Below, one piece after another: positions 1-64,000 of a DNA stretch of 64,000 nt. Both the position numbers and the translations under genes were made by a program. Position 1 is the stretch's first letter. Every line of letters begins with the position of its first letter. Origin of the DNA: Petrosia ficiformis (Eukaryota > Porifera > Demospongiae > Haplosclerida > Petrosiidae); NCBI GenBank assembly GCA_947044365.1, contig OX345640.1:4576001-4640000 (forward strand). The letters are read 5' to 3'. The notes under the pieces are model-generated. The model saw only the letters and a program-made list of their open reading frames with translations, was not told the DNA's origin and ran no database searches.

Positions 1-430
1 AGGGTATAAAAATTAATTATTATAATTATCATCATTATAAGTATGTATTTGAAACACACAGTAATGACATTGTAAATTATTATTGAGTTAGGCATTTTCA
101 ATGTGATAGTGCAAGAACATCAGCCGATCTCATACAGCATTGTGATATGAGATAATATAATAATACACACAGAGAATGTACTGGAACTGATACTAAATAG
201 GTGCTGTTACCATTAGTAGTCAAATTTGGAATATAATGCATAGCTCAATTCATAGCATATGGACACAAATTCTATGGGTGAAGTTTACACATGTCATGCA
301 ATGACTCTGTTCTCTCTTCCCTTGCCCATGTATCTGTGAGAGCCTGAAAGCAAAGTTAGGTGGCAGAATAACAGGAAGAGACTTGTTATGAATATGATTA
401 AATTGTGTAATTCTTAAACCCACAATAGTA
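1..430 (+). repeat. Segmental duplication unit, first copy
   Basis: The stretch from about 10 to 225 is closely matched by about 10,210-10,430 (shared blocks include gtatttgaaacacacagtaa and cttttcaatgtgatag/cattttcaatgtgatag). In both places it leads into the TATA/stem-loop module described separately. No coding frame is evident. This shows that the modules were spread in part by duplication of larger segments. Confidence 0.7.
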
Positions 431-547
431 TCAGTAACAGTTGACTATATAAGGAATCTGTTTTGAGCTTAAAATTAACTACCATCTAATTGTATCTTAT
501 ATCCTAATTTTTGAATGCCTACTTCTATTTCGAGTACATAAGTAGGC
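366..547 (+). ncRNA. Module copy 1: conserved promoter block, TATA, variable body, Sm-like site, stem-loop
   Basis: An upstream block (366-445) is nearly identical to four other copies in the window. It is followed by TATATAAG at 446-453, a body that does not align with the other copies, AATTTTTGAA at 506-515 and a stem GCCTACTT (517-524)/AAGTAGGC (540-547). The order distal element, TATA, short transcript, Sm-site, 3' hairpin resembles small Sm-class RNA genes such as U7 or SL RNA. No known RNA is recognised, and transcription is not shown. It could instead be a non-coding repeat with a preserved end. Confidence 0.4.
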
Positions 548-559
548 TGTTCAAATAAA

Positions 560-1440
560 TATTAAATATTACATGTGTCTTTGGTGACCAGAAATAATTA
601 ATTTTGATACTATTGTAATCGTGTAGCTTGTGAATGAGTATTGATGATATTAAGTGCTATTCCAATACTATATATATTTGAGAATTAAAAAGTGTTAGTA
701 ATAAAGTGACAGAATAGGGATGTGGAAACCCAAGTACATTGTATCAATATTCGAAAATTCATATAAGTGTTGGAGATGTGATTTTAGTTATCTGTACAAT
801 TTCCTGAAATGGTCTCAGTGTTATAGCTCACCAAAGTTCAACAGAGTAGTGCTGACACAAAACTCAAAGCATATTTGTGATTTAATTGCATTCCCTTTGA
901 CCACAAGAAAGAGAAATGGCATTGCATAGAGCAATGCAGCATCTCTCTTCCACTCTTTAGCTAGAACCCTGAGTCTCATTAATGTACTATGCTCTTGAAA
1001 AGTATATTAATTACTCAACTTTATATAATTAGAAGTGACTTTGTTTCTTTTGTATTAATTAATTGTGTCACATGTTTCCATATTTTCAACTGTCCAACAT
1101 TTTGAAAGTCTCCACTCCAGACATTTCCTCCCCTCATGAAACAGATAATTTTGAGACTAAGCCAACTCATGTACATGTACATACATATACAAGTACTATA
1201 TCTATTTATCGTAGATTGTGTATGCTAAATATTTACCCAATAACAATCCATAACCATACATGTATATGTATACATCTATCTATTTATACTCATACATAAT
1301 ATATATTATATCAGACCTGGGTTCAATTACAATTGTAATTATAATTCAATTAACAATTACAGCTAAAGTTGTGTAATTTTAATTGTAATTGATACATATG
1401 TCAGTTAAGTACAATACAATTGTAATGGTAATGTAATTTA
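560..1440. other. Non-coding stretch with a duplicated block
   Basis: About 575-735 matches about 20,385-20,545 and its mirror near 48,190-48,360 (shared words: ggtgaccaattaattttgat-like, cagaatagggatgtggaaac). This is the downstream flank of module copies 1 and 6. About 1,310-1,440 is made of short AATTGTAATT-type repeats. The small open frames here have no recognisable domain. Confidence 0.55.
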
Positions 1441-1478
1441 ATATAAGTCATAAAGATGTACTGCAGTTACACCAGCAG

Positions 1479-2380
1479 TTTTTATGGCCCGTAGGGCCAT
1501 CCCTATAATTGCTTTCCACAGGGTTTAATGTATATATATAATTATATATAATTATAATTATTATAATTTATATATAATTTATATGTTTGTGTCACTTGCG
1601 CGACTATGCGTTGTATACGTAGTTAAGGAAGTTGCGTCATTCTCGAGGGGCTTGGTCAATTAATGGGCGTGGCGCGTAAAAGAACGCGCGTTCGAGTTAC
1701 AGACAAGCCAGTAGTGATGGGCGATACCAGAAATTTCCATTTCGATACGATACCAAGTAGTTTGGGATTGAGTATCGATAGTATCGAGTACTGGAAAACT
1801 GCGCATGTTCAGTAACACGTGGCCACTGCCACGTGTTACTGAGCATGCGCAGTTCTCTACACTGGCCTGAGGACTTCAAAAAAATTAATTATAATCAAAT
1901 TTTATTAAAGTTTATTAACCGCACATAATTAAATTAAGGGCGTGGTTTGGTATTGATTACTCGTTAATGCATTCATTCGATACCAATACTACTCGATACT
2001 AAGCTAGTATCGGTAGTATCGATATTATTTCGATAGTATCGCCCATCACTACAAGCCAGGAAGATTCAGAAACTGCTAATAACTGTTCCATATAGCAGAG
2101 AAACAGTATAAATATTATGCAAGAATCTTTAACAAGTAAGTATAATAAGTTGTTAAGTTTCAGATATGAGGAAATCATCATTTAGAACCTTGTAGGAATA
2201 CTTCAGTCAGTTCATCAAAGATCTGTGTACTTAGACTGCAATCAGGCTTACACTTACTTCTTCAGGCCCCAGCTTTCGAGTACACAGAAAGGGAGAGACA
2301 CTAGTGCCATCAGCAATGCTTAGTACATAGTCATCACAAAGCAAATATAGGGATGTTTTTTTTTCTCTATATACACTTGT
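1479..2380 (+). mobile_element. Family X repeat, copy 1 (interrupted by a hAT MITE)
   Basis: It begins with a ggcccgtagggcc hairpin followed by atccctataattgctttcc. It then has an AT tract, a conserved block (cgtagttaaggaagttgcgt; ggtcaattaatgggcgtggc) and ends with atagggatg, a T-run and ctctatatacacttgt. Copies in either orientation lie at 4,069-4,577, 9,945-10,135, 17,400-19,098 and 63,620-64,000, with fragments near 28,640 and 39,535. The short inverted ends (catccctat/atagggatg) and the terminal hairpin suggest a non-autonomous DNA element. The superfamily is not determined. Confidence 0.6.
1712..2051. mobile_element. hAT-type MITE with 8-bp target duplication
   Basis: The terminal inverted repeats start TAGTGATGGGCGATAC and end GTATCGCCCATCACTA. 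The flanks carry a perfect 8-bp duplication CAAGCCAG at 1704-1711 and 2052-2059. An 8-bp duplication with these termini is diagnostic of the hAT superfamily. The element is 340 bp long and non-coding. It sits inside family X copy 1, so it is the younger insertion. Confidence 0.88.
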
Positions 2381-2439
2381 TTGTACTTATCATCAAAGAA
2401 TCTATTTAGCCATTCCAGTGTTGTCAGCACCAGTGTAGA

Positions 2440-2880
2440 TAACATCATGTATATAAGTACATGTATTTCCCAACACAAAGTGCCTATTATATGTTACATG
2501 TACATTTTCATTTTTCCATTGCCTCAGGTGTCTTTCTTTCTGTCTTTCTTTCTTTCTTTCCTTATAATATCATGTATATAAGTACATGTATTTCCCAACA
2601 CAAAGTGCCTATTATATGTTACATGTACATTTTCATTTTTCCATTGCCTCAGGTGTCTTTCTTTCTGTCTTTCTTTCTTTCTTTCCTGATAATATCATGT
2701 ATATAAGTACATGTATTTCCCAACACAAAGTGCCTATTATATGTTACATGTACATTTTCATTTTTCCATTGCCTCAGGTGTCTTTCTTTCTGTCTTTCTT
2801 TCTTTCTTTCCTGATAATATCATGTATATAAGTACATGTATTTCCAACACACAGTACCTATTATATGTTACATGTACATG
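2440..2880 (+). repeat. 125-bp tandem repeat, about 3.5 copies
   Basis: Units begin near 2,443, 2,568, 2,693 and 2,818 and are almost identical. Each contains a CATTTTCATTTTTCC block, CTCAGGTGTCTTTC and a (CTTT)n tract. The same block forms the 3' tail of the tRNA-derived SINE at 14,278-14,400, so the array probably arose from a SINE tail. The overlapping open frames repeat with it and are not genes. Confidence 0.85.
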
Positions 2881-4068
2881 ACATTTATACTTGTTAATAC
2901 TACAATAGTACATGTGTTTCCTCCAAAATGTAGTACCATATGGTACTCCCTCACCCTTTAGCCTTACTTCTCAACTCTTTAATACTGAAATACATGTAGA
3001 TTATTATACCTATAAGGAGGGACTGAAGTCCTCTATAAGAGCATACTCAGAACACTGTCAAATGTTTGAGAGCTTTGAATGGTTGTATATACTATTGATA
3101 TTTTAATAGCGGTGGGTGATACACAAATGTTTATAACCAACATGATACTGAGAAATACAGAGGCCAATATTGATATTATTTTCAATATGATACTGTTTTG
3201 TATAGCATGTGTAAATTTGTTAATAATGGATAATTAATTATTTTAAATGGGTGTGGTTATAATAAATATTTGAAGACTAATTACTTATTAATGAAGAATA
3301 TTAATTATTTATAAAGGTTAAAGTTAATTATCTTGTAAAATAGGTGTGGTAATATGGAATTGGTAACCTTGTGAAATCAGAGCTCTCAAGTCTCACGCAT
3401 TGCATGTGAGACACACGCATTTTATGCAAAACTCACGCTCGTGTCTTCATATTCACACATATCAAGTCAGGATATAGATGTAGGCGTCTACATAAGGGCG
3501 TGTCTCAGTTTTACCACAAAATGAGTGATGTCCAAGTTTGCCATCAAAGGCTAAGATTACTTTGATACTGATTGAACCCTAACCTACCCCTAACCCCACC
3601 CTAAATGAACCACATAATAATGTTCATGAAATTTTGATGGCAAACTTGGACATTATTCATGATTATTTAACAAAACATGAATCATGGCTGAGTGATCAAT
3701 GATTCTGATGAATAACTACAAGAAGCACCTACAAAGAGACTAAGGCTTGATTGTAGTTTCAATTCTGTCAGTAGGACATTCTTTAGCTTATAAGAGCAAA
3801 TTCCAGAAAAGCTATTTTACAGACTGCTAAAAGGACAACTATAGAATACAACAAAGCACATAGTAACAAAATTCAGTTATATGACAGTTATTAGTTGTTT
3901 ATTATGTAATGAGATTGAGTAAAGACACATCGCACTCATAACTATAGCACTCTCAATAATTTTCAATTGTGTTGTCACTCATTTTAATGCTGAGAGGATG
4001 AGAGCTCTGTGAAATTCAATAAGGAACAAATTATTATATCACAATTATTAGTAAACTAAACAAGTGTA
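2880..4068. other. Non-coding stretch with a small foldback element
   Basis: An inverted repeat pairs tccaagtttgccatcaaa (about 3,530) with tttgatggcaaacttgga (about 3,635). Its loop at 3,576-3,605 holds irregular CCCTAA-like runs. Near 3,105-3,400 there is a degraded sequence resembling the GGTGATAC termini of hAT MITEs. No gene is visible. Confidence 0.45.
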
Positions 4069-4577
4069 TATAGAGAAAAAAAAACATCCCTATGAATGTT
4101 TTACAAATTTAAATATCCCTATGACTGCTTTGTGGTGTCCAGCATTCAGTAATCATGGCTGACTTTATCAATCCTGAAACACATCAGCCTATTATAGTTA
4201 TTATTTTGATTATCTACTCTTTACCTTTTAAAGAACCTTGTAGAACTTTAAGAATATATTTCAGGTAGAATGGCTAGCAGTTTCTACGTAAGTTACACAG
4301 CTTTCTTACTGCTGGTCTGTACTCTCTGTAGAGCTAGGAGCTTGAGCGCACGGTTTCTTTTATGTGCCACGCCCATTAATTGACCGAGCGCTGAGCCCCC
4401 GGGAATGACGTAACTTCCTTAACTACGTATACAACGTATACTCGTGTAAGTGACACAAACATAATAAATTATTATAATAATTATTATTATAATATTATAT
4501 ATATAATTTTATATTATATATTTTATATAGTTCGAAGCTATGGGAAAGCAATCATAGGGATCTATAGGCCATAAAGA
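4069..4577 (-). mobile_element. Family X repeat, copy 3
   Basis: This copy is in reverse orientation to copy 1. It shows gtatatagagaaaa then acatccctat at the low end, the block cacgcccattaattgaccga, acgtaacttccttaactacg, and aagcaatcatagggat at the high end. The middle is degraded. Confidence 0.6.
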
Positions 4578-4746
4578 ATTAAGGTGGTACTGGTGCCAAA
4601 TAGAGCCGTTTTCTGAAAATTCATTTTAAACTCCGATCCCGGGTGGGTGTGGCTTCCAAAAGATACAGAATTGTATGCAGCAAGAAGCTGGCAAGACTAG
4701 AAACCGATTGGAGTTTCATCTACCCCTCCCCCTAGTACAACCTTAA
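4578..4746 (+). mobile_element. Family W repeat (AAGGTGGTACT termini)
   Basis: It starts aaggtggtactgg and ends ctagtacaacctta. The related sequence at about 52,500-52,822 runs in the opposite orientation, ends agtaccacctta and shares gccgttttctgaaaattcat-like and gattggagt words. It is a small non-coding element with short inverted ends. Confidence 0.5.
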
Positions 4747-5329
4747 TAATCAGAAAAGTGCCCAACAAACTATAGAAAACAAAAGACAGACAAACAAAAC
4801 AATTACCATACCCTCCCACCTAAGCGAGGGTAATATTCAGTTTTGAATACGGCTTCCCGAAAATTCATATTATTTTTATGCCTCCATGTAATGTTGATCT
4901 GAGTTTATTCCAAACAGTGCTTTTATATTCTCTATAATTATATCTACAGACCTATTGTGGGTTTTATGGTTGAGTGTATATATTGGGAATGAAGTACAAC
5001 ATCCTGTCATCTTATAAACCTCATTCGGATTAGGAATTGGCTACCAACAGACTTCAGTATCAAATAAAAGGCAGACTTTTTCTAAAACCTTTCGCTTATA
5101 AAGTTATTACTATTTTTATCATAAACTTATTAATTATAGTCATGTTAAAGAAGGAGCAATCTGCATGCTCACTGGGTTTTCTGTGAAACGAAGTATTGTT
5201 ACTGCAAACGTACAACATTTAAATAATAATTATGGATACTGATAATCATTAATATAACTGTTTAGCATGTGTTTGTATAGTTTGACTGTCATGTGTGAAA
5301 AATGCGTAAGCTACAATTAATTTTAAAAT

Positions 5330-8300
5330 TTATTTAAATCTTCTTTTCTTTCTGCCCCTTTTTCTTCTTCTCCTTCTCCTTCCTTTATTTCTTCGCTTTC
5401 TTTCCTGTATCAAAGTAATGAGGTACACAGTAGTCTATAATTATTATTATTCTTACTCTAACATGTTTTGCTTTGTGAAATGTTTCTTCCTTCATTTCTA
5501 TTTCTATACTCTGATTCTTAAGTTTAAAGGGTAACTGCAACAGAAAAATTTTTTGGTTTATTTTTGCAGAAAATGATAGTATTTATTACCAAAACAATGT
5601 GTATCAAAAATTAAACGATGTATCAAATCCCAACAGGGAATAATAAGCTGCACAAAAACTGCACTTTGTAAGGTTGCAGTAGTTTAATTTTCTTATCCCA
5701 CCCACGCTTCCTGTTTAATGCAAGCGCTTCCTCATAAAAAGGAAACGGGGCGCGGTTTTTACGTGACATCACAGAAGGGAGTCAATCTCGTGAAGTTGCC
5801 TCATCGTTCGAGTATTATTGCAAGCAACATACATCAAGAACATGGTTCTTCACATCTACCTGTTCAATTAATAAGTATATTTATTTATAGTGTTATTGCA
5901 AAAAAATACCTTTTGTTTAGGTGCTAAGACGGGGCTGGTTGGGACGAGATATCAGGGTGGTTGTTCTGTCGTGTGGAGTTAATATAATCATAAACTCATT
6001 TCCCCCAACAGAGAGTATATATTGGATTTCATATGTATTACCCTAATATTTTTTTATAATAATAGTATGCATGAATGAAAAAAAAAAACTGGTAGGAGCT
6101 TTGGTTGTGCTATGACTGCTTTGACTCAATTCTTCATCTGCAATATTCTCTTCTGACCTTGTTATTAAACTGGACTGTATCCCCATCTCACAAACTGATG
6201 GCACTATCTGTATACCTGTAAACGTGTTAAGTATTTAGTAATCTTACAATTAATTTTGTCATACATTAATTAGCTGTACATTTTACTACTACAGGGTGAA
6301 CTTGTAAGCAAACGTTGCTTTTCTGAACATTTTCTGTGCTTACAGCAGTGCTAACTTTAATAACTGATAGAGTCTCAGTTGCCACATCTTTTAACTTTAC
6401 ATCCTTCATCAATGAATGTGAAGTTCCTGTTGCAACACTTTTATGGTCTACCTGTGTACTTCATGGCACTACAAAAGAATGATAAAACCAAGTAGCATCA
6501 CTGTTTGGAATATTGTTTAATTTATGTAAATAGATCATATATAAAAAGTAACTGACTAAATAATTAAGCATTTCAGAAAATTAACACAAAAAGGAGATGC
6601 AAAAAAATTATTTAACACCATAGAATTGTAAATTGTGAAGTTATTTCTATAGCATGCTGATATCTCTAACAGTGAACTATTTTTTAATAATTACACAAAT
6701 CTGTTTGTATGTACCTTCACATGTGAAGCAAAAATGTTGGTCTCATCTTCACTGTTCTCTTGTCCATAACTCCCTAACTTCTCACTTTCATCATTAGAAT
6801 TTTTGATCATCATTTCTTGTATTATCTAATAAAAATAGTAATACATTAATAAATATATGTAATACTAATATAAGTCAAAATTATAGCCTCATCTCACTTT
6901 CTGTCTATTTCTTTTCTCAAATGCTGTCCTTTTTTTCTTGGTTCAGTTTCATTACTTCTCAGCAAGTTAGAACTGCATTCTTCTGAGCTACAAGGAGGTT
7001 CTCTTGTTCTTTTAAAAATAGTAGGTACAGCATCGTTTTTCAGTGTTGGTCTTTGTTTTATTCCAAACTTTCTAAAGACTTTTCAAAGCAGTCTGCAGTA
7101 AAGTGTGTGCTGCACAAAACTGAATAATGGCTTGGACCACTCGGTCCACTCCACTTATCCCTTGTTCTTTTCACAGCATCTGCCCATTGTTTTCTTAAAT
7201 GTGGATGCTGAGGAAACTTAAATAAGCTCACACCATCAGTATGTTTGTTAATACAGCCTGCAGCCACACACGAATTCATCATTCTTCACGAGATTGACTC
7301 CCTTCTGTGATGTCACGTAAAACCGCACCCCATTTCCTCTTTATGAGGAAGCGCTTGCATTAAACAGGAAGCGTGGGTGGGATAAGAAAATTAAACTACT
7401 GCAACCTTACAAAGTGCAGTTTTTGTGCAGCTTATTATTCCCTGTTGGGATTTGATACATCATTTAATTTTTGATACACATTGTTTTGGTAATAAATACT
7501 ATCATTTTCTGTAAAAATAAAAAAAAATTTTTTTCTGTTGCAGTTACCCTTTAAGTCCTTCCATTTGTTTGCCATTTCTCTTGCTCTCATTAAGAATGAT
7601 AATAGGATGAGTATGATGTTCAGTTGCTGTCTTTTCACTTTTTGGCACTGTTAACAAATCCTTAAGCTTATCTTCTTCATCTTGGTATTTCTTTTCACAG
7701 TCAACATCCATTTTGTTACCATCTACTTCAATCGACTCCTCTCCTTCATTCCCATGATCACCCTCTTTGATATCACTCAAGTGATTGTGTATGAATTTAT
7801 ATTCAGTTGCAAATGATTTAGATTCCTCCTCTTCGTCACAGTCACAACATTCTTCTGTTAGTAGCTCACCTGCAATCTGTTGAGTCTTCTTTTTTGTTAG
7901 CTTCTATTCCAACAGATTCCTTGTCAGTTTCATCAACATTCAGTTGGTTAATGAATAATATTTTAATGGCAAGTAATGTCTCTTCTTCATCTTCATTACC
8001 AATTGTACCCTCTTTGACTACACTAATGTCCTTTTCTCCTTGATCATAATGTAAAATATTTTTTGTTGTAAGAGATCTAGATTCCTCCTTTTCTTCACAG
8101 TCAAAGTCTTTTACATGCTGTAAAAGCTGTTCAGAGCACTTAGTTTGTTTATCCTCATCCACTGCTATTGGGTCTTCTTTTTCATTACCTTCCATTCCAA
8201 CAGATTTCTTGTCAGTTTCATCAACATTCATTTGGTTAATGAATAATGTTTTAATGGTAAATGATGTCTCTTCTTCATCTCCATGACCGATTGCACCCTC

Positions 8301-9035
8301 TGCAACTACACTAATGTCCTTTTCTTTTTGATCATAATGTACAATATTGTTTGTTGTAAGGGATCTGGATTCCTCCTCTTCATCACAGTCACAATCTTCT
8401 ACTACATGCTGTAAAACATGTTCAGAGCTCTTAGTTTGTTTATCATCATCCACTGCTACTGGGTCTTCCTTTTTGTGATGTTCCTCTTTGTCCACATTTT
8501 CTTCATCAGTAGCACATTCCTTTTCTTGGGCATCATGTTTAATAACATTTGAAACTTCCAGTTTATTAATCTCAAAATCGTTTACATCAATTGAGTTTTC
8601 CTGGTTGTCAAGAAGTGGAACATGTCTATTATCATCTTTAATTGGGTCCTCTTTGTCTTCGACTACAATTATTATGTTCCCTTCTCCATTGTCATGATGA
8701 ACATGATCATTAGAGACTGCTAGTTCTTTGTTTACATTCTCAATGTCCTTCATACCATTTAAATTTTCATGGCTATCAGTAAGAGGAACAATTAAATTCG
8801 ACACTTCTTGATTATTATTTTCAGCAATTGGGTTCTCTTTGTCTTCGACTGCAATTTCATTCTCTTCTTCAAGAATATATTCAATTACAACTGAATTTTC
8901 TTCAACAGCATTGGTTTGATTTAGGCTGTCTTCAGCATTTACGTATTCTGCAGCATTGCATTGAGTAATATCATCTGTATGAATGGTTTCATCATCATCT
9001 TCAGATTTAAAACAGCAGAAAAGTAGCCTCTTTAA
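5330..9035 (-). CDS. Glu/Asp-rich repeat protein, disrupted
   Basis: No known family is recognised. On the minus strand a frame stays open from about 9,035 to 7,866 (about 380 residues). It is very rich in Glu, Asp and Lys and contains two copies of a unit of about 95 residues (key words KEDPVAVDDDKQTK, ESRSLTT, YDQKEKDISVV, FINQMNVDETDK). A third, decayed unit (CCDCDEEEESKS) follows in another frame after a one-base shift near 7,870. That frame runs to 7,555, where a TTAA-flanked transposon (5,528-7,550) interrupts it. Past the transposon the same frame continues (5,523-5,457). After a possible 52-nt intron it ends in an Arg/Lys-rich tail (5,404-5,330) that looks like a nuclear-localisation or nucleic-acid-binding end. 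The start codon and upstream exons are not identified. The frame shift and insertion suggest a pseudogene or a broken allele. Confidence 0.5.
5528..7550 (-). mobile_element. Kolobok-like DNA transposon (TTAA target site, THAP domain)
   Basis: The ends are AGGGTAACTGCAACAG and its complement CTGTTGCAGTTACCCT. Long terminal inverted repeats of about 270 bp (5,528-5,800 and 7,280-7,550) are flanked by TTAA at 5,524-5,527 and 7,551-7,554. The 1.5-kb interior keeps only a THAP-domain segment. TTAA duplication together with a THAP domain fits the Kolobok superfamily; piggyBac also uses TTAA but lacks THAP. With no transposase core visible, this copy is non-autonomous or internally deleted. Confidence 0.75.
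6893..7282 (-). pseudogene. THAP zinc-finger domain, frameshifted
   Basis: The 74-residue first part has the C2CH THAP layout: Cys-5 and Cys-10 (CVAAGC), a GVSLFKFPQHPHLRKQW block with the invariant Trp, and CSTHF near residues 57-61. The typical following motif DAVPTIF is present, but in another frame from about 7,067 down, where the reading continues (FGIKQRPTLKNDAVPTIF) to a stop near 6,893. THAP domains bind DNA and occur in P-element, Kolobok and cellular proteins. It lies inside the TTAA element and is read away from its right terminal repeat, so it is probably the remnant N-terminus of that transposase. The frame break makes a working protein unlikely unless spliced. Confidence 0.75.
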
Positions 9036-9944
9036 TTATAGGTGTGGTCTTGTCAATACGTTTGGTGGGCAGATCTGCAGACAACATGGAGTCGAGTCCT
9101 GGATCTGAGGCGGGAATGCAGTAAATATTAAAAAAGGAACACTAGGGTATTTGATTTGTAATTTTCATTAACAAGAAGTTGTGTTTTTTTATTCCTAAGC
9201 CACGTCTAACTGATCAATGCTGTATAAGTCTATTAGTAGTTCTGCACATTGAGTGTATAAAGGTATTTATGTACCCATGGAGTGTTTCACGCTCCATACT
9301 CCTTGATGTACCACACGGAGATTGCAATCTAGAGAATGTTAAGTACTTGTAGTAGCCTGATAAATATGTTAGCTTATTGATGAATACAGTTTTTAAATTG
9401 TGAGCAAAATAATTACAAAATTTGCATGAAATATGAATAAGAATATTATATATATTATGTTCAAACTTTATTTCTAGCATAAACGTCCAGACCATAGTGA
9501 GCAGAAGTGGATCATATTTTTTCTCAAACTTGGCTTGTAATGGAAGAGTTCATGATGGACTTATTTGATAGTATCAAAGTGTTGATGACAGAAGATCCAG
9601 TGAGATAACAGCTGCTAGTGTGATGAGGTATATAATGTTTAGTATAATATATTATTGCTAATTAACTTCCCTTCTATTTATTACTGTCATTACTAAATGA
9701 CGAAGTGTGTGTCTGTCTATATATTATACATTTTCAATTCTTTCTAACTTTTCTCAAAATGAGATGAAGTGTAAGTCCAAAGTAGTTTTTTCATTCAGAA
9801 ATCCTAAATCATGATTCCCTCACTTCAAAGTGTAGGTTAAAGAGTGTGTTAATCATGTTTTGTCTGCCTGTCTGTCTGTGCATGTGAGCCAAAATGTCTG
9901 ACAATTGGGTCACTATTTCCGTACCCCTGTACATGCCATCATAT
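9036..9944. other. Stretch with no recognised feature
   Basis: It contains low-complexity AT-rich sequence, with no domain, repeat family or RNA that I can support. A short ATG-started frame on the plus strand near 9,086 stops after 12 codons. Confidence 0.4.
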
Positions 9945-10135
9945 TAATTGACGAGCCCCCTGGAATGACGCAACTTCCTTAACTACATGTGTACAATGCA
10001 TAGTTGTGTATGTGACACAAACAAATATATATATATATGTATATATATATATATTTATATTTATATTTATATATATGTATATACAGGTATATAGATTCAA
10101 TCCTGTGGAAAGCAATCATAGGGATGGCCATAAAA
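9945..10135 (-). mobile_element. Family X repeat, copy 4 (partial)
   Basis: It has the conserved acgcaacttccttaactac block, a long TATA-rich tract and the end gtggaaagcaatcataggga followed by tggccataaaaa. The catccctat end is missing. Confidence 0.6.
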
Positions 10136-10204
10136 AATATTTTGCAATAAATGTTAATTTAAAATGCGTTACATTATCATGTCATGTAATATTAGAAGAC
10201 ATTT

Positions 10205-10440
10205 GTGTCAGAGATAGTATAAAAACTAATTATTATTATAATTTCATGTCATCATTATATGTATTTGAAACACACAGTAATGACATTGTATATTATTATT
10301 GAGTTAGGTCTTTTCAATGTGATAGGGCAAGAACATCAGCCAATCTCATACAGCATTGTGATATCAACCAATCTGGGGGAAAATAATTAAATTACACACA
10401 GAGAATTTACTGATATTGATACTGAAAATCTGAAGCAAAG
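10205..10440 (+). repeat. Segmental duplication unit, second copy
   Basis: It matches about 1-230 almost throughout and, like that copy, is followed by a TATA/stem-loop module. Confidence 0.7.
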
Positions 10441-10452
10441 CTTGAGATGTTA

Positions 10453-10621
10453 GTAACAGGAAAAGACTTGTTATGAATATAATTAAATTGTGTAATTCTT
10501 AAACCCACAATAGTGTCAGTAACAGTTGAGTATATAAGGAATCTGTTTCATAAGGTTTATTACTATCACATTTCTCTCTTATCTTAAATTTTTGGGTGCC
10601 TACTTTACTTCCTAAGTAGGC
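10453..10621 (+). ncRNA. Module copy 2: promoter block, TATA, variable body, Sm-like site, stem-loop
   Basis: The conserved upstream block is followed by TATATAAG at 10,531-10,538, AATTTTTGGG at 10,587-10,596, and a stem GCCTACTT (10,598-10,605)/AAGTAGGC (10,614-10,621). Apart from the shared AAGGAATCTGTTT just after the TATA, the body differs from copy 1. Confidence 0.4.
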
Positions 10622-10639
10622 TAAATTAAGTGTTCATGT

Positions 10640-11180
10640 AAACATTAATTGACTGACTATTTAGCATTCAAGAAGAGTTCTGTACACTTCAAAAACAGCC
10701 TGGAGAGAACCCTGGATATTAGTTTCCACAAGCTTACATGTTGTATTTCTTCTTCCTGGTCTGTTGTAGCTCTAGGCTCAATCACCTTATCATTAATTGA
10801 CCAAATACAATTGTGACTGCTACAACATCAAACATTGAACATTCATACAATTCATTCAAGCTCCATGTTTTTTTACCATGGCTACATAAATAGTTAGCCC
10901 CCGTTACAAATTTTGTGACCATATAACTTCAATACTAATAATGGAAGTACTACTATTACCAGTGTGTATGTGTTAGACTCCAGGTTTCCTTATAGTTTAT
11001 ATACACTGGAGGCTAACATAATACTTCTGTACTATACATGTGTAAAGCACATGTCTATACTTGTAGATATAAAGATTGTTATATGGAATTAAGCTTTCAG
11101 CAGCTAAATGGAGGAACAGGAATAATGAAAAAGTAATCTGTACATCAATAATGTTTATATTGTGTATTTTTCAATTTTTG
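10640..11180. other. Stretch with no recognised feature
   Basis: AT-rich sequence without long open frames or clear repeats. Confidence 0.4.
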
Positions 11181-11735
11181 CAAAGGCCCCTAGAGTGGTG
11201 ATACGTTGCAAGGGCCCCTAGAGTAGTAATATGTTGCAAGGGCCCCAAGAGTGGTCATACGTTGCAAGGGTCCCTAGAGTAGTAATATGTTGCAAGGGCT
11301 CCTAGAGTGGTGATACGTTGCAAGGGTCCCTAGAGTAGTAATATGTTGCAAGGGCCCCAAGAGTGGTCACACGTTGCAAGGGTCCCTAGAGAAGTAATAT
11401 GTTGCAAGGGCCCCAAGAGTGGTCATACGTTGCAAGAGTCCCTAGAGTAGTAATATGTTGCAAGGGCCCCTAGAGTGGTCATACGTTGCAAGGGCCCTAC
11501 AGTGGTGATATGTTGCAAGTGCCCCAAGAATGGTCATACGTTGCAAGGGTCCCTAGAGTAGTAATATGTTGCAAGGGCCACTAGAGTTGTCATACGTTGC
11601 AAGGGTCCGGTCCCTAGAGTGGTGATATGTTGCAAGGGCTCCTAGAGTGGTCATACGTTGCAAGGGCCCCTAGAGTGGTGATATGTTGCAAGGGCCCCTA
11701 TAGTGGTCATACGTTGCAAGGGCGCCTAGAGTGGG
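11181..11735 (+). repeat. 28-bp minisatellite with strict two-unit alternation
   Basis: About 20 units of GCAAGGGCCCCTAGAGTGGT followed by SATACGTT or AATATGTT. The CGTT and TGTT unit types alternate without exception through 19 scoreable units, so the true repeat unit is a 56-bp dimer. It is much richer in GC than its surroundings. Confidence 0.92.
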
Positions 11736-11984
11736 CTAAGCATAGTAAATGCAATAAGACGTATGGATAGCTATCTGTGAAGACTATCACTGGCAAAACA
11801 CTACACTGGCTCTAAGCTTTCTGACATGACAGTCACTTCTAGCTCTACCTACTTCATGTTAATGTAGACTTGTAACTATACGCGTGATGCTAGCATAATT
11901 AATTTAAAGCTTGCAAAAATGAAATTCAGATACACATATGATCGGACAAATTAAAGTCTTCAAATAAGATGAGTTGTATTTCCA

Positions 11985-12140
11985 TGTATTCATTTACTAC
12001 CAGAGGTCTTCTCAAGATCAGGAAACAGTAAATGTGAGTTATAAAATTTGTCATAATTTCATAACTGAAAGGTTTTAGAAAAAGCCTGAACTTTAAATTT
12101 TTTATTATCTTGTGCATTTTGAAGTCTGTTTGTAGCTCAT
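11985..12140 (+). repeat. Family V dispersed repeat, fragment
   Basis: It shares tcttctcaagatcaggaaaca-like, gttataaaatttgtcata-like and tttgaagtctgtttgtagct words with 49,730-49,950, 61,780-62,010, 46,967-47,105 and 16,655-16,710. Non-coding. Confidence 0.5.
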
Positions 12141-12144
12141 TTGA

Positions 12145-12550
12145 GAATAACAGTGGCAGTCAGTGGGAATTAAACCCAGGGCCACTGACTTCACCCACCA
12201 GTGCTCTCACCACTGAGATACAACAACCAGGCAACCATCAGCACTTCACAATCTTCACTTCCCTCTCTTTTAGCCTTATTTATTCATTGGAATTTAACAT
12301 TTTATTTTGAATGAGGGAGATTAGCAAAGCATTAGGAATCCTACAAAGCATTTATATGCCTTTACTCCTAAAGGAGTAATGTTTCCAGTTGACTCCTAAC
12401 TAGGTTATGACAGCACATACATTGTGGGCTGCCTGGTATGTGACTTCAGTTCCAATTGGGCATTGTATATAGAGGATTGTGAAGTGCTGATTGTTGTAGC
12501 TCAATGATGAGAGCACTGGTGGCTGAACTCAGTGGTCCTGTGTATAGTGT
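12145..12550 (-). mobile_element. Head-to-head tRNA-derived element, copy 1
   Basis: The low end holds, on the minus strand, a tRNA-like head with an A-box-like sequence (tatctcagtggtgagagc) and a B-box-like sequence (complement of gggaattaaaccc, 12,165-12,177). The high end (about 12,488-12,545) holds a second related tRNA-like segment on the plus strand (gtagctcaatgatgagagca). The two heads form inverted ends around a 270-bp centre. A close relative is at 19,520-19,905, so the inverted arrangement was itself propagated. Confidence 0.65.
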
Positions 12551-12633
12551 CACTGTAGAAATTCAGTTTGTGCTATGCAATCTCTGTTCTCTCCCTCCCT
12601 GCCTATGTACCTGTGAGAAGCTGACTAGGTGGT

Positions 12634-12790
12634 AGAATAACAGGAAGAGACTTGTTATGAATATAATTAAATTGTGTAATTCATAAACCCACAATAGTAT
12701 CAGTAACAGTCGACTATATAAGGAAGGCAATATACTTCCAATCATAACTTCTTGAAACTTTTGGAGTACCTACTTTTAATAAGTATAGGC
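12634..12790 (+). ncRNA. Module copy 3: promoter block, TATA, short body, Sm-like site, stem-loop
   Basis: The conserved upstream block leads to TATATAAG at 12,715-12,722, a body shorter than in the other copies, AACTTTTGGAG at 12,756-12,766, and a stem CCTACTT/AAGTATAGG (about 12,769-12,789). The Sm-like part and stem are tandemly duplicated just downstream. Confidence 0.35.
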
Positions 12791-12885
12791 TAAGTACAGT
12801 GAAACCTCTATAATGCGGACATTTTGGAGTACCTACTTTTAATAAGTATAGGCTAAGTACAGTGAAACCTCTATAATGCGGACAC
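12759..12885 (+). repeat. 63-bp tandem duplication of Sm-like site, stem-loop and pogo-like end
   Basis: Two copies, offset by 63 bp, of TTTTGGAGTACCTACTTTTA through CAGTGAAACCTCTATAATGC. The latter sequence resembles a Tc1/mariner-pogo terminal repeat found in many animals; no partner end is seen nearby. Confidence 0.7.
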
Positions 12886-13416
12886 CATTGGGACCAGCTT
12901 AAAGTGTCCTTATTTCAGAGGTTTATTATTATCTTTACCTACATTGTATTCACATCATAAATTAAATGGACATGTACATGCATGTCTTTTAAATGAAATT
13001 TTGGTGGTGAATAGGACGTGGGAACCCAAGTATCAATATTATAACTTTCAGAAATGGTATTAAAGTATGATATTGTATTGTACATCATTATAATTTGTGT
13101 CATTGGTTGTTGGTGTTGTTGCTATACCATGGCTGCTTCTTCATATACGTAGTGGGGGTGTGGTTTTGTTACTATTTATAGTAGTGAATAGTTATGTATA
13201 GAAATTTCCAGAAATGATGACTTTATAATATACTATACTCATGAATGTGATTACTGAATGCCTCACAGTGCAGAACCCTCACCACAAGTGTTATTGGGAA
13301 ATGAGAACAATGATGAGTATTGTAGCTATATTGCACATTCAAACTACTTATACAAACCACAGAATACAATCATTTCATCCTTGAGTGACATCCTGATATA
13401 ACCCAGTACTCCTAAC

Positions 13417-13764
13417 TAGGGATGTGCGATACCACTAAATAATAGTATTGCATATTGCTGCCAAAAATATCACGATACGATACAGTATCACGATATTTGA
13501 AATAATATTGAAACACTTATAAAATGTAAATAAATGTCCTATCTGGATGTATTTGTCAAGAAATGGTAAAAGAAATCAATGAAAGTTATGCACACTAGCT
13601 ATTTATAATTACTTTTATAGGTATCAAATCACACAAATTAGAAAAACCATGTTTACTAAACTGTCCATTCCAGTGTTTCGATACACCCAAAAGCTAATAT
13701 TGTATCACGATATTAAATGAAAATATCGATATTTCGATATATCGATACGTATTGCACATCACTA
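13417..13764. mobile_element. hAT-type MITE with 8-bp target duplication
   Basis: The ends are TAGGGATGTGCGATAC and GTATTGCACATCACTA. The flanking duplication CTCCTAAC lies at 13,409-13,416 and 13,765-13,772. The 348-bp non-coding interior is rich in ATCGATA words. It is a sister family to the element at 1,712-2,051. Confidence 0.87.
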
Positions 13765-14277
13765 CTCCTAACATACTTCAATAAAGTTCGAATGCAGTCC
13801 AGAAATTTCCATAGTAACTAGGTGAGACTGTTTCATGTTATGACAGTAATATCAAACAGAAAACTTCATTTCAATTGGACCACTCCCTAAATATTTATTA
13901 TTATAGTAATCAAAAATGGTTTGATTGCCTGAGTACCTACCACCTTAGGGCCAGTTTCTTGATGTAACCATTGCTACTATTAATAGAAACAATTGCTTCT
14001 ATAAATACAAACCGCACCCATCCTTAACAACAATGATAAACCCTTGGGAATACATCTTGAGCCAATTAACAAATATACTTATAATTAACTGTGCAGTACT
14101 AAATAACAATCTGTTTGGACCAATGGTGCGCCATACAAGCTTATCAAAAACACTGATCCATAGCCATATACACAATGTATGTATGCATCTATCTATTTAT
14201 ACACATACAACCAAGTGTTAAGTTAGTCTGTTTATATAGGCATATGAGATGTTTGATTCGGACCCTGCCAGCTGGGC

Positions 14278-14400
14278 TGCCTTGGTAGCTCAGTTGGTAG
14301 AGCATCTGTCTGGAGTACAGAGTGCGAAACCCACCTGATGCAACTCTCATTTTCATTTTTCCTTTTCCTCAGGTGTCTTTCTTTCTTTCTTTCTACAAAC
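14278..14400 (+). mobile_element. tRNA-derived SINE
   Basis: The tRNA-like head has an A box in TAGCTCAGTTGGTAGAGC (from 14,286) and a weakened B-box region (gtgcgaaacccacc). It is followed by a CATTTTCATTTTTCC block, CTCAGGTGTCTTTC and a (CTTT)n tail. The body after the head matches the 125-bp tandem unit at 2,440-2,880. A (TG)n tract follows at 14,406-14,435. A true tRNA is unlikely because the acceptor and T arms are not intact. Confidence 0.7.
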
Positions 14401-14402
14401 AT

Positions 14403-14436
<34 letters not shown>

Positions 14437-14439
14437 CAG

Positions 14440-15390
14440 AAAAAAAGATAGACAGTGTTTGCCAGATCCTCAGGCCATCAACTGAACGAACAGGCGGCCG
14501 TACGGGGACTGACTCGCAACTGAATAACAGACCTCTCTCTGTCAAGAGGTAACTTCTCCTCTGAAGCTTCAGTGGTACGAGTATCTGACATTTACTTCAT
14601 TTCATTGATATCCTATAAAGCTAAAGTACTAAGCTTAAAAAACTAGACAGGCATAGTAGGTCTCCCTTCAGCTCTTGTTTTCTATTTTCATGTTTTATCC
14701 AACTCATCTGGATGGTCTGTTGTTATTATGTTAGCATGCAGGCTTACAGTGTCTATACGCTTTGTTGATTATAGTAAAATGTGGTATAGATTAGCAATTA
14801 GCTACTTAACATAAAGCAGTGTGATAAATAGTATTAACAATCTTAACTTTTAACACATTCACATATGGTTTGATTCTTTGGTGTTACTAGACTCTTGACA
14901 GGGATAGTCTGGTCTTGGGAACCAGAACTGGGGGTTAAAGAAATCTTTGGTGGGATCCCAACCCTCCCCTCTCTATCCGTATCTGAAAATGCTTATAGAG
15001 TCCTGTTTACCAATGCATCATTAAATACATGTAGTAATAGCTCATTTACAAAACCTTGAAGTTAAATAATTGCCCATTCTTACTGGATTATAAAAGATCC
15101 TACTCCCTTGAAAACTTTACCTACCATGTGCTTATACACATGTGCTCTCCTAATTAACTTAGGTGGGCGTTTTTAATTAATTATTGCAAGGCTATTACTA
15201 TTACAGATGCTGTTGTGTGTGTCTCTGTGTCTGTGTGTCTGTGTGTCTGTCTGTGTGTCTCTGTGTGTGTGTGTGTGAAAGGTAGTCTGTCCTTCCATCT
15301 ATAGTATATAGTGAAGAACACATCTAAGTAACTTTTAAATGTCAATATCTATTTATGATACTATATTGATACCACCTCATCACTTGCATT
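14440..15390. other. Stretch without a gene
   Basis: It contains a TG/CTG-rich microsatellite at about 15,208-15,278. About 15,285-15,360 matches the upstream flank of module copy 6 (gtccttccatctatagt, 20,120). Nothing else is supported. Confidence 0.45.
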
Positions 15391-15392
15391 TG

Positions 15393-15569
15393 AGAATAAC
15401 AGGAAGTGACTTGTTATGAATATAATTAAATTGTGTAATTCTTAAACCCACAATAGTATTAGTAACAGTTGACTATAAAAGGAAGGGTTTGGGTGATTCA
15501 GTTTTATATCTTCACTGTCGTGTACAAAAAAAATTTTTGAGTGCCTACTCCTAATTCTAGTAAGTAGGC
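15393..15569 (+). ncRNA. Module copy 4: promoter block, TATA, variable body, Sm-like site, stem-loop
   Basis: The conserved upstream block leads to TATAAAAG at 15,474-15,481, AATTTTTGAG at 15,532-15,541, and a stem GCCTACT (15,543-15,549)/AGTAGGC (15,563-15,569). The body after AAGGAAG differs from every other copy. Confidence 0.42.
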
Positions 15570-15627
15570 TAAGTTAAGTGTTCACATAATAATTTACACA
15601 TGTACATGTAATCATGTATGTATAGGA

Positions 15628-16208
15628 TCAGGAGTCCATGATGGAGAGCCATAAAGAAAGGAGTAGGTGTGTGAAGCACCCACGCGTTAACGAGATTTTC
15701 CTTCAGCCTAACTTGGCTAGCGGATATACTATTTTTAGAACACGTTCCTGACCGCGCCCAAAGCATTTTCCTCGTGCTCATGCTTGCTCAATGAAATGGC
15801 GTCTCCAACGAGTGTTGTCGACCTTTTCGCCTGTCCTTACTCCACGAAGATCTCCCAGACTAGCAGCCAGGTGTTCTTCCAACATTCTGACTCCAGTTAG
15901 AAACAGTTTGAGAAGCTTTGCGTTGGCAAAAGGAGTGCCTGGTAGTGATGTCTTCACATTAATGCATTTGAAGCGCTTCATCGAAGAATACGCATCCCTA
16001 ACTGCTGAAGTAGCCACCACAGATGTTAGTAACAACACACTGACAAATTTCTTAATCTTAACAACGTGACTGATGGGCGTGGATGTAAACATTGGGTTCT
16101 AAAAATAGTATATCCACTAGCCAAGCTAGGCTGAAAAAAAATCTTGTTAACGCGTGGGCGCTTCACACTCCTACTCCTTTCTTACCACTCTCCATCATGG
16201 ACTCCTGA
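15628..16208 (+). mobile_element. Inverted-repeat element carrying an open frame
   Basis: Inverted ends of about 115 bp (TCAGGAGTCCATGATGG at 15,628; complement CCATCATGGACTCCTGA ending 16,208) are flanked by TAGGA at 15,623-15,627 and 16,209-16,213. The centre, about 350 bp, is more GC-rich than its surroundings and holds an open frame. The superfamily is not determined. Confidence 0.7.
15791..16069 (+). CDS. Short open frame inside an inverted-repeat element
   Basis: A 92-residue frame starting at an ATG. The N-terminal half is basic and contains TPRRSPRLAARC, a motif type seen in several chromatin-associated proteins. The C-terminal half (HLKRFIEEYASLTAEVATT) could be helical. No family is recognised. 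The frame sits in the unique centre between two inverted repeats, so it may be a captured host exon or a remnant of the element's own gene. An opposite-strand frame (15,778-16,092) overlaps it, and codon use cannot decide between them by eye. Confidence 0.3.
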   Translation: MKWRLQRVLSTFSPVLTPRRSPRLAARCSSNILTPVRNSLRSFALAKGVPGSDVFTLMHLKRFIEEYASLTAEVATTDVSNNTLTNFLILTT

Positions 16209-16609
16209 TAGGATATAGCCCTGGTTGGAGGGGCAGTTGTGGGCAGGATAATTGGTCGAGGGCGTAGCCTGAGACAATTATCTCAAGGGTGTTATATGCC
16301 GTCTCCAAACAGTATTTTATACCATGGTAACACAAAAGTATGCAATTAAATCATATTTGACATCCTGTTGTCAAATAGAAACCCTAGTACTACGCCAATT
16401 AGTGTTTACTGTAAAAACTGTGAAAATACAATTAGTGACTAGTCACTAAATCTCCCTGTCTACAGACATGTTATGGGCATATATCTCCAGCAGTACATCA
16501 ATGATACTGCTAAAAATTAAGTTGATACAATATCGATAGATATCACCAATATATCGAAGATATCGATATGATTTTGATACGATGTAGAGACCACACATAA
16601 TTTTCATAA

Positions 16610-16656
16610 TCACTTATAAACAATTTAATCATATTCATAACAATTCTCTTCCTGTT
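16610..16656 (-). repeat. Inverted fragment of the module promoter block
   Basis: On the minus strand it reads aacaggaagag, then ttgttatgaatatgatta and aattgt. This is the start of the conserved upstream block, about 120 bp before the full plus-strand module copy 5. Together they make a promoter-block inverted repeat. Confidence 0.7.
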
Positions 16657-16726
16657 TTAATTTTTTATTATCTTGTGCAATTTGAAGTCTGCTTGTAGCT
16701 CATTTGAAGTGCTAATTTGCTAGAAG

Positions 16727-16898
16727 AGAATAACAGGAAGAGACTTGTTATGAATATGATTAAATTGTGTAGTTCATAAACCCACAATAGTATCAGTAAC
16801 AGTTGACTATAAAAGGAAGAGTTTTTTTGATAGTTAAATTTGTAATATGCAACACAATTTTGTTAATAATTTTTGGAGTGCCTACCCTCTAAGTAGGC
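16727..16898 (+). ncRNA. Module copy 5: promoter block, TATA, variable body, canonical Sm-like site, stem-loop
   Basis: The conserved upstream block is followed by TATAAAAG at 16,808-16,815, AATTTTTGGAG at 16,868-16,878 (a very good Sm consensus) and a short stem GCCTAC (16,880-16,885)/GTAGGC (16,893-16,898). The body between is unrelated to the other copies. Of the set, this copy looks most like a small Sm-class RNA gene. Confidence 0.45.
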
Positions 16899-17199
16899 AT
16901 AACTATTTAATGGATTACACATGTGTAAAAATTGTGTATCAGAGTGTAGTGATGGGCGATACCTTTTTTTCTTAGTTCGGTACGATACCGAGTACTTTGA
17001 AGCTCGGAACCGAAGGTACCGAATACGATACCGAGTACATAGTTTGTGCGCATGCGCAGAAAAACTATTGAGTTAGTTTGTGCAAGTATATGAATACAAT
17101 GTGTGTGTATTAATAAAATTTAATGTTTACTGAAAGTATAGTCTGTATTGACGAGAGAAATAGATAGTGTGAGAGGAATACTGTCACTTTGTGATCACA

Positions 17200-17307
17200 A
17201 TTGTAGATTATCATGTTGAGGAAGAGCAGAATATCGGCATTTTTTGGCTTCAACCTATTTCGCCTCTCGGAAACCAATTGACCAGCCTTTGAGAAAAGTT
17301 GTTCCAA
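17200..17307 (-). pseudogene. hAT transposase C-terminal dimerisation domain fragment
   Basis: The frame EQLFSKAGQLVSERRNRL followed by KPKNADILLFLN matches the hAT C-terminal dimerisation motif (E.LFS.AG....R.RL.P.N.. .LLFLN). It lies inside the hAT element on its minus strand. The rest of the transposase is absent, so this is a relic. Confidence 0.85.
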
Positions 17308-17399
17308 TGGAACTGATGATCCAGGGATGCATAAGAACTATAATTATTTTAAAAATTATTGTTGCAGGTGATAATAATAATTATTATTAAAATAAAAAC

Positions 17400-19098
17400 A
17401 AGATATATAGAGAAAAAAACATCCCTATATTTGCTTTGTGATGACTATGTATTAAGCATTGCTGATGGCACTAGTGTCTCTACCTTTCTGTGTACTCCTG
17501 GGGCCTGAAGACGTAAGTGTAAGCCTAATTGCAGTCTAAATACACAGATGTCTGATGAACTGACTGAGGTACTCCTTCAAGGTTCTAAATGATGACTTCC
17601 TCGTGTCTGAAACTCAACAACTTATCATACTTACTTGTTAAAGATTCTTGCATAATATCTATACTGTTTCTCTGCTATATACAACAGTTATTAGCAGTTT
17701 TACATCCATTCTGAATCTTCCTGGCTGGTCTGTAGCTCAAACGCGCGTTCTTTTACGCGCCACGCCCATTAATTGACCGAGCCCCCCCGGGAATGACGCA
17801 ACTTCCTTAACTACGTATACAACGCATAGTCGCGCAAGTGACACAAGAATATATATATATTTATTATATATATGTGACGCGCTCTGTGAAAAGGTGGCTA
17901 TCTTTTTAAATTTAATATTTTTGTATGGGCTCAATAATGCAAAAAACACGCCAAGTGGCGAAATCGTGTTTATTGTAGTTTCATGAGGACAAATACCTTG
18001 GCTATCTCTACCAGCAGTTTCAAAGTCCAGATCCACGTAGTTTTTCCAGAACGAGTGTTTGTTCAGAGTCGGTCAGAAATGTTTATAACGCCATTAAAAA
18101 ATTAACGGAGATGTAACACTAAACGAAACACGGAATTCCCTGACCGCTGGCCTCGCCCCCTAGCAACAAGCATAGTAACGTATTTGTCTGATGGCTTCAA
18201 GGAATTCTTCTGATATTGCATGCAATTAAAAGAGCTTTTTTCAAAGCTCACTGACCCCATTGGACATAGAATCACTCACTTCTTTCATTACTGATTATTT
18301 TTGGAATGAGGATGACCCAAATGTAAGGTAATTAGTAATTGTTATAATGTATTCATAGCATACACATGTACTTATAATAACAAATGAATATAATATATAT
18401 AATCAATAGACAATGAAGAGCAGGATGAAGACTTGAATTTTGAGGGTGAATTCATTCTCTAGAGATATAAATAAGCTGCAAATTGACATTGTTCTTGTAC
18501 AGGTCATAATGATGCAGTTGAATGGATGTGACTCTATGAAGAACAGAAGTAGTAGTGTAGTAGCATGCTCATACACTTCACTAAGGCACAGTATATATGT
18601 ATAAATACAAATGTTGTTCATAAGAATGATAATGAATTTAATGATACTAATAAAACTCATGTCTCACCTGTTTGCTGGATTTTCACATTTATAATGGGTC
18701 TCTCTGTCATGTTTCAATCCTTCTTACCTCGTAAATAAGGGTTAAATCGCTCGATCTTCAACAAAACTCTGAGTAGAAACTGTCTCCATCTTCCTGTTCA
18801 CAGTACTTACTTCGTTTACGGAAATATACGGAATTTAATAATAATCACATTAAATTGCATTTTTTGGGGAATTATGTGGAACCAAACAACTTAGCGTCTG
18901 GCTCGATATCTCGCGATTGCAATGTCGGATGGAAAAAGCGAATACACCATCAGATAGCCAAGAGAATGGGGAATCTAAAGATGTGAATATCTCATTTTTT
19001 TCAAAATAGTAAGATAGCCACCTTTTCTCATCCTGGGTCACATATACATTAAACCCCGTGGAAAGCAATTATAGGGATGGCCCTACGGGCCATAAAAA
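17400..19098 (-). mobile_element. Family X repeat, copy 2 (interrupted)
   Basis: The low end is acaagatatatagagaaaa then catccctatatttgc. Conserved blocks follow to 17,870, and the high end is ccccgtggaaagcaattata then gggatggccctacgggccat (about 19,045-19,098). It is inserted in the hAT element and itself split by the element at 17,871-19,044. Confidence 0.7.
17871..19044. mobile_element. Inverted-repeat element nested in family X
   Basis: The ends TATGTGACGC and GGTCACATA are each followed inwards by a shared gtgaaaaggtggctatctt (complement near 19,010-19,030). The inverted ends are about 40 bp with mismatches. The 1.1-kb centre contains short frames without recognised domains. It is the innermost of three nested elements. 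Confidence 0.65.
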
Positions 19099-19519
19099 TA
19101 ACGAGTCAATATTATTATTAGATTATAAATTATTAACAAATATTAAGGTTAAGTGGGTGTGGTTATGGTATCGAACGTAGTCGGTTCTGTTTCCAGTAAT
19201 CGGTACGAACAGTTTGTGTGCTGGAACCGAAGTATCGAGTACTTGGGTACTGGTATCGCCCATCACTATCAGAGTGAGAAATAGCTGTTCTCCAGTGCTC
19301 ATTTGAGCACCAGATTTTGACATGACAATGCATGCTAGTTGTACTGTGGTGAGCATTGGTGACAGCAGGCTTATTTCCCACCTTGATGTGTATGTTGTAT
19401 GTCTTATAAATGATATGTTTGAGATGATGGGATACTGAAAATGTTTTAATCTTACAAATAAGTGCTAAATTCAAATGAATAATGAATAGGCTGAAAGAGG
19501 AAAGTGAAAACAAAATGCT

Positions 19520-19905
19520 GGCAGTCAGTGGGAATTGAACCCAGGGCCACTGGCTTTAGCCACCAGTGCTCTCACCACTGAGATACAACGACCAGGCAAC
19601 CATCAGCACTTCACAGTCTTCACTTCCTCTTCTCTTTCAGCCTAGAATTTAATGTTTATTTTGAATGTGAGGGAGATTAGCAAAGCATTAGCATTGTTAC
19701 AAACCACTTATATGGCTTTACTCCTGATGGAATAATGTTTCCGGTTGACTCCTAACTAGGTGACAGCACATACATAGTGGCTGCCTGGTGCATGACTGAA
19801 GCATTCAATATCAATTGTGGCAGTATATATAGAGGATTGTGAAGTGCTGATTGTTGTAGCTCAATGACGAGAGCTGAACTCAGTGGTCCTGTGTATAGTG
19901 TCCAT
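19520..19905 (-). mobile_element. Head-to-head tRNA-derived element, copy 2
   Basis: The tRNA-like head on the minus strand has a B-box-like sequence (complement of gggaattgaaccc, 19,530-19,542) and an A-box-like sequence (complement at about 19,568-19,585). An inverted second head on the plus strand lies at about 19,850-19,895. It aligns along its length with 12,145-12,550. Confidence 0.65.
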
Positions 19906-20168
19906 GTGGATATTCAGTTTGTGCTACGCAATCTGCAGATTTCGCAAATTCCCAGATTGTGTGCAACATTCCCGGATTGTGCAGAACATATGTAAGTACA
20001 TATACTTCCCAACACACAGTGTGTTATATATAATATATACATAACACTTTCTAATAGTCTCAAACTTGTTGGGTTTATGGTTAGGACTTCATGTACATGT
20101 ATTTTAGGCTGTAGATTCTTCTGTCCTTCCATCTATAGTTTGGATAGTATAGTGAAGAACACCTCTTT

Positions 20169-20556
20169 TAAATGTATAATTAGACATATAATATTTATGA
20201 TACTAGATATGAAAATATTGTACTTGACCATTTTTGGAAGAGACTTGTTATGATTAACACTTGACCATATAAGGAATCTGTTGGGTGATAATCAAGGAAA
20301 TCTTGTTGTATACTTTATAGTGAAAGAGTGCCTACTTCTATTGCTAGTAAGTAGGTTAACTTACATGTTCACATGTATGTCTATGGTGACCAATTAATTT
20401 TGATACTCTTATAATCATGTAGCTTGTGAACGAGTATTGAGTACTATTCCAATACTTTATATACTTGAGAATGTTAATGTGTTTACATTCACTTCAAATT
20501 TTAAATCTGTCTACTAATTAAGTGTGACAGAATAGGGATGTGGAAACCTAAGTATT
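20169..20556 (+). repeat. Outermost block of palindrome A, left arm
   Basis: It is the reverse complement of 48,184-48,556 with few differences, and contains module copy 6. It is separated from the inner arm by 1.1 kb (left) or 1.8 kb (right) of sequence not shared between arms. Confidence 0.9.
20240..20355 (+). ncRNA. Module copy 6 (decayed)
   Basis: The promoter block is shortened, CATATAAG lies at 20,266-20,273, the Sm-like site is lost (tatagtgaaagagtgcc), and the stem GCCTACTT/AAGTAGG is kept (20,330-20,355). Probably inactive. Confidence 0.3.
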
Positions 20557-20599
20557 AAAGAATAATAAAAAACATTTTCAATAAAAATGAAAGAAGTAA

Positions 20600-20690
20600 A
20601 CAAACCACTTCCATATAACCCTACATAATTACAGCTCTTTGTACAGAGGTGTAAGCACTTATGTAGGGTTATATGGAAGTGGTTTGTTTA
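20600..20690. repeat. Small imperfect palindrome (MITE-like)
   Basis: The inverted arms ccatataaccctacataa and ttatgtagggttatatgg flank a short centre. A related palindrome (ccatataacaaccctacata) lies at about 48,948-49,045, with its mirror at 62,700-62,790. Confidence 0.65.
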
Positions 20691-21657
20691 ATTTTGGGTC
20701 CTAAGTTAGCTTCCCAACCTTGTTTGCTTGCTTTTTGGGTTTTGACATCCCTACATCTTCTTTCATTTTTATTGAAAATGTTTTTTATTATTCTTGTTTT
20801 CATTGATTTTTTTCTAAACGATGTGAATGTTTTTTTGTAGATTGCAGAAATACTATATATCATTATGAAATCATGCAATCAAAAATGCATTAAAATTTGT
20901 TCATCAATGAAGGTCAGTCTTTTGTTTATGTATTGATTATCATTCTCTTTCACTTACAGATGATGTATATTCTCTATTCACTTACATCACTGTCTGCAGT
21001 CCTACAAGAAGTAGTGTCAGTCACTGTGTCAACCATTCAGTATTCCAATGCTTATCATAGTATACAATATTATTATACAATTGCTTTAATATTAATAATT
21101 ATTATATTCATTATTAGTATTTGCTCACAAACTCACAAATGTTATTACAATGCCAAACACTTCCACCTTTTCAGCTTCCATGTTAAGAGTATACAAATGC
21201 GCATGCGTAATTATTAATTAAATTCCACTTAGGAAAATGGCGTCCAATTCCAGATCAAATCTTTGTAGTCGTTGAGACTGTCTTCTTTCATAGTATCTGA
21301 AGATATCATCTCGATACTTTACAACCAGAATTTTACTATAAATGCGACGGGAATGGTGCTAGAATCATCGTGATAGGTCGACAAACAAAAAAATGATTTG
21401 TCTGGAAAATAATATTAATAATATGATGAAGATTTTGCCAGTTTTGCCACTCACCAGTTATCTACCTTAACAATAATCTTCGGCCATCTAGAAGGTATTG
21501 GTAGTCATAAAAACACTAGATATAAACAGGCATGTGTGTATAGAAACTTATGTGTATATATTACCAGAGATTTCAGCTCATCACTTGCAATTGAAATGCA
21601 TGGGCGGCCATTTTTTTTCCGTGCCATCCCTACATAGAGAGTACTACCGTACTCTCT
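20691..21657. other. Arm-specific sequence without a gene
   Basis: This region is not found in the right arm. A 106-residue hydrophobic frame (20,897-21,217) has no recognisable domain. A short inverted pair gagagtac/gtactctc lies at about 21,637-21,657, exactly at the edge of the inner arm. Confidence 0.4.
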
Positions 21658-22041
21658 GACAATATGGCCCAAAGACATAAATAATACCTTGACTAGACAT
21701 GGACAATTCCAAATCTCAATTTTATATCAGAAAAAAATTGAGAGAATAGCTACTTTGACTGTTCATCATCAATTGATTTTTGATGCATTTTTATTTAATA
21801 GTGTGTCTGATTGCTAATTTGTTGTGTCTCCTTTTCCTCATGTCTATTACCAGAATTTTCAGTAGATCTTGAGGTGGTGGTAGGATTGTTGTAAAGTTAG
21901 GCTGTACAGATATTTGTGATTACTTAGTAATAATTATGGTGAAGATCTGATTAACATTAATTTTGGAATCTATCTACTTACCAGTCTCACTAAAAACCAA
22001 CTTTTTTGATTGGAGCTGCAATTGAACAAATAATTTTTTAT

Positions 22042-22047
22042 TTTATT
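22042..22047 (-). promoter_or_regulatory. Possible poly(A) signal, left ZIP copy
   Basis: AATAAA on the minus strand, about 226 nt past the stop codon. Mirrored at 46,011-46,016. Confidence 0.35.
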
Positions 22048-22272
22048 AATAAAATCAATAATTGTTACCAATGATAATTATTACATGATCATAATCAAAA
22101 TGTCAATTAAAATTAAATTGCTAATTAATTACATTACACAGAAAAATCGATATTTACTCAAAAGTCAATAGTAGTATGTAGTACACTAAAGAGTTAATTA
22201 AATTCCAGCTGCTTAACAGAATTTAATAACCACAATGAAAATAAAGAGAACACAACATACTGTTCAGTATAG

Positions 22273-25200
22273 TCAAATTAGTTCATTGAGTTTCTCTTCA
22301 TAAATAGCTAAAAGAAACAATAAAGCAAAGGCAATAAGAATCCCTAGATTTGCAAGTGCAAAACGAATAAACCAACTCCAGCCATGAGCAATATTCTTAG
22401 TTTTTTCACCATGTCCTCCTCCATGAATAAGCTCTGGAAGCTGTATGTATGTGTGTGTGTTTTGTGTCATGTATAATTATGTGTGTGTGTTGTGTATGTG
22501 TAGTATATGTGTTGTGTGCATAGATGTGTGTATTGTTGTGTTGTGTGTGTGTGTTGTGTATGTGTAGTATTTGTGTTGTGTGCATAGATGTGTGTATTGT
22601 TGTGTTGTGTGTGTGTGTTGTGTATGTGTAGTATTTGTGTTGTGTGCATAGATGTGTGTATTGTTGTGTTGTGTGTGTGTGTTGTGTATGTGTAGTATTT
22701 GTGTTGTGTGCATAGATGTGTGTATTGTTGTGTTGTGTGTGTGTGTTGTGTATGTGTAGTATTTGTGTTGTGTGCATAGATGTGTGTATTGTTGTGTTGT
22801 GTGTGTGTGTTGTGTATGTGTAGTATTTGTGTTGTGTGCATAGATGTGTGTATTGTTGTGTTGTGTGTGTGTGTTGTGTATGTGTAGTATTTGTGTTGTG
22901 TGCATAGATGTGTGTATTGTTGTGTTGTGTGTGTGTGTTGTGTATGTGTAGTATTTGTGTTGTGTGCATAGATGTGTGTATTGTTGTGTTGTGTGTGTGT
23001 GTTGTGTATGTGTAGTATTTGTGTTGTGTGCATAGATGTGTGTGTATTGTTGTGTTTGTGTGTGTGCAAACAGAATTTTTTGAAATGAAATACAATTATG
23101 CAGTGAAATTGAACAGTTCATGGCCACCCTATGATTGTTATCCACGAGAATTACATGCTATAACCTCAGTAATTAATGGGCATAACACATAAAGAAGTTC
23201 AATTCTATTGCAAAAGCAACAAAATGATTATAGGGATATTCTTTATGGCCAGAAGGGCCATCCATACTTTATTCAGGAGCTAATCTGTACTTATAATTAT
23301 GATTTGTAGCACTGGAGGTTCCTTTGATACACCCACTCAACATAATACAAGTTACAGTTACAGTTACGTACATGTATATTATGATGGATTTTTCAAAATT
23401 TTAGTTATAGTAACACAACTGTGTAGAACTATTAGGCTTACTAAAAGCTAGGGTTTTAGTTAGTGTTTCTGATAAGCTCATATGGCGCACTATTGGCCCA
23501 TAGAGCTTCTTATTTGGCACTGCACAGTTCTCTCTTTGGGCCAGTGGTGCAGTCAATTACGTTTATATTGTCAGTAACAGCATTAACTCTTAGTTAATTG
23601 GCACAAGAATGACAAGATGTATTCTCAATGGTGCACAGACTAACCAAGTTTGAGCCAGTTTGGCCCATGCTTCAAAAGTTATCAAAAACTCTGGTTTTAA
23701 TTAACTAATGTCTGATAACTCACAAGATCAGTTAAAGCTATGTACAGAAATAATCCAGCAGTTAGAGAAAGGATCCACCCGTTAGCCTCTGTGTTATTTG
23801 TACTAATTGCCACGCCAATAAAGAAACCAACAATAGATGTCAGCGAGGAGAGGAAGTTTATAATAAGAGCAGTGAACCAGTGTATCCCAGCTTTGATAAG
23901 AATCACATAATCACCTGAGGAAAGAATGATTTATACACTATATACAGCATGAATGGGGAAAAAAGATACCACCAAAGACTTAGTCGTTAGTTGGTTTGTA
24001 TACTAGAACAGTGGTGTTGAGACAGTCAGTCATACAGGATATTATCCAATAAATCTAGTGAATGTCTGGTAAATTAAAACTAAACTGTATACAAAGTATA
24101 TGGAGAGCAGGATAAGAGTGGTAAAAATACATGTAGGTCAAATTATCCAATAGTTAGCTCAATGCTTCCACACCCCTGTTCTACAAACCTATGAAGTTTG
24201 TGTCTTATCTGAGTATTCACTCAGTATCTTAGTATAAATGAACAGAAGATGTGTTACATGAATAAGTGCATTGCACATGATACTGATGGTAGTGCATTTG
24301 GACCCAGTGTACATTACGATAATATGTTTTGTTATTATTATAATGTATAGTACATGTATATACTGTATCACGTGACATATTGAGCCAATCACGTTTTCAT
24401 ATACTAATCACCTAATTGTATTTTAAACAGCATAATGCATACTTAAGAATACATAACTACTTAATGCATAGCTACATGTACCTGTAAAAAATGAGTGACT
24501 AAACACACTAGAAATGTCAAGTGATAGACAGATTCTTTATAGAACATTAAGCATTTTAATGTGGCACAAGGGCGGGGCTTAATAAAGTTCAAGACTAAAT
24601 AATGTGGCACAAGGGCGGGGCTTAATAAAGTTCAAGACTAAATAATGTACGAGAGAAGTGAGGGTATTATCTGTTGTGAGAATGTTATTGAGAATGACCA
24701 AAGAATGTAATTATAAATTATTATATACATGTATAATGTATTATTTGAATGGAAAGGTACCATTGCTTGCATAATTTGGATAAAATAATGACTATATACT
24801 TACATGTATGATTGGATGGTCACTATTCAGCCATTTTGTAAAAGAAGGAAATGAAATTTGGTATCCACGCAAAGTGATAATTAGTTACGAAACATTTGTT
24901 GGGTTCTCAAATGAAATGGATGAACATTTAGTAGTAAATGTTTATCAAATTATTAAACAAGGAATAATACATGTACCTTTTTTGTGGATGTTCATGTACA
25001 TTATTCATTGTGGACTTTACTAAAGTCCGTTCGCGTTGAGTTGGGACTTTTCTCATTAAATATTCATAGGTGAAAATTACTCGTATATGTGGGTTTTACT
25101 CATGAATATAATTAAAAGCACGCGGTGGTAGTAAACGAAAACACAGACGCAGGTCCCTGTCTTTCTGTGTGTTTAACTTGGAACGACAAAGGTAAGTAAA

Positions 25201-28200
25201 ATGGGTGTATAATATCATAGATGATAATGTGCTTTGTGAGTGAATAAAAAATGCAAGAAAATGAAATAAGTGATGAATGACAGTAAAAAGAATTATAATA
25301 TAACTCACAGTTATTACAGTACAGGACTACACGTGAAAAAGTGTGGTTACTATGCTAAGTTTTTTTTGTCAACGCGTGGGATGTGCGTTACTATGGTAAG
25401 TTTTAATTGCATAATTATCGAAATTAGATGAATATTTAATGAGAAAAGTCCTAACTCAACTCGAACGAACTTTAATTACACATTAAAAATATTCTAGAAA
25501 GTTGTTTCCGCTTGAAACATTATTTTCAAGAAAATCTTACTGTGTTGTAAGAATGTCCAGAACAAATACAGGGAATAATCACATATAGCATTGGGCGATA
25601 TACTGGTAATATTGTGAATTATGGTAAGGTTACTGTGGCCGTGCCAACCGACATGCTAATTAGTTATAATGACCATGTAGTCATAATTAAGCTACATGTA
25701 CATTTGCGAGATGACAAAGGTGTTTTGCTGTCAGGAAAAGAAGATAAACTTATGTGTAAAATTGTACTTGTCAATTGAGTTTATTCTTGTTCATGATCAT
25801 CTTGATAATATTTTTGGCAATAACCACGAGATAATATTCTATTATTGCCCAACCCCAATATAATACATAATTACCCCGTGCAGTATGATGTGCAAGGGAT
25901 TAAGTGATTGGTTGTGTCTGTCTGTCTGTCTGTCATTCAGTCCTAATATAATACATAATTATTATAGTGTATACTAAAATAATTAACCTAGCTCATGTGG
26001 AATTTCATGAAATAACAAAGCAAACATGGTGCTCACTCCAAGAGACAGACTTTGAGAAATAGCAGCACCCAATGCTAATCCGTCGGCAAAATTATGAAGT
26101 GAATCTCCAATGATAATCAACCAGGCAACTGGTTTGACATCACGACATGAACACATATGTTTCGGTTTCTTGATTAAAACTGTTTCTTCATTTGCATTAT
26201 TCGGCACCTAAAATACATGAAGTAATGCCATAAGGTTAATACTGAATGAAATACATACAAAAGAATACAAAGTATAATTTTATGAGAATGGTGAAGGTAA
26301 ACGATTGTTGGTCATTCCAAATTAAAGCTATCAATATTTTCCTGAGGTTATGGTAAACATGAATGACCTTTAGTTTACTTTTTGCAATAAAATTAATGTT
26401 TATGTAAAGATAATTATTATTTATATCATAAACATAATTACTCACCTCATTATTACTGGATAAAGATGTTTCTAATGATTCTGGAATACTTGATGTGAAG
26501 TGAACGTCCTCAGAGGGACATCTGTACTCAGCACGATTCTCTTCCTTTGATTTCTTCTCTGACTTTAAACAAATAATAAGTATTCCAGATTAATGTTAAT
26601 GATGGACGATACTAATACTAAAGTACTCAATATGTTAATAACTTGCATGAAATTCCTAGAATTTTTAATAATGCTTCAGGTATCAATATGGATAGCACAA
26701 AAAAATATAAAAGAAAATGGTTACCATGACAACCACATTGCACCATGGTATAAAGTGTTTATAGTTATAAGGATGTGAATCAGTCTTTGGAAATAATAAT
26801 TGTGTTAAATTCTTACATTTAAATTCCCATTTTGTACTGTAGTCAACTAAATTAGATACTCAGGAAGAGCAACTACTGCTCCACCTCCGTGCCATATTTA
26901 GTTAGCATCCTGTTTAAAATGGCTGAATAATGATTGTAAGAGTTTGACAAAATTATTATTTGTCAAATGAGTGATTTACGCAGCCATGGTCACATATACC
27001 AGTATATGCATATGATTGCTACCGGATCCTTTTATCTTGTTTGTGATGCTATCAGTCTACATGTTTATACCTTATACATACAAGTTAACATACATATACA
27101 GATGGACTGTACTTAATGTATTACACAAACATTTGAGTAATGAAGTCCACAGCAAAACAGACACTCTCTTTCAGAGAAACAGCATGAACGTAGCAATACT
27201 TGAACCACTGAGCATTCGATCATTGTCTAACCACTATGCCACACTGCCTCCTTAAAAAAAGTGTGCCCATCACACTAGGACGTTTTTGATGGAATGACTA
27301 AACCACATATACAAAAAAGTGTATATGAGACCATACTCTTTCGAGAACTGAAGTTCTATTATACCTCCTAACTTAAAGTGGTATCAGAATCCACAGGGTG
27401 GTAAGTCCAACAAATCGACCAGAAAGGCCACAATTTCCAAAGTGGACCCTTTGAGCCAGGAGGCATCATCCTTATTACCCAAGGCTTGGGTCTAGTTAGT
27501 CCATGATAAAGAGAAGTTGGTTAGGATTAACCATCCTAAAGGTGTTATATGAATAATGAAGTCCACAGAAAGGTCAGTGGTTCGAGTTCAGCTACGGTCA
27601 TGGTGTTTCCTGGAAAGAGAGTGTCTGTTTTCTGTGGACTTCATTACTCATAGAACACCTTTAGGATGACCAATCCTAACTAGCTTCCCTATCAGACAAA
27701 CAAATAAAGAGGACTGGTTGGCATATTGAAAATGAAAGTATTAAAGATCACAAAAGGTGGTCATTATATTTAGTCTCAAAATAGATATTCCCTTTAATTT
27801 ACATGTACAGTGTATGTATAGTATAATTATATATCGTAAATTGCAACTCACACTGTGATCATGACCTAGACCATGTAGAATCACTTCTACTATAAAGAAA
27901 GTATAAATACCACCTAACACAACACATCCTTTCCATATGAAGTCAATGTCCTCCATTGCATTATTGTGACTATGAGAATCTTCTTCATGTGAATGAAGAC
28001 CAAAAGCCTAACAGATAAAATATTTGTTAATACTATAGTCTGTTCACATTCACGATGACCTCAAAATTATGATGACTTTATATGTAATATAGTGTATCGT
28101 TTAATGTCATAAGGTTAATACATGACTATACTGTAACTCAATAATGAAGGAATGGACTGAAATTTTGACATGCATGTACACAAAAAAAATGGAAAGATAA

Positions 28201-31200
28201 TTATATAAAAATGATGCAGGATTACAGATTGGTGGTCATTCTAAACTAAAGTTATAAATATTTTTCAGATGTCTTGGTGATTATAAATGCATGACATCAT
28301 ATTGTTTTAAAATTGAACTTGTCATAATATAAATTCATGACTGCTTGTCTGATTGCTATACAGTATTACATAAATGCAGCTTGAGTTTCTTGTGTGTAGT
28401 GATATCATAGTGTGTAATGTACGTGTGTAATGATATTATCCATTAGACAGGAAAATGTACAGTGACAGAGCCCATAGTAGTAGCACATAAATGACTCTGT
28501 TTAACTCATGAGACTCTAATACAAGTTTTTCGATACAGTGAGTCACAAAAACCTGTTTAATAATTTTGTATTAGTATTCAAACTAATAAACTAGGATGCT
28601 AAACACATTGTAACATTATGACAATTTATATAACTCAATGCATACTTGTGCAAGTGACACAAACATATAATATTATATATACGTATATATATATATATAG
28701 TTCGAACCCGTGGGAAAGCAATTATAAGGATGGCCCTATGGGCCATAAAAATTTATTCCAATATATAATATAGCTTTTAAAAATGAAAGAGTTTGGTTTA
28801 CACATTGTAATATAACAACAGTAAGTTAGGATTTACCACAAATGAATACTGTAGTCTTCATCTGTTATTGTGATGAAGGCTAGAGTATCTGCTATCTAGT
28901 AAATAAACAAAGATTAAACTCAACTGTCTGTTGTTTTAATTATGAGAATGTCTAACATTTTTAACCTAACAAATTTGTAAACATTGGAATAAATTACTTC
29001 CTCTTCATTACATCATCCTTCATACCACACACACACATACACACACACAGAGTCACAGACACACACACACACACATACACACAACCAAACCATGCACTGC
29101 TAGGGTTTTATTGCCAGGGAGGAGGTAGACTCCCAAACTTCCATCTCCAGTACTACTAATCAATGTAATCAACTATTTTTATAAACAGGAGATTTAATGT
29201 GTTAGTGTTCTCCAGTGCCTTTATATACGTACTAACCAGAATCAATCTATTGAACATTACATGTATTTCTCAAAACATATGTGAGCACTGCTAGCATGGT
29301 ATGTACTAACCATGTCTTCCCTAACTAATTTTTCTCCAATATAAAACCCTGACAACATAAATGTTTTGGAAAAAAAAATGTTCCCAGCTTAAGCAGTCAG
29401 TCACAATCCATATACCTGTATATAAACTTACATGTGGAATGAGATGTAAGATGGCATCACTAACAAGAGCAGACGCTCCAGTAGCAATCATAAAAGCATA
29501 TACATATTCATAAGTCTGCTTCCCAACTTTTGAATCTTTTTTAATTAGTGGGACAAGAAATATTCCACCAAGAGATCCCAGACAAACAAGCAGAATCATC
29601 ATAAATCCATATCCATACGCTATAAAGTAATATATAATAATTACATGTAATAAGTACATGTACATGCATTAAACCAACAGTACATGAGAGAACTCTGTAT
29701 GTGCCATTTGACACTCTCCTTCTCTTATATACTCTTAGAGATACTAGTGAAATTAATAGTTTTGTTTTTTGACTTGTCATGTCATGTAGAGTATATTTAT
29801 TTACTCCGACATAAAAAAAAACATTAGATTACATGTCTAATTACCAGGGGGCTGGGGGAGCATTATTTTAATGAACTGAATAGTAAATGTAATATAATTA
29901 TATATAATATTTAATAATGAAATTGACCTAAACAGCTATTCTTCCACACTTCCTGTCCAAAATGCCTTCAAGGTCACTATGGGTCAGTGTGCCTGAAGAA
30001 TAATGACTTTCAACAAAAAATGTCTTACAAAGATGTCATCATCTTCTAAGTGTAGACACTAATATTAGCTCATTGCTGACAATTTGTGATATAATCTGTT
30101 AATTATTAATAACCATAGGTGTTAACTCCTGTAAGGAAAATCCCTAATCCAAGTGAAAATGCACTGGAACTAGAGATGTGGAAACAGCCAGTCATGCAGG
30201 ACATTGTTGAAACTGAAAAGTATATGGGGAGCAGGACAAGAGTGCTGAAAATAGACCAAAATGTCTGGCAATTGGCTCACTATTTCTATACCCCTGACCA
30301 GAAGTGATGATGTGCGATAATATCGATATAGTGATATTTTCATCAATAAAGTAATTATCGTGATAAGCGATATCAGAATTATAATACTTATTATTTTATT
30401 GCTTGACACATGCATTCATGCATGCGCAGTTCAGTTTGTGCACAGATGGCTAGGCTAGCAAGGAAGTTGAAGGATAGCATGATTGGCTCCACTTGTAGCA
30501 GCCAAAAGCAAGATCTAGTTGTTGTTCAGATTCAAGGTCGATGCTCCAACTAAACAGCAAAGAGGTAATTTGTCATTTGTGTAAGGGGCATTTGCCTTAC
30601 AGTGGCAACATGACTAATTTCCTTTATCATTTGTAGACTTGCTACATGGAGGAACACAAAGCTTTAAAGTATCGCGATTATCGTGATAAACTTTATATGA
30701 TAATTGGGACAGAAAATTTTCATGATACACATCCTTAACCAGAAGTGATGTCAGAGGGTCTGAAATACAAAATGGTCTTATGTGAGCATATCCCAGAACC
30801 AGTTGGTGTGCATAACACAAAACCCTGTATGTCGCCCCATCCCCCCAAATTCTTTAACATTTCAAATTCTATCCCGCTTTGACAGTTTTTCTAAATGAAG
30901 GCCAGATTACTACATGTATCTACAAATCATGAGCTATAATTTCAATAACAAATTCATTACTGAATTACCTTGTGCAGAACTGACTCGTCCTGAAGTGTCA
31001 TTATTATGATTATGATCTTCTAAACAATCTTCACTTGTCAATTCCAAATTAAGTATTATAGTGCGACACATATGATATATATCTTCACAAGATGAACAGT
31101 TTGTAAAATTTGTCATTTCTTCAAAAATATCTTCATTGTGGTCCTCATCTTCGTGTTCATCTGTAAAATGAAGTTTAGTTAACTCATATAGTTATAGTCA

Positions 31201-34131
31201 AACATGTGTATTTCAGACACCTTGTGACTTAGCTATGTGAAGTGTCCTGATTATGGAGGTACATGTATCAGGGTTGATGTGTAAATTCACTAAATTGTCA
31301 TGTCATTACAGATTGAAACTACTTGTAGAGGGAGAGAGAACTTCAGAAAAGTCCTCAAAGATTAGATATATTTCAAGTATTATTTAAATTTGCACTTCCA
31401 ACTTTTTTTGTTTAAAAAAAAATCATTGTCAGCTAAATAACTTGTAAAAGCTCATTGGTGGGAAGATAAATTATGAATATGGAGGAGTTTTCATAAATTT
31501 CAGTGGCCTAATATACATACCGTATTTTCCCGAGTAGTAGCCGGGTCTGAATAGAAGCCGGATCTCGTTTTAAGGCCGGGTGTTCTCGCTTCATTCACTA
31601 AATAAAGGCTGGGTCTCGAATTAAAGCCGGGTGGTGCCACGCCCACAACACGTGGACGTAGAACACGAAAGAAGGTGAATTTTGCCCAAAGCAGAATGTC
31701 AACGAAGAAGAGAAGCTCTTACAACATTTCAACGAAGATCAAGGCCATAGAATTTGCTGAAAAACACTACCAGTGGCCATGATGCTAAGCTATCGTTAGT
31801 GGGCTCCGCCTTGTTACGTGGTGGGCGTGGTCATCATTTCCCAGCCGCGTGGGTTTATGCACACACTAGCTTTTGGCGATTGTTTACAGGCCGGGCTCGT
31901 ATACAGGCCGGTTTCGTTTAGTGGCCTGGTCAAGGAAGTGCCTTTAGGAAATAGAGGCCCAGGCTTCTAAACGGGAAAATACGATACACACTACAATGGA
32001 GAAATGTTTGTGACTTCATGCTAACAACTTAACATCAGCATTAATCAGGCATTTAGGGTCTGGAATAACAGGTTTGACTATACACATATAATCATGCACC
32101 AAAGAATTATGAGGAAGATAAGGATATCAAAACAATGATAGGTCACATGAAATATTAAAAATTGTGTAGTATAACAATCAAAGCAGATGTGACTATGGTA
32201 TGTTACATTTCACTACAAAGGATTATTACGCAATGTATACATAGTTAATTGAATTATCATTACTTAGAAAGTGTTATATAATCACATGATTTATAATTTA
32301 CACTAGACTGGTGTATGTTGATAATTATAATGAGCGTTGTTTTAGTTAACTACATGTATAACTAAAACTAAAACTCCTTTTAGTAAGGTATTAATATGTT
32401 ATTACATTTTTAACAGAAAAGCATTGAATGTAACATACATATACTGATATTGTTTATAGTGGTATCTGTTTGTCAAAGAGGTTTGTTGTATCTACATGTT
32501 CATAAATTTACATGCAATTAATGACGGCACTATTTTTTTATGATTAAGTTTCAAGAATCTAGTTATGCTGAATGAAGAGATTTGTAGATTTTCAAGATGC
32601 AATTACAGTATGCTTAGGATGTTACAGTCTATCTTTCTTTGAAAATCAAATGCTAGAAATCACACATACTCAAAATATGTGATTATCTCTCTTATACAAA
32701 TAGTTGTTATCACAATAATTATAGTATATGCATTAACTAAATAAATACACCTGGAATGAAATACAATAGCTCATAGTATTTACCATTCTCCACGAAACAC
32801 ACTTTGCCATCATCTCCATGTATTTTCATAAACTTTGATACATTGTTGAATTCTTCTACCAAATTGTCTTCACTGGGACACTACAAAAGGGAAGATAATT
32901 GTATCAAAATTAGATTTCTAACACTAAAGGAATTATATACCTGAATTTAGCCAGGCTTTTAAAATTGAATAAACCTTTGATCTGTTGCTAAAAATCCCTA
33001 GCCCAAGATCAAAGGGCATTTACACAACAAAATGATAACATCTGCTGTGAATTATTATAGTAAAGGTCATTCATGTTCAGCATGACCTCAGAAAAATGTT
33101 CATAACTTTAGTTTAAAATGTCTAACAATCTTTTTGCCTGCAATATTATTATAATTATAATAGTCCTTTTTTTTTGTGTATGTCAAATTTCAATCTATTG
33201 CTTCATTATTGAGTTACAGTATAATCATGTATTAACCTTATGACATTAAACTATACACTATATTACATATAAAGTCATCACTTCATAATTTTGAGGACAT
33301 TGTGAATGTGAACTGACTATAGCTCAATCTTTATCTCCTCGGAAGTTGATAATATCTTTATAGCCAGCAGAAAGTACATGTGTAATAAACATAGATGCCA
33401 AGCCAACTTTTGTACTGTTATTTTTTGTAGAGAATAAACTTCCATCAGCCTAAGAAACATTTCAGTTCTACATGTACAACTGTCTGTCTATAATGCGTTA
33501 CACAGTACTACATGTTATATTATAAGTTGCTTTTCGAATCAACTAGGATATACGCCACCGGAAATGTGGGTGAGAATGGTTTAATTTGACACAAATTAAA
33601 ACCCTAATGAAAGAGATCCCAGGATCAAGAGGTGTATCCTATGATTTTTAATCAGGTGGCAAATACCCTGCTTTTCTTACATTGTACTACATGTATATTA
33701 TCGGTGTTAATTCTGTAAACTTGGGAGTAGTCGGTGTTTTATGATTATAATACAACTCTAAAAATTGCTTCTGTACATACCACACAACAATTTTAAGGTG
33801 AGGATATGCTAAAAGTATGCAAGTTACGGTAATAAACATAACATGAAGAGATGACTGCACACGGCACAAAAAATGGCGTCTTAGAAAAGTAAGTGGCCTA
33901 AGTGCCGTGTGCAACACTTCACTAATCACTAGTACTGTAATCAGCCACCGGGTGAATCAGAGGTCTGGAGGATGTACCCGTTGACTAGTGAGTGTGATGA
34001 CTCTTTTTTTATATAAGATACATAGGCCTAATTTTCAGTGAGTAACTCACGTTGTTTATTTGACCTGCTACTCCTTGATAGAAACGAAAAATCACAATCA
34101 AGAGATAGGTTTTCCACCATTGGATTGCCAT
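22273..34131 (-). CDS. ZIP-family zinc transporter (SLC39, LIV-1 type), left copy
   Basis: This metal-ion transporter probably moves zinc into the cytosol. Nine exons: 34131-34051, 32880-32784, 31160-30969, 29619-29432, 28007-27852, 26562-26446, 26207-25988, 23914-23724, 22440-22273; total 1,410 nt, 469 aa. All splice sites are GT-AG and phases agree. Exon 1 is a signal peptide; exons 2-3 form an acidic, Cys/His-containing ectodomain; exon 4 has TM1-TM2 ending HLIPH; exon 5 has a His-rich loop (HSHEEDSHSH) and TM3; exon 7 has TM4 with HNFADG and TM5 with HEIPHELGD, the metal-site motifs of LIV-1 ZIPs; exons 8-9 hold TM6-TM8. Compared with the right copy it has one codon fewer in exon 7 and substitutions in exons 2, 6, 7 and 9. 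A CA-rich minisatellite lies right before the last exon. The exact ZIP subgroup is not assigned. Confidence 0.9.
22477..23066 (+). repeat. 64-bp TG-rich minisatellite, about 9 copies
   Basis: The unit includes tgtgcatagatgtgtgtatt and gtgtatgtgtagtatttgtg; spacing is exactly 64 bp. It lies in the last intron of the left ZIP gene, next to its 3' splice site. The mirror array has only about 5 copies. The long open frames here (Thr/His/Asn repeats) are artefacts of the repeat. Confidence 0.95.
24553..24645 (+). repeat. Two-copy tandem repeat (three copies in the other arm)
   Basis: Two copies of aatgtggcacaagggcgggg then cttaataaagttcaagact. The right arm (about 43,617-43,757) has three. Confidence 0.85.
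25021..25474. mobile_element. Inverted-repeat element in ZIP intron 7, left copy
   Basis: The ends TAAAGTCCGTTCGCGTTGAG and CTCAACTCGAACGAACTTTA are followed inwards by a shared tttctcattaaatattcat. It is 454 bp long and non-coding. The mirror copy at 42,791-43,244 has the same length, so the insertion predates the split of the arms. Confidence 0.7.
27190..27260 (-). mobile_element. tRNA-like SINE head, left arm
   Basis: On the minus strand it has GTGGCATAGTGGTTAGAC (A-box-like) and GGTTCAAGTATTG (B-box-like). It is mirrored at about 41,068-41,140, inside ZIP intron 5. Confidence 0.6.
28640..28752 (+). mobile_element. Family X end fragment, left arm
   Basis: It contains cttgtgcaagtgacacaaac, a TATA tract, gttcgaacccgtgggaaagc and ggccctatgggccataaaaa. 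Mirrored at about 39,535-39,655. Confidence 0.6.
30305..30737. mobile_element. hAT-type MITE in ZIP intron 3, left copy
   Basis: Terminal sequences TGATGATGTGCGATAA and GATACACATCCTTA are flanked by the 8-bp duplication ACCAGAAG at 30,297-30,304 and 30,738-30,745. The mirror copy at 37,556-37,988 is exactly the same length (433 bp) with the same duplication, so it was present before the arms separated. Confidence 0.82.
31521..31983. mobile_element. Arm-specific inverted-repeat element (CGTATTTTCCCG ends)
   Basis: The ends are CGTATTTTCCCG and CGGGAAAATACG, with flanking ATAC at 31,517-31,520 and 31,984-31,987. The right arm has an empty site with a single copy (GTAT, 36,782-36,785). The 463-bp interior is more GC-rich than the intron around it (repeated gccgggt words). 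A filled and an empty site side by side make this a clean insertion. Confidence 0.88.
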
Positions 34132-34388
34132 CTTGCTTACTAGACGAAGAGTACGTAATCTAAGATGCCGTGTTTTATCTTACAACTTGAATTTATAGAA
34201 AGCAAAAGGAGCAGGACAGGTGCAGTGTACAAAACCACACCTTACCTTATTTTATTAATTAAAATCGTTGCACGAGGTGATGGGTGATGACCGGTCGACC
34301 GTGGTACATGGTACATGGTACATGGTATAATAATAACTTTGTAGCGTGACAAATATTGCGTAGTTGATAACGATACCAATAATTCTAG

Positions 34389-34694
34389 CTTCATGCCAGT
34401 GAATAAAACAGGGCCTTTGGACTGTCATGAAATCAAATCTTTTTGAAGTGCTGTTTATTTTCCCATGCCAGGCCAGTCCTAGCTGTATGTACTCATTTGC
34501 ATCACCTTACAACTTTGTCATGAGGTATGCAAACAACACTTAAGTGTTGTTTGCATAACCTCAGACAAAGTTGTAAGAATCAAATGAATACATATAGCTA
34601 GGATTGGCACGGGGGAAAAAACACTTTGAAAAGATTGTGATTTCAGTACAGTCAAAAGGCCCTGTTTTATTCACTGGCATGAAGCTATAATCAA
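34389..34694. repeat. Foldback sequence at the axis of palindrome A
   Basis: The near-perfect arms (cttcatgccagtgaataaaa to the centre aacacttaagtgtt) meet at 34,541/34,542 with no spacer. A smaller palindrome, caatttggcaccaataataa with its complement, lies at about 34,688-34,731 in the right side only. The axis of the whole 28-kb inverted repeat coincides with this centre. Confidence 0.88.
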
Positions 34695-34881
34695 TTTGGC
34701 ACCAATAATAATTGGTGCCAAATTGATTATAGCTTCATTACGCAATATTTGCCACGCTAATTCTAATTAATAAAAATAAGGTGTGGTTTTGTACACTGCA
34801 CCTGTCCTGCTCCTTTTGTTTTCTAAGTTGTAAGATAAAACACGGCATCTTAGACTACATACTCTTCATCTAGTAAGCAAG

Positions 34882-37800
34882 ATGGCAATCCAATGGTGGA
34901 AAACCTATCTCTTGATTGCGATTTTTCGTTTCTATCAAGGAGTAGCAGGTCAAATAAACAACGTGAGTTACTCACTGAAAATTAGGCCTATGTATCTTAT
35001 ATAAACAAGAGTCATCACACTCACTAGTCAACGGGTACGTCCTCCAGACCTCTGATTCACCCGGTGGCTGATCAGTGAAGTGTTGCACACGGCACTTACT
35101 TTTAAGTTGTCATGTCACTGCACTAAGACGCCATTTTTTTGTGCCGTGTGCAGTCATCTCTTCATGTTTATTACAGTAACTTGCATACTTTTAGCATAAC
35201 CTCACCTTAAAATTGTTGTGTGGTATGTACAGAAGCAATTTTTAGAGTTGTATTATAATCATAAATTATTATAAAACACTGACTACTCCCAAGTTTACAG
35301 AATTAACTATGCAGGGGATTTGCCACCTGATTAAAAATCATAGGATACACCTCTTGATCCTGGGATATCTTTCATTAGGGTTTTAATTTGTGTCAAATTA
35401 AACCATTCTCACCCACAATTCCGGTGGTGTATATCCTAGTTGATTCGAAAAGCAACTTATAATATAGCATGTAGTACTATGTAACGCATTATAGACAGAC
35501 AGTTGTACATGTAGAACTGAAACGTTTCTTACGCTGATGGAAGTTTATTCTCTACAAAAATAACAGTACAAAAGTTGGCTTGGCATCTATGTTTATTACA
35601 CATGTACTTTCTGCTGGCTATAAAAATATTATCAACTTCTGAAGAGATAAAGATTGAGCTATAGTCAGTTCACATTCACAATGTTCTCAAAATTATGAAG
35701 TGATGACTTTATATGTAATATAGTGTATAGTTTAATGTCATAAGGTTAATACATGATTATACTGTAACTCAATAATGAAGCAATAGATTGAAATTTGACA
35801 TACACAAAAAAAAAACGGGAAGGGCTGTTATATAAAAATAGTGCAGGCAAAAAGATTGTTAGACATTTTAAACTAAAGTTATGAACATTTTTCTGAGGTC
35901 ATGCTGAACATGAATGACCTTTACTATAATAATTCACAGCAGATGTTATCATTTTGTTGTGTAAATGCCCTTTGATCTTGGGCTAGGGATTTTTAGCAAC
36001 AGATCAAAGGTTTATTCAATTTTAAAAGCCTGGCTAAATTCAGGTATATAATTCCTTTAGTGTTAGAAATCTAATTTTGATACAATTATCTTCCCTTTTG
36101 TAGTGTCCGACTGAAGACAATTTGGTAGAAGAATTCAACAATGTATCAAAGTTTATGAAAATACATGGAGATGATGGCAAAGTGTGTTTTATGGAGAATG
36201 GTAAATACTATGAGCTATTTATTCCATTCCAGGTGTATTTATGCATATACTATAATTATTATGAGAGAGATAATCACATATTTTGAGTATGTGTGATTTC
36301 TAGCATTTGATTTTCAAAGAAAAATAGACTGTAACATCCTAAGCATACTGTAATTGCATCTTAAAAATCTCTTCATTCAGCAAAACTAGATTCTTGAAAC
36401 CTAATCATAAAAAAATAGTGCCATCATTAATTGCATGTACATTTATGAACATGTAGATACAACAAACCTCTTTGACGAACAGATACCACTATAAACAATA
36501 TCAGTATATGTATTTTACATTATAATATTGCAATGCTTTGCTGTTAAAAATGTAATAACGTGTATCAATAATAGCCACATCTGCTTTGATTGTTATACTA
36601 CACTATTTTTAATATTTCATGTAACCTACTATTGTTTTGTTTTCTTTATCTTCCTATTGCATTCATAATTCTTTGGTGCATATGTGTATAGTCAAACCTG
36701 TTATTCCAGACCCTAAATGCCTGATTAATGCTGCTGTTAAGTTGTTAGCATGAAGTCACAAACATTTCTCCATTGTAGTGTGTATGTATATTATGCCAAT
36801 GGAATTTATGAAAACCTCCATATTCATAATTTATCTTCCCACCAATGAGCTTTTAAAAGCTGACAATGATTTTTTTTTAAAACAAAAAAAGTTGGAAGTG
36901 CAAATTTAAATAATACTTGAAATATATCTAATCTTTGAGGACTTTTCTGAAGTTCTCTCTCCCTCTACAAGTAGTTTCAATCAGTAATGACATGACAATT
37001 TAGTGAATTTACACATCAACCCTGATACATGTACCTCCATAATCAGGACACTTCACATAGCTAAGTCACAAGGTGTCTGAAATACACATGTTTGACTATA
37101 ACTATATGAGTTAACTAAACTTCATTTTACAGATGAACACGAAGATGAGGACCACAATGAAGATATTTTTGAAGAAATGACAAATTTTACAAACTGCTCA
37201 TCTTGTGAAGATATATATCATATGTGTCGCACTATAATACTTAATTTGGAATTGACAAGTGAAGATTGTTTAGAAGATCATAATCATAATAATGACACTT
37301 CAGGACGAGTCAGTTCTGCACAAGGTAATTCAGTAATGAATTTGTTATTGAAATTATAGCTCATGATTTGTAGATACATGTAGTAATCTGGCCTTCATTT
37401 AGAAAAACTGTCAAAGCGGGATAGAATTTGAAATGTTAAAGAATTTGGGGGGATGGGGCGACATACAGGGTTTTGTGTTATGCACACCAACTGGTTCTGG
37501 GATATGCTCACATAAGACCATTTTGTATTTCAGACCCTCTGACATCACTTCTGGTTAAGGATGTGTATCATGAAAATTTTCTGTCCCAATTATCATATAA
37601 AGTTTATCACGATAATCGCGATACTTTAAAGCTTTGTGTTCCTCCATGTAGCAAGTCTACAAATGATAAAGGAAATTAGTCATGTTGCCACTGTAAGGCA
37701 AATGCCCCTTACACAAATGACAAATTACCTCTTTGCTGTTTAGTTGGAGCATCGACCTTGAATCTGAACAACAACTAGATCTTGCTTTTGGCTCCTACAA

Positions 37801-40800
37801 GTGGAGCCAATCATGCTATCCTTCAACTTCCTTGCTAGCCTAGCCATCTGTGCACAAACTGAACTGCGCATGCATGAATGCATGTGTCAAGCAATAAAAT
37901 AATAAGTATTATAATTCTGATATCGCTTATCACGATAATTACTTTATTGATGAAAATATCACTATATCGATATTATCGCACATCATCACTTCTGGTCAGG
38001 GGTATAGAAATAGTGAGCCAATTGCCAGACATTTTGGTCTATTTTCAGCACTCTTGTCCTGCTCCCCATATACTTTTCAGTTTCAACAATGTCCTGCATG
38101 ACCGGCTGTTTCCACATCTCTAGTTCCAGTGCATTTTCACTTGGATTAGGGATTTTCCTTACAGGAATTAACACCTATGGTTATTAATAATTAACAGATT
38201 ATATCACAAATTGTCAGCAATGAGCTAATATTAGTGTCTACACTTAGAAGATGATGACATCTTTTTAAGACATTTTTTGTTGAAAGTCATTATTCTTCAG
38301 GCACACTGACCCATAGTGACCTTGAAGGCATTTTGGACAGGAAGTGTGGAAGAATAGCTGTTTAGGTCAATTTCATTATTAAATATTATATATAATTATA
38401 TTACATTTACTATATATTCAGTTCATTAAAATAATGCTCCCCAGCCCCCTGGTAATTAGACATGTAATCTAATGTTTTTTTTTATGTCGGAGTAAATAAA
38501 TATACTCTACATGACATGACAAGTCAAAAAACAAAACTATTAATTTCACTAGTATCTCTAAGAGTATATAAGAGAAGGAGAGTGTCAAATGGCACATACA
38601 GAGTTCTCTCATGTACTGTTGGTTTAATGCATGTACATGTACTTATTACATGTAATTATTATATATTACTTTATAGCGTATGGATATGGATTTATGATGA
38701 TTCTGCTTGTTTGTCTGGGATCTCTTGGTGGAATATTTCTTGTCCCACTAATTAAAAAAGATTCAAAAGTTGGGAAGCAGACTTATGAATATGTATATGC
38801 TTTTATGATTGCTACTGGAGCGTCTGCTCTTGTTAGTGATGCCATCTTACATCTCATTCCACATGTAAGTTTATATACAGGTATATGGATTGTGACTGAC
38901 TGCTTAAGCTGGGAACATTTTTTTTCCAAAACATTTATGTTGTCAGGGTTTTATATTGGAGAAAAATTAGTTAGGGAAGACATGGTTAGTACATACCATG
39001 CTAGCAGTGCTCACATATGTTTTGAGAAATACATGTAATGTTCAATAGATTGATTCTGGTTAGTACGTATATAAAGGCACTGGAGAACACTAACACATTA
39101 AATCTCCTGTTTATAAAAATAGTTGATTACATTGATTAGTAGTACTGGAGATGGAAGTTTGGGAGTCTACCTCCTCCCTGGCAATAAAACCCTAGCAGTG
39201 CATGGTTTGGTTGTGTGTATGTGTGTGTGTCTGTGACTCTGTGTGTGTGTATGTGTGTGTGTGGTATGAAGGATGATGTAATGAAGAGGAAGTAATTTAT
39301 TCCAATGTTTACAAATTTGTTAGGTTAAAAATGTTAGACATTCTCATAATTAAAACAACAGACAGTTAAGTTTAATCTTTGTTTATTTACTAGATAGCAG
39401 ATACTCTAGCCTTCATCACAATAACAGATGAAGACTACAGTATCCATTTATGGTACATCCTAACTTACTGTTGTTATATTACAATGTGTAAACCAAACTC
39501 TTTCATTTTTAAAAGCTATATTATATATTGGAATAAATTTTTATGGCCCATAGGGCCATCCTTATAATTGCTTTCCCACGGGTTCGAACTATATATATAT
39601 ATATATACGTATATATAATATTATATGTTTGTGTCACTTGCACAAGTATGCATTGAGTTATATAAATTGTCATAATGTTACAATGTGTTTAGCATCCTAG
39701 TTTATTAGTTTGAATACTAATACAAAATTATTAAACAGGTTTTTGTGACTCACTGTATCGAAAAACTTGTATTAGAGTCTCATGAGTTAAACAGAGTCAT
39801 TTATGTGCTACTACTATGGGCTCTATCACTGTACATTTTCCTGTCTAATGGATAATATCATTACACACGTACATTACACACTATGATATCACTACACACA
39901 AGAAACTCAAGCTGCATTTATGTAATACTGTATAGCAATCAGACAAGCAGTCATGAATTTATATTATGACAAGTTCAATTTTAAAACAATATGATGTCAT
40001 GCATTTATAATCACCAAGACATCTGAAAAATATTTATAACTTTAGTTTGGAATGACCACCAATCTGTAATCCTGCATCATTTTTATATAATTATCTTTCC
40101 ATTTTTTTTGTGTACATGCATGTCAAAAAATTTCAATCCATTCCTTCATTATTGAGTTACAGTATAGTCATGTATTAACCTTATGACATTAAACGATACA
40201 CTACATTACATATAAAGTCATCATAATTTTGAGGTCATCGTGAATGTGAACAGACTATAGTATTAACAAATATTTTATCTGTTAGGCTTTTGGTCTTCAT
40301 TCACATGAAGAAGATTCTCATAGTCACAATAATGCAATGGAGGACATTGACTTCATATGGAAAGGATGTGTTGTGTTAGGTGGTATTTATACTTTCTTTA
40401 TAGTAGAAGTGATTCTACATGGTCTAGGTCATGATCACAGTGTGAGTTGCAATTTACGATATATAATTATACTATACATACACTGTACATGTACATCTAA
40501 ATTAAAGGGAATATCTATTTTGAGACTCACATTATTAAATATAATGACCACCTTTTGTGATGTTTAATACTTTCATTTTCAATTTGCCAACCAGCCCTCT
40601 TTAAATAAATATTTGGAGAAGCTGGTTAGGATTAACCATCCTAAAGGTGTTTTATGAGTAATGAACATTTGAGCAATGAAGTCCACAGAAAAACAGACAC
40701 TCTACAGGAAACACCATGACCGTAGCAGAACTTGAACCACTGACCTTTCTGTGGACTTCATTACTCATGTAACACCTTTAGAATGGTTAATCCTAACCAA

Positions 40801-43800
40801 CTTCTCTCTATCATGGATTAGCTAGACCAAAGCCTTGGGTAATAAGGATGATGTCTCCTGGCTTAAAGGGTCCACTTTGGAATTGTGGTCTTTGTGGTCA
40901 ATTTGTTGGACTCGCCACCCTGCGGATTCTGATACCACTTTAAGTTAGGAGGTATAATAGAACTTCGGTTCTCGAAAGAGTATGGTCTCATATACACTTT
41001 TTGTATATGTGGTTCAGTCATTCCATCAAAAACGTCCTAGTGTGACGGGCACACTTTTTTTAAGGAGGCAGTGTGGCATAGTGGTTAGACAATGATCGAA
41101 TGCTCAATGGTTCAAGTATTGCTACGTTCATGCTGTTTCTCTGAAAGAGAGTGTCTGTTTTGCTGTGGACTTCATTACTCAAATGTTTGTGTAATACATT
41201 AAGTACAGTCCATCTGTATATGTATGTTAACTTGTAGTATAAGGTATAAACATGTGGAATGATAGCATCACAAAAGATAAAAGGATCCAGTAGCAATCAT
41301 ATGCATATACCGGTATATGTGATGCGTAAATCGCTCATTTGGCAAATAATAATTTTGTCAAACTCTTACATTTAAACAATCGTTATTCAGCCATTTTAAA
41401 CAGGACACTAACTAAATATGGCACTGAGGTGGAGCAGTAATGGTCTTCCTGAGTACCAAATTTATTTGACTACTGTACAAAATGGGCATTTAAATGTAAG
41501 AATTTCCTTATAACTATAAACACTTTATACCATGGTGCAATGTGGTTGTCATGGTAACCCTTTTCCATATTGATACCGAAGCATTATTAAAAATTCTAGG
41601 AATTTCATACAAGTTATTAACATATTGAGTACTTGAGTATTAGTATCGTCCATCATTAACATTAATCTGGAATACTTATTTGTTTAAAGTCAGAGAAGAA
41701 ATCAAAGGAAGAGAATTGTGCTGAGTACAGATGTCCCTCCGAGGACGTTCACTTCACATCAAGTATTCCAGAATCATTCGAAACATCTTTATCCAGTAAT
41801 AATGAGGTGAGTAATTATGTTTATGATATAAATAATAATTATCTTTACATAAACATTAATTTTATTGCAAAAAGTAAACTAAAGGTCATTCATGTTTACC
41901 ATAACCTCAGGAAAATATTGATAGCTTTAATTTGGAATGACCAACAATCGTTTACCTTCACCATTCTCATATAATTATACTTTGCATTCGTTTGTATGTA
42001 TTTCATTCAGTATTAACCTTATGGCATTACTTCATGTATTTTAGGTGCCGAATAATGGAAATGATGAAGAAAACGTTTTAATCAAGAAACCGAAACATAT
42101 GTGTTCATGTCATGATGTCAAACCAGTTGCCTGGTTGATTATCATTGGAGATTCACTTCATAATTTTGCCGACGGATTAGCATTGGGTGCTGCTATTTCT
42201 CAAAGTCTGTCTCTTGGAGTGAGCACTATGCTTGCTTTGTTATTTCATGAAATTCCACATGAGCTAGGTTAATTATTTTAGTATACACTATAATAATTAT
42301 GTATTATATTAGGACTGAATGACAGACAGACAGACAGACACAACCAATCACTTAATCCCTTGCACATCATACTGCATGGGGTAATTATGTATTATATTGG
42401 GGTTGGGCAATAATAGAATATTATCTTGTGGTTATTGCCAAAAATATTATCAAGATGATTATGAATTATCATGAGCAAGAATAAACTCAATTGACAAGTA
42501 CAATTTTACACATAAGTTTATCTTCTTTTCCTGACAGCAAAACACCTTTGTCATCTCGCAAATGTACATGTAGCTTAATTATGACTACATGGTCATTATA
42601 ACTAATTAGCATGTCGGTTGGCACGGCCACAGTAACCTTACCATAATTCACAATATTACCAGTATATCGCCCAATGCTATATGTGATTATTCCCTGTATT
42701 TGTTCTGGACATTCTTACAACACAGTAAGATTTTCTTGAAAATAATGTTTCAAGCGGAAACAACTTTCTAGAATATTTTTAATGTGTAATTAAAGTTCGT
42801 TCGAGTTGAGTTAGGACTTTTCTCATTAAATATTCATCTAATTTCGATAATTATGCAATTAAAACTTACCATAGTAACGCACATCCCACGCGTTGACAAA
42901 AAAAACTTAGCATAGTAACCACACTTTTTCACGTGTAGTCCTGTACTGTAATAACTGTGAGTTATATTATAATTCTTTTTACTGTCATTCATCACTTATT
43001 TCATTTTCTTGCATTTTTTATTCACTCACAAAGCACATTATCATCTATGATATTATACACCCATTTTACTTACCTTTGTCGTTCCAAGTTAAACACACAG
43101 AAAGACAGGGACCTGCGTCTGTGTTTTCGTTTACTACCACCGCGTGCTTTTAATTATATTCATGAGTAAAACCCACATATACGAGTAATTTTCACCTATG
43201 AATATTTAATGAGAAAAGTCCCAACTCAACGCGAACGGACTTTAGTAAAGTCCACAATGAATAATGTACATGAACATCCACAAAAAAGGTACATGTATTA
43301 TTCCTTGTTTAATAATTTGATAAACATTTACTACTAAATGTTCATCCATTTCATTTGAGAACCCAACAAATGTTTCGTAACTAATTATCACTTTGCGTGG
43401 ATACCAAATTTCATTTCCTTCTTTTACAAAATGGCTGAATAGTGACCATCCAATCATACATGTAAGTATATAGTCATTATTTTATCCAAATTATGCAAGC
43501 AATGGTACCTTTCCATTCAAATAATACATTATACATGTATATAATAATTTATAATTACATTCTTTGGTCATTCTCAATAACATTCTCACAACAGATAATA
43601 CCCTCACTTCTCTCGTACATTATTTAGTCTTGAACTTTATTAAGCCCCGCCCTTGTGCCACATTATTAATATTTAGTCTTGAACTTTATTAAGCCCCGCC
43701 CTTGTGCCACATTATTTAGTCTTGAACTTTATTAAGCCCTGCCCTTGTGCCACATTAAAATGCTTAATGTTCTATAAAGAATTTGTCTATCACTTGACAT

Positions 43801-45785
43801 TTCTAGTGTGTTTAGTCACACATTTTTTACAGGTACATGTAGCTATGCATTAAGTAGTTATGTATTCTTAAGTATGCATTATGCTGTTTAAAATACAATT
43901 AGGTGATTAGTATATGAAAACGTGATTGGCTCAATATGTCACGTGATACAGTATATACATGTACTATACATTATAATAATAACAAAACATATTATCGTAA
44001 TGTACACTGGGTCCAAATGCACTACCATCAGTATCATGTGCAATGCACTTATTCATGTAACACATCTTCTGTTCATTTATACTAAGATACTGAGTGAATA
44101 CTCAGATAAGACACAAACTTCATAGGTTTGTAGAACAGGGGTGTGGAAGCATTGAGCTAACTATTGGATAATTTGACCTACATGTATTTTTACCACTCTT
44201 ATCCTGCTCTCCATATACTTTGTATACAGTTTAGTTTTAATTTACCAGACATTCACTAGATTTATTGGATAATATCCTGTATGACTGACTGTCTCAACAC
44301 CACTGTTCTAGTATACAAACCAACTAACGACTAAGTCTTTGGTGGTATCTTTTTTCCCCATTCATGCTGTATATAGTGTATAAATCATTCTTTCCTCAGG
44401 TGATTATGTGATTCTTATCAAAGCTGGGATACACTGGTTCACTGCTCTTATTATAAACTTCCTCTCCTCGCTGACATCTATTGTTGGTTTCTTTATTGGC
44501 GTGGCAATTAGTACAAATAACACAGAGGCTAACGGGTGGATCCTTTCTCTAACTGCTGGATTATTTCTGTACATAGCTTTAACTGATCTTGTGAGTTATC
44601 AGACATTAGTTAATTAAAACCAGAGTTTTTGATAACTTTTGAAGCATGGGCCAAACTGGCTCAAACTTGGTTAGTCTGTGCACCATTGAGAATACATCTT
44701 GTCATTCTTGTGCCAATTAACTAAGAGTTAATGCTGTTACTGACAATATAAACGTAATTGACTGCACCACTGGCCCAAAGAGAGAACTGTGCAGTGCCAA
44801 ATAAGAAGCTCTATGGGCCAATAGTGCGCCATATGAGCTTATCAGAAACACTAACTAAAACCCTAGCTTTTAGTAAGCCTAATAGTTCTACACAGTTGTG
44901 TTACTATAACTAAAATTTTGAAAAATCCATCATAATATACATGTACGTAACTGTAACTGTAACTTGTATTATGTTGAGTGGGTGTATCAAAGGAACCTCC
45001 AGTGCTACAAATCATAATTATAAGTACAGATTAGCTCCTGAATAAAGTATGGATGGCCCTTCTGGCCATAAAGAATATCCCTATAATCATTTTGTTGCTT
45101 TTGCAATAGAATTGAACTTCTTTATGTGTTATGCCCATTAATTACTGAGGTTATAGCATGTAACTCTCGTGGATAACAATCATAGGGTGGCCATGAACTG
45201 TTCAATTTCACTGCATAATTGTATTTCATTTCAAAAAATTCTGTTTGCACACACACAAACACAACAATACACACACATCTATGCATACAACACAAATACT
45301 ACACATACACAACACACACACACAACACAACAATACACACATCTATGCACACAACACAAATACTACACATACACAACACACACACACAACACAACAATAC
45401 ACACATCTATGCACACAACACAAATACTACACATACACAACACACACACACAACACAACAATACACACATCTATGCACACAACACAAATACTACACATAC
45501 ACAACACACACACACAACACAACAATACACACATCTATGCACACAACACATATACTACACATACACAACACACACACATAATTATACATGACACAAAACA
45601 CACACACATACATACAGCTTCCAGAGCTTATTCATGGAGGAGGACATGGTGAAAAAACTAAGAATATTGCTCATGGCTGGAGTTGGTTTATTCGTTTTGC
45701 ACTTGCAAATCTAGGGATTCTTATTGCCTTTGCTATATTGCTTATTTTAGCTATTTATGAAGAGAAACTCAATGAACTAATTTGA
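34882..45785 (+). CDS. ZIP-family zinc transporter (SLC39, LIV-1 type), right copy
   Basis: This is the mirror of the left copy. Nine exons: 34882-34962, 36104-36200, 37133-37324, 38677-38864, 40286-40441, 41690-41806, 42045-42267, 44400-44590, 45618-45785; total 1,413 nt, 470 aa. The start is the ATG opening a signal peptide (MAIQWWKTYLLIAIFRFYQG). Eight TM segments are predictable: two in exon 4 (residues about 128-148 and 160-183), one in exon 5, TM4 and TM5 in exon 7 with the metal ligands around H316/D320 (HNFADG) and H345/H349 (HEIPHE), then three in exons 8-9. His/Asp-rich loops (DHNHNND; HSHEEDSHSHNN) may sense or bind metal. The donor of intron 7 is GTTAAT, weaker than the others. 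The family-typical length is 460-650 aa, so it appears complete. Confidence 0.92.
37556..37988. mobile_element. hAT-type MITE in ZIP intron 3, right copy
   Basis: Flanking duplication CTTCTGGT at 37,548-37,555 and 37,989-37,996; mirror of 30,305-30,737. Confidence 0.82.
39535..39655 (-). mobile_element. Family X end fragment, right arm
   Basis: Mirror of 28,640-28,752, in ZIP intron 4. Confidence 0.6.
41068..41140 (+). mobile_element. tRNA-like SINE head, right arm
   Basis: GTGGCATAGTGGTTAGAC and GGTTCAAGTATTGC mark the A-box-like and B-box-like sequences. It lies in ZIP intron 5. Confidence 0.6.
42791..43244. mobile_element. Inverted-repeat element in ZIP intron 7, right copy
   Basis: Mirror of 25,021-25,474, same 454-bp length. 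Confidence 0.7.
43617..43757 (-). repeat. Three-copy tandem repeat
   Basis: Three copies of tagtcttgaactttattaag then cccygcccttgtgccacatt. The left arm has two. Confidence 0.85.
45249..45583 (-). repeat. 64-bp CA-rich minisatellite, about 5 copies
   Basis: Mirror of 22,477-23,066 with fewer units. On the gene's sense strand it is C/A-rich (acacacaacacaacaataca) and reaches to within about 35 bp of the acceptor of the last ZIP exon (45,617), so the usual pyrimidine tract is replaced by CA repeats. Confidence 0.95.
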
Positions 45786-46010
45786 CTATACTGAATAGTA
45801 TGTTGTGTTCTCTTTATTTTCATTGTGGTTATTAAATTCTGTTAAGCAGCTGGAATTTAATTAACTCTTTAGTGTACTACATACTACTATTGACTTTTGA
45901 GTAAATATCTATTTTTCTGTGTAATGTAATTAATTAGCAATTTAATTTTAATTGACATTTTGATTATGATCATGTAATAATTATCATTGGTAACAATTAT
46001 TGATTTTATT

Positions 46011-46016
46011 AATAAA
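46011..46016 (+). promoter_or_regulatory. Possible poly(A) signal, right ZIP copy
   Basis: AATAAA about 226 nt past the stop, in an AT-rich 3' region conserved between the arms. Confidence 0.35.
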
Positions 46017-46418
46017 ATAAAAAATTATTTGTTCAATTGCAGCTCCAATCAAAAAAGTTGGTTTTTAGTGAGACTGGTAAGTAGATAGATTCCAAAATTA
46101 ATGTTAATCAGATCTTCACCATAATTATTACTAAGTAATCACAAATATCTGTACAGCCTAACTTTACAACAATCCTACCACCACCTCTCTTAATTAAAGA
46201 AGATCTACTGAAAATTCTGGTAATACAGACATGAGGAAAAGGAGACACGACAAATTAGCAATCAGACACACTATTAAATAAAAATACATCAAAAATCAAT
46301 TGATGATGAACAGTCAAAGTAGCTATTCTCTCAGTTTTTTTCTGATATAAAATTGAGATTTGGAATTATCCATGTCTAGTCAAGGTATTATTTATGTCTT
46401 TGGGCCATATTGTTGAAA

Positions 46419-48183
46419 TTAGAGATAGCAGCTGAAGGAAGCTGTTGTACTCTTCAGCAAAAATGTTTATAATTATACTCTTGCAGTGTTTTGTACAAGT
46501 TAAATTTTTAATATTGAAATACAAATTTGAATTGCCTATACTGATAATTACACACCTATACCCATGTTTCACTCATTTGCATCATCACATTTTAGTACTG
46601 TTCTGACCATTTCTGTGAGAAAACAAAACTCACAAACTATAATTATTCAAGTAGTGTTTGCATGCATGCATTTATAATATATAATTAACAATAAAAATCA
46701 TACAACTCTAATCAATTGTTGAGAGAGTTTCAACTTTCAGCCTTCAAGACTAATCTAACGGAATCTAAAATCAAACAGTCTTGTTCTGTACCTACAGACC
46801 TATTATTCTACATGATATGTCAACAAATACCACAAGTGTCTCATCTTTGTAATTATTAAGTTTGTTTCAATAATGGAAAAAAATACTAGTGGTTGAATGC
46901 ATCACACAAAGTCCTGTTGATTAGAGGCCTGGTCTGTATACCAAAAATAACAAACAACAATTATTACACTTGCAGTGAAGGGTAGGCGGAAGGGTATGGT
47001 AATCATATTGTGTGTCTGTGTGTCTGTCTGTTCACAAAAAAATTGAAAAACCACGAACATTGACAGTTCAAATGAGCTACTGGCAGACTTCAAATTATAC
47101 GTTATATGCATTATGTCAAGTTCGTCAACCTTATGGCACTCACAAATTTTGTTCCACACTCATTCAACATATACATATACCGTGATACATTATGTGTCAA
47201 TACATGTGAACAACAAGCCAAGCCCTACTTAGTAGAAACTCAAAAATTGCTCAAAACAATTCACTTGTTTGACTTTTTAGGTACATAAATTATAAGTTGA
47301 AAACAAATTAACAGATTATGAATCAAGAATTATAGACAATCATCATTTTAAACTGGGAGTGGTCCAACTGAAGTGGGGTTCTACATTTAAGAAGTTATGA
47401 TGATAATTTTATAATACGAATTACTTTGAAAAAAGAAAATGGCTTGCGAAGGATCCTTGCTGTCAGGACACAGTAAAGTATACACGTGTCTAAACAAAGG
47501 AAATAAATAATTAATTAAGAAGCCTATTTAAGGGCTCTCAAAAACTGTGGTAATTTCTTAAACTGGAGGACAATTGGTATGTAATCTTTCTATTCATATC
47601 ATCAATTTATCCATTCATTTATTAATTGATCTATCAATCCATCCATCTGTCTAACCAATACCTACATGTACATCCATTTATCTATCCACCCATGCATCTA
47701 GATGAAAAACTACTTGTAACAGACACACAAAAATATATAGATACATATAAATTGATGTATAAATACAGTGTATACATGTATGACTATGGATGGTTATTAA
47801 ATGTAATAATTGGTAAAATATATACAATCTACATGTGCAATAACTAGATGTAAGTACTTTTATATGTACATGAGTTGGCTTAGTCTCGAGGCCATCTATT
47901 TCAAGAGGGAAGGAAATGTCTGGAGAGTTTCACAAAATTGGACAGTGGAATGTATGACACAATCAATTAATAAAAAAGAAACAAAGCCACTACACATTAT
48001 GATATCTTTGGACTAATTATATAAAGTTGAGAGATGAGTAACTATTTTACTTTTCAGTAATCACATTCATGAACATGTTATTATATTTTAATGTGACCAC
48101 TTCTGGATATGAAACAATCCAGTAACAAAACCACACCCCCACCCTTTTAATACAGAACACCCACACAATTTATAATACTTTGG
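46419..48183. other. Arm-specific sequence without a gene
   Basis: It has no counterpart in the left arm. It contains a family V fragment at about 46,967-47,105 (ggcggaagggtatggtaat, gagctactggcagacttcaa). The short open frames are unremarkable. Confidence 0.45.
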
Positions 48184-48556
48184 TTTCCACATCTCTATTC
48201 TGTCACACTTAATTAGTAGACAAATTTAAAATTTGAAGTGAATGTAAACACATTAACATTCTCAAGTTTATAAAGTATTGGAATAGTACTCAATACTTGT
48301 TCACAAGCTACATGATTATAAGAGTATCAAAATTAATTGGTCACCATAGACATACATGTAAAATGATTTGGACATTTAAGTTAGCCTACTTACTAGCAAT
48401 AGAAGTAGGCACTCTCTCACTGTAAAGTAGATTTCCTTGATTATCACCCAACAGATTCCTTATATGGTCAAGTGTTAATGATACTTTCCAAAAATGGTCA
48501 AGTACAATATTTTCATATCTAGTATCATAAATATTATATGTCTAATTATACATTTA
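48184..48556 (-). repeat. Outermost block of palindrome A, right arm, with module copy 6'
   Basis: Reverse complement of 20,169-20,556. The module relic (stem 48,384-48,410, TATA-like 48,459-48,466 on the minus strand) differs from its mirror mainly by an 8-nt deletion in the variable body. Confidence 0.9.
48553..48556. other. Junction between palindromes A and B (TTTA microhomology)
   Basis: To the left the sequence follows arm A (…atacattta); to the right it follows arm B (tttattaaattatcg…, complement of 63,166-63,180). The four bases TTTA fit both parents. The native neighbours differ on each side: at 20,165 the left block continues into other DNA, and at 63,181 arm B continues into SIAE-2 intron 4. 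Confidence 0.85.
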
Positions 48557-49729
48557 TTAAATTATCGTACCCTTCCGCCTACACTTCGTGGCGTGGGTAA
48601 TTATATTTCCACAACTTGTTCTTGCTGCTGTTACCAGACCCTTCCTCCTCCAAGCAAAGGGCTTCACATATGTCCATTCATATCTTATTTTTTTAACTCA
48701 CCTGGACTTGCTATAGCCCAATGTTGACTATAATCAACAAATTCCTGTAATGGTTTATCTGATATATTTCGAATTACAGTAAACAGTCTAATATCAGGAT
48801 AATGAGCAGCTTTTTTGATTTCATCAGTAGCATTATACACCTAAATATGTAAAGAATAATGTTTAAAAAATGAAAGAGCACGCAGGAATATCAAAACCAC
48901 AAAAGCACAGAAACAAGATTGGGATGGTATTTTAGCAAATAAATTACTTCCATATAACAACCCTACATAAGTATATCTAGAGTATACAAGCAAAACACAA
49001 AGAAACTATACTTATGTAGAGTTGTTATTTGGAACTAGTTAGTTGCTAAAGTACCATCTCAATTGCACCTTAATATTACATATATATATATATATACACT
49101 GCAAAAAAAAACCCAGTTCAAAACGAGTGCCATTGGGACGGGACCCTCGCCTACATGGCAAAATAATATAAACTATAATTGTTTTCTAAATATAAGATTA
49201 TAACAATTAAATATCATTGCTTGTTTGTATGGTGACATAATAATGAAAATGTTTACTTCAGATGGTTTACTTTATGTGTACAAAACATATAAAGTAATAA
49301 AATTGTACTGGCATGTTAGTGTGCATAACGGTATTATAATAGTTATACAAACTAACATGTCAGTACTACTTACTTATTACTTTATAACTGAAAGATTTTA
49401 GTGTCATTATACTTGTCTCTTCCTTGTCTATACTATAAGTCGTCTCTGTTTTATCTCAAAGAAGAAAGAAAGATCCTCGATGAGTCTTGTGAAACGTTCC
49501 ATAAAAAAGGTCCCAAAAACTGCTGAGAAAACAAATGTTGCGAGTCACACGCACAGCACATGACTTGAAATAGGCAGAGCTAGAAAGTAACTTTTATGGA
49601 GAATGCTTGGAGCCAGTTATCAATGTTGCAGCAACTACTACCTCAATTTTGTCTGCTTTGATGTAGTGCTTTGCTTGCGATAGCCATGATACAGGAGTAG
49701 TTATGTCTAGATATCCCTAGAGTCTTCTC

Positions 49730-49950
49730 AAGTCTGGAAACAGTAACCGTGAGTTATAAAAATTGTGATAACTTTATAATCAAAGGGTTTTAGCTTGTTA
49801 TTTTTGATCCTTGTATAATTTGAAGTCTACCAGTAGCTCGTTGGAGCCACCAATCTTTGTAGTTTTCCCAACATTTTGTGAACACACAGACAGACAGACA
49901 CACAATTTGATTACCACACCCTTCCACCTACGCTTCGCAGTGAGGGTAAT
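49730..49950 (-). repeat. Family V dispersed repeat in SIAE-2 intron 3, left
   Basis: It contains agtcttctcaagtctggaaa, tttgaagtctaccagtagct and the end ccttccacctacgcttcgca. Mirrored at about 61,780-62,010. Confidence 0.6.
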
Positions 49951-51499
49951 AACTAATTTAGTGGTTAGTACAATTGCAAGAATTTAACAATTAGTTGGTT
50001 GTTTAGAATACATACATCTTATACCACAGATACTTTGTACTCATTATTTTCAATTATAGTTGAATCACTATAATTTTAGGGTGCTGTCTACTTATATTTC
50101 ATGTCAAAGATTTAGTATAATTTATACTAAAGTACATGTAATTGTATCTGGCCATCAAAAAGGTTTGTAAACCCGCAAACACATAATTTAATTTATACCT
50201 TCCAATACTTGGTGCACATTATGTCATAGTAACATATATGCATGTAGCCACAACATCCTCTATGACAATAATTATTGACAATCTAAATTGAAACTCATGC
50301 TATTCCTTGCAACTGTACTAGCCAATAAAATGGTTATTTTAATGATTTATTTTTTGCAGTGTATTGGGGAATCCAAAGTACAGGGATTAATTTGTTATGG
50401 GGTGGGGAACTATCACAAACACAGTCTAATTTGGATGAAATTACACTGCATGCATAGGATCCTAGGGCACCCACTCCTCTGCATTACTCACTGTAACATA
50501 TACACTTGTGGTCAGTGGTGTGGAAACAGCTAGTCATACAGGACATTGTCCGATATATCTAGTGAATGTCTGGTAGATTGAAACCAAACTCCATACAAAG
50601 TACATGTATATGGGGAGCAGGACAAGAGTAGTGAAAATAGGTAAAAATGTCCGGTAGTTGGCTCAATTTTTACACACCCCTGCTTGTGGTAATATCATGA
50701 TAAAATAAACTGTTAGTATATTCAACCAGCATATTGACACAGCCTTTATCTGTTGAACATACATTGAGCTGTATAGTAACTAACAAGCAAACAGGTAACA
50801 CACACTATTCGTTGCATTCCAAACAAGATACATGACTACATAAACACCAGCCATCTCTATATCTGTCTGCTTGTCGCCTGATTTTCTACTGCACATACTT
50901 GATGAAATTCAGCAGGAAGCATCGGCTGTTGTATATAATTGCACCAACAGCTCTGTACATAAATTCTAATTACATGTTGCAGACATTTTGTAAGGCACAA
51001 CATCGGTTCAATATGACTGCAGAAATCTGCAGTAAAGCTGTGAGGGGCCAATGCAACTATCAGTATATGTATCCCATTCTTTGAAAAAGTATATTTGCTA
51101 GTTAATTTCAAAACTTATTATAGTTGAGGCAAGCCTGAACAAGCCCCACCCTAGCCAGGTCTACTTGTTTGATTGAATACCACTTAGATGAACCGTTATG
51201 AACGGTTACCATATTCTCCTATTTGCAATTTTTGCTTGCTCAGGCTCCCCCCTCTGATGATTATAATATTGTATTAATAATAGAGATGATAAGGAGTATC
51301 ATTACCCCATTAAGAGTAAACGCCATATTGCTTTGTCCACCACATATCCACACATTGCCAAACATGATATCAGTAAGTACTATAACACCATATTGCTGAG
51401 AGTCAGCAGTAATGGTGTAAGGACCACCTGCTTCAGTAGAGGGAAGCCATACTTTCCACATACACTCTGCTAAAAAATGTAATAAAATTATACACTTAT

Positions 51500-51735
51500 A
51501 AATACATGTACATGTATACAAATAAATACATATACATGCATACTTCTAAATAATTATGTACATGTACATTTCACAATACATGTACACGCACACTTATAAA
51601 TAATTATGTGTACATCATTACATGTATACTTCTAAATACATGTACATGTACAAATACATGTACATGTACACTTCTAAATACATGTACACTTCTAAGTACA
51701 TGTATACTACTAAATATATGTACATGTACACTTAC
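51500..51735. repeat. TACATGTA-rich intronic tract, left
   Basis: Many overlapping copies of the self-complementary word TACATGTA, joined by cttctaaata-like spacers, run up to the donor site of SIAE-2 exon 2. Mirrored at 60,494-60,735. Confidence 0.75.
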
Positions 51736-52499
51736 ATGTGTTTGGTAGAGGATAGAGAAGACCAGATATTGTCACATCCTTAAACTGTATATTCACTTGG
51801 TCACAATCTGGAACATAGCCCCATATCACAGGACTAGTCGAGTGTTGAAGTACCATGTGATCAGTGAAATGTGACGCATATCGAAAAAGATTGGTCATTC
51901 CTAATGAACAAGAATATAATTATAGAAACTATCAATAAATTATTATTCAATTGTCTTGCATTTTGAAATACTACCAATAAGCATGAGATGTTCCCACTTC
52001 ACCTACTCCCAAACACAGTGGTTATTGTCACTATGAAATGCCAGCAATAGCAACCAAAATGTTTCAATTAGAGTTGATTATTTTTTTGAAAAAAAAAATA
52101 AACTTCATCAGGTTTAAAGTTTCTACAAAAAAATTTCATAGAACGACTATTGTTACAACATCTGCGATTATTCCAGGAAACTGGAAAGTTGCATATAAAC
52201 TGGTCTTTAACTTCAAATATAACACATAGCAACAATACAGTAATAGGTGATTTATAGATAGGACACTACTGTTCTGACTTAACAATGACACTTCAATGTT
52301 CTGCAATCTGATCAGGATCAGGGGCCATGAACAATCAGATGTTACAACTGTGTCCAGACTACTCTTGCGCAGGCCAGCCCCTTTGCTCCCAGTGGAAGAA
52401 GGGTCTGGTCTATTGCTTTAGAGCAAGATATACAAAATATGTGTAGAACAACATAATCAATCACACAATTTCCATGGCAACAACTGTTTATGGTTTCAG

Positions 52500-52822
52500 T
52501 GAAAAGCTACAGAATTCAGCTTTCTTCAGCCTCTTGTAACTATAAAAGTAAAATGAATTTTTAGAAAACGGCTCTATTTGTTTTCTCAAAATGCATTATA
52601 CTTGGTGCACGCCATGATTGCTGGGCGTGGCTTTCTTGGTTTTGTACTTATTGCGATTGCAAAAATGGAGATTTTTCCAACACTCTCTGTCTTCCAGACA
52701 AATATAAAGATCATCAGAAGATATAAAGGTTGCTATTACACCAGGTTAGAGTCATATTATATAATATTCTATTTTGAAACTGATTGGAGTCGCATCTGCC
52801 CACTCCCTAGTACCACCTTAAT
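52500..52822 (-). mobile_element. Family W repeat, left arm only
   Basis: It ends ccctagtaccacctta and shares words with 4,578-4,746. At the corresponding place the right arm (about 59,684-59,760) has different, shorter sequence, so the arms differ by an insertion/replacement here (SIAE-2 intron 1). Confidence 0.55.
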
Positions 52823-53291
52823 GGGTGTAAATCTGACAAGGGAAGGGGCTGGCCCACAAGACTAGTCCAGATCTCAACTTTGGATGGGTCTGGCTCTGTG
52901 AGACTAAGGCCCGAATCGTAATGCAATAGAACAAGTGACTATACTAATGCAGCCAATAGAATATCACTACTAAAAGGTCCACTTGCACAGAACTCTCACT
53001 CCTAAATTATCATAGTTAATTTACCTTTCACTCTTTTAAGTTGTACTTTTTGCACATAATTTGTCAACGCCAGCAGTATGACCAGTACTAACGATCGTAT
53101 GACTGACATGATTGGAGCATTGACAATAGAGAAGCTAAGAGAACTAGACTAGAGAAATCACAAGACAATAGTGTATATATACATATGATCAACTCATGTG
53201 ACTCATAATCTAATACTTAATAAACTGCAATAATAAAATAATACTGTATATAGCAATTTAGCAAACAGCAGAATTTAAAATCTTTCTTTTT

Positions 53292-55620
53292 TCAGTTTTG
53301 TGCAACTTCCATCATAAATGGAGGTGAAGGTAAGCCACCACTGTACACAGCACACTGTTTGAAGGGACATGGATCCTCTCTCCAAGCATATTGAATCATC
53401 TTTGGACTTGATCCGGCTGGACAATCTGGAAATTTGATCATCACGTTGGCTCCTTGTATTCCGGTTGCTGTACCTTCTACAAAAGTAGTTTTATTATTTC
53501 CCTGCTGCACACAACCCAATTCAAAACCAAATGAGGATTGTTGAAGTAATGTTTCAGAAACATCACGATAAGTAACTGTAGCTGACATTCCAGTGTTGCC
53601 TTTTTGTAGAGTAATTTTGTTTGCAATAGGTCCTGAATAATAAAGTGACTGAGCATCGTAAGCAACTGCCCTTCCTGCTAACGAAAGTCTTAAACCAACG
53701 TCTTGTTTATCACGAGGATGTACACTGCCATATGGAGATTGTGGATCACCAAGATCCATGGCTACTGCCATGAATACTTTTGGCATAGCTGGGTTTGGTA
53801 CATAACCATAGGAAGCTGTCTGAGACCAACGGATTCCAGGAAAACCATCAACGCTCACATTGTTGTTTCCATTGGCTGCAAGCTATTTACAAGAAAGAAA
53901 AACATAGGCCTTTCACAGATAGATTAGATAGATTCATGCTAAACATGCTTCAAAATGTAAAAGTTTTTTCACCTGCACAAATCCAAATGGAAACTGCATA
54001 TCAGTCTGTCCAGTTGTCTCGTACCATTTTTGTCTCCAGTCGTTTATCATAACAGGAAAAGTGCAGTTATACAGAGCAGGATTGCCTAACCATTAATACC
54101 AATAATAATTAGTGCTGGAATTTGTACAGACTACAGAGCAGCATAAATGCACACACTATATCTACCTGCATTAGCTTCTCCTTGATACCAGATAGCACCA
54201 AATATAGTCATTTGTATAAAAGGATGCATCATAGAATTCCATAGGACCGAAGGATCATTAGGATTAGGTGCTGTTACTGAAACTCTATTAAAGTATATAT
54301 ACAAATACACAGAGTGATATCCTTGCATAAAACTATATTATGTTACATACTTTTCATTCCTATGATCACTGCTAGCACATTTTTTCAAAGCATCAGGTGA
54401 TGACCATGCCTCTACTCGAGTTCCTCCCCAGTTGCTAGAAAGAAGACCCAATGGTACTTTATATGTATCATATATATCACGACCAAAGAACCAACAAACT
54501 GCAGAAAAATATCCCCACGCACCTCCATTAACGGATTCTGTTAAATGGATATAAAATAGAATAATTGTTTTTATAACTGCTTGTTTCTTTAGTTTTATAA
54601 TTGCAGTGCTCTAATCACTCAATTCTTATTCAGACAATAGGAAGTATTGGAGTCAATAAAAATGAAATTGCATTTGCCAATGGCATTAATAAATTGCTAT
54701 GGCTTTTGTGTGTATACCTGGACTAGCTACATACCATTGCTGAAGGATCACAGGTGGTTCATCTAAAGGAGTGGCAGATGTTACTCTTTGCACAGTGAAT
54801 AATCTAATATTTGGATAATTAGCAGCTTTCTGTATTTCTTCACTTGAATTGTACACCTACATAAGTTAAAATGTGAATATTATATGGAGGCAATTATAAT
54901 CAGCATGTACTATACTGACATACATCACTCAAGCTAAAGTTATGAACAGCCAATAATATGATTTGTCTATAGCTCACACAATAATTTTGCAATATTAAAT
55001 TGATAATACATATTTACTTGTGGAACTGTGAAAACCATGTTACTCTGTCCACCGCAGATCCATACATCTCCAAATAACACATCACTGATAGATACTTTGC
55101 CATAATTAGTACTACTAGCAGTTATTACATGTGCCTTACCATCACCGTCAGTAGGAGGAAGTACGCTTTTCCATTGACATTCAGCTAGGGCATTTAAATA
55201 GAAAATTGGATATGAATCAAAATTTTGAACTTGTATTTAATTATTAATGATATTACGAGTTCATGATATAATTGTACTTGAAAACATGAATATATTATAT
55301 ATAGTCCACTGGCATATACATTGCTGTGTATAAAATCTTACATGTTCCAGGTATCAGTTTAGCATCAGCTAAAGATTTTTCATCAAATTGAACTACTACA
55401 CGCTCACAAACTGGAATATAACCCCATACAATTGCAGATTTAGGAGCTCTTTGCAATACCATATGACTACCATAGTAATTTGCAAACCTGATTGTACCAG
55501 TTTGACCTGTGGTGATAATATATGCATAAGTAGAATAATTCAATGAATATTTTAAGTCTTACTTGATGCCTGATGAAGTGTGGATACCAGCAAAGCAGCT
55601 AAGAGTACAGGATTAGCCAT
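53292..55620 (-). CDS. Sialate O-acetylesterase (SIAE-1), left copy
   Basis: This esterase would remove O-acetyl groups from sialic acids in the secretory pathway, lysosome or outside the cell. Eight exons: 55620-55563, 55506-55342, 55184-55018, 54856-54718, 54537-54351, 54284-54166, 54085-53973, 53882-53292; 1,539 nt, 512 aa, close to the 523 aa of human SIAE. Features are as in the right copy: signal peptide, [15 protein letters not shown] with the nucleophile Ser, [23 protein letters not shown] and SVHPRDKQ with the catalytic His. Exon 5 uses the donor GTATGT, better than GTTTGT in the right copy. SIAE-2 begins 183 bp beyond its stop on the same strand. Confidence 0.92.
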
Positions 55621-56208
55621 TCTCTCAAGGAGCCACGCCCTGGTTTAATGAGATTCATAGTAACAACAACATGCAGTACAATTTTCTACTACAGTATATA
55701 ACTGGAAGTCTGCATGTTCACATTCATAATGACCTCAAAATTAGGATGTGATGACTTCATATGTATAGTGTATAGTGTATAGTTTAATGCCAGAAGATTA
55801 ATACATCATTATTCAATAATGAAGCAAATTCGACATACAAATGGGAAGAAAAGACATGCCAAACTATAGTTAAGAACACTTTAGGTCAAAGTGCAAGTGC
55901 ATGACCATACTGATGAGGAATTATGCAAGTGCAATTGCTTACAGGCATAATTAGTGATGCTGGACAGAAAACTCAAAAAGTCTTCCGAAATATTGAGAGC
56001 TATTATTGAAGACACAAGTTTACGACTAACAGCATAAACGTAGGAAGACATTATAGACCATGAGAACAGTATTATGAAGCTAAAAATGTAATACAGTATT
56101 ACGAAGCTAAAAATGTAATCATGTTCATATACGTGCATAAAACAGGACCTCGTACTTTGTGAGGTTTGAATTCTTTGTGTCAGATAGTATTAGCTATAAC
56201 GAAATTCA

Positions 56209-56279
56209 TTATAAACATTCATTTTTATAATAGGTAAACATGGGATCTAGGGGGTCTGGAGGTATATGCCTGGGTAATT
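56209..56279. other. Central spacer of palindrome B
   Basis: 71 bp not mirrored, between gaaattca (56,201-56,208) and tgaatttc (56,280-56,287). It includes a short GC-richer stretch (gggatctagggggtctggag). Confidence 0.9.
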
Positions 56280-56866
56280 GTGAATTTCGTTATAGCTAAT
56301 GCTATCTGACACAATGAATTCAAACCTCACAAAGTATGAGGTCCTGTTTTATGCACGTACATAATTATGAACATGATTACATTTTTAGCTTCGTAATACT
56401 GCTCTCATGGTCTATAATGTCTTCCTACGTTTATGCTGTTAGTCGTAAACTTGTGTCTTCAATAGCTTTCAATATTTCGAAAGACTTTTTGAGTTTTCTG
56501 TCCAGCATCACTAATTATGACTCTAAGCAATTATTGTAATTGCATAATTCCTCATCAGTAAGGTCATGCACTTGCACCTTGACCTAATAAAGTGTCCTTA
56601 ACTATAGTTTGACATGAAAAACAGTGTCTTTTCTTGCAGCATTTTCATGTAATTATCCTTCCCATTTGTATGTCGAACTTGCTTCATTATTGAATAATGA
56701 TGTATTAATCTTCTGAGGTTAAACTATACACTATATACTATACATATGAAGTCATCATATCCTAATTTTGAGGTCATTATGAATGTGAACATGCAGACTT
56801 TAAAACTGCTGTAGTAGAAAATTGACTACTATGAATCTCATTAAACCAGGGTGTGGCTCCTTGAGA

Positions 56867-59186
56867 ATGGCTAATCCTGTACTCTTAGCTGGTTTGCTGG
56901 TATCCACACTTCATCAGGCATCAAGTAAGACTTAAAATATTCAATGAATTATTCTACTTATGCATATATTATCACCACAGGTCAAACTGGTACAATCAGG
57001 TTTGCAAACTACTATGGTAGTCATATGGTATTGCAAAGAGCTCCTAAATCTGCAATTGTATGGGGTTATATTCCAGTTTGTGAGCGTGTAGTAGTTCAAT
57101 TTGATGAAAAATCTTTAGCTGATGCTAAACTGATACCTGGAACATGTAAGACTTTATATGTAACAATGTATATGCCAGTGGACTACATATAATATATTTA
57201 TGATTTCATGTATAAAGTAATATCATTAATAATTAAATATAAGTTCAAAATTTTGATTCTAATCATATCCAATTTTCTATCTAAATGCCCTAGCTGAATG
57301 TCAATGGAAAAGCGTACTTCCTCCTACTGACGGTGATGGTAAGGCGCATGTAATAACTGCTAGTAGTACTAATTATGGCAAAGTATCTATCAGTGATGTG
57401 TTATTTGGAGATGTATGGATCTGCGGTGGACAGAGTAACATGGTTTTCACAGTTCCACAAGTAAATATGTATTATCAATTTAATATTGCAAAATTATTGT
57501 GTGAGCTATAGACAAATCATATTATTGGCTGTTCATAACTTTAGCTTGAGTGATGTATGTCAGTATAGTACATGCTGATTATAATTGCCTCCATATAATA
57601 TTCACATTTTAACTTATGTAGGTGTACAATTCAAGTGAAGAAATACAGAAAGCTGCTAATTATCCAAATATTAGATTATTCACTGTGCAAAGAGTAACAT
57701 CTGCCACTCCTTTAGATGAACCACCTGTGATCCTTCAGCAATGGTATGTAGCTAGTCCAGGTATACACACAAAGGCGATAGCAATTTATTAATGCCGTTG
57801 GCAAATGCAATTTCATTTGTATTGACTCCAATACTTCCTATTGTCTGAATAAGAATTGAGTGATTAGAGCACTGCAATTATAAAACTAAAGAAACAAGCA
57901 GTTATAAAAACAATTATTCTATTTTATATCCATTTAACAGAATCCGTTAATGGAGGTGCGTGGGGATATTTTTCTGCAGTTTGTTGGTTCTTTGGTCGTG
58001 ATATATATGATACATATAAAGTACCATTGGGTCTTCTTTCTAGCAATTGGGGAGGAACTCGAGTAGAGGCATGGTCATCACCTGATGCTTTGAAAAAATG
58101 TGCTAGCAGTGATCATAGGAATGAAAAGTTTGTAACATAATATAGTTTTATGCAAGGATATCACTCTGTGTATTTGTATATATACTTTAATAGAGTTTCA
58201 GTAACAGCACCTAATCCTAATGATCCTTCGGTCCTATGGAATTCTATGATGCATCCTTTTATACAAATGACTATATTTGGTGCTATCTGGTATCAAGGAG
58301 AAGCTAATGCAGGTAGATATAGTGTGTGCATTTATGCTGCTCTGTAGTCTGTACAAATTCCAGCACTAATTATTATTGGTATTAATGGTTAGGCAATCCT
58401 GCTCTGTATAACTGCACTTTTCCTGTTATGATAAACGACTGGAGACAAAAATGGTACGAGACAACTGGACAGACTGATATGCAGTTTCCATTTGGATTTG
58501 TGCAGGTGAAAAAACTTTTACATTTTGAAGCATGTTTAGCATGAATCTATCTAATCTATCTGTGAAAGGCCTATGTTTTTCTTTCTTGTAAATAGCTTGC
58601 AGCCAATGGAAACAACAATGTGAGCGTTGATGGTTTTCCTGGAATCCGTTGGTCTCAGACAGCTTCCTATGGTTATGTACCAAACCCAGCTATGCCAAAA
58701 GTATTCATGGCAGTAGCCATGGATCTTGGTGATCCACAATCTCCATATGGCAGTGTACATCCTCGTGATAAACAAGACGTTGGTTTAAGACTTTCGTTAG
58801 CAGGAAGGGCAGTTGCTTACGATGCTCAGTCACTTTATTATTCAGGACCTATTGCAAACAAAATTACTCTACAAAAAGGCAACACTGGAATGTCAGCTAC
58901 AGTTACTTATCGTGATGTTTCTGAAACATTACTTCAACAATCCTCATTTGGTTTTGAATTGGGTTGTGTGCAGCAGGGAAATAATAAAACTACTTTTGTA
59001 GAAGGTACAGCAACCGGAATACAAGGAGCCAACGTGATGATCAAATTTCCAGATTGTCCAGCCGGATCAAGTCCAAAGATGATTCAATATGCTTGGAGAG
59101 AGGATCCATGTCCCTTCAAACAGTGTGCTGTGTACAGTGGTGGCTTACCTTCACCTCCATTTATGATGGAAGTTGCACAAAACTGA
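56867..59186 (+). CDS. Sialate O-acetylesterase (SIAE-1), right copy
   Basis: Eight exons: 56867-56924, 56981-57145, 57294-57460, 57622-57760, 57941-58127, 58194-58312, 58393-58505, 58596-59186; phases agree and give 512 aa. The start ATG opens a signal peptide ([20 protein letters not shown]). The SGNH-like catalytic Ser is S122 in GQSNM; the His is H371 in [20 protein letters not shown] (exon 5) and [13 protein letters not shown] (exon 6) are family signature blocks. Exons of 165 and 139 nt recur at the same place and size in SIAE-2, showing that the two are tandem duplicates. The start lies about 590 bp from the palindrome axis. The introns are short (56-200 bp). The donor of exon 5 is GTTTGT, a weak site. 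Confidence 0.93.
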
Positions 59187-59395
59187 AAAAAGAAAGATTT
59201 TAAATTCTGCTGTTTGCTAAATTGCTATATATAATCTACTATATACAGTATTGATTTTTTATATCACCGGGTATTATTTTATTATTGCAGTTTATTAACT
59301 ATTAGATTATGAGTCACATGAGTTGATCACATGTATATATACACTATTGTCTTGTGATTTCTCTAGTCTAGTTCTCTATTGTCAATGCTCCAATG
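59187..59395 (+). promoter_or_regulatory. Short intergenic region between SIAE-1 and SIAE-2
   Basis: 209 bp (182 bp in the left arm) must hold the 3' end of SIAE-1 and the promoter of SIAE-2. No AATAAA is evident close to the stop. Read-through or shared transcription is possible; this is inference. Confidence 0.35.
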
Positions 59396-62300
59396 ATGTC
59401 AGTCATACGATCGTTAGTACTGGTCATACTGCTGGCGTTGACAAATTATGTGCAAGAAGTACAACTTAAAAGAGTGAAAGGTAAATTAACTATGATAATT
59501 TAGGAGTGAGAGTTCTGTGCAAGTGGACCTCTCAGTAGTGATATTCTATTGGCTGCATTAGTATAGTCACTTGTTCTATTGCATTACGATTCGGGCCTTA
59601 GTCTCACAGAGCCAGACCCATCCAAAGTTGAGATCTGGACTAGTCTCCCTTCCCTTGTCAGATTTACACCCATTAATTGTCACATGGTAATCTGAGGGAA
59701 TTGCACTATGTCTATTGTAATCATGCACATTTAGCCTGGCCCTGGGCAACAGTTGTTGCCATGGAAATTGTGTGATTGATTATGTTGTTCTACACATATT
59801 TTGTATATCTTGCTCTAAAGCAATAGACCAGACCCTTCTTCCACTGGGAGCAAAGGGTCTGGCCTGCGCAAGAGTAGTCTGGACACAGTTGTAACGTCTG
59901 ATTGTTCATGGCCCTGATCCTGATCAGATTACAGAACATTGAAGTGTCATTGTTAAGTCAGAACAGTAGTGCCCTATCTATAAATCACCTATTACTGTAT
60001 TGTTGCTGTGTTATATTTGAAGTTAAAGACCAGTTTATATGCAACTTTCCAGTTTCCTGGAATAATAGCAGATGTAACAATAGTCGTTCTATGAAATTTT
60101 TTTTGTAGAAACTTTAAACCTGATGAAGTTTATTTTTTTTCAAAAAAATAATCAACTGTAATTGAAACATTTTGGTTGCTATTGCTGGCATTTCATAGTG
60201 ACAATAACCACTGTGTTTGGGAGTAGGTGAAGTGGGAACATCTCATGCTTATTGGTAGTATTTCAAAATGCAAGACAATTGAATAATAATTTATTGATAT
60301 TTTCTATAATTATATTCTTGTTCATTAGGAATGACCAATCTTTTTCGATATGCGTCACATTTCACTGATCACATGGTACTTCAACACTCGACTAGTCCTG
60401 TGATATGGGGCTATGTTCCAGATTGTGACCAAGTGAATATACAGTTTAAGGATGTGACAATATCTGGTCTTCTCTATCCTCTACCAAACACATGTAAGTG
60501 TACATGTACATATATTTAGTAGTATACATGTACTTAGAAGTGTACATGTATTTAGAAGTGTACATGTACATGTATTTGTACATGTACATGTATTTAGAAG
60601 TATACATGTAATGATGTACACATAATTATTTATAAGTGTGCGTGTACATGTATTGTGAAATGTACATGTACATAATTATTTAGAAGTATGCATGTATATG
60701 TATTTATTTGTATACATGTACATGTATTTATAAGTGTATAATTTTATTACATTTTTTAGCAGAGTGTATGTGGAAAGTATGGCTTCCCTCTACTGAAGCA
60801 GGTGGTCCTTACACCATTACTGCTGACTCTCAGCAATATGGTGTTATAGTACTTACTGATATCATGTTTGGCAATGTGTGGATATGTGGTGGACAAAGCA
60901 ATATGGCGTTTACTCTTAATGGGGTAATGATATATCATCTCTATTATTAATACAATATTATAATCATCAGCTCAATGTATGTTCAACAGATAAAGGCTGT
61001 GTCATAGGTTGAATATACTAACAGTTTATTTTATCATGATATTACCACAAGCAGGGGTGTGTAAAAATTGAGCCAACTACCAGACATTTTTACCTATTTT
61101 CACTACTCTTGTCCTGCTCCCCATATACATGTACTTTGTATGGAGTTTGGTTTCAATCTACCAGACATTCACTAGATATATCGGACAATGTCCTGTATGA
61201 CTAGCTGTTTCCACACCACTGACCACAAGTGTATATGTTACAGTGAGTAATGCAGAGGAGTGGGTGCCCTAGGATCCTATGCATGCAGTGTAATTTCATC
61301 CAAATTAGACTGTGTTTGTGATAGTTCCCCACCCCATAACAAATTAATCCCTGTACTTTGGATTCCCCAATACACTGCAAAAAATAAATCATTAAAATAA
61401 CCATTTTATTGGCTAGTACAGTTGCAACGAATAGCATGAGTTTCAATTTAGATTGTCAATAATTATTGTCATAGAGGATGTTGTGGCTACATGCATATAT
61501 GTTACTATGACATAATGTGCACCAAGTATTGGAAGGTATAAATTAAATTATGTGTTTGCGGGTTTACAAACCTTTTTGATGGCCAGATACAATTACATGT
61601 ACTTTAGTATAAATTATACTAAATCTTTGACATGAAATATAAGTAGACAGCACCCTAAAATTATAGTGATTCAACTATAATTGAATATAATGAGTACAAA
61701 GTATCTGTGGTATAAGATGTATGTATTCTAAACAACCAACTAATTGTTAAATTCTTGCAATTGTACTAACCACTAAATTAGTTATTACCCTCACTGCGAA
61801 GCGTAGGCGGAAGGATGTGGTAATCAAATTGTGTGTCTGTCTGTCTGTGTGTTCACAAAATGTTGGGAAAACTACAAAGATTGGTGGCTCCAACGAGCTA
61901 CTGGTAGACTTCAAATTATACAAGGATCAAAAATAACAAGCTAAAACCCTTTGATTATAAAGTTATCACAATTTTTATAACTCACGGTTACTGTTTCCAG
62001 ACTTGAGAAGACTCTAGGGATATCTAGACATAACTACTCCTGTATCATGGCTATCGCAAGCAAAGCACTACATCAAAGCAGACAAAATTGAGGTAGTAGT
62101 TGCTGCAACATTGATAACTGGCTCCAAGCATTCTCCATAAAAGTTACTTTCTAGCTCTGCCTATTTCAATTCATGTGCTGTGCATGTGACTCGCAACATT
62201 TGTTTTCTCAGCAGTTTTTGGGACCTTTTTTATGGAACGTTTCACAAGACTCATCGAGGATCTTTCTTTCTTCTTTGAGATAAAACAGAGACGACTTATA

Positions 62301-63552
62301 GTATAGACAAGGAAGAGACAAGTATAATGACACTAAAATCTTTCAGTTATAAAGTAATAAGTAAGTAGTACTGACATGTTAGTTTGTATAACTATTATAA
62401 TACCGTTATGCACACTAACATGCCAGTACAATTTTATTACTTTATATGTTTTGTACACATAAAGTAAACCATCTGAAGTAAACATTTTCATTATTATGTC
62501 ATCATACAAACAAGCAATGATATTTAATTGTTATAATCTTATATTTAGAAAACAATTATAGTTTATATTATTTTGCCATGTAGGCGAGGGTCCCGTCCCA
62601 ATGGCACTCGCTTTGAACTGGTTTTTTTTTGCAGTGTATATATATATATATATGTAATATTAAGGTGCAATTGAGATGGTACTTTAGCAACTAACTAGTT
62701 CCAAATAACAACTCTACATAAGTATAGTTTCTTTGTGTTTTGCTTGTATACTCTAGATATACTTATGTAGGGTTGTTATATGGAAGTAATTTATTTGCTA
62801 AAATACCATCCCAATCTTGTTTCTGTGCTTTTGTGGTTTTGATATTCCTGCGTGCTCTTTCATTTTTTAAACATTATTCTTTACATATTTAGGTGTATAA
62901 TGCTACTGATGAGATCAAGAAAGCTGCTCATTATCCTGATATTAGACTGTTTACTGTAACTCGAAATATATCAGATAAACCATTACAGGAATTTGTTGAT
63001 TATAGTCAACATTGGGTTATAGCAAGTCCAGGTGAGTTAAAAAAATAAGATATGAATGGACATATGTGAAGCCCTTTGCTTGGAGGAGGAAGGGTCTGGT
63101 AACAGCAGCATGAACAAGTTGTGGAAATATAATTACCCTCGCCACGAAGCGTAGGCGGAAGGGTACGATAATTTAATAAAGTATTGCTATATATATTTTT
63201 CAACTGTATAAGGGACTCCAAAATCCTCCCCGTAAATAAATTTACAATCTGTGTTTTGTAATTCTTGTTGAAGTATATTTTATTTGACTGTCTAAAAACT
63301 GAAATTATTATGCTCATAACAGTAATTATGTTTGTGTTCTAAAACTTCACATTTTTTTACTGTTCTCAAATATACTGTGTTTCTTCTAAAAACAGACACT
63401 GCGAAAGAGTTTTCTGCAGTGTGCTGGTTCTTTGGTCGGGATCTTCATGACAAACTTAAAATGCCTATTGGTCTTATATCCAGTAACTGGGGAGGGACTC
63501 CAATAGAGGCATGGTCATCAGCAGCTGCTTTGAAATATTGTCCCAGTGACAA
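59396..63552 (+). CDS. Sialate O-acetylesterase paralogue 2 (SIAE-2), right copy, runs off the window
   Basis: Five exons are visible: 59396-59480 (ATG also at 59,393), 60329-60493, 60760-60923, 62893-63031 and 63396-63552. They encode a signal peptide ([15 protein letters not shown]), [29 protein letters not shown] (Ser-130), [19 protein letters not shown] and [16 protein letters not shown] with [12 protein letters not shown]. Exon 5 ends in phase 2 with a good donor (GTAAGT). The rest, including the His-containing C-terminal half, should lie beyond 64,000, after an intron holding a family X element. The sequence is clearly diverged from SIAE-1 but keeps all visible family motifs. Confidence 0.9.
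60494..60735. repeat. TACATGTA-rich intronic tract, right
   Basis: Mirror of 51,500-51,735, starting directly at the exon-2 donor of SIAE-2. Confidence 0.75.
61780..62010 (+). repeat. Family V dispersed repeat in SIAE-2 intron 3, right
   Basis: It starts ccctcactgcgaagcgtagg then cggaagg. It contains a GTCTGTCTGTC run and gagctactggtagacttcaa. The short end segment alone recurs at about 63,134-63,170, next to the outer edge of palindrome B. Confidence 0.6.
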
Positions 63553-63619
63553 GTAAGTTATACAGAAGTCTGTTAATATTAGATAGTGGTGATTTACATA
63601 AATGTAGTCTAGAGCTGGG

Positions 63620-64000
63620 TGATAGTGCAATTGTTATGGCCCGTAGGCCCATCCCTATAATTGCTTTCCCATGGGTTCGATTTATATGGTTGTGTCACCT
63701 GCGTGAGTATGCATTGTATACGTAGTTAAGGAATTGCGTCATTCTGGGGGGGGGCTTGGTCAATTAATGGACGTGGCACATAAAAGAATGCGTGCTTGAG
63801 CTACAGATCAGCAGGAAGAATGTAAACTATTGTATATAGCACAGAAACAGTATAAAGACGAAAAGTAAATATAATAAGTTGTTGAGTTTCAGACATGAGG
63901 AAGTCATCATTTAGAACCTTTGATAGAGTACTTCATGCAGACTGCAGTTAGACTTACTTCTTCAGGCCCCAGGTTTTGAGTACACAGAAAGGTAGAGACA
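63620..64000 (+). mobile_element. Family X repeat, copy 5, cut by the window end
   Basis: It starts ttatggcccgtaggcccatc and contains cgtagttaaggaattgcgtc and ggtcaattaatggacgtggc. It runs to the end with acacagaaaggtagagaca, which corresponds to about 2,310-2,330 in copy 1. Confidence 0.75.

Follow-up and report, generated by a model that had tools for sequence, protein, structure and literature searches.

The window, i.e., the complete 64-kb stretch of sponge DNA analysed here, carries copies of a gene module in which a constant promoter and a constant Sm-site/hairpin end enclose a body that cannot be aligned between loci. We read the modules as genes of Sm-class RNAs with a replaceable, unstructured 5' segment of about 34 nt, probably an antisense address, and assign this sequence-based reading a probability of about 0.5. 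In this reading, each module would be a Pol II snRNA-type gene, one of a multi-class family in this demosponge. Its transcription would begin about 30 nt past TATA and give a Sm-class RNA with a cap and a length of some 65-95 nt. The first 11-59 nt of this RNA (median 34), mostly unstructured and peculiar to the locus, would precede the site for the Sm ring, AAUUUUUG, and a hairpin at the 3' end. Promoter and Sm/hairpin end would form a fixed chassis and the 5' segment the replaceable part, which most likely base-pairs with other RNAs, as U7 or HSUR RNAs do, such that different copies would have different targets. That the modules are transcribed, how long their RNA is, and that it is capped, loaded with Sm proteins and pairs with other RNAs is inferred. 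The sequence itself shows the promoter type with its U1-like spacing, the start as calibrated on U1, the Sm site and hairpin, several parallel classes, the hypervariable body with its excess over aligned flanks, and one body conserved across clusters.

Module copies in the window and in the genome

The window contains five TATA-bearing modules and one decayed copy (Table 1). Their TATA starts are exactly those given by the first-pass annotation, and the TATA-to-Sm gap, described there as 41-60 nt, measures 60, 56, 41, 58 and 60 nt in copies 1-5. All five had been called good copies; copy 3, however, looks damaged because its Sm site is altered, its hairpin is imperfect and 63 bp are duplicated in tandem. 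The decayed sixth copy is present as well, with its hairpin retained and both PSE and Sm site gone. The proposed Sm-like word AATTTTTGRG holds for copies 2 and 4, while copies 1, 5 and 3 carry AATTTTTGAAT, AATTTTTGGAG and AACTTTTG, respectively. Taken alone, this word does not stand out from chance in the window (3 matches vs. 0.74 expected; 8/100 shuffles reach 3), unlike the whole promoter-Sm-hairpin arrangement, which is significant. Allowing ≤3 mismatches, the window contains a 20-mer of the promoter 5 times (shuffles: mean 0.00). Between the five copies (10 pairs), promoters have a mean identity of 0.93 and tails one of 0.77, whereas bodies reach 0.49, compared to 0.46 for shuffled bodies.

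Table 1. Module features in the window (positions within the 64-kb stretch).
Feature	Position	Strand	Details
Copy 1 promoter	370..445	+	DSE-like elements AACAGGAAG and TTATGAAT; PSE CCCACAATAG at 419-428
Copy 1 TATA	446..454	+	TATATAAGG
Copy 1 variable body	455..505	+	predicted RNA start ~476, calibrated on U1
Copy 1 Sm site and hairpin	506..547	+	Sm site AATTTTTG 506-513; hairpin GCCTACTT...AAGTAGGC 517-547
Copy 2 promoter	10455..10530	+	PSE 10504-10513
Copy 2	10531..10621	+	TATA 10531-10539, body 10540-10586, Sm 10587-10594, hairpin 10598-10621
Copy 3 promoter	12639..12714	+	PSE 12688-12697
Copy 3, probably damaged	12715..12884	+	TATA 12715-12723, body, altered Sm AACTTTTG 12756-12763, imperfect hairpin
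Copy 3 tandem duplication	12759-12821 / 12822-12884	+	63 bp
Copy 4 promoter	15398..15473	+	PSE 15447-15456
Copy 4	15474..15569	+	TATA 15474-15482, body 15483-15531, Sm 15532-15539, hairpin 15543-15569
Copy 5 promoter	16732..16807	+	PSE 16781-16790
Copy 5	16808..16900	+	TATA 16808-16816, body 16817-16867, Sm 16868-16875, hairpin 16878-16900
Decayed copy	~20236..20356	+	DSE-like block in part, ATATAAGG and hairpin kept; no PSE, no Sm site

The original observation holds, and the family is larger than first described. Genome-wide, 219 PSE-TATA sites have about the module spacing, compared to 5 in the control, and U1 accounts for at least 10 of the 219. The genome further contains 64 Sm+GCCTA ends (control: 0), a count independent of the module set used below. 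This set stems from 94 promoter-like sites that were read, among which 82 combine TATA, Sm site and hairpin; an Sm site AATTTTTG or a near variant was the condition for keeping them, and for 9/94 sites no Sm site was recognised. Outside the sponge, a search of a genome contig collection with the class A promoter gave 0 matches. Viral contigs show 31 loose matches, one of which (L092) has an Sm-like word downstream, and we take these as chance.

The information profile of 65 non-redundant modules shows a conserved promoter and a conserved tail with about 0.1 bit per position in between. Class A bodies have an identity of 0.47 vs. 0.45 when shuffled (2080 pairs). At least four further, thinly sampled classes (B-E) each have a promoter and a 3' end of their own, and the body in between is just as impossible to align. 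Their body identities (vs. shuffled) are 0.50 (0.43) for B (n=5), 0.54 (0.48) for C (n=4), 0.54 (0.51) for D (n=4) and 0.55 (0.48) for E (n=3). Across the module classes, promoter identity is 0.78-0.94 and tail identity 0.72-0.83. Both the profile and the pairwise identities back the original observation of conserved ends around a scrambled body, which is not the picture of an evenly decaying repeat. The genes lie in clusters, with some dispersed single copies and decayed copies. Such a multicopy distribution would also suit a selfish or dead MITE-like repeat that carries an snRNA promoter by chance, an explanation we consider very improbable given two conserved ends with an unalignable middle and given several classes that share this anatomy despite different 3' ends.

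Promoter type, predicted start and RNA end

Compared with the U1 and U6 genes of the same genome, the upstream constant block of the modules is the sponge's own Pol II snRNA promoter. The PSE CCCACAATA is common to U1 genes and modules, the U1 genes have a TATA or TATA-like box beside it, and the upstream regions of U1 and U6 contain elements that by eye resemble the DSE-like ones of the modules. The spacing between PSE and TATA is 27 nt in 78/82 modules (26 or 28 in the others), 28 nt in 12/12 U1 loci and 34 nt in both full-length U6 loci. A U2 match considered for the start site scores 40.8 bits, below the family cut-off of 46. Since U1 RNA starts 29-31 nt past TATA, the module start can be positioned by U1 calibration, and it rests in addition on one conserved RNA (see below). 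The earlier idea of small-RNA genes with a predicted start about 30 nt past TATA, an Sm site and a 3' hairpin is strongly supported by the U1 genes, the genome-wide copies and this conserved RNA. Beyond PSE, TATA, spacing class and start position, U1 genes share the Sm site AATTTTTG and a 3' stem-loop with the modules; on the other hand, U1 RNA is conserved, while the 5' part of the modules differs from locus to locus.

The spacing also bears on the possibility of U6-like Pol III genes with termination in the TTTTT tract of the Sm site and RNAs of 20-35 nt. TATA, PSE and the T tract within the Sm site would suit such genes, but the module spacing is near that of U1 (28) and unlike that of U6 (34), and the hairpin past the T tract is kept, which leaves this reading hardly credible.

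Both a Sm site of the AU4-6G type and a 3'-terminal stem-loop are present in the modules. Stems of at least 6 bp are found for 77% of the 65 modules, compared to 61% with swapped right halves and 20% after shuffling. TGTTCA, which we do not identify as an Integrator 3' box, is enriched downstream, in 14/65 modules (2.1 expected). The bodies are on average unstructured (mean z -0.21, n=63; 5% below -2) and span 11-59 nt after the predicted start, with a median of 34.

This layout resembles several known RNAs. U7 snRNA likewise combines a 5' antisense segment with a 3' hairpin, while its Sm site, AAUUUGUCUAG, is non-canonical. If the modules were copies of U7, a short Sm RNA with this order of parts would be expected; we reject this reading, since the U7 covariance model has no genome match above cut-off (its 5 weak matches are at no known module), the module Sm site AATTTTTG is canonical in type, and the module 5' segment is not constant. 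U7 (PMC7026596) is similar in length (about 60 nt) and has an Sm-type site, but it is a single RNA that has a special Sm ring and targets histone RNA, whereas the modules occupy many loci.

Spliced-leader (SL) RNA genes with many leader variants also match through Sm site and 3' hairpin. PMC7986045 reports clustered SL genes with Sm site and hairpins, multicopy clusters with many leader variants elsewhere, and hexactinellid sponges among the trans-splicing groups. Furthermore, GTAAG, GTGAG, GTATG or GTAAA occurs in 8/65 bodies, a count without control. Nevertheless, we disfavour SL genes as a highly unlikely option: the 65-module profile shows no constant leader, and there is no splice donor signal, i.e., the mean donor score is 3.35 vs. 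3.22 ± 0.14 for shuffles and only 1/65 bodies reaches at least 7 of 9 (0.7 expected). Of the two stem-loops that bookend the Sm site in SL RNAs, the modules have the 3' one, and a 5' one is on average lacking (mean z -0.21; 5% of 63 bodies below -2). In addition, 19/65 bodies have at most 27 nt, which offers little room for leader and intron. That is, the similarity to U7 or SL RNAs raised by the first-pass annotation is one of layout, while membership in either family is unsupported.

Nematode SmY RNAs are short Sm-class RNAs in several copies. In the window, though, no Rfam snRNA family reaches the gathering cut-off, and the only match of that scan is tRNA-like. Scanning 20 loci at E≤1 gave 92 matches, none of them to an snRNA family.

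Divergence of the variable segment

Duplicated copies show how fast the bodies change. Excess body divergence is found at p<0.01 in 14/26 duplicated (overlapping) pairs and is missing at that level in the other 12. Pooling 11 hand-chosen pairs, substitutions per site amount to 0.172 in the post-start body, 0.048 in aligned flanks, 0.037 in the promoter and 0.028 in the tail. The body thus diverges about 3.6 times faster than the aligned flanks, where flank rates are low estimates because only columns alignable by BLAST were counted. In the same 11 pairs, the untranscribed stretch from TATA+9 to TATA+29 is also fast (0.127), and its rate does not differ from that of the RNA part (p=0.18). In U1 genes, the excess for this stretch is milder, namely 0.094 vs. 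0.061 (28 overlapping pairs), i.e., 1.5 times. Of the diversifying selection suggested earlier, the body outpacing its aligned flanks stands, but selection is not proven since the pre-start stretch and, more weakly, the U1 genes show an excess as well. Both are compatible with a mutation hotspot at start sites; such a hotspot has been published for human (PMC12658150).

This leads to a serious rival, which we regard as quite possible though short of even odds: the modules encode Sm-class RNAs, and their 5' segment is a hypermutable spacer under no constraint. Sm site and 3' hairpin would be the useful parts, the sequence from TATA to Sm would drift fast as the start regions of strongly transcribed genes mutate more, and promoters and tails would stay alike through selection and gene conversion. 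In favour of such a spacer, the pre-start stretch, which a correct start would place outside the RNA, matches the rate of the body within error, U1 genes also diverge faster before their start, and body length varies widely. Moreover, between the duplicated C10 clusters, two of three readable pairs have the same or nearly the same bodies under different promoter variants, compatible with gene conversion among promoters.

Against a mere spacer, one body is conserved between two clusters (C10:5.106 Mb and C11:5.602 Mb) whose flanks are unalignable: 23 identical nt from TATA+30, i.e., the identity begins at the predicted RNA start. Similarly, the trio L040:240, L040:3307 and L041:4721 retains bodies at 0.73-0.81 identity within poorly alignable flanks (0.48-0.69). 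Finally, the RNA part of the modules exceeds its flanks 3.6 times, whereas the excess before the U1 start amounts to 1.5 times.

Targets and meaning

Target searches with the bodies found none, which is in line with a spacer. With two pieces of the conserved C10/C11 body as queries, the genome holds no antisense target at ≤3 mismatches, and a further genome search with this body gave none beyond control level. Two other whole bodies have no second match in a search blind to short matches. Concerning the proposed complementarity to host RNAs, bodies do not pair with U1 or U6 beyond shuffles. Body matches to the surrounding DNA exceed shuffles (z 3.7) but are no evidence for targets because nine flank segments exceed them more strongly (z 7.1 to 18.6).

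If the 5' segments are nonetheless addresses, the HSUR RNAs of Herpesvirus saimiri may be a functional parallel. According to PMC6763288 and PMC13158664, they are of Sm class and act by binding other RNAs; they are viral and few, whereas the modules are numerous and belong to a sponge genome. A more far-reaching and rather doubtful version would have about two hundred guide Sm-RNP genes in parallel classes, whose addresses outpace neutral DNA, as in an arms race with viruses, transposons or rapidly changing transcripts as opponents.

Few RNA genes of animals are as conserved as those of snRNAs. For a family in which promoter, Sm site and hairpin stay the same but the 5' segment differs per locus, and this in several classes, our literature searches brought up neither a description nor a counterpart. 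U7-based antisense tools have a comparable design, engineered by hand. If the 5' segments are addresses, the sponge would possess such U7-like antisense RNPs as a natural library. If they are spacers that drift, mutation at start sites could be assayed cleanly in this family in its natural state.

Module anatomy and genome-wide copies

Class A, i.e., the module type of window copies 1-5, was sampled in the window and 20 stretches of 10 kb, which yielded 94 promoter-like sites. TATA, a recognised Sm site and a hairpin start are present in 82 of them, with a TATA-to-Sm distance of 40-88 nt (median 64). The other 12 were dropped. Nine lack a recognised Sm site and hairpin, and three, including a chance site from the window, lack TATA. 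A looser scan added seven sites, one plainly spurious.

The first-pass annotation had placed five TATA boxes in the window, all exactly, and the module layout is as it described. Its constant ends around an unalignable body are confirmed by the mean pairwise identities of these copies, i.e., 0.93 for the promoter, 0.77 for the tail (3' end) and 0.49 for the body (TATA to Sm site), the latter vs. 0.46 once shuffled. Copy 3 shows AACTTTTG, an imperfect hairpin and a 63-bp duplication and looks damaged.

Plotted by position for 65 non-redundant modules, information content is 0.5-2 bits across the promoter as far as the GG that follows TATA. In the body it falls to ~0.1 bit per position, then leaps to ~2 bits at AATTTTTG, behind which lies the GCCTA arm. 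Exceptions within the body are the first position past GG (0.5 bit) and TATA+28 (0.36 bit, A in 35/65 modules). That is, the ends are conserved, the body is flat and no even decay is seen; a dead-repeat reading fits worse. Since modules were selected by inexact PSE/TATA matches and Sm/hairpin words, the peak heights are partly built in, while the flat body is not. Three genome-wide counts (promoter probe, PSE-TATA pattern, AATTTTTGRRWGCCTA) provide independent controls for the module ends.

These searches covered the assembly of 191,215,263 bases (29 contigs), in which the window is C5:4576001-4640000. Many copies were found with either conserved block, namely 55 sites for a 30-base promoter probe with at most three mismatches (none in the control) and 64 for AATTTTTGRRWGCCTA (control 0). 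The looser pattern CCCACAA-(17-21)-TATAWAAG gave 219 sites (control 5), and at least 10 among the first 100 of the 219 sites listed precede U1 genes. Many sites are clustered (class A: contigs C5, C7, C10 and C11), others are single.

A hairpin stem of at least 6 bp was found in 77% of modules, in 61% with right halves swapped between modules and in 20% after shuffling, all three percentages being raised because the stem finder chose its own place. Given how similar most arms are, the native modules exceed the swapped ones only modestly. On average, the bodies are unstructured (mean z -0.21, n=63).

Promoter type and predicted RNA start

We located the U1 and U6 genes of the genome by Rfam models (13 U1 matches, 12 examined as loci; three U6 matches, one truncated and two full-length). 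All 12 U1 loci show the order AACCCACAATA, TATA or TATA-like box, RNA start, with 28 nt from the first C of CCCACAA to TATA and the RNA start 29-31 nt past TATA. The two full-length U6 genes share the PSE of U1, yet have 34 nt to TATA. For the modules, this spacing is 27 nt in 78/82, 28 nt in three and 26 nt in one. The constant upstream block is an snRNA promoter and, given the spacing, of the U1 (Pol II) kind; a Pol III reading fits worse. The module RNA is expected to start about 30 nt past TATA. CAGGAA and TTATGAAT-like elements farther upstream in modules also occur at U1 or U6 (judged by eye). Little weight is given to a U2-like match of 40.8 bits (below the cut-off of 46) that begins 31 nt after the pattern TATA. 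Judged from sequence, the modules are very probably real Pol II snRNA-type genes.

Coordinates of modules and other features (window positions unless a contig is named)
Feature	Location	Remarks
Class A copies 1-5, TATA starts	446, 10531, 12715, 15474, 16808	
Sixth, decayed copy	~20236-20356	without PSE and Sm site
Further class	C3, 0.85 Mb	3' end ATTTTTTGGAGGGG(G)TGT, long hairpin
Further class	C3, 5.05, 5.35 and 7.26 Mb	3' end AATTTTTGGAAGCCT..AGGCT
Further class	C6, 4.58 Mb	3' end AATTTTTGAAAGGGAG..CTCCC
Further class, looser	C1	GGGGCTC..GAGTCCC; three members, one with poor Sm site
U6 gene (stretch L010)	C4:3165623	second CCCACAATAG...TATAAAAG pair 100-150 nt upstream, spaced as in U6 (34 nt, by eye); looks like a duplicated U6 promoter
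Large inverted repeat	21659-34265 / 34760-46413	five aligned pieces, arms ~12 kb, 90.5-99.7% identity, centre ~0.5 kb
Second large inverted repeat	48548-56208 / 56281-63184	three aligned pieces, arms ~7 kb, 93-99% identity, 72-bp centre
Sialate O-acetylesterase-like exon	53292-53882, 58596-59186	in both arms of the second large inverted repeat
236-nt inverted repeats	5524-5759 / 7319-7554	96% complementary, arms 1559 nt apart; perhaps a non-autonomous DNA transposon
tRNA-like match	14279-14342	Rfam RF00005, 32 bits (cut-off 29); no tRNA here by ARAGORN
Repeat	after 14279-14342; 2503-2799	follows the tRNA-like match; second occurrence
Tandem array	11122-11781	repeat unit chiefly 28 nt; reported as 17 copies of 152 nt that overlap

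Variation of the body

We also read 20 short stretches with other PSE-TATA sites. One (L053) holds promoters only, and two (L067, L068) resemble class A or something close to it. The stretches revealed at least four further classes (B-E), each with its own promoter variant and 3' end. With 3-5 members each, their promoters show 0.78-0.94 and their tails 0.73-0.83 identity, while body identities are close to the shuffled values (0.50 vs. 0.43, n=5; 0.54 vs. 0.48, n=4; 0.54 vs. 0.51, n=4; 0.55 vs. 0.48, n=3). Two adjoining class B genes have similar bodies (0.82). Such parallel classes with one pattern, though with few members per class B-E, are the strongest argument for the variable body as a system property.

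For 26 module pairs in duplicated DNA with flanks alignable on both sides, body changes exceed flank changes at p<0.01 in 14. The 26 pairs overlap and are not independent; eight of the remaining 12 are recent duplications (flank divergence at most 2.5%). We pooled 11 pairs, hand-picked after this result for separate duplications, some with a member in common. Substitutions per site are 0.048 in the flanks (a low estimate, since only BLAST-aligned columns count), 0.037 in the promoter, 0.028 in the tail, 0.127 for TATA+9 to +29 and 0.172 from the start to Sm. The predicted-untranscribed stretch TATA+9 to +29 does not differ significantly from the RNA part (p=0.18, 11 pairs). The same stretch of U1 reaches 0.094 vs. 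0.061 in flanks (eight genes, 28 overlapping pairs, 13 with at most 25 flank columns), and PMC12658150 reports a mutation hotspot at start sites in humans. Diversifying selection, one of two options in the first-pass annotation, is not proven: the body does diverge faster than its aligned flanks, but the fast untranscribed stretch and the U1 excess weaken a reading by selection on the RNA.

We assign a probability of about 0.5 to Sm-class RNAs in which a fixed chassis would carry a locus-specific 5' address pairing with RNA. The main rival, less probable but serious, takes the genes as real and the 5' segment as an unconstrained hypermutable spacer; the fast untranscribed stretch speaks for it, the conserved body described below against it. 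SL RNA and U7 readings fit worse.

Two C10 clusters concern the promoter itself. All six plus-strand class A sites seen at C10:5.10 Mb read CCCACAATAGCATCAC, while in the duplicated cluster at C10:5.87 Mb 4/6 read CCCACAATAGTGTCAC and 2/6 GCATCAC. In two of the three pairs readable in both clusters, the body is the same or nearly so and the promoter variant differs, most naturally explained by gene conversion between promoters.

A conserved body on C10 and C11

The gene at C10:5106225 (L041) has a recent copy at C10:5.874 Mb and a partner at C11:5.602 Mb on the minus strand (L040). Flanks of gene and partner are unalignable (0.38 of alignment columns; 0.48-0.53 by a second measure, shuffled bodies 0.43-0.51). 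Their promoters are similar beside the PSE; from TATA+16 to +29, 7/14 bases differ. The 23 bases from TATA+30 are identical. Next come a single substitution, an indel of 1 base, 26 identical bases and, ahead of the Sm site, an A-run longer by one base. Conservation therefore begins at the U1-calibrated RNA start, which supports both the predicted start and a sequence-specific role of the body in this RNA. Genome-wide, the 23-mer has no antisense match at up to three mismatches and was found at the three known places only; a second piece of the body gave the same places and three weak matches (four in the control). A long endogenous target is therefore unlikely for this RNA; its targets may be short or foreign. 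Within this hypervariable family, the C10:5106225 / C11:5.602 Mb member is the best candidate for finding function.
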